From contig JAMQCK010000033.1 in assembly GCA_024196135.1 (NCBI GenBank), positions 1 to 64,000 of the forward strand: a stretch of 64,000 nucleotides of DNA, given 5' to 3'. The stretch comes from Pleurotus ostreatus/Saccharomyces cerevisiae fusant (lineage: Eukaryota > Opisthokonta). How positions within the stretch are numbered: position 1 is the first letter of the stretch; the number at the start of each line of letters is the position of its first letter. Below, piece by piece: positions 1-64,000 of this stretch. A program made the translations under genes and the position numbers. The notes beneath the pieces were generated by a model. The model searched no databases, was not told the DNA's origin, and saw nothing but the letters and a program-made list of their open reading frames with translations.

Positions 1-75
1 CATACAGACCTCATCTCTTCTCTGAATTAGATTGCGCGTGTGACCATCTGGATTGACTAACCCTCTTCCTGCTAG

Positions 76-1936
76 TGAATACGTTGGGCAAGGTGCGCCG
101 CAGAAACCGCGCGCATATCCCCCTCAAATGCCGCCCTTCTCCTGGTTTTCTGTCTTTCTGAGATGATCTTCGTTTCTGAACCCCTTTCAGGCGGGCTTGA
201 CAAGCCTGGTGGTACGCAAGTCGCTAGCCAGAAGTGGGATTGGAGAAACAAGTCCTTGCAGGTGCGTATGCGATGTTTACCTGGCAACCAATGCACCAGC
301 TGCGCACTCTCCTTATGCCCGGATGAAAATCCTGACTCCCCTCAACGGCAACGTCCTTCGACTTTCTGGTTCCCTCCATTATCACTGTCTATGCCCTTAT
401 TCCTCTTCTTATCTCTTTGCTGATATGTGCACTACAGCAATCATACGAATCGCGCAAGCCCGTTCGCGTTGTACGCGGATCCAAGCTCAACTCGCCGTAT
501 GCGCCGGAGCAAGGGTGAGTATATCTTCACACTCCTTCGGGCAACGACTCGCTGACATCCGTGTCCGCAATGTCCCTGGCTGATTCCCTTGACTAGGTTT
601 CGCTACGACGGTCTGTACAGTGTCACCAAGGTGCGTGTCGAACTGCCTAGCTTCCCTGGGAACTCTCCTGTTGTCTTCGCGTCTTCCACAATATTCTGAC
701 CAGTGTCGCAGGTCTTCGGCCGCAGAAACTCGCAAAACTTGCTCGAGTGCGTCGCGCGGATGCAGGTGAGAGTTTTCTTCTTCGAATTGGGACCTTGCGG
801 ATAAGCGAGCGACCCGACGTGTGGACTCCCCTCCTCCCCCTGCGTATTCCTTGGCTTCCGATCCTTCATTTATCGCTCTCTCTGCGCGCTGACTCGATCA
901 CATCCGAGGACTGCTCGATCCCTGCGGTTTTGAGCGCATACATCCAGCTTACTGACGACTTTTCCAGCGCTTGCCCGACCAGCCGCCTCTGCCGCCGCCT
1001 CGAAACCCGACGAGAACTTCGGCTCATGCCCACGCCATTGCCGGCGGAAGCGGTCGGCCAGGGGCGGACGTCAATGCGCAGGCTTCGAGCAGCTCTCATG
1101 CGCATGCGGAACTGGGCGAGTTGACCGGCTCGTCTATGGACACGCGCGAGGTTCAGCAAGCAGCAAGAGAATTGGAGGGGGACGAAATCGGATCCTCAAG
1201 CGAGGCGGATAGTGAGAAAGACGGCCCAAGGCCCGATGGCGCGAGCGACTCATCCGGGATGAGTGTCGATGAGGACGAGTGTCCGCACCGTCGCCACGGC
1301 GCCCTGAGCTATGCGCTGGCGGAACGCTCGCGCCTGCGACCGATGCCCCAAGAGGACGACAACGAGGAAGCCGATGAGGAGCTTGAGGTTCAAGAGATTC
1401 TGGAGACGTCGGTGGACGAGGGAGAGGAGTCCAGGAGTTCGGCAGTAGAGGACGACGTCGAGAGCTCGGAAGAGGACGACGGCCACGAGGGCTCTGTGGT
1501 CGACGCTTTGTCGCAAGCAGCGTCGGTCAGGGATCTGTGCGCAGCGATGCTGGAGGCTGCGGCGGCGTCGGAGCTGGCGACCAGATCTACCCGGACGGGC
1601 GCGATGCCGGTGGACGCGAGCGAGGCCAAAGACACCAGTACGTCGACGGACGTGAGCCCTGAGCCGCAGTCGCCTAGCTCAAGCTCAACACCTGAAGCCG
1701 ACGACCTGACCATCGCCATGGCCGAGCTAAAGGACTCTACGGCCCTCTTCGATGCGGCGATGCGAAGACTTCGCGACGCTGAGCGCGCGTCGTCTCACCC
1801 GGGTGCATCTTCTCTGGCCACACCTTCTACGAGGTCTACCACAGAAAGCGATTTTGAGGACACGCTCGGGGGTGCCGCTGCAGCTGCTGCTAGTGCGGCT
1901 GACTTAGCCTCGCTGGCCATCCGCCGTCGGTCGTAG
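76..1936 (+). CDS. SRA-YDG domain protein, 3' part of gene
   Basis: Partial gene entering from the left edge. Visible exons: 76-92, 191-261, 438-514, 597-630, 712-765, 968-1936, joined by GT-AG introns that keep one frame. The first five exons encode the second half of an SRA-YDG domain: a DWRNKSL segment, then KPVRVVRGSKLNSPYAPEQG, then FRYDGLYSV, and after the last intron RLPDQPPLP, the usual end of the fungal domain. SRA domains bind methylated or hemimethylated cytosine by base flipping (UHRF1, SUVH proteins), so a nuclear chromatin role is inferred. After the domain comes a tail of about 300 residues rich in Asp, Glu, Ser and Ala with no recognisable RING or SET domain. The N-terminus lies outside the window. 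The domain call is firm; exact exon limits near 76 are less so. Confidence 0.85.
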
Positions 1937-2548
1937 AAGGTCATCTTGCGGTTGTCGTAGGCTTTCGCCGGCAGTCGTGGTGACGAGGCCTCCTGAAGAT
2001 CGCTGTCCCGCGCGTGGCTTCAAACTCGGAGGGAGCGCTTGCGCAGCCTATATGCGCCTTTTGACTCTCTCGCCATCGACCATCCATTTCTTGTCCAAGC
2101 TATTCCCGAATCGCCTTCACTATCGCTTTCACTCGGGAATCCATTGATGGCAGATGAATTTTGCGCTCTTCGTCGTATATCTCATCGAGGAATCCTCACA
2201 CGTGTATCCGGTAGCTCTTGGACACTGACAGCGCCCTTGGGAAGCGATTCTTGACGCACCGGAACCAGTGCTATACAACCTCGAGGGAAGATCCAAGAGG
2301 CGTCGTGTTAATTCCTGTCCTCTTCGTTTGTCCGACGTAGAATGTACTCCTGGAATAAATGCGAATATCCACATGACTTTACTCTACGTACAACAGGAGC
2401 AGAGCGAACTCGAGAGGCGAACATGGAAGTCAAGCGCAGAAGAGTACAGCAAGCGATAGCTATGGATAACGTGGTATACAGATAAATTCATAAATCCTCT
2501 ATTAGTATCAGGTCGCGCCGGGAACGCCAGCTCGCGTCCTCGAATGAC
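1937..2548. other. Intergenic, convergent 3' ends
   Basis: Lies between the 3' ends of the SRA-YDG gene and the next gene on the opposite strand. It probably holds the two 3' UTRs. I see no gene or repeat in it. Confidence 0.5.
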
Positions 2549-3305
2549 CTATAGCCGCAGTGCCACCAGAACGCGGTCCTTGAGCAGAGCGACCATTCCC
2601 GAGGGCCGGTGGTTATCCATTTGCAGCTCCTCGTCGTAGTTGTCGAAGCGCGTGCCCTGCCCGACTCTAAGGATCCCGAACTCGCGCATGAAGGTCCGCG
2701 TGATGGGAGTCGGCTGCGTACACATAGCGAGCGGTGGCGCGGTGGTAATGGGCGCCGCCACCGGAGGAGCAAAAGCGGAGATTGGTGGCAGAATGATGGG
2801 CGGCGGCTGCGGGAGCGCAACTGGGGCCGCGGGCGGATGCGCAACGGGGACATGTGGCACGATGGCGGGGACGGTGGGCGGCGCGATGCTCGATGTGGCT
2901 TGGATAGGTGGCGGCTGCGCGAGTTGGTCTTGAGCTCTTTTGAGATTGAGGGAGGAGTCGGGGATTCTCTTGATTGGTCTGCGTCTCTGCTCGGGTTTCG
3001 AGACTCCGGGACTTTGGCTCCTTGATCTTTCCTCGTCCCTCATCATCTGGACGGTGCGCGTCAGTCAAACAAACGGGAGGCATGAACGTGGTAGCGGGAG
3101 CGCACCAGTGTATATGCGGCGTCGGGTCGCGGCGGTGGCTCATCGTAGATGGTCTCGTCTACGGGAGGACCGTCGAGGATCTCTTTCTCGTAGTCCTCAA
3201 TCCATAACGCATGCTAAGACGAGTTGAGCAATAGATGTGGCAATGAAACGGCCAGCGTACCTGATGCTGCATCGCACCAGTCTGAGCGCCAGGCATCATT
3301 TGCAT
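2549..3305 (-). CDS. Proline-rich orphan protein, 216 aa
   Basis: Three exons on the minus strand (3305-3261, 3213-3106, 3046-2549), all joined in phase 0 by 47- and 59-nt introns. The start MQMMPGAQTG follows a TATA box about 100 nt upstream. Exon 2 encodes an acidic stretch containing WIEDYEKEILDGPP. Exon 3 begins with a basic, serine-rich segment and then has a long Pro/Ala/Val tract (about residues 90-160). The last part is hydrophilic and contains REFGILRVGQGTRFDNYDEE. There is no signal peptide or membrane segment. I do not recognise the family. The clean splicing and the change from low complexity to a structured-looking C-terminus argue that the gene is real. Confidence 0.6.
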
Positions 3306-4049
3306 TCTAGAAGAGAGACGCGTACGCCACGCGCGAAGCAGACGCGGGCGAGAGACGGGGGACGCAGACTCAGCAAAAGCAGCGCCCAGGCAGAGAGGCC
3401 ATTTATAAGCGCTCATCTATAGCTCATCCATGTCCCACGCCCTCCAGACACCGCTGGTATGGCCACGGTTCAGACTCCGCCACCTTGCAGCCGAGCCATT
3501 GAGACCTCGCCGCTGCTTTGGTCAAGCCTCGTGAATATGCGGTCCATGATTTGGAATTCCCCGATTAGACTTTCGACGAGTCACGCCACATGCGTAAAGC
3601 CATCTGCTGAGCGCTGAGATGGGCGGACAATGGTGGTCGGGAGGACAATGATGGTGGAGCGGACACTGGTGGTCGGGAAGAACAATGGACTGATAGGGTC
3701 AGCGGGCGCTTACGCGTCGATCAGGTTCCGAGGTTGCGGATCAAACTTTGTGATTAGCGGATGCGGGGAATGTGATGCGCGGGCTGCGTCGAGGCTTGCA
3801 GGTTTGTTGATGTCGAGCGAGAAGAAAGCAAGGGTGGCGGGGGATGTGGCGACGGCGATGGGGACGCTCGACGCCCAAGGCAGAGGAAAGTCACGATGCA
3901 ATGCACTTGGAGAGATAGCATGGCTTAGATACAATGAGGCATACGGTACATATAATAGATAGAGAGTGCACAGCGCATAACAGTACAAGTACACGAAAAG
4001 GAAAGGACTGTCAGTCAGTGAGCACGATAAATAAGCGAAGATAGAGACT
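3306..4049. other. Intergenic stretch
   Basis: Promoter side of the proline-rich gene and 3' side of the coiled-coil gene. At 3630-3690 there is a short imperfect repeat of a GTGGTCGGGA-containing unit. No gene seen. Confidence 0.4.
3401..3407 (-). promoter_or_regulatory. TATA box for the proline-rich orphan gene
   Basis: TATAAAT on the minus strand, about 95 nt upstream of the ATG at 3305, in a suitable position for a core promoter with a short 5' UTR. Confidence 0.45.
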
Positions 4050-4922
4050 TCACGGCCGACGCCAGAAATTGCTCGCGCTCCACCATCCTTGCACCTCTGG
4101 GGATGCAATTACTGGAGCTTTCCGCCGCGCCGTCTTCGCCACTCGAGCCTCTCTTGCCTTCATCTCCTCCTCCGCCCTCTTCCTGTCCTCCTCCGCCTTT
4201 CTTCTGTCCTCCTCCAGCTTCTTCCCCCTCTCCACCTCCGCCTTACCCCTCTCCCTCGCCGCCCTCACTGCGTCCACTACTCTCTTCACCCTCTCTGCCG
4301 TTCGCTTCGCGGCTGCGTCTTTGCGTGCTTGCGCGGCCGCGGCTTCCTCCGCTGCCTGCGCTGACGTAGTCTTCTTTGCTGCCTGCGCTGCCGCAGTCTC
4401 CTCTGCTGCCTTCTTCGCCTCCTCAGACGCCTTCCTCGCCTCGTCCTTGCGTGCATGCGCTATCGCAGCTTCCTCCTTCCTCGCCTCGTCCTCCTCCAAT
4501 TTCCTCGCCTTCTCCGCCTCGTAGACCCTTCGCAGCAGCATGACGCGCAGGTCGCCGGTCTCCTCGTCTTCTGAGTCGGAGTCGTCGGTGTCTGTCGAGG
4601 CTGAGTCGTCCGCGTCGGAGTCGGTCGAGGTTGAGTCGTGCGCGTCTTTCGAGTCTGGGTCGTTCGAATCAGAACCGTCGGAGGCGTATGCGATCGAGGC
4701 GTCGGAGGCGTGTGTGGTCGAGGCGTCTGGGTCTATGCATTTCCCTTTGTCTTCGGTGTCCTCATCCTCAACCTCGGTATCACTCCCATCGTCCAAAACA
4801 GCAGGATTGACCTCCCAGTACTGCAGCTCGGCGTACCTGTACCGACCCCTTGCATTGGTGCTGACGCGCAGAGGCGAGGGGCGGAGGGGCCGGTCGTACA
4901 CGTAGGGGTGGTAGATGTACAT
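4050..4922 (-). CDS. Acidic, coiled-coil orphan protein, 290 aa
   Basis: Single uninterrupted reading frame starting MYIYHPYVYDRPLRPSPLRV. Residues 1-40 are tyrosine-rich. Residues 45-125 are very acidic (Asp/Ser/Glu, with DSDSEDEE). Residues 125-275 form a long Lys/Glu/Ala/Arg heptad-like stretch with many EEAxKAAEE-type repeats, so an extended coiled coil is predicted. The N-terminal PSPLRxSTxAxG stretch resembles the start of the orphan proteins at 32783 and 49715, so a distant relation to that family is possible, although the exon module of the family is not evident here. No known domain. The composition suggests a nuclear or scaffold protein; this is inference only. Confidence 0.6.
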   Translation of the reverse strand: MYIYHPYVYDRPLRPSPLRVSTNARGRYRYAELQYWEVNPAVLDDGSDTEVEDEDTEDKGKCIDPDASTTHASDASIAYASDGSDSNDPDSKDAHDSTSTDSDADDSASTDTDDSDSEDEETGDLRVMLLRRVYEAEKARKLEEDEARKEEAAIAHARKDEARKASEEAKKAAEETAAAQAAKKTTSAQAAEEAAAAQARKDAAAKRTAERVKRVVDAVRAARERGKAEVERGKKLEEDRRKAEEDRKRAEEEMKAREARVAKTARRKAPVIASPEVQGWWSASNFWRRP

Positions 4923-4924
4923 GC

Positions 4925-5090
4925 TTGAGGGATGGGGCTGGTGGATCAGGTTGTGGGTGAGGGTGGATCAGGTTGTGGGTGAGGGCGAGGGCGAGGGCGA
5001 GGGTGAGGATAAGGGCGAGGGTGGATCGGGTTGTGGATCAGGACGAGGTCGTGGATAAGGGCGAGAACCGGCGCGTGGGTTAGGGTGAGG
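4925..5090. repeat. G-rich minisatellite (GGGTGAGGGCGAGG-like)
   Basis: Tandem imperfect units built from GGGTGAGGG, GGGCGAGGG and GGATCAGGTTGTGG lie directly upstream of the start codon of the coiled-coil gene at 4922, in its 5' UTR or promoter. The strand asymmetry (G-rich on +) is strong. Confidence 0.7.
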
Positions 5091-5169
5091 AGGTGTAGTG
5101 TCAGAGATCGACGGTCAACGCGCCGGCGCGTCGAGTGGTGGGGTCCGGTGGCAAAGAGTGGCGAGGTCG

Positions 5170-5345
5170 ATGTTAGGAGTTCTTTTGCCACGGAGCGGCT
5201 CGGGCCTTTTGCCACTGAACGGGCTTAGGTCTTGCGCCACCGAATGGCTCGAGTCTTTCGCCACTGAACGGGCTCAGGACTTGCGCCACTGAAAGGCTAG
5301 GCGGTTGGGCGACGTCGAAGAGTTGCCACCGAATGGCTCAGGCGG
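5170..5345. repeat. Tandem repeat, about 30-nt unit with GCCACTGAACGGGCT
   Basis: About five imperfect copies of a unit containing TTGCCAC(T/C)GAA(C/T)GG(G/C)CT, each followed by an AGGTCTT- or AGTCTTT-like spacer. No coding signal. Confidence 0.65.
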
Positions 5346-5387
5346 ATCGACGATGGTCCGTCGGTCGGGCGAGCGTGCAGGTGGCAG

Positions 5388-5442
5388 ACAATGAGATGAG
5401 CTGGTGGCGGACAATGAGATGAGCGGGTGGCGGACAATGAGA
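5388..5442. repeat. Short tandem repeat GGTGGCGGACAATGAGATGAGC
   Basis: Three near-identical copies of the unit GTGGCAGACAATGAGATGAGC / GTGGCGGACAATGAGATGAGC lie in a row, in the same non-coding stretch as the neighbouring minisatellites. Confidence 0.65.
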
Positions 5443-5582
5443 TCAGCAGCGGCGAGAGCTCGGCGGTCAGAGACCCGCGCTGGAGTAATGTTAGTGGACG
5501 CGCGAGCGCGAGCAAGGACGCCAATGGATTGAGCGCGAGAGCGATGCAGCCAATGGCCCAGGCGCAGAATGCACGCGAGGGC

Positions 5583-5654
5583 GAGGGCGTCAATGAGCGC
5601 GAGAGCGAGGGCGTCAATGAGCGCGAGAGCAAGGGCGTCAATGAGCGCGAGAGA
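5583..5654. repeat. 24-nt minisatellite, three copies
   Basis: Unit GAGGGCGTCAATGAGCGCGA plus GAGC, repeated three times with one substitution (GAGG to AAGG). Because the unit is a multiple of three it gives long spurious open frames on both strands. Confidence 0.8.
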
Positions 5655-5691
5655 AGAAAACGGACCAATCGCCAACAAACACACACGCGCC

Positions 5692-5700
5692 TTTATATAA
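5692..5700. promoter_or_regulatory. TATA-like box TTTATATAA, orientation unclear
   Basis: The minus strand reads TATATAAAGGCGC, which is also found on the minus strand at 32344. It could serve the coiled-coil gene starting at 4922, with a long repeat-filled leader. No convincing plus-strand gene lies close downstream. Confidence 0.35.
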
Positions 5701-5760
5701 GCAGGCGCGGCACTCCAATGGCGCGCGTCGGTTGTTTGGAGGCTGGTTTGGGAGATTGGC

Positions 5761-5781
5761 CCGTATGCCGAGGGCATACGG
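5761..5781. repeat. Perfect inverted repeat, 9-bp arms, 3-nt loop
   Basis: CCGTATGCC-GAG-GGCATACGG. It could form a short hairpin or be a dyad binding site. It lies about 65 nt from the TATA-like box at 5692. Confidence 0.6.
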
Positions 5782-5952
5782 TGGCGTGATGGCCCGACCA
5801 CCGGTCGGAAGGTCTACCGGCGTCCAAACATAAACAAGTACCTATCTGGGGGGACAATAAGCGGCCTGATTGAGGAGACAATAGCGCGCCGTAGTCGGTG
5901 TGGCTTGATGCATGCTGGCCTCGGGGTGTAGGGTGATGCTTCGGTGAGCGTT

Positions 5953-6050
5953 GAAGGCGTGTTGGACGCTGAATGCGTGTTGGACGCTGAAGGCGTGTTG
6001 GACGCTGAAGGCGTGTTGGACGCTGAATGCGTGTTGGACGTTGAATGCGT
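5953..6050. repeat. 18-nt minisatellite, about five copies
   Basis: Unit GAAGGCGTGTTGGACGCT, alternating with GAATGCGTGTTGGACGCT, repeated five times head to tail. Both versions keep the 18-nt period. Confidence 0.8.
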
Positions 6051-8599
6051 ATCGAGGATCAGCACAGAGGTCAATAGTTGCTTTTTAGTCAGGCAAGGCC
6101 GCATTTCCGCTTCTACAAAAAGAGTGGCAGGACTTCGAACATTGGATGATGACTACGTTGAGGTGTTGATCAGGCGTATCACAAGGCGGTGTCGCTGAGA
6201 GGCAGAACGACGTTGGGGACTGGTATCGGTCCTAACTTGTTTGACTAGCCAAGGTCTGCTCTGAAAGGACATGATGTACCCCAGATGCGGTGCGGAGGGG
6301 ACATGCAGGGATATTGGGGACGTCGCGGACGGCGCGGCTTCACATATTCGAGTTCGATCACTATCCTATAGGCTGGTGAGTGGTCATGGTTGCAGGAGGA
6401 ATTGTATGCGACGCACCTAAGCTATGTTTAAGAGCTGAGAGGGCGCCGCCTTTGAGCGAACGCGAACTCAAACCCGGAACTTCTCAGCCAGGCTGTCGAT
6501 CGACCTCCCAGCGGATATGACGGATAGGCCCAATCTTCCTAAGTTAGTCTAGTTTGAGCTTGTACACAAGTATTTCTTTGACAATCGGAGAGAACGAGGA
6601 CGAGGAGCTGGCGATTCGCGCCGAGGTTGTGAGAACATGACGGGGGAGGACGAGATGATGCGGAAGCAAAGCGTCGATCACTGCTTTACTTCCGCCTCAA
6701 CCTGATGCAGCCGTTTTCGGACCCTCCCCCATCTTAGCTAGATGAGGCTGTACTACGACGATCCCAAAGAAGCAATACGTCGGCACCGGGCTCTGGGGGC
6801 TCCCTGCGAGCTGATCCTCAACGGCGCGTACATCTCGCCGTCTTCGGCAAACCTCGAGCTAGCTGGACGCGGCCAAGTCGAGCGCTGCTGGACAGACGCT
6901 GCTTCCAGCGCTTTCACACGCCGCGGGATCTTTCTATGCGTACGCGTCACCTTACCTGCAGACCGCTCCGCTCGTACTGCCCGCCGCTCGTCTGTGCGCG
7001 TCATGGAGTAAGCCGCGTATACCTCCCAACACGCCCTCTGCTTCTCCTGCATCGAGACGTTTCAGGCGTACGGTCTCTTCTACTTGAGGACCCGACTTGA
7101 AGGTACGCTCCAGCAGATGCTCGGAACGCGGTCCTGTCTTGCTGGGTGCGTCTGCCTTTCAACTTGAAGGGCGCATATACTTACCTTGTGCAGGCTGGCA
7201 GCGCATGTAGGCTTCCGTGGGGCACATGCCCTATGCAGCTACTTCCCATAAGCTAGAAAAGAGCAGCTATGCTACGACGACATGGTGAGTGGGGAATTCG
7301 TCTCACCCTGCACGGCCTCCTTCATTCAGTCCCAAGAAAGGGACAGGCGCCGCTCGACTATCGTCTGCAGCACTTCCTTATGCACCGTACTCGGGGCGAC
7401 CCCATGGCGTGCTGTTCTGGTCACCCTCGCGCAATCGCGAGCGATAAACAGGGGAGCAGCGCTAAGCAGGTACATATCTCCTGATACTCTTTTTTCTTGG
7501 CTGACGAACTTTCTGCGCAGACGCTCGGCGAGGCAAGAACCTTAGCGAGAGGAAGAATCTGCCGGCGCTCTCCAAGTCAACCAAGATGTACAACGCGCCG
7601 CGTCACGCTCGGTATCGGGAGATTCGACGAGGTACGCTGATCATCCCGGTCCTTGAAGCATACATGCATATACTCAGCCTCAATGACAGCTTGCAGTTAA
7701 GGCTCGAGCGCGACCAGCCCCCAGAAGACCTAATCTCCGGCGCATATAGCCTGCCCACTGAGCAGGAACTCGAAGGTGATCATCGCTAGCATCGTCCATC
7801 CCTTTCGTTCTGATCGTCTGACAGGCTGATACAGATACCTTAGTTCGATACGATACCCTGTCAGCCCGAATGCCAGTCCTTCTCATCCAGTCTGTTCATC
7901 CCCGACCGCGAGCGTGAAGCTCGTCGTCAGGCGTCGACGTTTTCATCGTCAAGCGTCGACATTTTCATCGTCAAGCGCCGAGGTGGAAGCTCATCGTCCA
8001 TCGCCGAGGTTGAAGCTCATCGTCCCGCGGCGAAGCTCGCCGTCCGATACCACAGTCCATCGTCCAGCGCCGGCGCCACACGCCGTTCCTGAAAGCCCCC
8101 ACGGACCCTCTCATTTGATTCGTCTCGAACGCTACACCCGCGCTCTCATTTGACGCTATCCCCACGCTCTACCGCGTGCATTGTCCTCTCACCCTATCCC
8201 CGTATGGCGATTCTTGGGTATGTCGCCTCGAGGTTGCGGGTGAGGGTGTCTGGGCTGTGGTCGAGGGTGTCGGTAATGCTTCCGAATGGCTTCTCGAGCT
8301 CGTGGGCGAGGGGCAGGAATGCGTGACGGCTTGGGCGAGGTGTGACGGAGTGCACCCTAGGACGCGCGACGGCGTGCACCCCAGGACGCGTGACTGCGGA
8401 TGGCCGTCGAGGGTTCATTGTTCTCGGGTGATATGTGGCGGTTTGATTTTTGGGTGGCTTGTTCGTGGTCACGGCGGGGTGGCGAGTTCGCGGTCACGGC
8501 GGGTGGCGTGGTCGTGGTCACGCTTGACCCTCGCTCTGTTCGACCGTCACTCGCGTTTGACGCTCCTCATCGGCTCCCTGCACCTCACTGACTCCTTTC
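6051..8599. other. Stretch without a clear gene, coding-like islands
   Basis: No complete gene could be assembled. Short plus-strand islands with exon-like ends occur at 6742-6950 (beginning MRLYYDDPKEAIRRHRALGA), 7530-7620 and 7690-7775, but frames break between them. At 7914-8060 there is a degenerate repeat of GTCGACxTTTTCATCGTCAAGC and GCCGAGGTxGAAGCTCATCG units. This may be a decayed gene plus repeats; I cannot support a product. Confidence 0.3.
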
Positions 8600-8659
8600 A
8601 CCTCTCTATTGAGACTCCCTACACCTCTCGATTGAGACTCCCTTCACCTCTCGATTGAC
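8600..8659 (+). promoter_or_regulatory. Pyrimidine-rich leader with 20-nt direct repeats
   Basis: Three copies of CACCTCTC(T/G)ATTGAGACTCCC-like sequence lie immediately before the ATG at 8661. CT-rich tracts next to the start are common in filamentous-fungal promoters and leaders. The role is inferred. Confidence 0.4.
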
Positions 8660-8660
8660 G

Positions 8661-10456
8661 ATGCCGCCAACGACTACGACGAAGAGCGCTCCGCGCAAAT
8701 ACGGCGGCAAGAGCAAGTGGGACCTGCGCGCGCTGGGTGTGGTGAGTAGAGCTTGCTGAGCTGGTGCGCGTAGGTGAAGGCTGACGCTTTTGCAGAGCAC
8801 TAAGCCGTCGAGGAAGAGCAAGGCCGGAGGGGCAAACGCAAAGTCCGGCGCGACAAAAGCGTCAAGCTCGATGAACACGAACGACGAAACGACGAAAACG
8901 AAGGTCGAAACGATGAACCTGAACATAAACAAGGAACCGGTGAACATAAACACGAAAAACGAAGGTAGCAAATCGCAGGACAAGGAGGTCATGGAGGTGC
9001 GTCGTCTAAGTAGTATAGTGCTAGTATACGGACTGACAAATGCGCTATAGATGTTCCGGAAATTCGAAGAAGCCCAGGCGGCGGCGGCGCGGGCAGCGAG
9101 CGAGGTTGATAGTTGCTCGGAGGCATGCAACGCTTGTATCGCCTCAGAGGCGTCCACTGCCTTCACCGACAAGCCCTCGTTTGACTTCGGCATTTCCGAG
9201 CCATCCATCGCCTTTGGCAGTTCTGAGTCGACCAACGCTCTTGCCATCCCCGAGCCATTCAACATCTTCGACGACAAACCTTCGTTCGACTTTGGCATTT
9301 CCGATTCTTCCAACATCTTCGACATCTGCGACTCAACCAACATCTTCGACGACAAACCATCCAATATCTTCGGCCTCCGCGAGTCACCTGACATCTTCGA
9401 CGACAAGCCCTCTTTCAACTTCGCTACTACGTCCAGCGGGGACCTCATCCTTCTCGACTCGCAGGGTGTCGAGGTGTCGGTTTTGGGGACGTATTCGATT
9501 CCAGAAAAGGACCGGATGCCTACTTTTGAGGGCGAGGTGGTACGTCGTGGTTCAGCTTCGGACACAGAAGGTTACGGCGCTGACACTACCGTCAACAGGA
9601 TTTCTTCAGGGACTGGACCCAAGAACAACTCGACGAGGAGCAGCACGCCCCCATTAACGACCGAAAAGGCGCCCGCCTGCGCCTAAGACGCAAGCGGTAC
9701 GACTTTGTCGGCGGGCCTGGGTATAGGGTGTATTTGGCGAGGAGGGTGAGTGGTTGTTTCTTCGTTCATGTTCAATCCAACTTCCTCCATGTTCCCTTTC
9801 CCGCTCGTACGGCTTTCTCTGCATTTACCACTCATGTCGCTCTCCTGCCCTCCCCCTTTTTCCTACCCTTGCTCTTCCACCAATCCCTTCCCTTACTCGA
9901 CCATGCCTCCCCCTCGCCCATTCAGCCCTAATCCCTCTTACTCACCCCCACTCTCCAGGAACGCCGCCTCACCGAAGACGAGGACGATTTCCTCCCCCGC
10001 AAGCGGATGCATACCACCCAGGACCTTGCGAATATGCGCGCGAAGTGGAAGGTGAGGAGAGAGAGGCCGTTGAGGGAAAGGGCGATGAGGAGGTGTTTGC
10101 GGCAGCGTGCTCTGCGCGGACGACCACTCGGGGAGAATGCCCATAGGGAGGAAGAAGTGTATAAGAGGCGAGAGGTGATTGTGGAGCGGAAGGTACTCGC
10201 GAGGCTGAAGGCGGATGGTAGCATGGGCGATGATGGATGCCAGATCGACGAGGTTTATGCGGTGGGTGGTGATGAGCAGGCGATGGGCGAAGAGGATCAT
10301 TCCACGGAAAATATGGAGGAAGGGAAGGAGGACGAAGATCATCCGATGGACGACGAAGAAGAGGACGACGACGACGACGACATGGACACTCCCCGCGTCT
10401 CATTCCTGCGCGAGTCGACGCCCGAGCCGGAGGGGGAGGAGGATTGGGTTGTGTAG
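8661..10456 (+). CDS. Orphan family protein with PTFE/YLARR exon module, 471 aa
   Basis: Five exons, all phase 0: 8661-8741, 8796-8996, 9051-9539, 9599-9745, 9959-10456. The N-terminus is basic and Lys/Asn-rich. Exon 3 carries several repeats built on IFDDKPSFDFGIS. Exon 3 ends in MPTFEGEV. Exon 4 (49 codons) encodes RLRLRRKRYDF and GYRVYLARR and stops exactly there. Exon 5 has MHTTQDLANMRAKW, a basic helical segment, and an acidic tail with DDEEEDDDDDD, ending EEDWVV. The PTFE end, the YLARR end and the T-x-E/D-D-L/I-A motif recur in the genes at 20913 and 27610, and the ending resembles the latter's EWEVV. There are no known domains, signal peptide or membrane segments. Function unknown; a nuclear location is a guess from the basic and acidic composition. 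Confidence 0.75.
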
Positions 10457-10855
10457 GATTGAGGGAGTGTGGAGGAGCGCGTGAAGGTAGAAGAGAAGGA
10501 TGCGGGAGGCGGTAGGTAGGATGGTATGTAGGATCGAACATGTGTAAGCTACGATGGATTTTTGTCTTACCAGATGCATATGCGACCGAACGACTAGGTA
10601 TAATTTACACTTTATGCGCGCCCAGCTGCCACAGCGTGGATTGGGTTTCGTTGAGCACGGCACACTCGAGCGGCTGGGTTTCTCCAAAGCGACGCACTCA
10701 AGCAAGATCCTGAGTCTCGAGTTCCGGGTGAACGTTTGCGTCGATGCGGGCATACTGTATATGGAAACGCGAGATACAGAATTACAAGAAATCACAAGTG
10801 AGATAGGTACATCGGAAAGCAAAGGGACAAAGGTAGCGCTAGATGCTCGACGCAG

Positions 10856-11670
10856 TCACTTCCGCCACAGAAGTCCCGGGAGCGGGGCTGCAACTGGGAA
10901 GTCGAGGATGGGCTCGATGTCTTCGAGGTCGAGGGCGGCGAGCTCATCCATCGGTGTGACTTCCCCAGAGGATAGAGGAGAATTCGTGAGAGAGGGAGAA
11001 GACAAGGAAGTCGTGCCCCCGAAGGGGACAGTTGGCGACTCCGAAAAAGGCAAGAGACATGAGGACTCGAAGGGAAGCCCAGGCGACGAGCTCGTGGACT
11101 TCGATTTGGTGATCGGGGACACGGTGCTCGACTCGAAGGGAAGCGCGGGCAACGGGCTCATGAGCTCGGCAGAAGTCTTTGACCTCGTCACAAGCGACAC
11201 AGTTGCCAACTCGACAAAGGGTGAGAATTCCTGCGTTTCCGCGACGTAGTAGCAGATTCGCGCGTGACATATTTCGCCAATTTTGGGCTGGATAGGTGAG
11301 GGTGGTTAGCATATATGCGTTGATGAATTGGGTTCGAGGACGCACCGAGGGAAAACGCGAGGGAGATAATTGCGGCGACATGGACGGAAGCGAGCATGAG
11401 CTTAACACCGACGCAGCCTCGCAGCCTGACGGCGACGCAACCTTAGAGCCTGACGGCGACGCGGCTTCAGTGCCTGACGGCGACGCGTTCTCCGAGCTGG
11501 CGACTCTGCTGGTCTTTAGGCGCATCAGTGCTGAGGAGTCCTGCATCTGAGCGCGCTAGAGGAGGGTCAGTAAATGCATATATGCGGACTCGGAGGACCC
11601 TGACTGTCTCCCAGAGCACGATTTTAGACGTGACGTTGACACCGGAGAATGGGGCGAGGGTGAGGACCAT
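10856..11670 (-). CDS. Ser/Pro-rich orphan protein, 235 aa
   Basis: Three phase-0 exons (11670-11605, 11555-11346, 11287-10856). Both introns contain a GCATATATGC stretch and a CTRAY branch site. The protein starts MVLTLAPFSGVNVTSKIVLW. It then has three near-tandem ASPSG repeats (ASPSGTEA, ASPSGSKV, ASPSGCEA), a segment PKIGEICHARICYYVAETQE, and a Ser/Thr/Pro-rich region in which PFESS occurs twice. It ends DIEPILDFPVAAPLPGLLWRK. Adjacent spurious frames on the plus strand come from the same sequence. No family recognised. The compatible splice phases over three exons support the model; the first exon is the least certain. Confidence 0.55.
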
Positions 11671-11689
11671 AGTGAGGGCGTGGGCGGGG

Positions 11690-11785
11690 GGGAGGGAAGA
11701 GGGAAGAGGTGAGGGCGGGAGCGGAGGTAATAGAGGGCGGGAGGGAAGAGGTGAAGAGTGAAAGGAAGAGGTGAAGGTGGGAAAG
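11690..11785. repeat. Purine-rich tandem repeat (GGGAGGGAAGAGG)
   Basis: Nearly pure purine on the plus strand, made of GGGAAGAGGTGA and GGGCGGGAGGGAAG units. It lies just upstream of the Ser/Pro-rich gene on the minus strand, so it would be a polypyrimidine promoter tract for that gene. Confidence 0.6.
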
Positions 11786-13435
11786 AGAGGCGCGGGGGAT
11801 CGAATGACATCAGTTGGCCATGAAATACCGTGCGCAACCTCGCCATGTGGCTATCCCGTGACTTCCTCGTGAGCGGTTATCTATTGCCTAATTAGGCTGT
11901 CGTCCGAACGCGGCGTGGGATCGGTGTCGGACGCGAGCGCGTTATTTCGGCGTTGAATCGGACGAGCCATGCATATTTGAGTGTATATGGAATCGACGAC
12001 CGGACTGCGCATTCATTCGATACTTGGGATGCGTGCTCGGCAGCTGGATTTTGCTTTCACACTGGAGGACACGAAGGGTTGTTCACACCGGAGTAGACGA
12101 AGAGTTGTTCACGCCGGAGTACACGACTGGGAGCTTCGCAGATTGCTGGAGCTCTCAATAGCTTCACTAGCCGCGCATACGCGTCCATCGTCGACGAGCG
12201 TGGAATAGGACGTCGTTGTGGACGTAGAGCGGGGCGTCGTCGAGGACGACGAGGAGGTGGGAGGCAAGAGAAGTTGGTCGCAATCTACTTCCGGGCTTCC
12301 TCGATCAGTTCTTCTGCTCCTTCCATCATCAATTCTTCGACTCCTTCTATCATCAATCTGAGTTCCTCGACTCCTTCCAACATCTCGGCTCCGACCGTCG
12401 GGCTGCGTGCTCGACGTGTTCCTTCATTGTAAGTAGGAGGTGGTCATTAGTAGGCGAACGACGTCCAGCTGTTCAGACGTTGCTTCGATGGGTTTTGCAT
12501 GACGTCTCAATTGCCTCATGGTTCGCCTCGCAGGCCTGATCAGCACTCGACTCTCCTCGCGTTCTCGATCACCAAATTCGAGTTGGAGGACATTCCATCA
12601 CTGTCGATGAACAGACCCCTGGTTGCCTTCGTGTCTAAATGCTGTCCGCGTACCTGCCATTCCCCCCTGTTGAATCAGCGACCTCGTCTGTCTCGCTTTG
12701 ATTTGCTCGCTATTGGCACGGGACGAGTTCAAGGTCGAGGGATTTGGCTTGCTGCACCCCCACGGTGTCGTCCACTTCTCCTCGTCGCTGACCGCGGCCA
12801 CCTCCAGGCTCTCGCCCCACAGCCTCGTTCCTGCGCGTCTGCGGGGAAGACTGTCCGACTTTCGCACGCCATCCGGACTTGCGGCGGGGGAACTTGGGAC
12901 GAGGAGAAGGGAGTGCTTGAGGCATAGTATAGTCGCCTGGCAGCCTGTAAAGCTCTTTACTATACCAGTACATCCCTTTGTTTTTCTACGCCCTCCCACG
13001 TCTATTTATTGTACGGTCCCAGCGTGAGCCAGTGCTGCGCAACCCGCTGCGCGCTCCACCAAAGTCGAACTTGGACTCACAGTCACCCACAACCTGCTCT
13101 TCACCATCATGTCCTCCTCAGAAGCGCCCTCCGTGGCTCAGAATACCCGCCGTCCCTGTCGTCGAAGAGGTAAAAGGAGAACGTGCCGTGGGGCCTAGGC
13201 CGCCGCCTGCGCACGTGGGCGCGAATTGGAACTCCGCTCCCGAGGGCATTCAAAAAGCGGGCGGCGTACAGCCTCTCTCCCCAACCACGACCGTTGCCGT
13301 TGCCCGTCCCCGGACCAGTCCTTCGTTCTCTTTCACCCTTCTTCCCTCCCGGACGCGGCGCTCTCCTCGGTCGAACTCGTATCATCACCAACCAACCAAA
13401 CCGATCGTTATACCATCCCAGTTCTGATTCATATA
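11786..13435. other. Intergenic with short repeats
   Basis: No gene that I can support. At 12045-12130 a unit with GAAG(G/A)GTTGTTCAC(A/G)CCGGAGTA occurs twice. At 12300-12390 a unit of about 30 nt with CTCCTTC(C/T)(A/)TCATCAATTCTTCGA occurs about three times. The last 300 nt are the promoter side of the glycoprotein gene and contain CT-rich tracts and CAACCAACCAAACC. Confidence 0.4.
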
Positions 13436-14871
13436 ATGTCCCCTGTTAACTCGCTCCTCCTCTCCTCGGCCTTTTTGGCCGCGCTCGCCAAGGCGCAGTC
13501 GACCTTCCCGGCGACGCCTTTGGCGGAGAAGCACTACAAGTACCCGGATGAGATTGTGAGTGGGATGGGTGTGGTGGGGAGGAGGCGATCGCTGACGGGC
13601 ATTTGTAGCCGTACAAGGTCGACACCGACGAGGGTCTCATCCGCGGCACGCAGTTCGGCTACAACCTGTGCAACTCGACCACGGAGGGCCAGGACGCGCT
13701 GTGCCAGACCAGCTTCCTCAACTCGCTCGATGGTGCGTGCTGGCTGACATGCTGCCGATCGTACGTCCTATATTTACGCGTTTTTCTCAGACTTCTGCCT
13801 GTGGGCGCCGTCCGAGCCCAACTCGATGATTGCCGACACGGAGGGCGAGGAGGTCGCGTGGTGCACGAAGCCCGGTCGTGGTGCGTGGGCTATCTCTCGT
13901 CGGACGGACTTGGTTGACTGACACGACCTTTAGGCACCCGCCTCATCCCCGAGGGCGCGCTCACGGGTGTGCAGTTCATGCGCACCTCGGCGTACGTCCA
14001 GGTCATTGGCTTCATCGACCAGACCAAGATCAACATCGCCGACGGTGACTACGGTGGTGAGCTCGACCCGCACGGTGCCGATCTCGTGAGTGAACCTTCA
14101 CCTCTTCCGCATACGCCTTCTGATCCCCCTTTCAGCGCGGTAACCCCATGGGTGGTCTCGTCTACTCGACCGCCTTCAGCTCGAGCGGTGACGAGTACAC
14201 TCAGATGATCGAGTGGCACAAGTGTGTATCTCTCCATCACGTCGCAAGGAGACTCATATTGACCCCATCACAGCTTCATGGGCGGCAACGCGTTCTGCTT
14301 CAAGGTCTGCGACCCGTCCAACGCGCACGCCGCGGACTACTGCCAGCACATCTACGATCGCATCGGTTGCGCGTACAACGCGCCCAACAACGCGCAGGAC
14401 AAGGTCTTCGAGTCCTGCGAGGGCGACCTCCAGGACTTCCCCGGCGTGTACACCGGCGAGGACGGCCAGGTGACCACCTACACGCAGCCGCCTGAGTCGC
14501 TCGGCGCCATTACCACCATGCCGTACCAGCCGAAGGTGCCCGCGTCGAGCAACTGCCAGACGTTCTCGAGCGCGGAGCTGTACTCGGCGCTGTCGTCTGT
14601 GAGCGCGGATGGGGCGAACTCGCACTCGGGGTCGGCGACGTCGAGTGGTGCGGAGTCGAGCAAGACGGCGGGTGCGAGCGGGAGTGGGTCGTCGGCGACG
14701 CGCGGGGCTGCGACGAGCGGCGGCGCGGCGAGCGGGACGGCGGAGGGGGCGCAGGCGACGGGGAGCAATGCTGCGATGGGCGTGCGTGTGTCGGCGGAGG
14801 GTGTTGCGTGGACGGGTGTGTTTTGGGCGGGGCTGGCGGCTGTTGCGGGTGCGGTTGGTGTGATGGCTTAA
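13436..14871 (+). CDS. DHA1-type cell-surface glycoprotein ('macrofage activating glycoprotein'), copy 1
   Basis: Six exons (13436-13555, 13609-13732, 13791-13880, 13934-14085, 14136-14221, 14274-14871), 389 aa. A signal peptide (LLLSSAFLAALAKAQ) is followed by a cysteine-containing domain with DFCLWAPSEPNSMIADTEGE, GYNLCNSTTEG, MGGLVYSTAFSSSGDEYTQM and CFKVCDPSN. A Ser/Gly/Ala-rich linker follows, then a hydrophobic C-terminus typical of a GPI-anchor signal. This pattern matches the basidiomycete family annotated 'macrofage activating glycoprotein', related to Cryptococcus DHA1 antigen. It is a secreted or wall-bound protein of unknown biochemical role. A second copy with the same exon pattern lies inverted at 35101-36465. 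The family call is confident; any function beyond cell surface is not. Confidence 0.85.
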
Positions 14872-15463
14872 GGCCCAGCGTCGACTGTGACCTGAGCGAC
14901 ATCTGCGCTGGCCTCGTCTACCTCCGTTGATGCCGCGCTATCCGTCGAGCGTCTCTTATACTCGTCGACCACCTTGTATTCACTGGCTACCTTATATTCG
15001 AACTGGTTATTGACTTGCGCTTTTTGCTGTCTTGAATGTGTGGGGTGCGCGTGTATCTTATACTGGTACGGATTGCAAGCTATCGGGCTGCACGTTGTGC
15101 GGGCTTGTAAAGGAAGTCAGTAGACTCTGTGCCCAAGTTGGTTGATTTCCTCATTGTTCGTGTTGCATGAGCGCGGCGGGTCGGGACGACGACGTCACAA
15201 GAACTCTTCACGAGCGCAGGGATAACTTCGTTAAGAAGCGCGCCACTGCATAGAGGGCGCTTGGAGTTTAGGGGAAGGTAGTGTAGCAAGGGAGAGTATC
15301 ACTCGTCGACGGCGGCGTCGCACGGATGCTTTCAGTCACGGATCCAAGTACACTGGATAATTGCATAGGAAAAAGCACTGCAGTGCAGACGGCGAATAGC
15401 AAAAAAAATACAGCAATGAAACAATATAAGTCTATAGCAAGCCAAGGACGCCACAGGTTGATG
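14872..15463. other. Intergenic, convergent 3' ends
   Basis: Between the glycoprotein gene and the terpene cyclase gene, which point toward each other. It contains AT-richer 3' UTR-like sequence at 14960-15060 and nothing coding that I can support. Confidence 0.5.
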
Positions 15464-17011
15464 TCAAGGAGACGGACTGCGGCTCTTATAGCCCACGTCC
15501 ACCTTTGACGCGCGGATGGCGTTGATGGCGAGTGCAGTGGTGAAGCCTGGAGGAACATAGATCAGCTTGACTGCCTAGATTTCAACCAGAAATATTGCCC
15601 ACCCCGATTGGCGATCAGCACGCCGTTCGAGCCATACTTGTAGAACCACCCGCATTCCCAGCCGCCGTCGACCTGCTGCATCTCGAGCAGTCGTTGGAGG
15701 TCTGCGGAGGCGTCGACGCCGGCCGTTCGACAGCTGATAATGCGCATGGCGAGGGCGAGGGCGTCGCCGGGCATGTTGACGCGCTCGCGGCAGCGTTCTT
15801 GGAAGATGCCGGAAAGGCGGTGTCGCGCGTCGGAGGATATGGAGAGGAGGCGGCAGAGGAAGCTAAGAGGGATATGAGTTGTGAAAGCAATGTCACGGCA
15901 TGTAGACTTACTATAGGAACGCTTCGGCAGGCTCATAGTAACGCGTGCCATGGACGTAGGCTCGATGCCGAAGGACAGATTCCACCCAATCGAAAGTCTG
16001 CTCGAGCTGGTGACCCCGTCCATTGAGATGAAAGAGGCATAGCGCGTTGACGCAGACGATCGGATCGACGCGCGGCCGCGACGGATCGAAGTACACCTGC
16101 AGCACACCATCCGCGTTCCTCAACCCCAGCATCCTGTCCATCACCCGGTGCTTCGTCTCCTCGGGCACGCCCTCCGCGATGGTCATCCCGATCGAGCTCG
16201 TGTCCGCGTCGAAGGGGAAGACGCGCGTGGTGTGCTCGCCCTCGCCGCGGAAGAAGTTGAACGGGCCGTCGTAGGTGGTGTACTCGACGAGCGCGGGGTC
16301 GCCGAGGGCCTCGAGGATGAGCAGCTGCGCGAAGTTCTCGTGGATGACGTGCCCGGTGGAGGTGAAGGAGAGGTGCCGGCCGGCGTGGGCGCGCATGTAG
16401 GCGAAGGCGCGCGCGAGGGGGTCGCCGCAGAGGTTGTGGAGCGTGCGCTCGACGGTGGGGAAGTCGGAGTAGACGACGCCTTTCATGCCGAAGGAGCGCG
16501 CGGCGAGGACGTTGTCGAACTTGTCGTCGACGAACGCGACGCGCGTTGGGTCGACGCCCGTTTGCGCGATGACGTGCCGGAAGAAGGCGAGGTCGGGCTT
16601 GCGCTCGCGCGCGGCGGCGGAGGTGAACACGCCATCGAAGAGGTCCCAGTCCGTCGATTTCGTCCGCAGGACCTCCCAGTCCGGCGCCGAAATGTTCGAC
16701 ATCGCGTACACCCTCCTCCCGTCGCGCTTCAGATCTCGGATGAGGGACACCATAGACGGACGGCTTGTCAGACTATCGCGCGCGCCCTGAAAGGCAGCCG
16801 CGACGTCCGTGGGGTCGAGCCCAAAATCGGACGCCGCGGCGGCGTATGCTTCGCCCTCTGTCAGCCTGCCGCGCTCGTAGTCATGCCAGCTGGGCGTCTC
16901 CAGGATGGCGTGGAGCGTCTTCGGCGGGACGGTAGTGCTAGGAGGCGCGTTCCACGTGAACAGAACGTCTCCAAGGTCGAAGATCAGGGCGTCAATGGAG
17001 GCAGGGCCCAT
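15464..17011 (-). CDS. HAD-like terpene cyclase (putative drimane-type sesquiterpene cyclase), 480 aa
   Basis: Three exons: 17011-15912, 15862-15603, 15546-15464. Residues 1-200 are a HAD-superfamily domain: motif I DALIFDLGDVLF, motif II AMSNIS, motif III ERKPDLAFF, motif IV FVDDKFDNV. The second Asp of the usual DxD is Gly, as in the DxG subset. Residues 210-480 are a terpene cyclase beta-type domain with DADTSS, matching the class II DxDTT/S protonation motif, and QxxDGGWECGWFYKYGSNG near the C-terminus. This architecture is that of fungal AstC-like and bacterial drimenol synthases, which protonate and cyclise farnesyl diphosphate and then remove phosphate. The exact product cannot be read from sequence. 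No P450 or prenyltransferase gene lies beside it. A TTTAAAGG box lies about 60 nt upstream of the ATG. Confidence 0.85.
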
Positions 17012-17269
17012 GGTGACAGTAAGGGGGGGCGAGGACGAGATGAGTGGGGAGTCATCGGGCCAGGAGCCCTTTAAAGGACCCAGCGGAGTGGCGCTGTAGT
17101 AGCGGCCGTCCCATGGGTTGCTAACAGCCGCCCATCAGGCGTCTATCGCTGTTTCCCAGAGCGTCGACGCCCTTCTTCGGGAGGAGCCTGCACAGCACGA
17201 GCTCATTTCCTATTGCGCGATAGCGGCCGGCGGTACTTTAGATTCATGACAGCAGTCCTGCCGAAATGT

Positions 17270-17746
17270 TCAGTGAAGATAGGTTAGGTTGTGGAGCCAA
17301 TCTGCATACCTTTCGAATGACTTGCGTACCCAGTATCGTTGGCACGCCAAAGGCTTTGACCGGTCCAGTGCTTTTCTCGTTGCTACATATCGCTGGGCGA
17401 GGTATTGAGAAGGTAGCTCAAGCGCCAATACAGCGTCTGTGAGTGCCGCAGGAGGGCACACAATTAGTTCGCGATGCCGTAAAAGGGTACGGCACCCAAA
17501 GGGACAGAAGCAGTCGGTCGTATCAGGCGCCGATCCTTGAGCGTGGGACGCCGACGCGTCGAGCATGTCGGGAGTGTTCGAAAAGAGTGATCCCGATGGA
17601 GTAGCCGTGGGGCCGACTCCTTCGAGCCGTTTCAGTGCAGAAAATGATGAAAGGCAGTGGATGAAAGCATGTAATGGAGAAACTGAGGCGAGGCTACAGC
17701 AGGGCCGTATAGAAAGACGGCTGAGCATATAATCAGATATACACAA
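17270..17746 (-). CDS. Possible orphan ORF, 158 aa
   Basis: An uninterrupted frame on the minus strand starting MCISDYMLSR. The C-terminal half looks protein-like: ALELPSQYLAQRYVATRKAL and then CQRYWVRKSFERYADWL. It is faintly like the basic/aromatic segment of the orphan family in this window. There is no supporting intron, domain or clear promoter. It may be a chance frame or the last exon of a decayed gene. Confidence 0.25.
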   Translation of the reverse strand: MCISDYMLSRLSIRPCCSLASVSPLHAFIHCLSSFSALKRLEGVGPTATPSGSLFSNTPDMLDASASHAQGSAPDTTDCFCPFGCRTLLRHRELIVCPPAALTDAVLALELPSQYLAQRYVATRKALDRSKPLACQRYWVRKSFERYADWLHNLTYLH

Positions 17747-19230
17747 AGGTGTATCATCACTTACTGGCTATTACGGTCGATACTCGATGCTGCTGTTCCC
17801 GGCATCTCGTCGATCCCAGATATAGATGAAGGACACCCAGACCTGAGAGCTCATGCGAACGAGCACCACATCTCGCTTCCGACTGGTGCGCGGGTGACCA
17901 GCACGAGTGGCGGTCATACTCACCCAAGGGCTGTTGAGGTGTCAGACTTTGACAGCAAAAGACTTAGCTGACTCACTGAGTCTGTGGTTCAGTCATGAGG
18001 CTGGGCAGGAGTCATTCTTGTACAGGCATCGAGTGAAAGCATTACTTTGGTGAAGAGGCGGAAAGGCACATCGGTAAATCGGACTGTCAAACCGTGCAGA
18101 ATGATAGCGAGAAGAACGGCCACTCAGTCCATAAGGCATATACGTTGCGTAGCTCGTTGTGGACGGCGCACCATATAGGTCCTTTCGCGCGTCGCTTGCG
18201 TGCAGCAGGCCTCGAAACGCGGCGAAGGATATTGCCAGCCTAAGCTATTGTATATGCCCGAGGCGGTGATGAGATGGATACCATACTCATACAGCCTCCC
18301 TGTATTGGATACACACGTGAACATGTCATTGACGCAGGACAGATGATGGTGGGAAGGAAGATGCGCGGCGCGGGAAAGGCTGGTAACAACTTTTGTCACG
18401 GTCACGTCACTGTCAGTTCCAAGTCCCAACCCACCGGTTCAAACTGTGGCCTCCGCCCTGAGTCACATTCGCTCCCTCAAGCATATGAGAGTATAGGATC
18501 TTCTTGGCAAAGTATATGACGGCTCAAGATCCCCTAAGCCTCAGCAGAGGCTCGAAAGTCGACGCGCGGCGTACCTGCAGCAGCCCGGACCGGCTCTATT
18601 GTTCCCTCGATGCTGTTGTCCCCTTGTAGAGACCTAGCCAGACCATGAAGACAATTACTGCTGCACCTTCGCATGAGGATCTCTTAGCGTTATGCAGGAC
18701 AAGGCACGTGGGAACCCCCAACGGACTCTTGTTGCAGCGCCACCGAAACATGCATACAAGTCACTGCGCTCGACGACCACGCTGCCCAACAAACCGTTCT
18801 CTACCTTCATCTACCATTATGGGCTAGCGACTTCGCTGCCCTTGCGCAGCCGCTCAGCGGGCGACGACTTCGTTTGTTGAACCACTGATCAGATCGATGA
18901 TAAGCGCCGGGTTCTCTTCTTGTCTTTGTTCCCGCCTGACGACTATTGTCCTCAACTCAACGCCTTCTGTGCGCCGATCTCGATCCATGTGATACCGCCG
19001 AGCGCAAGCACTATCCAGGCTACCATTCAAGTAACAAACTCGGCTCTGGTTACGACATACGCCCATTTCGGGCTAGTCGGTGCCTTTCTGGGTGAGACTT
19101 TGTGTCGAGTTCGCCGACTCTCATGTTGACTTCGCAGGATCTCGTCAGGGAAAACACAGACAAGGCCATGACCGAACGCGGACTGCGCAAACACAAGGGC
19201 CACCTCCCCCGGGTGCAGGGCGCGGCAGCT
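17747..19230. other. Intergenic stretch without a supportable gene
   Basis: Both strands were read. Only short frames are present, with no consistent exon chain. The right end is the promoter region of the gene at 19372. Confidence 0.4.
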
Positions 19231-19236
19231 TGCGGG

Positions 19237-19244
19237 TATAAAAG
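19237..19244 (+). promoter_or_regulatory. TATA box TATAAAAG
   Basis: A consensus TATA box, 128 nt upstream of the ATG at 19372 and preceded by a GC-rich tract. It supports the start chosen for that gene. Confidence 0.6.
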
Positions 19245-19371
19245 TGAAAGCCCGCGGTTTCCGGGGTTCCCCAAACCTGTGCGCCTCCCCCTCTCCCCTT
19301 CCCCTCCGCGGATCCCGCGGCGTGTGCATTAGAGTCCTGCTTGCTCTTCTCGTCTCGCCCAAGTTTCCAAA

Positions 19372-20392
19372 ATGCTCCATGCGTCTGTAGCTGCTATCCG
19401 GAAGGCCCCCGGAAGAGTGCAGCAACTGATCACCGAGTGGGAGTGCATGGTACGTGACTTGCGGTGGCGCTTCTCTTGTGTGGCTGTCTGACCTTGTCCT
19501 GGCCTGTAGTGTACGAAGAACAAGGCGCCACCTTTGCGACTAGAGAAGGAGGTCGATACCCTGAAGTACGAGGAAGGCACGCTGCCACTGGGCATTGCAT
19601 ACATCGTAGTGCGTGGATTGAATCAGCGCGTAGATCCAATATTGACGCTTGCCACTATAGCACTACGACGTTCAGGCCGTAGACGACGAGCCGCTGCCTC
19701 TTTGGCCCCAGCCTGCCACCAAGTCGAGCATCCTTGGGTCCCTGCGTCGCTCCTTCCGCGTCTTCCAGCCCCGCCCTGTACGCGCAATAGAGCAGGAAGC
19801 TGCCCGCGTCCTTGAGGAGGTCGTGGCACGTTCCCTCGCGCGTCGCGAGGCGCAGTCAGCTGAGGCTGCTCAGGACAATGAAGTGGCCCTGATCGCAGAG
19901 GCATCACTCACTGTGGCGCCACAAGATAGCGCGGTTTCCGCGCCTCTGGAAACTGAAGCGCCGGCGCCTTCAGACAATGCATCGACGGTTGCCGTAGCCC
20001 CGCAGGCGGTGGCTACGCAGGACGATGCAGCGTCGCCGGCCGTCGCGGCCCCCCAAGTCGTCGTGGCGGCGCCGGTCGCCTCTGCTCCGCAGACCATCCC
20101 AATTCCTCAGCCTGCTGCGCAAGCCGTCCCAGTCTCTCAGCCTGCTCCAGCGCCGCAGCCGCAGACTGCTCCGGCGCCTCAGCTGGGAGTCCCAAACCTG
20201 GATATGGCGAAGAAGCGGCGCACGGTCGTGCTCAAGGACATCGTCGTCACCGAGCTTGGGGAGCTCGCCGACAAGAAGACGCGCAAGGTGCAGAGACTGG
20301 TGGACGACGAGGATGGCGCGCTGTTCAAGACGATCTTCCTTAGGACCGTTTCGATGTTGCTGAGGCAGCCGAGCGCTAGGTCCCAGTACTAG
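19372..20392 (+). CDS. Ala/Pro/Gln-rich orphan protein, 302 aa
   Basis: Three phase-0 exons: 19372-19449, 19510-19608, 19661-20392. It starts MLHASVAAIRKAPGRVQQL. Exon 2 encodes a compact segment with PPLRLEKEVDTLKYEEG. Exon 3 begins HYDVQAVDDEPLPLWPQP, continues into a basic/acidic helix with FRVFQPRPVRAIEQEAARVL, then a long Ala/Pro/Gln/Val low-complexity region (about residues 150-235). It ends in a charged segment containing RRTVVLKDIVVTELGELADK. No signal peptide or membrane segment. The family is not recognised. The TATA box, clean introns and structured ends around the low-complexity core support a real gene. Confidence 0.6.
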
Positions 20393-20912
20393 CTGCGCAT
20401 GTCCCTGTTCTCCGGGCATCCTCTCCGCCATCGCACCTGCTCGACGCCGTAGATGGTCGCTCTACGCCATAGACGCCACTTCGTGCCATACCCACCATAG
20501 ATTCCGGGATCCCTACATACTAACTAATTGTTTATTGCGCGCAGGTATTGTAAGTACTCTATTGTTGTCTGTCTGTTCTGTTGTTCTCCTTCTATGCTTT
20601 TCACCTACTCTACTTTGGGCCCACGTACCTCTTGATACTACTAACTACCGTCGACGTCTATGCATCTCTTTTCTCCCTACACTCTGCGTTCTAAACAACG
20701 CGTGTGATCGAGAACGTCGGAACGACCTTACAACTCATCGACATCGACGGAAGAAGGTTACGTGTTGGCACCGAGCACAGGTATGATCGTCCGAGTCATT
20801 GGAAGAGTATATACTAGAAATACAGAATTTACAGCTAACGATACAAGCGGCGTTTCCCGCAGGCGCCATTGACTTCTCGTCCTCAGAACGCCACCCGTCG
20901 TTAGCCCACGCC
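20393..20912. other. Intergenic, convergent 3' ends
   Basis: 3' flanks of two convergent genes. T-rich sequence at 20530-20660 looks like 3' UTR. Nothing else seen. Confidence 0.45.
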
Positions 20913-21801
20913 CTAGTCGTCCGCTTGGGATGGCGGCGGCGCACGCATCGCCTCGGCATTCCCCTTGAGCAGCCACTTGCGGAGAGGCATCTCGCGCGTG
21001 CCGCCCCTCTGGCTGGCGATATCCTCCGGGGTCGCGATGTGGTTTTGGCTGCGGTAGTACTCGTCGACTGACTTGTCGTATGCCTGGTTGGGGGTGAGTG
21101 GATGAGATGGGGGAGGGGAGTTGGTAAGCGCACCTTGCGGGCAAGGTACGCCTGGTACTTGGTCTTGTCGAAGGCGAAATCCTGGCGGAAGCGGTGGAGG
21201 CGGATTGCGGGATCGTAGCCCGCATTAGTTTTTTGCGCGTGTGCGTCGGCGGCCACGATGTCGCGAGGGAGAGGGTTGATCTGAGGGGAAGTGAGCAGAG
21301 GGCTGCGTGTAGGAGAGCACACGTACGTGGCATGCCTCAAAGGTAGGGAAGGTGGAGAAGAGGTATGTTTCGTCATCCTCGAAAATGTCGTTGGGCGGCC
21401 ACATCTCCACGACGGCGGATTGGGACTCGACGGGGACGGGGACCTCCTCCGGGACGTCCGTTGGTTCTTGGGGGGACTGCTCCTGCGTCTTCGTTAGCAA
21501 AGACGGCGCAAGTATGCGCGTGTAAACGCACCTCCTCAGTTGGCGCCTCCTCCTCCATATTGTCAAGCCAACCTCGCTTAACCATCTTGCTTGCGAACTT
21601 GACTTCCTCGATGGTGGGATATTCGGCAGTGAAGGAGTCGAAGTACAGGGAGAGGAGGTGGACGGCCTGAGACGAGTGTCAGACGGGCTCTCTGAGGACG
21701 GGACGGACTTCACGCACCTCGCGCTCCAGCATCGCGTTTTCCTCTTTCTTGCTGACGCCCCAGGCGAGCTGCGAGCGGTCGAGAGTGTATGCGTAGGCCA
21801 T
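20913..21801 (-). CDS. Orphan family protein with PTFE/YLARK exon module, 230 aa
   Basis: Five phase-0 exons: 21801-21718, 21666-21532, 21482-21327, 21280-21134, 21083-20913. It starts MAYAYTLDRSQLAWGVSKK. Exon 3 is acidic and proline-rich and ends YLFSTFPTFEACH. Exon 4 (49 codons) ends in a basic/aromatic stretch RLHRFRQDF and then KYQAYLARK, with the intron falling exactly after it. Exon 5 has YRSQNHIATPEDIASQRGG and a basic LRKWLLKGN segment. The PTFE end, the YLARK end and the TPEDIA motif align with the genes at 8661 and 27610. This is the most compact and best-formed family member. No known domain, signal peptide or membrane segment; function unknown. Confidence 0.75.
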
Positions 21802-21985
21802 CGCTATGTCGGTGTGTGTTGTGTGCGTGTTGCAGAGCGAGAGCGGACGGAGAGTCGACGCGGGGGAAGGGAAGTGAAGAGCAGGAAAATACGCGCGTGG
21901 GGATCAAAGTATGTGCTTGTTGACTCGTCAACGAGCAAATATAATCAGCAACAAAGCAAGGCGGGGCGCACCACATGACTGCCAT

Positions 21986-24900
21986 GCGCCCGATTCACCG
22001 CGGGATCTTTGACGGCACGAGGCAACAATGCGGTTCATCGTTCGAGGGGTTCCCATTGAGTGGCGCGCCTGCGAGGATCTGCGAAATCGCCGGCGTCGGG
22101 GAGGTTGTCCTCAATCTCGCACTCGATGGACAAGGTCGCGGGGTCGTTAGCTAGGAGTTGCTCGGCGAACGAGCGGCTGGGCGGCCTTGAGCAGTCGAAC
22201 AACGAGCTGTTGATATCCCACGGTACGCACCTTCTATTTTCAGCCATCTTCACCTTTTGACCTCATGTTCGCCGCTTCGGTAAGTCGCGGCCCTCCTGAC
22301 ACCGCTCTTGCATGTACGTGCTCCGCTGGGAAACCGACGCTCTCATCCTACCCCGATATTCAGGGTTCCGCAGTGTCTAGGGGCGCTCAGTGCAGGATCG
22401 GAGGGGAATGCTCCACTTACAGGAAAAATAGGGTACGCTGTCTCGCTCCATCGCCGAAAAGGCTTGACCGACAGAAATGCCCAGGCCGACGAGCCCGTGC
22501 GCATCGGCTGCATTCCGGCGGTATAGGCTCCAGACATCCCACGACACGCAGCCGACGTGCGAGGGCGAAGCCACTTCAGAACGACTTCCGCGCTTGTGTG
22601 GCGTCGTCGAGTAGCGTGCTGGTTCTGGCGCTGACGGTGACCCTCAGCATCCATCTCTGCTGGAGGGACTTCCAGCCATCCAATGTCCCGGGCCACTTGT
22701 AGAGACGTGCACTCAATTGTTTGACCCCTGGTACGCCTATCTTTACTTGTCAGCACCCATTGCCACACATCGCCACTCGACACCCTCGCCACTCACCGAC
22801 ACACGACACACCCGTACATGCCCTCAATTCGTTTTCGCCCATGTTCCAGTTGCCATTCGCCCAGTTTTTCGTTTTTCGGCAGCTCTTTCGCTCAGCGAGG
22901 CGTCAAACTCGCTCGTACGCGTGCTAGAGGGAATCCCTCGCCCCGCTCGTGGGTCTGATCGCGCAGGTCAATCCTCTCGCTACAGGACTGCGAAGATCAC
23001 TCACGTTTTCTAGTATCGCAATTGAGGCGCTTGCGAGCTGCGAACGTATGGCGTCCTTTCTGCCGCGTACTGTTGCCTTTCACTCGCGCGACACCGGCGA
23101 CTCACAGGTCATCGCGCGCCAATCTAGTTTTGGAGGTCGTACTACGCACTGTCGTCAACTTGCATTCTGCTGTTGCATACGCTGGCTTCTGGGCTTGTCA
23201 AGGAGCGATGGCGACGCTTTCGTCGTGTTAGTGTATTCCGGTGAGTTTTCCACACGAAGATCGTCAGACCTGATTTTCGCGCAGAAAGCTCATCGCTGGT
23301 GCGTGTACCGCGCGTACGCCTGGTCTCACTTTTCGGATATCTGAGGTACGTGGTCAGTGGATGCCAAACGGTCATAGAGGATAACATACTCGTACTCAGC
23401 CGAGCGTTCCGACTGTAGGACGCACATCGTACCGGAATCGCCGCTGTACCGCACGGTACGCTTGATTTACAACTGTCCATCCTGAGGAGCTGGAGCCGTG
23501 GCGAGAACGGCGCTGTCTTCGAGGCTTATGATGGGTATGCAGGGCCCTACAGTTGCGCATCGCTGCCGTTCGCGTGAGCTGCGAGCTCTTCGGGCTCGCT
23601 GTCGAGATGTTCACGAGCTGGATAAGCGCCTTGCGCCAGCCTCCTTTCCACCGTTCCAAGCCTGTCTCAGCGAACGCTTGCAGCACACAATCGTTCCTTC
23701 CTACATTTCTCCGCCGTGAGTGTGCGTTACGACGCGAACCCGGACGAGAGACGTACCTCTCAAGCTCAGACGCGGACGCCCCGTCGCCGGAGTCAGATCC
23801 TTCTGCACCCGTCTCGTAGTCTCACCAGGTTGTATAGCATTGCAATATATGATTTCGTTGCTTCATTCGAGGTCGTTTGAGCGCGCGATGGGCTCGTCGG
23901 AGACATCCTGCACGGAGGTGCGGACGAAGGGGCGCGCTTTGCCGCCGCCGCGCCGCCTTGTTCTTGCCTGTCACGCACCTCCTCTCCCTGAGCTCGACTG
24001 GTCAACTCCATCCTTCTCATCCTCTACAATATGCCTTCCTGAACCTTCGACGACTCGTCTAAGAGGGCGCTGCAGTGTACACTGGCTGGGGCTCTACAAT
24101 GACCGAACAAGTCCGATTGATCAGCCGCACGTATGCGCCTCCCCATTGACTCTCCTGGCCGTTCTGAGCGAAGGGAGCTTTTTCAGTGGCTCTTGGTGCG
24201 TCGCAGTACTTCGTACACCGCACGCGAATCCTAACGCTCTGCAGGAATATGCTCCGATCGTCACATCCTCAATTTGCTTGATACACCTGCACATTCGTCC
24301 CTATGCTGTCCCTGCTGTATCCAGCGCGAATCGGCCCCAACAAATGAAGATAGTTCACGCCCTGGAACGATCTCAGACCGTACAAGAGGCTACAGGAGCT
24401 GTATCCAATCCCCCGGCCTGCTACCGCCTTCAACACCATCGTCGCCGACGTCCTCGATACCACCCTTCCAACCAGCGGCTCGTCCACTGAGATCGACGTT
24501 GCACGAAGTACTCCGCTTTCACACCCATTGGACTTACGCGTGATGAAAGACTTGCCCATAACTCTTATACACCTACCTGGAAGCGCTCCACTATGCTCGC
24601 CCCTCGCCACGGCGTTCATTTGTGTAGAGGTAGGTCATGGCCCTCCCACTCCTCTACAATGCTCCCGTGGAGAGCGAGCTCTGGGAGCTAGCGTTACAAG
24701 GTCCTTTGGTGACACGAACTTCAACTCGATGTCACGGTTCGATTTCCATTGTTTCCCGAAAAGGGTAAAATTGCTGACCATTGTTTTCCCAAAGCATGTG
24801 GCAAGCCCTAACGGCCCCTCCCACACAATCCCCGAAGCTGAAAAACTCTTCTCAAGCATGTCGCTCTACTAGCCAGCCCGTCGTCGTTGCGATTATCGGA

Positions 24901-26004
24901 CTGTGGCACAACATCTGTTCACGTTGCCCTCGACGGTTGACTCTTCGGCGCAGTCTTCCTCGCCAAGGTGCAGCCCCACATCATGACTGTGGACGCTGTA
25001 ACGTGTACTGTCCATGCTGTCTATGCACCGACAAGAGCGCTGACGAGCATCCAGGCTCAGCCGCGAAATCCACCCGCTCCCGCATCTACCAATGGGAGCA
25101 CGTCTGCCACCCACATCGCGGACATTACGTCGCCTACATCACAGGGTCGACGCCGCCCCCTGTTGCTGCACGCGCTACGACTCCAAAGTCCCTCCGGCAC
25201 GCGCACGCTCCTCGCTGCGCCTCCGGTCTACTATGCCTACTTCTGGTGACGCGGCCTCACGAATCATTTCCTCGGGGCGCCGCAGCATATCCTGCCCGCA
25301 TTCGGTGCGCGCTCGACGTACGTGGTCCAATGAGCGCGCGGCGATTCGTCGCCCGAGCTGGCTCGATTCGGTCTCTCGCCCTGGGCCCAGGTATCTTATC
25401 TGATATTATTAAGCGCCGCCTGCCGCATTAGGCCCGAAAGACGTCGAGGGATGGCCAGGGCGCTGGGCGCCGACCCCGACGCTGGTCTCGGCGGGTATAC
25501 CCTCATCCTCGGGGCATTCCCGCCAGCGCCTCGAGCCCCCCTACGAGGTCGTCGACGCCGACAGGGTGCAGTCTCTGGGACCAGCAGTGGGGCGGTGCAG
25601 GCAGCCGCGTCGCATACGGGGTCCGATATTGCATGTGCGCCGGGGCACCTGCCTCTGCACGATCCCCTCCTCAAGCGGAGCGCGCCCGTATTTCTGGGGC
25701 ACGGGGCGAGGGCATCGAGGTGACCCTTTGTGGCGCAGCGGTGTCTGGAGGACGCGGGAGTTTTTCTGGAGGGGCATTTTTCGCACCGTGCGGAATTTCG
25801 CCCCGCGCCTTGACGACCGCGTGGCGTCGTACTTTTTAAGCGCAGCTTGAACGCGGATCCGTCTTTCCTCCATCCCCCACTTTCGCCCTTCCCCCCTTTC
25901 TGTTGTGCCCGGCGCTCGCGCTGTCCTCGCCTGCGCTGGTACATACAGATAGTGCTACCTTGTATCTTCTGTAATACCTGTCACGTTCATACCTTACGAC
26001 CGTC
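21986..26004. other. 4 kb stretch without a clear gene
   Basis: Many splice-site-like junctions but no exon chain longer than two small exons that keeps a frame. The best plus-strand islands are at 22035-22250, 23550-23720 and 24060-24135. The sequence reads like mutated coding DNA rather than simple intergenic sequence. The last 150 nt are the CT-rich promoter side of the gene at 26005. No transposon ends were seen. Confidence 0.3.
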
Positions 26005-26974
26005 ATGCGCTTTTGCGACCCCGCCATCGCCAGTCACGGCGGTGTGAAGCCTCTGATCACCTTCTACGACGGGGTAAGTCCCCACACTGCACGCCCGACG
26101 CTCTGTACTGACTCCTCTTGCCCAGGGTGCGGTCACCACCGTGCTCACCAGCAATGTCGTCGCGGCCGGACCGCTTCCCAGCAACGCCGGAGTGGCGATC
26201 GCTACCTCCTCTCCGGTACGTCCCCTGGATTTTCAAGCTAGATCGCCCGCTAACGCACGTACAGGATGCATCCCAGCCGGCTCCCGCTCCAGACGCAGAG
26301 GTCGCCCACGATGAGGAGGTCGCCGCGGGCGCGCTCTTCGACGACGCCCGGTCCACGGCGGAGTCCGATGACGTGACCACCCAGGTGAGCATTTTCACCA
26401 ATTCGTCCTTGCAGAGTACTGACTCGCCGCCTAGTCCATCACCGACGCTGACTACGATCGCCCCGACGCTCCCCTCACTGCCCACGACGACGACTACGCC
26501 TTTGGCGCCCAGGTCGACGAAGCCCCCAACATGGACGAGGTCCGCGCGGCGACCAAAGATTTCGAGGACCTGCTCGATGATGGAGCGTCGATCTACTCGA
26601 CGTCCTCGGTCGACTCCGCTGATTCCTCGACGTCGTACTCCTCGTCCATCACTTCACTTGAGTACGCCTCAACCGTCGCCGGGCCTGCGGCGGCATCCCC
26701 CGCAGCTCAGATCGCGGCGGCCTCTCCCACGGCCCAGATTGCGTCGGCTTCGACCGCCTCTCTGGCGTCCACCGTCTCCGCGGCTTCCACGAGCTCGTCG
26801 GCCTCCGCGGCCAGTACCTCGTCCAACGCGAGCGCGGTCTCCACCCCCGCGACCTCGCCCTCTCTCAGCATCCAGGCACTTGAGAGCGAGGACGAGTGCT
26901 GGGTAGACGAGTTTGGACTCCTGCACGGCCCTGTGCAGGACTCCCTGCGCACCCGGCGCGTGCGCCGTGCGTGA
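26005..26974 (+). CDS. Ser/Ala/Thr-rich acidic orphan protein, 272 aa
   Basis: Four phase-0 exons: 26005-26073, 26126-26215, 26265-26384, 26435-26974. It starts MRFCDPAIASHGGVKPLITF and then has GAVTTVLTSNVVAAG. The middle is acidic, with DADYDRPDAPLTAHDDDYAF and EVRAATKDFEDLLDDG. This leads into a long Ser/Ala/Thr region (about residues 150-235), and the protein ends ESEDECWVDEFGLLHGP followed by a basic RTRRVRRA. It lacks a signal peptide and a hydrophobic C-terminus, so the Ser/Thr region is not obviously a secreted mucin. No family recognised. The four compatible introns support it. Confidence 0.6.
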
Positions 26975-27609
26975 GGAGTTTGCGACGAGCGACCGGGGCC
27001 CCTCGCGTAGGCGACGCGAGGGGACCTTCCGCTGAGGACAGTACCGAAAGTCCTGGGCTGCGAGGTATGTCCCCGCGCGGGGCAACCAGAGGGCTACCCC
27101 CTCCTGCAGGCTAGGAGCATGTACAACAAGCGGCTTGATATCTTGCCCACTCACGAAGCTTCACGATGTTACTTACCATACACACCGTCGCTATCTACCG
27201 TACTACTCCTCGCACCTGCTATACTTGCCTCGCATACGCTATGTCGCCCTGCGCCCGGACCCACACACCATGTACTAGTATATCCTTGTCTGTTTCTGTG
27301 TCGGGTCCCTACTTATCTGTAATATATATCGCATACGCACTGTGCAGATCCAGTGCTCCATGGATTCAATGCCATGACTGATAATCTCTGTTTGCTGCGA
27401 ATCCTGAAGAGCTGGCATTGCGAACATCTAGAAATCCCGAAAGGAGAACAGCGGAAGATCCGCCCGCTCTGTCGAATCAATCGCGACGAATTCTTTCCAG
27501 ATTGCACTGCAGGAAAGCGCAATTCACGCTCCAAAGTGGAACGCCAGGTTCACATAAATATACGAATACAACAACTCGGTCTCTCTCAATACCGTCCCAC
27601 AACCGACTG

Positions 27610-28890
27610 CTAGACGACCTCCCATTCCCCATCCGCGCCATTCCCGTCATCCCGCGCCCCCGCCAGCGCGCGCTCGAACGCGGCGAGCTCGGCGTCGGAG
27701 ATCATGAAGTGTTCTTCCTCCTCGTCATCGTCCGTGTCGGCTGGGTAAGTTGGGCGATAGCTCGTGCGAGCTGCCCCGAAGGTCAGACGGCAGCTCTCGC
27801 GGGGTGCGCCGAAGGCATAGGGCCCGTTATCCGCCGCACAGGACTGGAAGTCGGGCAGTTCTTCGCCCTCAAAATCCGTTCCAAAGGTTGCCCCATGCCC
27901 CTCGTCATGCATCGAGAAATACTCGAGACCGTCAGTGTCCTCCGGATACCCAAGTTCATCGCCATCGTCCGGATACCCCTCATCCGCGCGCGCCGCCGCC
28001 TCGAGCTGCACCATCTCGTCGTCCACCTCGTACTCGAGCTCGTCCATGTCGCGCTCCATCGCGTCGATCTCGGCCTCCAATTCCTCCATGTCGTTCGGCG
28101 CGTCGCTCTCATTGAGATGGGTCTCAACCTGTGCGATCCGTGCCGCACGAGCAGCCTCCTCCCGAGCAGCCGCTTCGCTCGCCTCCCTCGCCCGCCGCGC
28201 CATCTCCACCTCGCGCGCGCACGCTAGGAGAGCTTTCTGGCACAGCGTCTTCGGCTGCTTGATCCTAAGCATCCGCTCGAGGGCCGCCAGGCGCTCCCGC
28301 CTCGACTGACTGCCGCCGCGCTTCAGCTCCGCGATCTCTTCCCGCGTGTACTCGTAGCCATGTCGGCGGGCATGCGCTTCCTGCGCGCGTGCCTCCGCCT
28401 TGCGGTCCTGATACACCGCGTACCCGAACCCGATCGTGAAGTCGTAGCGCGCGCGGCGGAGGTGGAGGCGGGCGTGGGCGCGGAGGCGGAGGACGGGGGA
28501 GAGGGTGGGGTTGGTGATGATGGCTAACTTCGCGCTGTCAAAGGAGTCTTGCGTCCAGTTGGCTTGCTGCAAGGCGAGAGGGTCAGAGGTCGTGAGGGAA
28601 AGAGGGATCAGTGCACGTACCTTCTCGTCCTCGAAGGAGGGGTGGAATACCGTGGCAGAGTAGGGTGGCAGAGGCTGAACAAGTGTAGCATCGTCGATAG
28701 ACCAGGTACCGGTGGTTGCAGGCTGAGGGGATATTGCATTGAGTGGCTTGTCCTGTTCAAGTCCACGAAGCCAACGCAGCGTCTGTGAGCGTAGTGGGTT
28801 CAGCTCCCGCCATTCAAAGAAGATGTTCACGCACCTGCCGATCCAATTCAGCATCCCTTGCATTTCTGCCCCACCCCATCCGAGCAACAT
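27610..28890 (-). CDS. Orphan family protein, coiled coil and acidic tail, about 408 aa
   Basis: Two exons (28890-28621, 28566-27610) with a 54-nt in-frame intron. Exon 1 ends in VFHPSFEDEK. Exon 2 opens QANWTQDSFD and reaches RLHLRRARYDF and GYAVYQDRK. This is the family module, but here it runs on without an intron. Next come YEYTREEIAELKRGG, a long Arg/Ala/Glu coiled coil (about residues 170-270), and an acidic region with EELEAEIDAMERDMDELEYE. The protein ends GEWEVV, like the gene at 8661 (EEDWVV). The start at 28890 is uncertain because the first 30 codons (MLLGWGGAEM...) are atypical. No known domain; function unknown. Confidence 0.65.
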   Translation of the reverse strand: MLLGWGGAEMQGMLNWIGRCVNIFFEWRELNPLRSQTLRWLRGLEQDKPLNAISPQPATTGTWSIDDATLVQPLPPYSATVFHPSFEDEKVRALIPLSLTTSDPLALQQANWTQDSFDSAKLAIITNPTLSPVLRLRAHARLHLRRARYDFTIGFGYAVYQDRKAEARAQEAHARRHGYEYTREEIAELKRGGSQSRRERLAALERMLRIKQPKTLCQKALLACAREVEMARRAREASEAAAREEAARAARIAQVETHLNESDAPNDMEELEAEIDAMERDMDELEYEVDDEMVQLEAAARADEGYPDDGDELGYPEDTDGLEYFSMHDEGHGATFGTDFEGEELPDFQSCAADNGPYAFGAPRESCRLTFGAARTSYRPTYPADTDDDEEEEHFMISDAELAAFERALAGARDDGNGADGEWEVV

Positions 28891-31800
28891 CTTCCGATTC
28901 CATAACGTTTGACGGGGAGCAAAAGGATTCCAGATGGGCGATCAAGATAAGTGTGAAAGAGATGGACAAAGCGCACGAGATTACAACGCTGAAAGGGGAG
29001 CACAGGCCACCCACGTGAGCAGGCCTATCGCTACATGTCACAGGGCATAATCCGGCCCCTCCCAACTCCGACTGCGCCCCGCCACCTTCGCAACTGCCAT
29101 CAACTACCTTCCGGGGAAAGGGTGAGAGGTGGGAACACGAGGCAGTCACGGGATCGGAACGTGTTTAGGATCCGCGGGAGTCCGATTATCGGGATCAATG
29201 CCGCTGTTTTGGATGTCTGACGTGCCTAAGGGATTGACGGCAAGCCGCACTGTAAAGGCGAAGAGCAGCGAGCGAGTGAGTGGCGAAGAGAGAGCTGGGA
29301 AAGATCTGAAGTTCACCTGTCTATACAGTCTGACCGTGGCATCTCCGCGCTGTGGCGACAGGAATGAAGGCGCCTGGCGCCCGCGCTCGAAAAACCTTTT
29401 GTGGCAAGTTAGCGTATGCTGGGGCAGACACTCCGTGAGCGCGCGCGGTTTGTCAATGCAGCGAAACTGATTGGTTGGTCTTAGTAGGCCACGTACCCTC
29501 AGCGCTGCATCTACAAGTCCCCGGCCTCGTACCTATGTGCATTTCTCCTTTGACGGGCCTCTCCGCCTTCGGCTTGATCGAAGCGGTGACTGTGTTCGGG
29601 CTGGAGGTGCTGGAATCCTCTTGTATAAACCTGCCCGCCCTTCGTGTATCCAGCTGCCGGAGAGATCAACGAGGCAACAGATGAAGCTGCGCGGTCATGC
29701 GAACCTTCGCTTGTTGGGTCCCGAGTGCTCTTCCAGCGCTGCAAGAGAGTACATCGGTTGCCTGGTGCGGGTGGCTTTAATTATAGTCTTGTGTTCCAGA
29801 GACGTACCAAGAGCGTAGAAGACTTGAGGTGCGTCGTCGGTTGTCGTTGAGCGAGGTAAGCCTGAGTTGAGCTGTGGGCCTGCACAGTAAGTAACCATAC
29901 TACTGAGCAGGAGAGCTGGCTCAAAACCAACACAAACAGCATCCTCGTCCTTACGATCCGATGCGCAGCGCCTTCTCTACGTCGATAAACAGACTTGGAC
30001 CTACACGACTCGCCGGGGCTAGTCGAGGAGACCACTGCACTGTGGCACGATGGTCATCGATATTCATCGGTCGACGAGGCTTAACATCGTCGCTGTGCCA
30101 TCCTCGCGAGGATCTTCATCCTGTCCGAAGGTGTGAGCTTCCCCCGTCTTAGGTGTGAGCTTCATTTCGACTACTGCATAGCTGCTGGACTGCCGGAGGA
30201 GTCTACGTTCGTCGGAAGATCGGTGAGTATAGCAGTGATTCATGTATCCCCCTCCACTTACGTTGCAATATCCAGAGCTTAGACGAGGACGGAACAGGCG
30301 AGGACGAGCCTCGGGTCTTGCAGACTGCAGTAGCCGTGGCCGCTTAGAGAACGCTGGTCGACCATTCCAGCCTCATAGGCGATGTTGCTTCATCACGTTC
30401 AATGCCAATCAGAGTCTTCGAGGAGCTCAGAGAGATCATTGAACGTCAGGCAAGGATGCGCGGGGCAGTCCCTTCGGGTGATCGTGGAAGTAAGTCAACG
30501 GGCGCCGCTTTGCCGTGATGGCTCCTTGTTCCGTTCTCTCATGGTCTTTCGGGCTCGTTCTTGTCCTTGACCTCGACTTCGGCCATCGCGCTTCATGCTG
30601 CTCTAACCCAACGGACATCTCAGTCTTGATAAGACTGGCAGTCGGAGCCGCGAGCGAAAGCAGAGAGACTCGTCGCAATCTTGTGATCGACAACGCGCTG
30701 GATGTTTTGGGCGTGGCAGCCTGCTCTGTCGCCTTGCGGACCCCTTAGAGAGAGTCAAGAATATCTTGACTGTACTGGTGCGTCTCCGTGTGCAATCTAT
30801 TCGAATTCGAACGCTGATATGCGCGCAGGGTGTAGGACGTACTAGGATGATCGAGGAGTTTACTGGCTCGCCCAAATATCCAAGCACTAATTCCCTCCAT
30901 GTAAGACCCCAAGCACGTTCAATATACACATTGAGCCCTCTCATAAAATGGGCGACACCTATCCGTGCTCTATCATCCAGACCCGGCAGTAATGAAGCAA
31001 GCTGTGGCGCCACCAACGTCGTATCCTCAATCTTCATAGAACATCTCTGGCCAGGATGCGTTGGTGTGCGTCTTTATCTATTCTGCCCTCAAAGAGGAGA
31101 TTGAATCGTGCGCATCATGTAGACGTTCTGACGGCTTGATTATGACGAAGAGCGCTATCACGCAGACCTCCGTCTCGCCACTATCCACCCACGATCCCTA
31201 GTCCAGCCACCCGAAAACATGGACCGCGTACTCTACACATCCCTTCTAGTCAGTGCGAACACTCATACGCCAGCTTAATCTTCATAACAGTCGAGCGAGG
31301 TCGACGGGACTGGCCGTCCCGTCAGAGATCCTGTAGCAGGCGCTCTCCCCTCGGTTCATGTTCGTCTGCTTGACCACTCCCCACGCATCTTGCTCCCCGG
31401 CTCACGCATATCTCACTCAACCTGGAACATATCCTCAGCGCGCTTCCACTGTCGCAGGAATTTCCCTCACTGACTTGCATACCCAGCGACGGGGGATGGC
31501 CCAATCCAGCGATCTAGAGTCAGCGAAGGAGAGACTCCCCGCATCTCATGCGGATCAGGCGTCGAGGGTATGACGTCCTCACGTTCCTGACTGGGCATGT
31601 CGTCCTCTTTTCTGCGTGCTCGTTGGGGCCTCCACTGCGGCGAGCTGGCCTTCAGCTCTGCGGTTGATTGCAGGATGAGGCTGGGTACGTAGACATGATA
31701 TATCGAGGTGGCGTTCACGTTGACGAGGGGCGACGAGGGGCGCGATAGCATCGGTCGCGGAACACATGGGATACGCGGAGTACAGGTCTGCACGATTGCA

Positions 31801-32343
31801 CTCCTGGAATATCACAAAATCACCTCCATTCCCGCGCCATCACATACGCAGCCTCGTGTACAGCGCGTCGATATCGAAGCCCACACGAACTGCGACATAG
31901 GCTCGCCATCCGACGGCAAATGCAAAACTCGTCGCTGGGGTACGGGATTGCCCTTCGATGTGGGATGCGGGACTGTCACTGGCTGAACGACGCGGGATTG
32001 TCGCTCGGCGTGAACTGCGAGGTCGGCGCGGAATCATCTTCACCATCTGTGTTCGGCCACCATCGTCCGACCTCCCATTGTTCTTCATTCCAGATTAGGC
32101 CCTCGAAATTTGCGAATGACAGTCGGGATCCACGTCCACCCTCTCGCGCCCAGGTTCTCCCGCCCCGGTTTCCCGGTTCTCCTCCGATTCTCCTGCCCCG
32201 CGCCGAGATCTCTCTGCCCCGGACTCCTGGTTCGTGTTCCCCGCCTCATGTGCACAACATTCTGCGTTTTGACTTGTTTGTCCGCAGATGTTGATCTGTT
32301 TGCTGCTGGCCTTGATGTGATTGCGCGTCGTGCTTTCGGCGCC
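28891..32343. other. 3.4 kb stretch of decayed or unrecognised sequence
   Basis: No complete gene. Coding-like islands include plus 29640-29760, plus 30385-30480 (containing IRVFEELREIIERQARMRG) and minus 31037-30840 (starting MKIEDTTLVAPQLASLLPGL). They do not join into one frame. At 31720-31745 there is a short CGACGAGGGG repeat, and at 32140-32240 a C/T-rich imperfect repeat of CCGGTTCTCC-like units. Confidence 0.3.
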
Positions 32344-32351
32344 TTTATATA
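32344..32351. promoter_or_regulatory. TATA-like box TTTATATA, orientation unclear
   Basis: The minus strand reads TATATAAAGGCGC, identical over 13 nt to the box at 5692. On the plus strand it lies about 430 nt before the ATG at 32783, which would need a long leader. Confidence 0.35.
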
Positions 32352-32782
32352 GATGGGCCGCGGGCCTTCTAGAGAGCGTTTGCTAATCCCCCTTTGCGCT
32401 TTGCCCATCGGCCGCTTTTCAGGCCGTCGTCGTTTGGTGGCTGTCCCGCGCGTCTGACTGTCGGTCATCCCCGTCTGACTTCGGGCCGCTCGACTCGACT
32501 TCATCGCCGTCCCGAACTTGGTCACTTGGCCATCGTCGCGCGGTCGCTCGACTGTCGACTGTTGACTCCTCGTCCACCTCGTTCACCGTCATCGCCGGCT
32601 GGGCCGCGCGTTCCAAACCTCGACGCCGGCCCTCGCACTTGAGCTCTCAACGGCTCGAGGGCCTGCTCCGGAAGCGATAGCACTCGCCTCAACGGCGTCT
32701 GCAACGACAATCCCCAACCTTCTTCCCTCCTCAGCGACTAGACCTCTTCCCCGGCCTCTCTTCCCCCGGATTCACGTTCGCC

Positions 32783-34075
32783 ATGCCCGTCTACATGCGC
32801 GGCACCTCTCGCCGCACTCCAGACCGCCGCTACGTCCCCTTCACCCCATCTCCCCTTCGTACAAGCTCGATCACGAGAACGGACACGGTGTGCAGCTCGC
32901 TGGGAGCACGGGGGACATCGCAGCCTGAAGCGGTGACCTACGCTGCTCCTCCGGTTGCCAACTGCATGACGGCCCAAATTGTAACTTGCACGGTGCCTCA
33001 GCTTGCGCCTCGCGCGGTTGGGAAGATGCTCATGAACGAGGGCGGAGATATTGGTGACGACGACGACGATCTCCTCAACGATCCAGAATTCCTCAATGAC
33101 CTCACCGACTTCGTGAACGGCGAGGACGAGGACGATGCGAGGCCCTCGTTGAGCCGTATGACCCTCTTCAAGGAGCAGCCCGACACATTTGCTTCATTTG
33201 AGCGTTCTTATAGTGTGGTGCGTGCTCTCTAGAGCTTAAAATCGCTTACGCTAATACTGTTCGCACAGTGCGCGGAATGGCACGAGAAAGAAATGGCCGA
33301 GTTCCAGGACAAGCGAGAGAAGGGCCTGCCGCTCGTCGACGACATCGACGCCTACCACCGTGTGCACGGGCATCGTGCCCGCTGCGCTTTTAGCGCCCGT
33401 GACAGTGGTGACTTCACAAAATACCAGGCGCGCAAGGTGCGTACTCCTCCTGTTCTGGTGCTTCGCGGGAGTGCGATGGCTGACCCGATACGCATTCAGG
33501 CAAGAGCTCAGGCGGAGGCAGAGGCGGAGGCACGCGCGTGGCTTGCGAGCGGTGGTGCCGTCGACGAGGCGGCGCGGCGCGCGCGACTTCGCGCACTGAG
33601 GAGGGAGGACAGGAGCCACCCCGTTTACCGGAATCGCCAGACCTGGAAGCGGAGGTACGAGGCGAAGAAGGCCGCGGAGGTAGCGAAGGCGAGGGCGGAG
33701 GAGAAGCTAGCTCAGGAGCGGAGCGAGATGTCTGAGGAGGAGGCCAAAAAGAGGGCGGAGGCGGAGATGGCTAGGAAGGCGAGGGCGGACAAGCGGGCCT
33801 GCGATCGGGCTAAGAAGGATGCGGAGCGCGCGCGCAAGCTCGCCCATGCCTTCCCGATCTCGGAGAAGGAGAACGTTCCCGCACGACCGGCGAAGGAGCA
33901 AGAGAATGGCACTGCGAAGACCGGGCAGTCGAAGCGCCAGCGCCTTCCTGCGCAAAAGCCCACACGGCCCGCTCTCCTTGGAATTGGAAGGCCCGGCCGC
34001 CTGCGCCCCCTGCCGCAGAAGCCCACGCCGCCTACCCTTTCTCAGCGCAATATCCTTGGCTTTCTGAAGCGCTAG
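32783..34075 (+). CDS. Orphan family protein with ARK exon module, 392 aa
   Basis: Three phase-0 exons: 32783-33217, 33269-33436, 33500-34075. The second intron is 63 nt and in frame, so reading through it would add 21 residues; its position just after YQARK matches the family and supports splicing. Residues 1-60 include RRYVPFTPSPLRTSS. Residues 85-130 are acidic (GDDDDDLLND). Exon 1 ends DTFASFERSYSV. Exon 2 (56 codons) contains RVHGHRARCAFSARDSGDF and KYQARK. Exon 3 is a highly basic Lys/Arg/Ala/Glu coiled coil, then a Pro/Lys tail with QKPTRPALLGIGRPGR and a final LSQRNILGFLKR, which may bind DNA or be nuclear. The module match is weaker than in other members. Function unknown. Confidence 0.7.
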
Positions 34076-34308
34076 ATGCTATGGTAGTCCGGGACCGCAT
34101 CATCGGTGGACTGGGGCTCTCGTGACTGGTGCATGCATCCTGCGGTCACGCTGGCTGTGGTCTGAGATCACTGTCGGGATCGTGCTCTTGTTCGTATTTA
34201 TTCTGGCATGTATATTCAAAAAGACCGTTGCTATCCGTTGCTTGTAACCCGCTTCATACCGTACATACTGACCAATAACATATTTGTGCTCTCCATCTGA
34301 CTTGTGCG

Positions 34309-34650
34309 TTAACCGATGAGCGATACTTGTAAGACGCTTACGCTCGTCATCACTAAAGCGTCGAAAAGCGCCTCCCCGAGTTCGGGGACACGTCTTCCCA
34401 TAATTACGACCAGCCTCAGCTTTGAAAGGCTGGGCAATTGCACCATAAGCAGGGTCATTAGGGCGTTTTCCTGTGAGACCCCGTAAAGTGTTACGATCTC
34501 AGCAAAGCCACGAATTCGTCTCAGTCGTTTCAACACAACGAGAAGTGTGTACATATTCAAAGAGACGAGCGCGGCGTAAAGTCGTGTGCGCTCGCGTCGA
34601 TCCCGAGACGAACTCGGCTCCGGCAGTTTCCGGGGTTCGGCTACCACCAC
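34309..34650 (-). pseudogene. Fragment of an F-box/LRR-type gene
   Basis: The translated minus strand matches the middle of the F-box protein at 37345. RTRLYAALVSLN corresponds to ERLYAILQESPH; then LMTLLMVQLPSLSKLRLVVI and VPELGEALFDALVMTS correspond to LPLLLTQLPGLAKLELIVST and SPDLGDALVDALAATS. Only about 110 residues of similarity remain. The F-box start and the LRR end are missing, and the frame ends soon after. It is a truncated paralogue, 3 kb from the intact gene and in the opposite orientation. Confidence 0.7.
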
Positions 34651-34751
34651 CGCCTACGATCTCTACTTACCTCTAAAAGTACGATAAGTGCAAGCCTGCT
34701 GGGGCCACACGGATGCTCCATCTCAAGGGATCGAAGGATGACCCGAACAGT

Positions 34752-34862
34752 CGTAAACCATATCTGGGTGGCAAACCGTGTCTGCTTAGCAAACCATGCC
34801 TGAGTGGCAAGCCATGCATGAGTAGCAAACCACGTCTGAGTAGCAAGCCATATCTAAACTGC
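34752..34862. repeat. 18-nt minisatellite AGCAAACCATGCCTGAGT
   Basis: Six to seven imperfect copies of an 18-nt unit such as AGCAAACCATGCCTGAGT and GGCAAACCGTGTCTGCTT. It would encode S-K-P-C-L-S-type repeats on the plus strand, but no gene structure surrounds it. Confidence 0.75.
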
Positions 34863-35100
34863 AAAGGCAACCCAGTCATTGAAACATTAGTCCAGCCATG
34901 GATACAGCGTACGATACTTGGGTAGTTCCACGATAGCGCGAGTCCCGAAAGCGAGCAAAAAGTCCATGCACAAGAAATACGACACGATAGATATCGCCCC
35001 CCTGCACAACAAGCATTATCCCTTACGCCAGTAGACCGGCGGCGACCCTTGCGCCATCGCACTGACGGCGAACCCGACGCCATCACGCTGGCGGGGACTC

Positions 35101-36465
35101 TTATGCCATCACACCAACGGCGCCCGCGATGGCCGCCGCCGCCACCCAGAACACGCCCATCCACGCGACGCCCTCGACGCCGACGCGCACGCCCATGGCC
35201 GCGTTGCTGCCCGTCGTGTCCGCGGCCGAGCCCGTCGTCGTGCTCGACCCGCTCGAGCGCGACGAGGAGCCGGACCCGCTGCCCGACGCCGAGCCGCTCC
35301 CACTAGCACTCGCCAGCGCCGAGTACAGCTCCGAGCTCGTGAACGTCTGGCAGTTGCTCGACGCGGGCACGCGCGGCTGGTACGGCATCGTCGTGATCGC
35401 GCCGAGCGACTCGGGCGGCTGCGTGTAGGTGGTCACTTGGCCGTCGGAGCCGGTGTAGACGCCGGGGAAGTCCTGGAGGTCGCCCTCGCAGGACTCGAAG
35501 ACCTTGTCCTGCGCGTTGTTGGGCGCGTTGTAGGCGCAGCCGATGCGGTCGTAGATGTGCTGGCAGTAGTCGGCGGCGTGCTCGTTGGACGGGTCGCAGA
35601 CCTTGAAGCAGAAGGCGTTGCCGCCCATGAAGCTGGAGCGTCATCAGCCGGGGATCCTTGCGACAGAGTGCAGTCTCGACTCACTTGTGCCACTCAATCA
35701 TCTGCGTGTACTCGTCACCGCTCGAGCTGAAGGCAGTCGAGTAAACAAGACCACCCATGGGGTTACCGCGCTGTCGGACATGTCAGTATTCCACATCGCG
35801 GCACGATACACGAAGAACATACGAGATCAGCACCGTGCGGGTCGAGCTCGCCACCAAAGTCACCATCCGCGATGTTGATCTTGGTCTGGTCGATGAAGCC
35901 GATGACCTGGACGTAGGCAGACGTGCGCATGAACTGCACGCCGGTGAGGGCACCCTCGGGAATGAGACGCGTGCCTGGGGCGAGGTAAGAACGCGAACGT
36001 GCGAGAAACGAGAGGAAGCATACCGCGTCCAGGCTTCGTGCACCATGCAACCTCCTCGCCCTCCGTGTCAGCAATCATGGAGTTCGGCTCCGACGGGGCC
36101 CAGAGGCAGAAGTCTGAGGACGATGGTGTAAGGTTGTGTGGATTCGAGGGCGTATGCACGCACCATCGAGGGAGTTGAGGAAGCTGGTTTGGCACAGGGA
36201 GTCCTGTCCCTCGGTGGTCGAGTTACAGAGGTTGTAGCCGAACTGGGTGCCGCGGATGAGGCCCTGGTCGGTGTCGACCTTGTACGGCTGGAGGCGGTGT
36301 CAGCATCTAGCACAGCAATCGAGACCGACCACGCACAATCTCATCCGGGTACTTGAAGTGCTTGCTAGCCAAGGGCGTCTCGGGGAAGGTACCCGTGGCC
36401 GCCTGAGCCTTGACGAGGCCGGCCAGGAAGACGGACGAAAGAAGGACGGGCGAAAGAGGCGACAT
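35101..36465 (-). CDS. DHA1-type cell-surface glycoprotein, copy 2
   Basis: Same exon layout as copy 1 (13436-14871) on the opposite strand. Six exons run from the ATG at 36465 (MSPLSPVLLSSVFLAGLVKA signal peptide) to the stop at 35101. The central domain is nearly identical to copy 1, including DFCLWAPSEPNSMIADTEGE, ADGDFGGELDPHGADL (Phe replaces Tyr) and CFKVCDPSNEHAADYC. The Ser/Gly linker is shorter (SASGSGSGSSSRSSGSS) and the hydrophobic C-terminal GPI-type signal is retained. Secreted, wall-associated protein of unknown biochemical role. The inverted pair about 21 kb apart suggests duplication followed by movement of intervening genes, or an inversion. Confidence 0.85.
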
Positions 36466-37344
36466 GGCTCTCAAAGTGGATTACTGGGATAGGAAAGTGA
36501 AGAGGCTGTCTGTGTCCCAAGAAACCAACGAGTGACGGGGTGACTTCGAGTCAACGAAGAGGCAGACGATGGTGGGAGGAAGGAAGAGCAGCTGGCGGAC
36601 TCGAGTGATCGTGCGGAATGTATGTAGTCAGGCCCGGAGCGGAGTTTGAACTTTGTAGCTATGGAGACACGTGGACAGCATAGGGGCGAAGGTCTATTCT
36701 TGTATCTGCACGAGCAGCCATTTATCCCGAGTCTCTGAGCCTCAGAGAGGACTGATTCTGAAAGAGATGAACAGACGAGGAGTTTGTGGGTGGTTGTAAG
36801 TCCCAGCCCGACCATAGTGGAGTCCGCAGCATATGGGTGTGGCGACGCGAGTTAAGAATAGAACCTGCGCGAAGGGGGCTCTTCGAGGAGCGACCGAGAA
36901 GTCAGGCATGCTGTAGTATTGCCCAAAGCCCAGTGCAGCTGGAAGGTCTTCCATGGCACATTTAACCTGGACGAACACGTTTCTCGAGCCTTGCGCTTGA
37001 AATGTAGCTAAATTTTTTCAATCAGTCCCCTCCGAAAGGTGGTTCGCAAACGATCACCACGCATAAGCTGCATGTCGACTTGCGCAAGCCCAAGAGTTAT
37101 CTCTTCCTGCATCAACCTCTGCAAAAGAGATTTACGATGAGGGCGGAAGCAAAACGGAAGCAAGCTCGTGTGAAGTTGAACTTCGGTATTTGCCGGATGG
37201 GAACGTGACCTAATCTGCTTGCCGTCCCTTGCTCGGAACAGTCACTCGGCCACGCACCAGGTATGCTTTTCTGGTGTCTCTCTATGTCGTCCACGTATTT
37301 CTTGGACGCTGAGATTGTCTGCAGAACAGTCAGCGTAACCGACG
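36466..37344. other. Divergent intergenic region
   Basis: Shared promoter region between glycoprotein copy 2 (minus) and the F-box gene (plus). No gene, TATA box or clear repeat noted. Confidence 0.4.
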
Positions 37345-38595
37345 ATGGCCGTCGACCAGCTTACAGGCCCGACGTTACCGCAGGAGCTCCTTGATCTCGT
37401 CCTCGATCACTTGGGCGCCTCGATAGATTACAAGTCGTTGCGAGCGTGCACTCTTGCGCATAGGTGCCTTCTTGCGAGGAGTCAGCAGTGGCTCTTCAGA
37501 GAAATCAGGCTCATCGTAAACGAATACGACCTCGAAGACGTAGATCAGCGCGAGCGTTCTCAGCCGGAAAGGCTGTACGCCATTCTACAGGAGTCGCCTC
37601 ATCTTACAGGATATGTCCACACGTTGATCGTTGCATGTGAGCGACCTGTGCGGGACTACAGCCCCGCCCGAATCGCGCTGCACGGGCTCGCACAAGAGAA
37701 GGTGCTCCCCCTGCTCTTGACGCAGCTGCCCGGCCTCGCGAAGCTAGAGCTGATCGTATCGACGTACGGTCGCAGCCCTGACCTCGGGGACGCGCTTGTC
37801 GACGCTCTAGCGGCGACGAGCGCTGTGGACCTCCACCTACGTAATGTCCTGGCGCCACCCCGTCTGCTGCGCTGCCTCCCCCCTCGTCTCGAGCACCTCA
37901 CTCTCGACGGCATCTGGCTCGGCAGCGACGAGTGGCGGGACCCCTCGGGCCGCCCCATGGTCGATTGCTTCCCTAAGCAACTCCGCAAGCTCACCCTACG
38001 CGGCATGGAGGTCGCCGACCGCTCGGTGCGCGTCCTCTCCGCCGCCGGCCTCCTCAGCGTCGTGCGCGAGCTGGACATGGCGCAGCTCGGGTACGCGGAG
38101 CGCACCACGGGCGACCAGCTGTTCTTCGCCTCGGACAGGCTGCAGTGCCTCACGATGAGCTTCCCCAGGACCTGTGAGCGCCTCCTGCGACTCTCAGCGC
38201 GCGCCGCTGACCAAACCCCTTGACGCCCACCAGGTGTGCTGTTCTACCGGCTCGACATCAGCTCGCTGGGGAGCCTGCGCGAGCTCCGCATCGTCGCGCC
38301 CGAGTGTCGATCGCCGGCGAGCTGGGCATGGCTGCGAAGTACCCTCGAGCGCATGCACCCCCTGCGGCGGTTCTCCGTGCATATCCTGCAACGGCTCTCC
38401 CTGTATATCTACGGGGGGAAGACGGACGAGTGGGCGCTGCGCCAGCTGGACAAGTATCTGGCCAATAGCAGCGCCAAGTTCGAATGCGTCGACATTCATC
38501 TGGACCCGCACAGGGATAGGAGCGTCGTCTGCAACCTCCTTCCTCTGTCGGTGGAGCGCTACGGCGCTGACTTTTGCCTGCCGGATTGTCTGTGA
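37345..38595 (+). CDS. F-box/LRR-like protein, 396 aa
   Basis: Two exons (37345-38173, 38234-38595). The N-terminus, LPQELLDLVLDHLGASIDYK followed by SLRACTLAHRCLLARSQQWLF, is a typical agaricomycete F-box-like segment. The rest is leucine-rich with repeated LxxLxL units (LPGLAKLELIV, LPPRLEHLTLDG, LRKLTLRGMEV, LRELRIVAPEC) and no catalytic motif. F-box proteins recruit targets to SCF ubiquitin ligases through Skp1; the target here is unknown. Such genes are greatly expanded in Agaricomycetes. A truncated paralogue lies at 34309-34650. Confidence 0.8.
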
Positions 38596-38890
38596 GGTAG
38601 CAAATCATGTATGCGATTCGTCTTTTCAACGAACATCTTTGACGCTGATCTTCCCCCCTGAGCCAATCTTCATGACCTCCTCCCATGGCGACGCTCACAG
38701 AATCCGCGTCTGGCCACCGCTGATGGAACCCACCACAGCAGTGTTTGAAGAAGACAGCAGAGACTCTCAATGAAATGCAACTGTATTAGTCTGACAGACT
38801 ATGCGTCTGCATATACAGCGTTCCGTGCACAAATGAGCACATAAATACTGATTGATGTATAGATCTGAAGGCCGTGGCATTGCTCTCTGT

Positions 38891-41800
38891 TCATAAAGGC
38901 GTCTGTTCCTGATTACTGGGCACTCGACGCAGGGGCTGCAGAGGTCGGGGACCACGCGGCGTGAGCAGACTATCCCTCGAGCTCTGCATGCGCAACGGCT
39001 GTAGTCGGGGCGGGGAGGGCGACTCCCACCGCGGCGGTGGCGTCATAGGCGAGCCCGACCCTGCTCGCCGCAAACCATCCCACCGCGAAGGCGACGCCGA
39101 ATTGCGGCGCTCGGAGGCGTAGTGCCCCGCATGCGTCGCTGGCACCGTGTATGGCTCGACGTGCGCGGAGCTGGGGCGGGATGAGCGACCGAGGGAGAGG
39201 TGGGGTAGGCGACCGCGGGGTACGTCTCGTTCTTTGCCCTTCGACTGAGATCTGCTCCTTTCTTGCTGAGGGGCATCCTTTGCCTCCTTCGCTGCGGATG
39301 CGCGGCCGAGCGTGCCCCCCAGCGTGGAGAGAACGGATGCGCGCCATCCGCGAGGTCGATCACCTACGCTAGCGTGCGAGACGGAGCTGGAGTACTCAGA
39401 GAATGCCGAGCGGGGTTCCTGCGCAGGCGACGAGGGTGCAAGTGATTCGGAAGGCGCACGCATGAAGTCGGACGGTGCCCTTGTGAGTGCAGACGGTTCC
39501 CGCGTCATGACTGAGGGGGCGCGTACACCTAGAGGCGGCGTCAAGGTAGACAGCCGAGGCGCAGGCGATTGCGAGGAAGACGTCCTTGGCGATGGTGTAC
39601 GCGGTCGGCCGAATGTCAGTCGCACAGGCGTCAGCGGACTGAGCTGGTCGACGCTGTTTTCTATCGCCTGGTCATCGCCGTACTGGGCATGAACATTGGA
39701 ACGGCTGTCGTCACGAGGGTCGTCCGTATACCGATCCTGCGACGGCGGCATCACATCGCGTCTGAGCGGGGACAGGTTGCGAGGTCCAGTCGTGCCAGTG
39801 GGTAACATTGGCGGCACTTCATCCTCCGGTGAGGGCTCCTGCGGACCCAGCAGAGGCGAGCGCTCGCGCATTCCGAAGGGCAGGGACACTTCGCGCGTAT
39901 GGGAGTGCGAGCGCCGTTCGCTAGGCTCCCGTCGTTGGTCGCTCGGTTCTCTTCGCTGCTCGCCGGACTCCATTCGCCCCTCGCCGGATTCCATTCGCCC
40001 CTCGCCGAGCATCGCATAGGTCTCGGGCGCCCGATCTTGCTGTCGACCACCTGCCTGGTTCGCGCCTTCATGCTCCTCTCGTCCAGCAGGTCCCCGACCG
40101 TCCACCTGCGCCGGCGCAGCCGCACCGGCCGATAAGCCTTGCGTACGATGCGGAGTCCTCTTCTCAATCGATGGCCTCCGATTCGGATGCAGACGAGGCA
40201 GCGACGAACCGCTCGACGGCGACGTCGCCCGCGCGCTGGAGCCGGTGGTCCACATCGGGGGTCCACCGCGCCTGGATCGCGACCCTAGCGGCCCCGAGCC
40301 TCTCGATAGCGGCCCCGCGCTTCTTGACCGCGATCCGCTGCCACCGTCACTAGTCTGCGCGTCGTACGTCCTCCCTCCCCGCGCACCAAATTCCGTTTCC
40401 ATTCTCGCATCGACGTACCCCGGCGGTAACTCGACCACTCTTGTATCATCGCCATGGTACACCGTGACCGGCGCGCCCCCGAGCCCGTGCACGACGTACA
40501 CGCTCTTCCGCTGCGGCGCGACGAGGCGGTCGGCGAAAGATGGGGATTGGGGGTCTGTGAGATGCGGGTGGTCAGCATGAGATGAACCGAAGAGACAAGA
40601 GACCGTGATAAAGACAATAAATCGTGATAGAGACAATAGAACGTGATAAAGACAATAAATCGTGATAAAAAACGATAGATCGTGATAAAGAGGAAGCCAA
40701 CAATCGCGAACAATATCCGCTGAGAGAGAATATGATCAAGCGCTAGTGGACCATAACTCACCTCCCCTCCCACCCCCCTCCGCATCCGTGAACGGCACGA
40801 CCCGATAATCCGTCGGCGACCCCGACCCCGAGCTCCCCTCATCCGGAAAGCGTTTGCGGAATGCGAGCCAGGCGGCGAGGGCACCGAGGAGGAGACCGCC
40901 GACGAGCCCGCCGACGCCGGATCCGGCTGCGGCGCCGGGGGAGACGCCGGAGGGGAGGGAGCTGGGTGGGAGGGTCAGTCATTATTGAGGTGGTTGGGAG
41001 GGAATGGGATGAGGCAACAGGCGGGTATATGACAGTCATGGGAGGGAGGAGAGGAGATGCGGGTATATGCGCATATGTGTGGGTGGGAGAGGGATGGCGA
41101 AAGCACGCAGCAGCAGGCAGTAGGGACCCGAGACTCACGTCCTCCCCGACAGACATAGCGTATCCTCGCCCTCGCTGACCCGAATCGGGCGCGGGTACAT
41201 CCACTGCGCGCCCGTGCTATCCGTGACCGCGGCCCAGAAGACGTTGGAGGCGGAGAGGGCGACGGTCCAATTGAGTGATCCATCTTCGTCAGAGCTATCA
41301 TCGTCAGAGCTACCATCGTCAGAGCTATCATCGTTCGAGCTATCATCGTCAGAGCTAGAGGATGCGCTGCTGCCGTCGCCCGTTGTGAGGTTGTACGGTG
41401 GGTGACCGGGTGGGAAGATCTACGTGGCAGAGAATGAGCTCTCTTCGGGCCACGTTAAAAGAAAAGAACAAAAAGATGTCAACGAACCGTCAGGTTATAC
41501 GGCCCCGTCCCATTCTGCGGCGCGACGACGACGCTCGTGCACTACGACTCTGATCAGCCAAGCTCGTTCCTCCCCTTATGCATCGCCCTCGCGAAGGTGA
41601 GGACGGCCGTTCCCCGCCACAAAAGGTTTCGACCAAGCGCGAAATAAAAAGAAAAAAGACGAAGCCACGAACTCACCTCCCCCGGCCCATTCTGATCATT
41701 CGCCAGCGTCCCATCATCGTCCGTCGCATTCACATCCAGCAGCGCGGGTGCGTCGGGCAATGAAGAATTATCGCACGTCGGGGTCGACTCGGAGGCGAGG

Positions 41801-42715
41801 ACGGAGTATATGCGCTGGCAGCCGCCGGAATTGCCCTGGGAGTCGAACTGGGTGAATGGAGGCAGGGAGTGAATGGGGGGAAGGGGCGAAGAGAGACGGT
41901 GCGTAGAATTGATAGGAAATATTGAGTGGGATGATGGGAATTAGGAGGAGGATAGGCATAGAAATGGATGATAGGATCAAGAGAGGCGATGAGAAGAGAG
42001 TTCATCAGCAAGGACTGCAGAGCGGGAGACCGGCGGGAGAGCTTACCATACATATCTGGAACTAGAGCGCGATGTGTGATAAGTCGATGGGATGCTGTAA
42101 GGAAGATGCTAACGCGCACCTGGCTCTGCGGGGGCGAAGTGACCTGGTAGGACTGCAAGTTATGGTCAGATGCGAGGGCTAGGAGTTAGGGAAAGATCGT
42201 GCTAACCACGCTGTTTCCGTCTCCCGCGGGCAGCGTAATCGGATAGTCATAGGCTCTTAGAGCGCCTAAGTGGTGCGTGCATGATTTAGAAGGGGGGGAC
42301 GTACGACGAGAGGACAGTCAGGCTGTATGGCGGTGAGGGTTTTGGGCTAGATAGGGAGGTGAGGTGAGACCGTGTTGGGGGATGGGAGCGAGGTGCTGGC
42401 GTACTCTGAAGCGCCTTCGGACGTCCATTGGATGGTCAGTGTATCGCACTGCCCTGTGAGATGTCCGTCAGAAGTGGGAGGGCGTACGAAGAATGCGCCA
42501 CGTACGGACCACGGGGAAGAGGAGGGGTTGTGCAAGGTCGTCTGGAGAGTAGAAGTCGAAGAACCACGACTGAATAACTGTCAGTACTTGATGTTCCCGC
42601 TCGTTACTTGATCGCGCACCTGGGGCAGGGGATCGACGAGCGCTGCGCGCGATGAAGCGCTAAGCAGTAAGACCGCGCCGTAGCCATAGAGCTTCCCTCC
42701 TAGTCTGGACTTCAT
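38891..42715 (-). CDS. Single-pass membrane protein with extracellular and Ser/Pro-rich cytosolic parts
   Basis: Multi-exon gene from ATG 42715 (MKSRLGGKLYGYGAVLLLSA signal peptide) to the stop at 38891. The outer part has two copies of the small beta-domain typical of basidiomycete membrane proteins: GQCDTLTIQWTSEG with PPYSLTVLSS, and later APQNGTGPYNLT. A Ser/Asp-rich repeat follows (41275-41355), then a domain with NVFWAAVTDSTGAQW. The membrane helix is GVGGLVGGLLLGALAAWLAF, followed by basic RKRF. The cytosolic tail of about 550 residues is Ser/Pro/Arg-rich and includes a segment with KSVYVVHGLGGAPVTVYHGD. Several small exons in the outer part were chained by frame and are approximate. 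Possibly a surface sensor; the ligand is unknown. Confidence 0.65.
40606..40690. repeat. Intronic tandem repeat ATCGTGATAAAGACAATAA
   Basis: About four imperfect copies of a unit of roughly 21 nt (GATAAAGACAATAAATCGT and GATAGAGACAATAGAACGT variants). They lie in the intron of about 200 nt before the last exon of the membrane protein gene, and explain why that intron is unusually long. Confidence 0.7.
41275..41355 (-). repeat. Coding microsatellite, Ser-Ser-Asp-Asp repeats
   Basis: Five imperfect 15-nt units reading GATGATAGCTCTGAC-like on the minus strand. They encode SSDDDSS-type repeats in the extracellular part of the membrane protein. Length variation between strains is likely. Confidence 0.65.
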
Positions 42716-43473
42716 GCTGGCTGGGAACGAGGTGGGGGAACCCGGGGTACGAGGCGCCTGTAGGTGATGTCGTGATGTTGGAATCTCCAGGCGTTTGGGG
42801 TCGTCGCGGGGTCAGCCTTCGCAGAGGCGCCCTTTGCCAGCACTGTCCGCTACGGCGGACGTCCAGCAGGTGATGAGAGCGGGAGACGAGGAGGAAACGC
42901 GGTCATGAAGCGCTGATGCTGATGGATGTTCGCAAGCGCCAGTTCCACAACGCCACACGACGCCACATAGCCTTCGGCTTTGGCCGGGCCCCGATTTTGT
43001 GGACTGAAAGGGAACCAGCTAATTACTTCCTTCACGCTCAGCTTCCTTGCTGCTACAGCCTGGCTTGGTCTTGATCTGCCCTCCAATGGAGCAGAACCCT
43101 CATCAATCCGTCAAAAAACAGGTCTCCTCTTCGATGTCGCTTGCAACGTGGGCAGCCCATAGCGGCTGGCGAGAATTCAGGCAGACGGTGAGTAGCTGCC
43201 CGTTTGTATCACCTCGAATGACGGAAACTGTCGTATCAATACGTATTTTGGAAGCGAGGCGTGTCAAGCGACACGGCCTCCCAATGACCTGAGCTTCAGG
43301 CTCAATATCTTCTCTCTGACGCATTGTTCATGGCCTTGACGCGTTGAATGAACCCTAATACTCACGAGAGCCTCAGGTGCCATTTGCATCGGACAGCACA
43401 ACGATATTGAATTGCGCTCTACATGATATGACTATGTACATCTTCCGTCGACCGTATCGCATATGCTTTACTT
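42716..43473. other. Intergenic
   Basis: Upstream of the membrane protein gene and downstream of the reductase gene. No gene or repeat that I can support. Confidence 0.4.
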
Positions 43474-44833
43474 CTACGCGTGGTGCATGACCGCCTTCGG
43501 CTTATACCTGCAATCACACATCGTCAGCTGAGAAACCAACGAAGTAAGGTCCACACTCACGGCTCCTCCAAGTACGCAATCTCCTCCTTCGTCAGCTCGA
43601 GCCCGCCAATCGCGCTCTCCAGCGCCCGCTCCGGCGAGTTCGCCCCCACAATCGGGCTGTCCGTCTTGCTCGCCACCCAAGCCAGCGCGACCTGGCTCAT
43701 CTTCCAGCCCCGGCGCTCAGCGATCTCCTGCACGCGCGCGATGATGGCGCGGTCCGCCTCAGATTCCTCCCCGCTCATCATCGCGGTCACGGCGGTCTCG
43801 CGCGCGGTCGTGTCCGACTTGAGCGGGCGCGCGAGCTTGCCGCCGAAGAGCGGGGAGTAGGGGATGACGCCGATGCCGTGGAACTTGCAGTAGGCGAGCA
43901 TTTCGCGTTCCTATGGTCCGCTGTGAGCTTTCCGTCCCTTTCTATCCCCCTCCCCCCGAAGTACACTTACCTCCTCCCGATACAACAACGACACCTGGTC
44001 CTGCATGCTCACAAACTTCGTCCACCCATTCTTCTCCGCCACCGCATTCAAGTGCGCAAACTCCCAGCACCGCATCGCGCTGGCTCCAATGTACCTCACC
44101 TTGCCACTTTGGACCAGATCATGCAGCGCCTTCATGGTCTCCTCCGCGGGCACGGTCGGGTCGAAGCGGTGGATCTGGTAGAGGTCGATGTAGGGCGTGT
44201 TGAGGCGCGCGAGGGAGGCGTCGACGGCGTTGAGGATGGCGGCGCGGGAGAGGCCGGCGCGGTTGAGGTAGTCGCGCGTGTTGAGGAGGTCGGGGCGGGC
44301 GCGGGAGACGGCGGTGGGGTCTTTGCTGACGAGGTCTGGGTGGGAGAGGTGAGTGGAGGAAAGAGTGGAGAGGGTGGTACGCACGGAAGCACTTGGTGGC
44401 GATGATGATCTCTTCGCGGGGGATGTTGTACTGGTGGTGCGTCAAGTTCCTTTCCTTATCCTCCCGACGATGGGCTCACCTTCTCGATGAACTTAGCGAG
44501 CATACGCTCCGACTCGCCGTTCGAATAGTTGTTCGACGTGTCGAAGGTGTTGATGCCCATGTCCCAAGCTGCCTTGAGCACACGCAGACTCTCCTCCTCG
44601 CCGAGGACCCATTTTGCGCCGAAGGCCTGAGCACGATAGTCAGTCAGACCTGATCCTGCATCGGAGGCGCATGATACTCACCGCCCACTCAGGGTTGCCG
44701 AAGCTCATTGTTCCGAGCTAGGTAATAGTGAGCCACGTGCAAATGAATACCTTGAGCAACATACAATGGGAACAGAAACGCGCAGACCGGACTTGCCGAG
44801 CTGGCGGTAGGTGACTTGGCCTGCTGCAGACAT
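43474..44833 (-). CDS. Aldo/keto reductase
   Basis: Multi-exon gene from ATG 44833 ([20 protein letters not shown]) to the stop at 43474. All marks of the aldo/keto reductase fold are visible: [24 protein letters not shown] (catalytic Asp and Tyr), IIIATKCF (Lys), [11 protein letters not shown] (His), [14 protein letters not shown], and the NADPH-binding end [18 protein letters not shown]. The C-terminus, YLEEP then Y-K-P-K-A-V, follows the usual family ending. It reduces aldehydes or ketones with NADPH in the cytosol; similar fungal proteins resemble the yeast aryl-alcohol dehydrogenase and versiconal-type group, but the substrate cannot be read. It has no obvious partner in a gene cluster. 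Confidence 0.88.
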
Positions 44834-45751
44834 GCTCGTTGAGTTCGCTTGTGTTGTAGAGGGGTTACTGAGAGTTGGAGATAAGAAGATCGAGTTGAGA
44901 CCCTTTCTTCTCCCCTTCTTCCTTATATCCCTCCTCTCTCGGACGATGACCCGCGAATCCAGCGGTCATGGAAGCTAGTCGCGGCTGGCATCCGTCCTGA
45001 CCAGACGCGGAGCCAGTCAAAGGCCGCCCTCAACGCGTTCTACTTCGGGCGCGTCGAGGGTGGCAGTACCGCACTACCGCTTCGAAGGCGACTTGAGACA
45101 GCGCCCGAGTTGCGGTGCGCTTTCTCCAAGTTGTACAGCGCCTGAGCGTTGCGTAGAAAAGCAGGTTTTGGGCGAAGGAGGCGCTCGACGAGTTGGGCGA
45201 AATCAAGTCATGACAAGATTCTCGCTTACTTCCGAAGGTCAGATTAGAAGTGGAAGTGCAACAAATCAATGGGCGCTTATTTGCGCCAGCGGCGGTCATC
45301 CCGCTGAATGCGGAAGCGAACCGCTGTCGGGAGTCACCGAAGGTCACGGGGGTCAATGTTCGACTTCTGGGTGGCAAGCTGACGACCTATCCACAGAACT
45401 AGCTTCTCACGATAGACGTCCGAGACGAACACACAAATATCAGAGCACATCAAGCACATTGTAGACTATCAATTAGAAGGACCCTGCCATTGATTACTAC
45501 CAAACAAGCCCGATATCTATAGGCAAGTAGTCCGTAAGGTCGAATTGTGTACACCAGTGTCAGCGATATACTAAGAGTAAGAGTACAGTACCTTCAACCT
45601 CGATGTCCAGGGTGTGAATAAGGATAGTAGGTGTTGTATGAGTCCGTGACGACAACATGGGGTACCAGCAGGGGGCCAACAAGTCTGTACGACGTTCACC
45701 ATCGAGGGCGAGAGGTACATTGCAGGAGGGGAGAATCGATCATCAAGGCGA
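44834..45751. other. Intergenic
   Basis: Promoter side of the reductase gene (CT-rich TTCTTCTCCCCTTCTTCC at about 44905) and 3' side of the amylase gene. No gene seen. Confidence 0.4.
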
Positions 45752-47580
45752 TTATAGCGCAGTGACGACGAACGCAACGAGCGCGACGAGGCCCGCCATG
45801 GCGGGGACGCGCATGCCCATGGCGCCACCGGCCTGATCCTGGCACACGCCCGAATCCGAGCTCAAGTACTTTGTCGGGATGAGCACCTGCGGCAGCCCAC
45901 CGCTGCTCGACGCAGACACCTTGCCGCTCCCATCCGCGTTGATGACCATGCAGCTCAGCACGTCCACGAGCTCCTCATTCGCGTTGTACGCGCCGTCGAC
46001 GGACCACGACGCATCGCCGCTCATTCCCACGTTCGTGAAGAGGCCGAGGAGGGGCGGCTTGGAGACGGCCATCGCGCCGATGTCTGACTGCGACTTGAAG
46101 GAGAGCTTGGTGGTGAGGAAGTTGGTGCCGGCGTTCATGGCGGACTTGCGCGCGGCGTTGAGCGCGACGATCGCCTTGTAGAAGGCGTTGTCGGTCGGGT
46201 AGCCGGAGAGCCAGAGACTGAAGACGGTTTAGCGACGCATACGCAGAGCTACCAGACTTCTAACTCACGCTTCACGGTTGGCCGGCTCGTCACCGCCAGT
46301 GTAACCCTGCTCCTGGCCGTAGTAGGTGATCGGAATGCCGTCATGGATGTAGTTGAACGCAATCGCATTCTGGATCAGCGACTTGTCGTTGGTCTTGCTT
46401 GCCAGACGCGCGTAGTCGTGGTTCTCGCTGAACGCGCCGGTCATCAACTCGCCATTCTTGTACTTGTCCTGCGCCTCGGTGACCGTGTTCTGGAGGGCGG
46501 AGAGATCGCCGCTAGTGTTGGTGAAGGCGTTGACGAGGGCGAAGTAGGTCGGGTAGTCGAGAATGGCATCGAGGACCTCAGTGTAGTCGGCGGCGAAGGT
46601 GACGTTATCGCTCAAGACCTAGCAACACCACGTTAGGATTGGCGCAGAGTTGATTCCAGCCATCACACTCACCTCGCCGATGGTGAAAACGCCGGCGGAG
46701 CTTGCGAAATCTGGCCAAAAGTCTTTGCGAATGTGCTTGACAGTGTCGATGCGCACGCCATCGAAGCCGTAGGTGCTGACGATGTTCTTGACAAAGTCGT
46801 TGAGCTTGCTGACGATCGCGTTGTCCTCCGTGTTGATGTCGTAGAGCGCAAGGGTCTCGTCACCGAGCCAGCATTGCTCGACCTCCGTCTGGTTGCCCTC
46901 GTCCTTGATCCAGCATTGAGGGTGGAACGAGGAGGAGCCGGAGACAGGCGAGAAATCGTCGTAGTCGAAGTTCTTGCCGCTGCCAGCGAAGCTAGAATGT
47001 ACATGTCAACTACCGCAGCCCCCCAGAAGCAGCCGCGACGCACTGGTTCACCACCACGTCAACCATGACATAGATGTCCTTGTCGTGCGCTGCCGACACC
47101 AGCGCCTTAAGGTCATCCTCGGATCCGAACTTGTCGTTCAGCGAATCCAAGTCCTGCGTCCAGTACCTGCAGGGAAAGGGGGGCGCGGCGATCAGTAGCC
47201 GCCTAAGCGCCTTGGCCAGGCACGACGTACCCGTGGTACGCCTCGCCGTATCCGAGGTCGCCCTCGACGTTCTTGACGACGGGGGAGATCCAGATGGCGT
47301 TGAAGCCCATGCCGGAGATGTAGTCGAGGTGGTTTTGGATCGCCTTCCACGTCCCGCCGCAGTACTTCCTGTCAGACGTATCGCACGACGCGCCGGAGTC
47401 GTCCTCTAGCGCGAAGCGATCGGTGATGAGCTAGGGGAAATGGTCAGCGTGGCTCGCCGCGCAAAGGCGTATGGGGCGCACCTGGTAGATCGTGCGCTGA
47501 CGCCAGTCATCTGCGGATGCGGCGAGCGCGCTCGACGCCAGGAGTGCGGGGAGCAGGAGGGATTGCATGGTCGGCATCAT
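45752..47580 (-). CDS. Secreted alpha-amylase, GH13, probably GPI-anchored
   Basis: Multi-exon gene from ATG 47580 ([20 protein letters not shown] signal peptide) to the stop at 45752. The four GH13 regions are present: [10 protein letters not shown] (split by an intron inside the His codon), [14 protein letters not shown] with the nucleophile Asp, III FTIGEVLS with the acid Glu, and IV FSENHD. Also visible are [19 protein letters not shown] and [19 protein letters not shown]. The protein hydrolyses alpha-1,4-glucans outside the cell. The C-terminus is a hydrophobic segment ([20 protein letters not shown]) without a starch-binding domain, which suggests a GPI anchor. Because regions I and IV keep their His residues, it is unlike the Agt-type glucanotransferases that lose them. 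Confidence 0.9.
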
Positions 47581-48238
47581 GGTAGGAAACGAAGGGAGTC
47601 GTGACTGCAAAGGAAGGGAATGGAAAGGCGGCGTTCGAGGCCGGGCGTAAGGGAGGGAAGGGGACCGGCAATGGTGGTGGGAAGAGGATTAAGACAGCGG
47701 CCGGAGGTTGTGCGCGCCGAGTCCCCCGGAACAAGGATATGCAAATACGGAAGTCTAGCCACATGCCCGGTAAGAAACCGGTTGCCGGCCCCTTTCTGCT
47801 GTCGATCATAGTCCCGATCCGTCTGAAGGCGAGCTTGCAGGTACTTGAGAGGCTGCTATCCACGCTACACGTCGCTCTTCACCTTCTCATAGCTCTCCAG
47901 AAGGTCTGTCTGGGCATGAGAATGACCTCTTCGCGTGAGAGTCATGGCGCGTTGGCATGTGTTTGAATCCACCTGCGATGTCAGCCAAATGTAGGCGGTG
48001 TTCTTGACCACGAAACGGGGGTGCCCAAGCGAGGAACATTGAATTCTGCGTCCGAGGTCACCAACGAGAAAAACTTCGATCCATAAGTCGGCGTCGGCGA
48101 CGGATTCACTTCCGGGGCCGCGGCTTGTCGGACGGAGGTCGCCGCCCACCAATCTTCAGTCAGAAAGGGCTTGGGATTCGTCCAGACCCGAAACACTGAA
48201 GAACATTGGGCAATTGAATGTCGAAGAGCGGGAAGACA
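47581..48238. other. Intergenic
   Basis: Promoter side of the amylase gene, followed by sequence without a gene up to the transposon remnant at 48239. Confidence 0.4.
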
Positions 48239-49343
48239 AGTTGGGGACAACCAAAGTCGACAATTTCAGGTACTTTGTCGGAAAACTTCGGACTTTGCGG
48301 AAAACGACGCCTTTCGATGAGGGGAGTGTCCTCAATAAATTTCAGACCGAACGGCTCTGCCGTTGGCCCACAAATCGCGATTTATTGGTCGAGGGGGCCC
48401 AAAATATTGGCCACCCCTCATTTCTGCCCCTAAATTCAAGTAAAAATGGTTTTTGAGCGCCTTTCGCCCATGCCTTTCTGTTTACGCGGTCGAAAAGTGA
48501 CCGGAGCAATGCCGAAAAGCGCTCAAAATAATAAAAGTGCGTGACGTTATAGGCCCCCCGGCATCTCACCAAAATGTCCGATCCTAATGCGACGAATTCA
48601 AGGCTCAAAATGCACCGACGTTCGATCCCAGTGCGCCGGATTCAGGCAGAATTGCGAGATAGGTTCGATCCATAATGCGACGGTCGGGCCTTGTCTTCAC
48701 CCAGGTTCGATCCATTGTGCGCCGGATCCAGGGGTCGCGTCGGAATTTCGCCAGCTTAGACCCCCTCCTACCCCCCATGAACGGGCAAAACACCCCTTAG
48801 AGCACCAATGGCGCCCCACAGTTGGTGATCTGAGAGGGTCGTCGCCGCCAAGGTTTGATCCATAGTGCGCCGGAAAGTGCACCTGAAGCGAAGGTCCGAT
48901 CCTAGTGCGCCGGGAACGCCTCAAAATCGGCCAAAATCCATGCGACGAAAATGATCCAAAATCCCGAATTTAGGATCGGACATTTTGGTGAGATGCCGGG
49001 GGGCCTGACGTTATGCGGGTCTGTCACACCATCGTTACGGTGACGGTAGCGGGGGATGGCCCGCACCTTGCTCGCGAGCTAGATTGCGCAAGCTGGCGTG
49101 GCATGGGGATGGTCCATGGTCCATATCTACGAGATTCTCTCACTTTGAGCGCTTCCGGCACTTGCCGAACGCCGTTGAAACTGGCCAAAAAATTGGCCAC
49201 CCCCGAAAAGTGGTCCTAAAATCGCGGAAAAATCGTTTTTGGGCCTTTTGAGCTCTTCTGAGTTCGTTTCTGAGCTCAGTTTCCCATCGGATGAATTATT
49301 TTATGCTCCGACCCGTTTTGTCGACTTTGGCTGTCCCCAACTG
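48239..49343. mobile_element. Old terminal-inverted-repeat element, 1.1 kb, carrying a nested MITE
   Basis: Ends are AGTTGGGGACAACCAAAGTC plus GACAA at 48239-48263 and its reverse complement at 49319-49343, 25 bp with one mismatch. Inside are direct repeats of about 60 nt (48408-48470 and 49184-49245, both with ATTGGCCACCCC and AAAAAT(G/C)GTTTTT). No transposase is encoded. I could not find a convincing target-site duplication, so the exact ends or superfamily are uncertain. A younger MITE is inserted in the middle. Confidence 0.6.
48551..49006. mobile_element. hAT-like MITE, 456 bp, perfect 36-bp TIRs and 8-bp TSD
   Basis: The left end begins AGGCCCCCCGGCATCTCACC and continues to 48586. The right end 48971-49006 is its exact reverse complement over 36 bp. 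The flanking 8-bp duplication GACGTTAT is perfect (48543-48550 and 49007-49014). The interior holds at least six copies of a GATCC(C/A)TA(G/A)TGCG(C/A)CGG-type motif, probably subterminal binding-site repeats, on one strand. It has no coding capacity, so it must be mobilised in trans. Perfect ends and duplication point to a recent insertion. Confidence 0.85.
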
Positions 49344-49714
49344 GAATGCGCCGGAGGTTTGTGAAGTGCGCTCTTACGTGGATCAGGGGCAATTTTGAGT
49401 CCTCGTGGCACTCACGTGATTGCCACAAGGCCTTCCTAATCGGCTTACAATAGCGTTAGTGGGCTAGCGATTGTTGTGAGCCATGGTTATCCATCATGTA
49501 CTTGTTGGGTGAGCGATAAGCATGAAGCGCGTGTGGATGGTGGAAACGAAGTGCGAACATATGAAGGATCCATACATAAGTAAAATATTTAATACCTCTA
49601 CGACAGGCTGCCTAGGATGAAGGTGCACTACCCGAGTGCGCCATGATGTGTGCGGGAGGAATATAGTAGAATATAATGTTACAGAATGTCCGGGATCTCA
49701 CGTTCAATCGGCAA
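49344..49714. other. Intergenic
   Basis: Right flank of the nested elements and 3' flank of the next gene. Nothing seen. Confidence 0.4.
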
Positions 49715-50427
49715 TCACAGGCCTTTATCGGCGCGCACCTTAACAAGCCTCGCCTTCCACGTCCTCATGACCCGCGCGAGGAGGAAGCGCAAGACCATCC
49801 GTCTCACGTAGATCCACTGTCCTCGCAAGCGCGGCATGTCCTTCTCCCAATGGTCACGCATCCCCCGCCTCTCGTCCTCGTCGACCTCCCCATGCTTCAT
49901 GTATTGCACGTAGCAGAATTGCGCGTGCGCCATTCTGCGCTGGTCCTTCGGAGAGTAGATCGTCAGACTCAATTGGCGGGGGATGAGTGCAGTGGACGCA
50001 CCTTAGCGTAGCAGTATTGTAGGTACTGCTTTGTACCCCTCCGGCCGAACGAGAATTTCTTCCTAGCGTACCACAGGTGGCCGATGTCCCGCGTCTCTGC
50101 ATTCGACTTGACGAGCATCGTGCGCTGGAAGGTAGGTTAGCGAGGAGGATGTAGAGGAGAGAGATAAGCGACGCACGGAAGCGGCCTCAATGGACGGGAG
50201 GTCGCTGGGGTACCCGGGCTTGTAGATCCTCTGCCAGTAAATGCTGAAGGAGACGGGGACGAGGACGCGCGGGATCTACAGAGAGTGGATCAGAGAGTCT
50301 CTCGGACAGAGGAGAGCGGTCCACGCACCTCGGGCTGAATTGCCTCGACCTCGCGCGGCGCAATGTACGCGACCGATCCCTCCGCGTCCGTGGTGTAGCG
50401 CAGGGGAGAGGGAGTAGGGACGACCAT
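49715..50427 (-). CDS. Orphan family protein, 181 aa
   Basis: Four phase-0 exons: 50427-50329, 50275-50177, 50124-50002, 49939-49715. It starts MVVPTPSPLRYTTDAEGSVA, sharing PSPLR with the orphan genes at 4050 and 32783. Exon 2 has LVPVSFSIYWQRIYKPGYP and ends LPSIEAAS. Exon 3 (41 codons) contains WYARKKFSFGRRG and ends YLQYCYAK exactly at the intron. Exon 4 has RMAHAQFCYVQYMKHGEVDE, then a basic aromatic helix (WIYVRRMVLRFLLARVM). It is the smallest family member and lacks the acidic or low-complexity tails of the others, so it may be close to the core unit. No known domain; function unknown. Confidence 0.7.
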
Positions 50428-52471
50428 AGTGCTCAATGGCAATGACAATGATTGGAGGAGGGAGTAAATTCAGGATGGGACCCTAGAGGGCGAGAACCAC
50501 TGGGGAGGACAAGGACGATGAGTGACGGTCGGGAGCAACGCAAGGTAATTGCAACAAACAGGTGATCACGAGTCACGACTTCAACAAAGCAAGGGCAAAG
50601 GCTTGCATCAACGACTGCGGCGAACTCCAAAAGGGCGCCATCAGTGGCCATATTAGGGGGACAATGGGGCGTTGAGAGTCTGCACGTGAGGTCAGTGATT
50701 CACGAACATTAAGCGATAAGTTGGGGAGTACCTCGTGCGTGGTCGAGTAAGGAGCGCTCTAGGATAGCCTCTTCTTCGGATCGTAGGGCTCGAGTGAATT
50801 AACGGTAAGCAAGGGTCCTACCGCGTATAGCAGCAGTGAAAGGATTGAAGGTGAGCGCGTACTCGAGAGCTGACTCATCCTCGCCAACGCAGAAGAAGGA
50901 GGTACTCAGCATAGCCATACTTCGCGGTCGCCTCGACGTCTCAGGCTCTCAGTGGGTCGCCCTCTAGATATGTCCGGCTGCCGCTCAGGCTCATTGAACG
51001 TCCACCGAGACTAAGAGGGACACGGCTCCCTGAGGCGAGGTGGGTGACCTCGTATACTCAAGGCTGACCGAAGGTAGGAGACACTTACCGATACCGAGAG
51101 TCGCACGCACTGGATAGTGGGATCGGAATTTCGCCATGATTACGACAATGGGCGGACGTTAGACATGCACAGATAGCGCTCGATGTATCAAGATGAAAAG
51201 GGTGTATATTGACAGGTAGAGACACGGGCGTATGGACGGTGCGTGTGGATCGACATGTTCGGTACGATAACTATCTTCTATAGACTGTATTTCTGTCAAT
51301 GAATGCCAGACACAGAGTTCTAAGCTACTCACCATATAGTACAAGTATCAGATAGATCGAAGATTCCATAGCGAACTTCGCTCCCTGACGCGGAGGAGGG
51401 ATCTCCATGTCTGACGAAATCACGAGGCGTGATAGCTATAGAGCTCCGTTCAAGGAAGAGACCCGCGTCGGAGCTCGATAGTCCCAAAGTTCAATAAGAT
51501 ACCAGGCCTGTCGTAGCCTGGAGGTCCAGCGGGAGAGGGAGGCGACGCCGGACATCGGGCGGGCGCGATCGAGAAGTACGAGAATCGGAGTTTGAAAGCG
51601 TGTGGCGGCGCGTTTCTTTCCTTGTCCCACTCTCATCTACTCGCTACGGAGCTCTTCAAGCTCTGGGGATGATCGACTCGGCTGACTTCCTTTGGCCCTG
51701 GCGTCAGCATGTCTCGATGATTCAGAGCTTGTGGATACATCGCTTACATTACGCCACTGGCGGGCACCGAATCCCCGCTCGCGCCCTCCTCCGGCGCTCT
51801 CAACGTCAACTCGTGTTCTATCTGTGACATAACAAGACACTCGTATGCTTAAAAGGATACATTCTCTTGCGACGATCGCTCAATGTCGTCGACTCCGTGC
51901 TCTGACGATCACCGTCGCTCTCGCCTGTCCCCTCGACGCTACTGCCCGTGGGTGGCAACCTCTTTTGAGCCCAAATCCGGGCTCTCTTTGGGATCGGAGA
52001 GGCGCCCGAGCTTACTCCGCTCAGTTTTGGCGCAAAAACGACTTGTGGATGACCCGAATTCTCGACAAACGAGGTCGCTCCACAGGACTCGGCCATCCAT
52101 CGAATATCTCAGCGACCTTGCCACCGCCCGACGCACCAGAACCTTGGTTCGAATATTTGTATATCGACTATAGCGTCCGAATCACATCCCTTTCACGAGC
52201 GCGACGCTGCTTTGTTCGCGGAGATAGCGCGGGTCGTCCCGCGCTCCATTCTGATGCTGGTCAAGTGCGACCGGGCCAACTGCTGTAGATGGTAAGTTGG
52301 TTGCTGCGGAGTATCTCTCGTGGTCGGTCGTCTAAGCGCGCTGCGCGTATATAATGAAGACGGGCGCCCAGGTTCTGGCGCGCGCTCCCTTGCCCCTCCC
52401 TCTTCACTCCTTGGCGCCGTGCCTCGGGGTACCTTTAGACAGACGACCTTGCCACTCAGAAGTCTGCAGCC
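50428..52471. other. 2 kb stretch without a clear gene
   Basis: Promoter side of the orphan gene on its left, then sequence with exon-like junctions but no frame that can be followed. The right end leads into the gene at 52472 and has a TATATAA-like box at 52346-52353. Confidence 0.35.
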
Positions 52472-53213
52472 ATGGTCATACAGCAGGTTTCGAAATGCAT
52501 GGCACCCGCGCGTCGGTACATGAAGGTGGTGAGTGGCTGAGCTCGTCGTTGTAGCCCATTCGTCTGATCCCTCGCGCTCAAGGGCTGTGGCAAATGGGTA
52601 CCAGTTGATGGACAGCAGAAGGACGCGCGTCCTGAGAACAAGTCTTCGACGAGTAAACACGTTGAGGTACGTCGTATCGATCATCAACCTGTCTCGACGC
52701 TAATTCTAACTCAATGTTAGAGAGTAGCGGCGGAAAAAGGTCACAAGCACCACACGAGGCCCTTGCAGCCTCCGGCGCCGATGGTCACAGAGCTTGTCAA
52801 GAAACCCTTTAGCGCACTTCATCGCGTCGAAGTGGTTGTTGTCGAGACCCAAACAGTCGTCGTCGAGGATTGGCCCCTCGACGGACCGAGTGGCGTGGCA
52901 ATCCCTGAGGTGCGTTTTCCATTGTCCTCCGCGTTCTCTAGGAACGGTATCTCACACCGCTTAGCACCCTGTCCCTCGATCCGTGGCGCCGCGCGGGGAC
53001 AAGCCAAAGGGTCCGAGGGCCAATACTGCGTCGCGCAAATCTTCCACTGATGTCACGGTCGTGAGTCGGCTAGCTCGCACTCTCTGCGTCTGCTAACCCA
53101 AATTCTCGTCTTAGAAACCCGTCGGCTCTGTCAAAGCCAAGTACCGGCCCAAGCGGCGCAGCCTGGTTAATCAGCTTGTAATTCGCGCTTTGTCTTCACA
53201 AGCGCTATGTTGA
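52472..53213 (+). CDS. Small basic orphan protein, 163 aa
   Basis: Five phase-0 exons: 52472-52528, 52616-52666, 52721-52909, 52965-53060, 53115-53213. It starts MVIQQVSKCMAPARRYMKV. Exon 3 is the most structured part: KPFSALHRVEVVVVETQTVV, then VEDWPLDGPSG. Exons 4 and 5 are basic (VAPRGDKPKGPRANTASRKS and SVKAKYRPKRRSLVNQL). No signal peptide or membrane segment. I do not recognise it. It has the same all-phase-0 intron habit as the orphan family around it, but the family module is absent. An upstream start outside the first exon cannot be excluded. Confidence 0.5.
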
Positions 53214-53860
53214 CGTGGTATCTCACAGAGAGCTGAGGGAAAGAAGCCCGTTAAATGTCGCCCAAGGCTATCCAGAGTCCTGAAGTCGCGCAAGTAGCGC
53301 ATCACTCTTGGAGGGCGCGAATGTGATTATTCAAGCCCCGCGCGCCGCTGTAACGTGTATCTTTCACTATCTCTTTGTTGTCGCTGTTGTTTGTCTGTAT
53401 CGCCCTGCATCTTTCCTAGACCTCTATTCATGTAGACAGCTTTGTACGACCTGACTGACTATGACTAACCTTTGTTGTTGTGGCATTGCGGCGGCATTCT
53501 CTCAGTATCGGATACTGCCATGGCGCGGAGGTGCGTCTTTTCATATGTACCTACTGACGAAATACCTATCTAGATTGCATCGCAATTGGCCTACAGACGT
53601 GGCCCTTCGCCGCATGGCCGCCACCTTGGCCAATATCACGGGACGCCAATTCGAACTCCGCCGACCATCATTCACCATATTCAGGCATGCTCCGGCAGCC
53701 GAGCGCCGGCATCGCGGCACCTTCCGAAAGTTAACAAAACGCGGCGCGGCGCTGCATTTCCGCAAACGCAGCTCCTTGTCTGCCACTCTCATCTCGAGGT
53801 CACCTAGCGCCCCGCCAAAGCCGCTGCGAAGCTCCTCGACTAATAGAATTAGCATTTACG
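53214..53860. other. Intergenic
   Basis: Between the small basic orphan gene and the split gene starting at 53861. It contains an open frame of about 170 codons at 53461-53973, which I read as chance because it overlaps exon 1 of the next gene in another frame. Confidence 0.4.
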
Positions 53861-54189
53861 ATGTCGCTGCCGCAGCCCAAGTCCCTCGCCAAGTCGTATC
53901 GCCCGGCGAGGTCGTCGATGTTGAGATTTTCTATGAAGCTGGAAGATATGTTGGGTTCGAGCCCGTCGGTTAAGAAGATTGAGACGAAGCTGGAGCGTGG
54001 AAGGGCTCAGGTGCGTTTGTATGAGCGAGTGGCTCGAGGGCTATCTTGACGATATCGTAGCCAAGCCTAGGGCGCAGAGGCTTTGCCAGGGTGGCACGAG
54101 AGATCGCGACGGCCTCGGATACCCTGCGGGCAAGTAACACGAATTCTGTGCCGCCACTCACACCACGCGAGCATCCTCAACCCCCCAAA

Positions 54190-54209
54190 TAGGGTTGCGC
54201 ACCGTCCGT
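54190..54209 (+). repeat. hAT left terminal inverted repeat
   Basis: TAGGGTTGCGCACCGTCCGT, followed by GTACGG/CCGTAC-rich subterminal sequence to about 54365. Confidence 0.9.
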
Positions 54210-54617
54210 AAGAAGACGGTACTTACGGGTCGTAAATACGGTACCGTACCCGTACCGTGAGCTGATCTGCACATGCCTTTTACGGACGGTCAACGGGCCG
54301 GTCATTTACCGTACACCCGTTCGTCTTTGACCCGTATACGGTACAATACGGGTAGCAAAAACAAAGTCCGAAAGTGCATGTCTTTCGTTGTATCTTGTCT
54401 CTCTTCATCGTGGAGCACGACACAGAGCGCATCACAAGGATCATTAGGGCGAACGCGGCCGCTTAGACCGACACACGGCCTGAAGGTGTTCTTATCCGCC
54501 ACCGTCGTTCCTCGTCTCGGTGCCTTCGTAGACACAAACCTGCAATATTGTAGGTACATTCATGATACATGGACACAATGCAGGATCACAAAGAGCCTGG
54601 GGGCTGCTGGACTTTGA

Positions 54618-54625
54618 TATATAAA
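54618..54625 (+). promoter_or_regulatory. TATA box TATATAAA of the hAT gene
   Basis: Inside the element, about 90 nt upstream of the first ATG (54714) and in the right orientation for the transposase gene. Confidence 0.55.
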
Positions 54626-54713
54626 CTCGGGAACTTGGGCGCTATCCGACACCCACTTTTCCCCACCCACTCGTAACTGCATACCATCGACGTGCTACGC
54701 CTAACCGCACATC

Positions 54714-57700
54714 ATGGACAATCCGGATGGGGGCATGCGAGCCCATCGCTCAGTCAAGCCTGGTAAGTCAGCTATCCAGTCCTGACCGTCCCGCTGAGTC
54801 CTGATATAATTGGCGGTAGTACTACGCCCTTCGCACATGCGATTCGTCAACTGCGCGACACTCGCGTGGTTTCTGATCCTACTGCTCATCGCTCTGATAC
54901 CTATCCCCCTCATCTACTTTGCCTATTCTTCACGCGCTTCCTGGTTTCATGCCTCTCTCCTTGATGCTGGCCCGGCGGCTATAGTTGCCCTATATGGCTA
55001 CTATGCCACTCTGTCCCTCTTCTATGGTGCGCTGAGTACTGTTCTTGCCTTTTCCACATCTTGTGCTTACGCCCTTTGCAGCAAACTTGCTCTTCCCTCA
55101 AGTTCTTGAGCTTCGGCAGGTCGTACAAGCCATTGCCGCTCCTCGTCGTCTCTACCGCCGCAGTCACATTTCCCACCTACGACATGATCGCTTCCGCAAA
55201 ATCATGGACCACGGATCGCCATTTACGGTATTTGTGAAGGGGGCCAATCCATCTGGTCGCTCTACACCTTTACGTGCGTTTTAGGCGTCCATTTCCCACT
55301 GCCCTGGCTGATCAAGCGCGCCCTTTAGTTGTCTATCCAACCACAACTGTTGGCGAGATCTTTTCCCTGCTGGATGAGCGCTCCACACTACCTGGACACC
55401 TCTGTACATCCGAGCATGGCTATATATCCACAGGAAGCACGCTTCGTCCACTTGAACCCCTGCAAACCCTTGCTGATGCTGGAGTCGGGCCTCTCAGCCA
55501 CATCGAACTGCGCTTGCGGGTCCTAGGCGGAAGCGGTGCGTGACTTGAGCTGGCGATCATTGACCCATATCTAAACTTATTCAGGCCAGGTCACAGGTGA
55601 TCCATCGCCTTCCATGCGTAATGGAGAGGGAGCTTCTCAAGCGTCAGATGATGGTATTCACTCTGTCCTTATGATCCTGTCGTGGCACTGACCGGTAATC
55701 CTCTAGTGTGCGGGAAGCGCAAACGAAGTCCGGAACACCATACGACCACGGCGGCCATTGTCTCTGATGATGAGCTCGACGAGGGCGTAGATCCACCATC
55801 CAAATCGAAACGACAGCGGAAGGCGAAGACCACTGCCGCGAAGACGTCTAGGAAGGCCGGCAAGCAGCCAGCCATGGTCAGCGAGTCTAGCGACGAAGAT
55901 GATGACCTGTACGTCGGCGGCGAACCTTCAGACTCAAGTGCGGATGAAGATTCTGACATTGAAGTGACGAACTCCGAGGTGAGTGGTGGTTTCTACCTTC
56001 AGCTCCTTGCCTTATCACTCTCGCAGCTTGCCGACACGTTGCCAACGAAGATTCCGGTTAAGAAGAAGCGAAGAGTCCCCTCGCAATCAACGACGAAGGG
56101 CAGGGGCAGCAAGGTGCCGGTTGCAATTCCCGCCACGACGCGCTCGCAGCCAGAAGCGTCTCCTGCCACCAAGAAGGCGAGAGCTGTACGTCGTCAGTGT
56201 CTCCGCAAGCAGCTTTACTGATTATCTACAGCCACGGCGTAGAAATCCGGTTTACTACTTCTACGAGGAGGTCGATCTCAACGCCAGCGGTCAGCGCGGC
56301 AATGAAGGCGACAAGCACTTCAAATGCTTTCATGGCAACCGCAAGACCTTTACAATCACGAAGGCCATGCGTGGCAGCCTCAACAGTAAGTTGTCAATAG
56401 CTCGCTTTACCGCTTGACGCTCATGCGCTTCAGGCCTCATCAATCATCTCTCGAACTTCGAGGGGCTTGCGGCCATGTACCAGATCCTTCATGATCGGGA
56501 CGGCCCTCTTACGGCCGAGGAGGTCAGCATTGCGCGTGGCAAGACACGCATGACGCCAGAGCTTGTGGCTCGGTACACCAAGCAGAACAAGAAGCGCCAG
56601 CAGAACATCAACGAGGCGTTCGAGAGACAGAAGGAGGCGCAGCAGGTCAGTACCCTCACTCGCTTTGTGACGCTCTGGCTGATGGACTTATAGGAGCCGT
56701 GGGACGACGAAGTCTTCAACAAGCTCTGCGCAGAATGGATGGTCTCGTCCGACCAGCCTTTCGACGAGATCGAAAACCCGGCGTTCATTGCTCTCATTCA
56801 GTATGCGCAGAATCACCGTCCCCCCGCCTCATTCCAGATGCCCAAACGCGACACCATTAAGCGTCGGGTCATGAGCATGGGAGATGAGACCATTGAGTCT
56901 GTGCGGTCCATGTTCTCGGTAAGCAGACGTCTCCTCTCGGGCATGCGTGATCCAGCTGATGCCTGTGCAGGAGCTCAAGAACCGCATCGCGATCTCGCTT
57001 GATGCATGGACTTCGAGCAATCAGCACGCTTTCGTAGCTGTTGTAGCGCACTATGTGAACAATGATGGCGAGCTAGGTATGTCGTGTGTCAAGGATTAGG
57101 AGTGCAGTAACTGACTGGAATGCTATCGCGCAGAGGAGCTCTTGATAGACTTTCAGGAACTTATTGGCGCTCACAGCGGCGAGAATATGGCCGACGCCGT
57201 CTGGAAGACCCTCAAACTATACAATATTCAACACAAGGTGCGCATTTTCTACCGCATTTTTGAATGATACTGAACTCTTGCCAGATCATCGCCTTCGTCA
57301 TGGACAATGCAACGAACAACGACACGATGCTGGAGGCCATTGAGCGCAAGTGCGTTGAGGCTGGTATCAAGTTCTCCGCCAAACAGGCTCGGCTTCGCTG
57401 CATGCCCCACACCATTCATCTCGCTGCGATGAAGGTGAGTCAATTCAGCGCTTTCTCATTCCCCGGTCGTTGATCTTATTCTTTCCAGCTCCTTGAGGCT
57501 ATTGGCGCTTTCCCGAAGACGGACAAGGACAAGGCCACTGCTCAACCTCACGTCAACTACCAAGACTCTGTTACCGTGCCATTGCATAGGTCATACGACG
57601 ATGATCATGGCGACGAGCAGCCTGAGCAAGGGGCGCCGGAGGAGAACACTTCGAGTGGGGTATCGACAATTACGCGCATCCTCACAGTTGTTGAACGTGT

Positions 57701-58967
57701 AAGTCTTCTGTTCATCTTCTTATAGCATCGACTGATGTGTCGCTATCCTGCTATAGCTGCGCAAGCTCGTCAAGGCCGTCCGCGTCAGTCCGCAGAGGCG
57801 GCAGGGCTGGTATGCGACTATACGTGCTAAGCGCGCGGCAGCTGTAGCGGCCAGAAAGGAGCCCATGCTGATGCTGATTCTGGATGTGCGAACGCGCTGG
57901 TCGTCGACTCATCAGATGATCCGTGCGTGTTCCCCAAATCGTCTTGATCTTGTGTTCCTCATTCTTAAACAGGACGCGCGCTTGACTATCAGGATGTCAT
58001 AGACACGTACACCGGCATACGCGAGCATCGACACCTAGAGCTCGACGATAAAGACTGGAAGTGTCTACGACTTGTTTCCGATTGGCTCAAGGCATTCCGG
58101 GAGGCGACTACGAACATGTCTACGACGTCGACGCCAATGCTCTCATACGTGCATATTACATTCCGTGTCCTTCAGAAACAAATCAAGCAGGACCTTCGCA
58201 AGCTTCCCAATGACGTCCCTCCCGAGATCAAGCAGGGCCTCGTTGATGCCAACCAGAAGCTGGCGGAGTACTACGCCAAATACGACGAGTCGTACTTCTA
58301 TACATGGGCGAGTTGTGAGTGATTGTCTTGTCACGCTGCGCACCAATTCTGATATTCTCACTAGTACTTGACCCCCGCTTTTCGCTCGCGGGCGTGAAGA
58401 AGGAGCTCAAAGACGACTGGGAGCTGTCAGCCTACCTCGACGAAGCAAAGGGCGAGCTTGAAAAGTACTTCAAGGAACGCTATGCACCATCTCCTACGCA
58501 CACACCAAGCGACGGAGACGTATCATCATCAGAATCGGAGACGCCTAGTCGACCCGGCTCTCCTGACAGGCTCAACCTCAAGGACCGATTCCGTGAACAT
58601 CGGACCGCTGAGTTTGATGAGCTTGCGGAGTATTTTAGGTTACCACAGGAGGACATTGAATGCGATCCCATCGCATGGTGGCATTGCCGTCGCGCACGGT
58701 ACCCCAACTTGTACCGTATGGCTTGCGACATTCTTTGCATCCCGGGTACGTGCACTGTTACGCTCTTCCCGAAGTCAGTGGTCTGATAGTTTGATAGGTT
58801 CGGCAGTTGCGGTCGAGCGGGTCTTCTCGGGGGGTAGGGACACCATCTCCCTACGCCGCGCACGCCTCAATCCGGAGACGATTCGTGTCCTCATGCTCGT
58901 GAAGCACCATCTCCGCTTGCAGCAATGCAAGCTCAAGGCCGAGGAGGCTGCTTTAGCCATTCTGTAA
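54714..58967 (+). CDS. hAT transposase with N-terminal ubiquitin-like domain
   Basis: Multi-exon gene in the hAT element with no stop or frameshift that I can see. The first ATG after the TATA box opens a short exon and then a hydrophobic stretch (LAWFLILLLIALIPIPLIYF, from about 54858). A second possible start is M-DHGSPFTVFVKGAN at 55204. From there a ubiquitin-like unit runs to PLSHIELRLRVLGGSG. Next come an acidic/basic linker (SESSDEDDDL, KKKRRVPS), a BED-type zinc-finger-like segment (HFKCFHGNRKTFT ... INHLSN), and the RNase H-like core (ISLDAWTSSNQHAFVAVV, FVMDNATNNDTML, CMPHTIHLAA). The hAT dimerisation domain is DPIAWWHCRRARYPNLYRMA and then SAVAVERVFSGGRDTISLRR. It cuts and joins DNA at the element ends. 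The core call is firm; the N-terminal start is uncertain. Confidence 0.88.
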
Positions 58968-59263
58968 GCTTCAAACAGGTTTCTTCTTGTATATACTTTA
59001 AGCCTTGTATCCCTAAATACTTTTTCTTATCTTTTTTTCCATTCAATCGAAAGCCCGCCTGCCCTACGCGCGCGCTACGACGCCAAGTTGAACTTCGTGA
59101 AGGGCACGTGACTGTACGTGACCGGCAGGCGTCATCCGTATCCCGTATACGGACGGGACGGGCGGCACCCGTACCGTCCGGGGTCCTGACCATCACAGTT
59201 ACGGTACGGATACGCTACGGAGGTGACCGTTTTGACCGTACCCGTCTTGTCCGTATCCGTAAA

Positions 59264-59283
59264 ACGGACGGTGCGCAACCCTA
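59264..59283 (-). repeat. hAT right terminal inverted repeat
   Basis: Exact reverse complement of the left end over 20 bp. The subterminal stretch 59125-59263 is rich in CCGTA/TACGG motifs. Confidence 0.9.
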
Positions 59284-60142
59284 CCCCCAATATCCCTCCT
59301 TCACCTCATTCAGCCCCGAACGCAGGGCCTGCGCCTGCCACCGTAACACCACCCTCTGCCCCTCCACGAAAGTTGCCGAAGCCAAACCCGTTGCTTGAAC
59401 TGAGAGAGATCACGAAAGCCCATACCGCGCTGATGCCAGCCTCGTCTCGCCCCAAGAGCTCCGAGGTATGCCTGAATGCCGCTTGACCATCCTCGTGCTC
59501 ATTCAGGCATTACAAACAGACATTCATCGATACTGACGAATCCAGTCCTGCCGCTAAGCTTGAGCTAGCACGCCTCGCATACGTTTCCAGCACCCATAAG
59601 CGCCGCCACTACATACACCACAGGGTATTGACAATCCATTGCCTCCTGTCTTCCGCTCAGCGCTGACATGACTGCAGGACCATGCTCTCGCGAAAGAAAA
59701 GCGCGAGAGGGCCCTGCTTGAGAAAGCTCGTGAAGCCGATGTTCCGCTCGAGCGCACAGCGTACCCCACCCTCCACAAACCTCCCTCCCTCCGTAAACGG
59801 CTTCTCGAGGTCACGGCGATGCAAAAAATTACCGTCCATCATTTAGCAATGTCGAACGTGAGACGTGCGCGTGAAGATGCGAAGCGGCAGAAGGAGCTGC
59901 GTGAGAACAAGAAAGAGGCCGCCACTTGCGGAGTGAAACCGCAGTGCCATGGAAAGCCGGCAGAGTCTCGCGAGAAGAATCGGTCTCCGAAAAAGCAGCA
60001 GCCTCTGCGTAACGCTATTTCCGAGCTATCTAAAGAGCAAAAGGAGCCGCAGATGCTGTCGGAGTATAACTTTGTGAACAGTGGCATGCGTGGAAAAGGT
60101 CCTTACTGCGAGATGCTCGTTTTCCCTCCGTATGTACAGTAG

Positions 60143-60521
60143 TCATAGCGAACTGTGGATGCGATAGAATGTCCGATCCGTGCCTGTTTCGATTCGGCGT
60201 GCGTTGAGTGAGTTAAGGTAGCCTCTAGTAAGTCTACAGGCGTACTAAATAATCAATTTCGCGATCTCCACCAGGCGCGCGACATCAGTCAGGTGAATAT
60301 TCTGTCTTCATACCTCGTCGGAGATGCATGCCACGCTGTGAGTATCCCCTTAAGGTAGATGATGGCTGCCGCGTGGTACGCCACATCGGCATCTTCCATA
60401 AATCAACATGGGCCAGTTTGTGCACGTGCTGTAGCCTTTGTTGTCCACCTCCATCTGCGTGCCACCTTGGAGACCGTCAACCGCGAGTTCTGATTTTTGT
60501 CCTCTCTATCCGACGTTCACC
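60143..60521. other. Intergenic
   Basis: Short spacer between the two tandem paralogues. Leader of the gene at 60522; nothing else seen. Confidence 0.4.
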
Positions 60522-61711
60522 ATGTCGCCGCCGCCACCGAAAACCCGAACTGATCCCTACCGACCTATTAAGTCGTCAAAGCTGAAGACTTCGTTGAAGC
60601 TGGATGACATTCTCGGTGCGAAACCGATGGCGAAGAATATAGCAGAACGTCTCTCGAGGGCCAGGCATCGTGTACGTGCACTGTACCCATTGCGTAACAC
60701 GCCCTCCTGATCGTGAATGTCCAGTGGGGAAGGCATTCTGCTCGCGCGCACTTTGCGGCGGCAGCGCGCATGCTTGAGGAAAAAAGAATTATGGTTCCCA
60801 AGGAGCGGGAAAGCACTCCTGTCAGCTCCGCTCTGCCACAGCAAGAATCCCCGAGTGGAGAAGGCGCTGCGCCATCTCAGTCACCGATGCCCTCGCAGTT
60901 CCGCGATGCCGCGACACCGATGAAGAAGGGTCGACGCATCTGCAACAACATGCTGAAGCGCTTGCGGGAACTCAAGGAAGAGGTATCCCCAGGCTCGGAT
61001 TCATCTCATCCCACCTTCGAGTGCCCCGAGGTACGCCCATGCATACGCTAGTCTCTTCCACCATGCTCAATATATGTGCAAGCCAATCTCCGACACGGCG
61101 CCGGATAGCGCGGCTATGAGGCTTGCGACAGCGCGTCGCAACTTTACCGCTGGATACCCGCAGAGATATGCGGAATATCTTTATAATAAGGTGCGTGATA
61201 CGTGTTAACTTGTATGGGCATCTCTCACTAGTTAATCCGTTAGATATGCAGACTCGAGGAGAAGAAAGAACAAGCGGCCCAACCGGCTGAGATCAACACC
61301 GACGAAGCGGATGCGAACGAGCGCGATTTCTGCAAACCTCCGCATCTCCACTACTCCCTCCTGGAGGTTATGACCATGCGCCAGGTTGCGCTCAAGCACG
61401 CGGAAATCAGATCGCGGTACGATGCGAAAAAGAAGCGGGAACAAGCGAAGCAAAGGGAAGCGTTGCGGAAGTCGAAAAAGAAGGTTGCTGGCGAATCTAA
61501 GCAGAAGTCGAAAAAGAAGAAATCCGCCCCCGAGCCTGCACCTGCACCTGCGCCTGTACCTCAGCGCCAGCCTCCTCCGAGTGCAATGGATCCCGAAGCA
61601 ACACGTGAAGCGGTTGCACGGATATCTGGAGATCGAGTCCAGCCGCAGATGCTGAGGATTTACGAGATGTTCTACAAGCGCGGTGTTCTGGACAAGCTTA
61701 CACAGGACTGA
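60522..61711 (+). CDS. Orphan family protein, intact paralogue, 343 aa
   Basis: Four phase-0 exons: 60522-60671, 60725-61030, 61083-61190, 61244-61711. It starts MSPPPPKTRTDPYRPIKSSK and continues LKLDDILGAKP. Exon 2 ends SSHPTFECPE. Exon 3 (36 codons) contains MRLATARRNFTAGYPQRY and ends YAEYLYNK exactly at the intron. Exon 4 begins ICRLEEKKEQ and has LLEVMTMRQVALKHAEIRSR. It continues as a Lys/Arg/Glu coiled coil, a Pro/Ala tract, and a C-terminus with DRVQPQMLRIYEMFYKRGVL. It is the tandem, same-strand copy of the split gene at 53861. No known domain, signal peptide or membrane segment; function unknown. Confidence 0.72.
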
Positions 61712-62065
61712 TACTCTGACTTCGCTCATAGTACTATCAGTGCTGTATCATTATACCGAATGGAGCCCCCACCATGCTTTTGCTATCGTTCGCTCAGAGC
61801 TGGCTGTGTGGCGAACTCGAAGGTCGGACACCGGCAGATCCCGAATATCGCCTTCTCATTCGCTGCCCCTGCGGCATGTCAGTGGCAATCCAGTACTGTA
61901 CCAGCGCTCAGCCAACCGCGTATTTATATGGATGCACTCTCAGAATATACATCGCCGTTGCAATAAAATAGATACAGATTTCTTGTTTTATTAGCAAGTC
62001 CATCCTCAGATATTCGTACCGCGCAGCGGCATCCAACCAAGCTCATCGACAACCGCGAAGCGAGT
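61712..62065. other. Intergenic, convergent 3' ends
   Basis: 3' flanks of the orphan gene and of the decarboxylase gene. AT-rich sequence at 61915-61990 looks like 3' UTR. No gene. Confidence 0.45.
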
Positions 62066-64000
62066 CTAATCGGCTCTAAGGCCTTTTCCAATGCCCATGC
62101 CGACCCTGACGAGCGTCTCGAGAGCGGAGTGACCGTTGATCAGGAGATCTTCATCCCATTGCACCGCGCCCTTCTCGATGAGCAACACGATCGTCGAGCC
62201 ACCTGCCAGAGGTGAGTATAGCATCATCGTGTGCGTCCGACAGACGTACCGAAAGCGAAGTATCCGAACTCGTCGCCGCGCTTGATCTCCTGGCCTTCGT
62301 CTACGGTGATCTTGATGGTGCCGACCATCATGGCCCCGACGCAGACTGCCATAACGCGACCAAACTGCGGGCTGTCAATGGGTACGATCATGCGCGCGTT
62401 CTCACCGTACACATCTAGAGAGGTACGGATAGCTTGCGGCTTGGGAGATTGTCAGACTAAGCAAGACAATCGTGACAGGGAAGGCTTACGTTGACCGTGT
62501 AGTATTCGCCGGCGATGTAGGTCATCTTGCCCACCTTCCCGTCAACCGGAGTGTGGAAGCGATGGTAGTCCTGCGGCGCGAGACGGAAGATCGCCAGTGC
62601 GCCGCCCTCGTACCGCGAGAAGTCCGCCTTATAGTTGTCGCCAAGCAAGCGGCCAACGGTGAACTCGCGACCCTTGATCCATAGCTTCGTCGCATCACTG
62701 ACGGTCTCGAAGGTCATAAGGCGACAGTCGGCGGCGCTGACGAGGCGATACGGATCGTCGGGAGACTCGACGGGGCGCGCGTCGGGCTTCAACTTGCGGT
62801 AGAAAAACTCGTTGAAGTTCTTGAAGGAGTCTATCGGGTCAAGCATCTCGTTGACGTTGAGCTGATGAAATTCGATGAAGGCTGGGATGTCGCGTGCGGA
62901 TTCCGGCGAGTCGTACTTGAGACCTTGCTTGATGGACAATGACTTCAACAGACGGCGAGCTACAAAGACGTTAGCCGATGTATTGATTAGATGAACGAAA
63001 GTCATTACCTCGTCCGCCTTCCATCTTGCTTCTAGCACCCTGAATGCGGCATTACGTCAATCACGGTATTCAGTCGCTCGAAAGCAGCACGAACCTTGTA
63101 CAAGAGTCGGATACCCAGACGCACGTAGACGGCCATCTTCTCCTCTTCTAGTTGACCCGTCATGCGGTTCTGGACGATGATGTTCGCAGAGTTCTACGAT
63201 CAAGATGTCAGTGTCATCTTCGTTAATAACGCGACCTATGCTTACCGCGCCCAGCCTATAGTCACCGGAACTAATCTTCCCGATGACCTTCGTGTACCAC
63301 TTCCGCTGCGCCTGGCTCGCCGTAACAAAGTTCGCGACCATGATGCGGTCGACCTTGTTCCAGTCCTGGCTCGCGCATACCGCCAGATGCGTCACGATGT
63401 CCATCTCCGCCTTGTCGTTCAGCCGCGGCCTGTGGCACAGCGGGCAGTTCTTCACGTTGATCACCCGTTCGACGGAGCCCGCGTCCGTCGCCCCCGAGCC
63501 CAGCCCGTCGGGGCTGCTCGACCCGGACTTGGAGCGCGAGCTCGACGACTTGCGGAAGTTGGCGCGCGACTTGAGCCCGCGCTTCTTCTTCTTGCCGGGG
63601 ACGCCGCTGACGGATGTCGAGCTCTCTTCGCCGGCGTCTTCGGAAGACGAGTAGGAGGAAGCAGGTGCGGCAGCCTCGTGAAGAGGCTGCGCAGCTGGCT
63701 CCGTCGAATACCCAGCAGGTGCGCCAGGTTTGGTGGTGTTTGCGCCCGGCTTCTCGACCGAGGTCTCGAGAGGCTGACCGCCACTCGGGACAATGTTCTC
63801 GGGCTTTTCGACAGGTGCATCACTCAAGTCGCCAGGGACGTTGGCACCAGCCGCAGCCGGAGGACCAGAGAAGTCAAGCTGACTCATGTCGATCTCGCGA
63901 CCTTGCGCGTCTGAAAGGCCGATGACCGGAGTAGCGATAGCGCTCGTGCTGGGGTCGTCATCCGCATCGTCGCCGACCCGCTTGCGTTCTGCGTCCGGCT
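62066..64000 (-). CDS. Phosphatidylserine decarboxylase, PSD2 type, 3' part
   Basis: The gene continues beyond the right edge. The visible part begins with a Ser/Pro/Glu-rich linker containing [18 protein letters not shown]. Then comes [30 protein letters not shown] with paired Cys-x-x-Cys, then [15 protein letters not shown], and the catalytic domain: [52 protein letters not shown] and DEFGYFAFG, with an intron before GGSTIVLL. The GGST segment is the self-processing site that creates the pyruvoyl group in PSD2-type enzymes. The enzyme makes phosphatidylethanolamine from phosphatidylserine in Golgi/endosomal membranes. An N-terminal C2 region is expected outside the window. The protein ends GIGKGLRAD. 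Confidence 0.88.

What the first reader, a model, noticed from the sequence alone, without database searches (positions are those of the whole stretch)
8661..61711. A dispersed orphan gene family defined by one conserved exon module
Seven loci in this window (8661, 20913, 27610, 32783, 49715, 53861, 60522) share an arrangement rather than overall similarity. A P-[TS]-[FI]-E motif lies 3-4 residues before a phase-0 intron (MPTFEGEV, FPTFEACH, HPTFECPE, HPSFEDEK, LPSIEAAS; looser at 32783). The next exon is 35-56 codons and holds R-x-R-x-[RD]-F/Y followed by Y-x-x-Y-x-x-[RK] at the exon end (YRVYLARR, KYQAYLARK, YAEYLYNK, YLQYCYAK, KYQARK). In six of seven loci an intron follows at once. Three members then have T-x-E/D-E/D/L-I/L-A. 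The tails vary from acidic to coiled coil. I know of no named family with this signature. Seven copies in 64 kb, on both strands and separated by ordinary genes, suggest an active expansion.
Basis: partly seen in the sequence, partly recalled or inferred. Interest (0 to 1): 0.88.

Follow-up and report, generated by a model that had tools for sequence, protein, structure and literature searches.

The report
Clustered orphan gene family in Schizophyllum
A stretch of a split-gill mushroom genome carries a row of strongly diverged sister genes that share one small conserved protein module matching no family we searched; it is a real but functionally uncharacterised gene family.

Summary
The core observation holds. 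Six of seven loci (G1-G5, G7) carry the module with a PTFE-like motif just before a phase-0 splice site. The locus at 53861 (G6) does not: it is the 5' end of a G7-like gene cut by a hAT transposon (54190-59283). A profile built only from the six window modules found an eighth member, G8, 5 kb past the window end; it shows the motif and both phase-0 introns, which the profile did not contain. Left-out members beat all 500 shuffles in 6 of 7 cases (G4 narrowly), G5 all but one. The tails mostly do not. The organism is Schizophyllum commune; public gene models agree with key splice sites of G2-G5. All members found lie in one 62-kb stretch, so 'dispersed' is not supported, though diverged copies elsewhere could be missed. 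'Active expansion' is not supported: paralogues are diverged, and G2-G5 have orthologues in other strains. No Pfam match above cut-off, no PDB-sequence match, no clear fold match; named protein hits are all S. commune. Best guess: a helical docking module shared by fast-diverging proteins. Function is inferred, not shown.

The parts
8661..10456 (+). G1, 471 aa, five exons; motif MPTFEGEV 9516-9539, module exon 9599-9745
   Evidence: left-out module recovered at E 6.9e-5
20913..21801 (-). G2, 230 aa, five exons; motif FPTFEACH 21327-21350, module exon 21134-21280
   Evidence: public models P0001 (93% identical) and P0002 (80%) have the same splicing
27610..28903 (-). G3, 395 aa; motif HPSFEDEK 28621-28644, module 28399-28566 at the start of a long last exon (no intron after the module); N-terminus uncertain
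   Evidence: orthologues P0007, P0008, P0013, which differ at the N-terminus
32783..34075 (+). G4, 392 aa; motif FASFERSYSV 33188-33217, module exon 33269-33436; intron after the module uncertain
   Evidence: orthologues P0009-P0012, P0014, P0015; weakest by sequence
49715..50427 (-). G5, 183 aa, four exons; motif LPSIEAAS 50177-50200, module exon 50002-50124
   Evidence: orthologues P0020, P0021 with matching splicing
53861..54189 (+). G6, 5' part: first exon of a G7-like gene (53861-54010), cut off by the hAT element
   Evidence: 46% identity to G7 exon 1, E 7.2e-6
54190..59283 (.). hAT transposon inserted in G6
   Evidence: 20-bp perfect terminal inverted repeats, 7-of-8 target duplication, hAT dimerisation match at 58398-58964, just under the Pfam cut-off
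59284..60142 (+). G6, 3' part: module-like exon 59508-59624 (degenerate) and a G7-like tail
   Evidence: module score reached by 28 of 500 shuffles; tail likeness to G7 by eye
60522..61711 (+). G7, 343 aa, four exons; motif HPTFECPE 61007-61030, module exon 61083-61190
   Evidence: left-out module recovered at E 0.0062

Best explanation
Shown: a gene family of S. commune with eight copies in 62 kb (one broken by a hAT element, one just outside the window), defined by a short P-[TS]-[FI]-E motif on an exon end and a 36-56 residue module on the next exon, with mostly unrelated ends. Inferred: the copies arose by old local duplication on phase-0 exons and then diverged fast outside the module. 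Inferred: the module folds as a basic, aromatic helical hairpin (helix ...RLxRARxxF, tight turn, helix YxxYxxRK...) and, with the motif, docks on one shared partner (a protein or a nucleic acid), while the differing acidic, basic or coiled-coil ends give each protein its own effect. The most probable setting is inside the cell, as adaptors or regulators.
For: The six-member module profile found G8 (E 4.2e-4; 19.1 bits against at most 13.4 in 40 resampled contigs), and G8 has the motif and both phase-0 introns that the profile did not contain. Shuffle and leave-one-out tests. Columns E, R, F, Y invariant in ten aligned sequences from seven genes. In G3, G4 and G5 the motif+module is more conserved between strains (91, 91, 99%) than the N-terminal part (46, 78, 75%; gaps counted as differences, and G3's public models differ in their start). 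AlphaFold2 of the G3 module: helices 6-18, 24-45, 47-68, block pLDDT 75-93. Clustering: 5 of 5 genome hits of the module-end pattern (control 0) and 6 of 18 of the motif pattern (control 13) lie in C536.
Against: No function, expression or partner evidence. In G2 the module is not better conserved between strains than the rest (80 against 87 and 83%), and in G3 the first 60 tail residues are better kept (95%) than the module (91%). Model pTM is 0.39 and 0.27 for full-length P0002. G4 joins mainly by motif, exon layout and place; G4 and G5 profiles against the others give only P 0.038 and 0.032 (HHalign probability under 2%), and against each other they align at their N-termini, not the module. 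G8 begins with a hydrophobic stretch, so one setting for all members is not assured. The patterns were written from these genes, and single-protein genome searches mostly miss the known paralogues too, so absence elsewhere is weak evidence.
Confidence: 0.5

Rival explanations
1. The module is a nucleic-acid-binding helical domain: the basic helix contacts DNA or RNA and the family are chromatin or transcription regulators.
For: Motif+module net charge 0 to +7 with R-x-R; acidic 40 residues before the motif in G1, G2, G3, G4, G8 (-3 to -20; not G5 or G7); short basic clusters in G1, G4, G7, G8.
Against: No Pfam match above cut-off, no PDB-sequence match, no clear fold match; G2, G3 and G5 have no basic cluster by the simple pattern used.
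Confidence: 0.25
2. The cluster is a self/non-self or genome-conflict locus whose members diverge under arms-race or balancing selection.
For: Clustered, diverged paralogues known only from this species here; S. commune is described as the most polymorphic species known, with haploblocks (abstract of PMC9187340).
Against: Motif+module is conserved between strains in G3-G5; contig C536 carries none of the 31 STE3 and 13 M3-peptidase matches listed, so it is not an obvious mating locus; no test of selection was possible without strain DNA.
Confidence: 0.12
3. The resemblance is convergence of low-complexity, charged, intron-rich genes, not common descent.
For: G4 not recovered when left out; profile-profile P 0.03-0.04 for G4 and G5 against the rest; tails mostly no better than shuffles.
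Against: G8 was predicted out of sample with the full layout; 0 of 500 shuffles for 6 of 7 members; the members found sit in 0.15% of the genome.
Confidence: 0.05

Closest known systems
Lineage-restricted (orphan) clustered gene families of fungi (a kind, recalled from general knowledge)
   Same: Local paralogues, strong divergence; all named relatives returned are from one species
   Different: One conserved exon module on phase-0 borders; G2-G5 have orthologues in other strains
S. commune B mating-type locus (PMC8161036; passages seen)
   Same: Clustered paralogues in the same species, conserved between strains
   Different: Made of STE3-type receptors; none of 31 STE3 matches in this genome is on C536
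hAT transposons (Pfam Dimer_Tnp_hAT)
   Same: The element at 54190-59283 inside G6
   Different: It interrupts one member; nothing ties it to the family's origin

Membership tests
The proposed family (motif + module) | P-[TS]-[FI]-E, three residues, phase-0 donor | tested here: met
   G1, G2, G3, G5, G7, G8 met; G4 variant (ASFE + five residues); G6 not
The proposed family (motif + module) | Module similarity above shuffled sequence | tested here: met
   0 of 500 shuffles for G1-G4, G7, G8 (G4 narrowly); 1 of 500 for G5; 28 of 500 for G6
The proposed family (motif + module) | Phase-0 intron right after the module | tested here: inconclusive
   G1, G2, G5, G7, G8 yes (G2, G5 by public models); G3 no; G4 doubtful
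Any Pfam-A family | Match above the curated cut-off | tested here: not met
   G1-G5 and G7, G8, P0007, P0008, P0013: none; best is Nup54 in P0008, E 0.0022, 18.4 bits against 30.5. Among 15 aligned sequences the best E is the same one
A known fold in the PDB | Clear structural match | tested here: inconclusive
S. commune mating-type loci | STE3 receptors (B) or a neighbouring M3 peptidase (A marker, recalled) | tested here: not met
   No listed match on C536 (31 STE3 and 13 M3 matches elsewhere)
hAT transposon at 54190-59283 | Terminal inverted repeats, 8-bp target duplication, dimerisation domain | tested here: met
   20 of 20 bp, 7 of 8 bp, E 3e-4 (21.0 bits, cut-off 21.4)

The most novel reading that the evidence does not exclude
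The motif plus module is a new protein domain, born and duplicated within Schizophyllum, that lets a cluster of otherwise unrelated proteins plug into one shared cellular machine: a case of a new domain being spread locally on symmetrical exons.
Probability: 0.2. Interest if true: 0.6.

Novelty: new member of a known kind. Interest (0 to 1): 0.38.

Why it matters
It gives a testable example of a family known so far from one mushroom species with public strain genomes: one small module kept on symmetrical exons while most of what surrounds it drifts. If the module binds one partner, the cluster would show how new domains start and spread. As it stands it is one more orphan family without a function.

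Tried and rejected
Members elsewhere in the genome: searches with a 141-aa part of G1, a 120-aa part of G8 and whole G5 and G7 found none outside C536. These searches are weak: G1 found only G3 besides itself (E 0.17), G7 only G6, G5 and G8 none of the known paralogues. The C1058 match (E 0.27) was read and shows no such layout that I could see; the C1256 (E 4.4) and C966 (E 0.7) matches were not followed. Motif hits: all 12 hits outside C536, and 26 of the 45 hits (up to one mismatch; control 30) outside C536, were scanned for the module; none had it (36 loci, best E 0.5); 19 were not scanned. A third conserved block in the tail looked likely by eye and was dropped: only G5 beat all shuffles. 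A shared N-terminal PSPLR in G4, G5 and an ORF at 4050-4967 was left as a curiosity (3 hits, 0.52 expected). A scan of viral contigs could not be made; the fold search in viral proteins gave nothing below E 0.9. NCBIfam: two weak single-member matches (E 0.002 and 0.07 among 18 sequences). A bacterial-type promoter scan does not apply here. Papers: the listings (titles and starts of abstracts; not all papers that matched were listed) showed nothing on these genes; for the locus tags, the 10 of 140 papers listed matched only unrelated numbers. Of papers I saw the outline and abstract of PMC9187340 and passages of PMC8161036.

Full report
What was checked. I read all seven loci and built gene models by hand. 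G1, G2, G3, G4, G5 and G7 carry the reported arrangement. In five of them the Glu of P-[TS]-[FI]-E stands exactly three residues before a phase-0 donor; in G4 the form is A-S-F-E with five residues. The next exon (in G3 the start of a long last exon) holds the module of 36-56 codons. All 22 introns in the seven models, G8 included, are phase 0; paralogues inherit phases, so these are not 22 independent events, and 9 of the 22 agree with public models.

The seventh locus. At 53861 only a first exon remains, 46% identical to the first exon of G7 (E 7.2e-6). A hAT element follows at 54190-59283: 20-bp perfect terminal repeats, flanks CCCCCAAA and CCCCCAAT, and a dimerisation match at E 3e-4, a hair below the Pfam cut-off. 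Beyond it a G7-like tail continues to 60142. Its motif position differs and its module-like exon is not clearly above chance (28 of 500 shuffles). So it is a broken G7 relative.

Statistics. A profile of the six window modules, run over six frames of the whole 150-kb contig and 26 other loci, gave the six members and one new locus at C536:70337-70699 (E 4.2e-4, 19.1 bits); the best of 40 resampled contigs gave 13.4 bits. Reading that locus gave G8 (C536:69356-70715, 380 aa): PSFE, three residues, phase-0 donor, 40-codon module ending YDEYLQDK, phase-0 donor. The motif and the introns were not in the profile. Leave-one-out with seven members recovered G1 (6.9e-5), G2 (0.015), G3 (8.7e-6), G7 (0.0062), G8 (4.2e-4); G5 at 0.54, just ahead of the best non-member at 0.69; G4 was not recovered. 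With the motif included, left-out members beat all 500 shuffles in 6 of 7 cases (G4 narrowly, 9.3 against 7.8 bits), G5 all but one. Tails: G5 beats all shuffles, G8 is reached by 24, the other six of eight by 52 or more. G4 and G5 profiles align to the rest at the same core but weakly (P 0.038 and 0.032, HHalign probability under 2%); against each other they align at a PSPLR stretch near the N-terminus instead (P 0.011).

Where it occurs. The nearest proteins are from Schizophyllum commune: P0001 (Loenen D, 93%) and P0002 (H4-8, 80%) for G2. All named hits of the three protein searches are S. commune; the eight unnamed ones come from contigs of 561-1,989 bases. In one search only the 7,997 candidates sharing most words were scored. 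G1, G7 and G8 were in the alignment queries but no orthologue of them was recognised among the hits; they were not searched alone. Orthologue clusters hold 10 (G2), 11 (G3), 11 (G4) and 14 (G5) member sequences by adding the listed counts of the named hits; some may be one strain twice. Public models agree with the splice sites of G2 and G5 and the motif intron of G3 and G4; they read through the module-end intron of G4 and differ at the start of G3.

Clustered, as far as can be seen. In the 40-Mb genome the module-end pattern has 5 hits, all in C536:9722-70461, control 0; an earlier, narrower form, written before G8 was known, had 3 hits, all in the window, control 0. The patterns were written from these genes, so the informative part is the absence of others; G3 and G4 do not fit by design. 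The motif pattern has 18 hits, 6 in C536, control 13; all 12 others were scanned for the module without success. Single-protein searches found no member outside C536, but they also miss most of the known paralogues, and the module profile itself was run only on C536 and 36 other short loci plus L005. A strongly diverged copy elsewhere is therefore not excluded. Some contig pairs of this assembly carry like matches (for example C630/C818), so it may be partly dikaryotic. No STE3 or M3-peptidase match listed lies on C536, so this is no obvious mating locus.

What it is and how it may work. No Pfam match above cut-off in G1-G5, G7, G8, none in PDB sequences. AlphaFold2 on the G3 module with 18 sequences: mean pLDDT 74, helices at 6-18, 24-45 and 47-68 with block means 75-93, pTM 0.39; full-length P0002: pLDDT 60. 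No clear fold match. Between strains the motif+module is the best kept part in G4 and G5; in G3 it is well kept (91%) but the first 60 tail residues are kept better (95%); in G2 it is not better kept than the rest (3 to 7 sequences each). From this I infer a small helical docking module; partner and role are unknown.

The family is real; 'dispersed' and 'active expansion' are not supported. Module identity to G1 ranges from 17 to 50% (G3 is the closest). I rate it a new orphan family of a known kind, of moderate interest.

Noticed in passing
window 54190-59283: hAT transposon with 20-bp perfect terminal repeats inside a G7-like gene.
   Followed up: yes
window 14263-14871 (+) and 35101-35640 (-): Two similar copies of one gene, about 20 kb apart in opposite orientation, by reading of the listed ORFs.
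   Followed up: no
window 4867-4880 (-), 32846-32859 (+), 50399-50412 (-): PSPLR near the N-terminus of G4, G5 and of an acidic/coiled-coil ORF at 4050-4967; 3 hits where 0.52 are expected.
   Followed up: partly
C536:71567-72325 (+), C536:90664-91401 (-); C536:110873, 112952, 139151: Other sets of similar ORFs on the same contig (beginnings alike), so the region seems rich in local duplicates.
   Followed up: no
G000 contigs C630/C818, C866/C722, C708/C573: Pairs of contigs with like family matches, as if both nuclei of a dikaryon were assembled in part.
   Followed up: no
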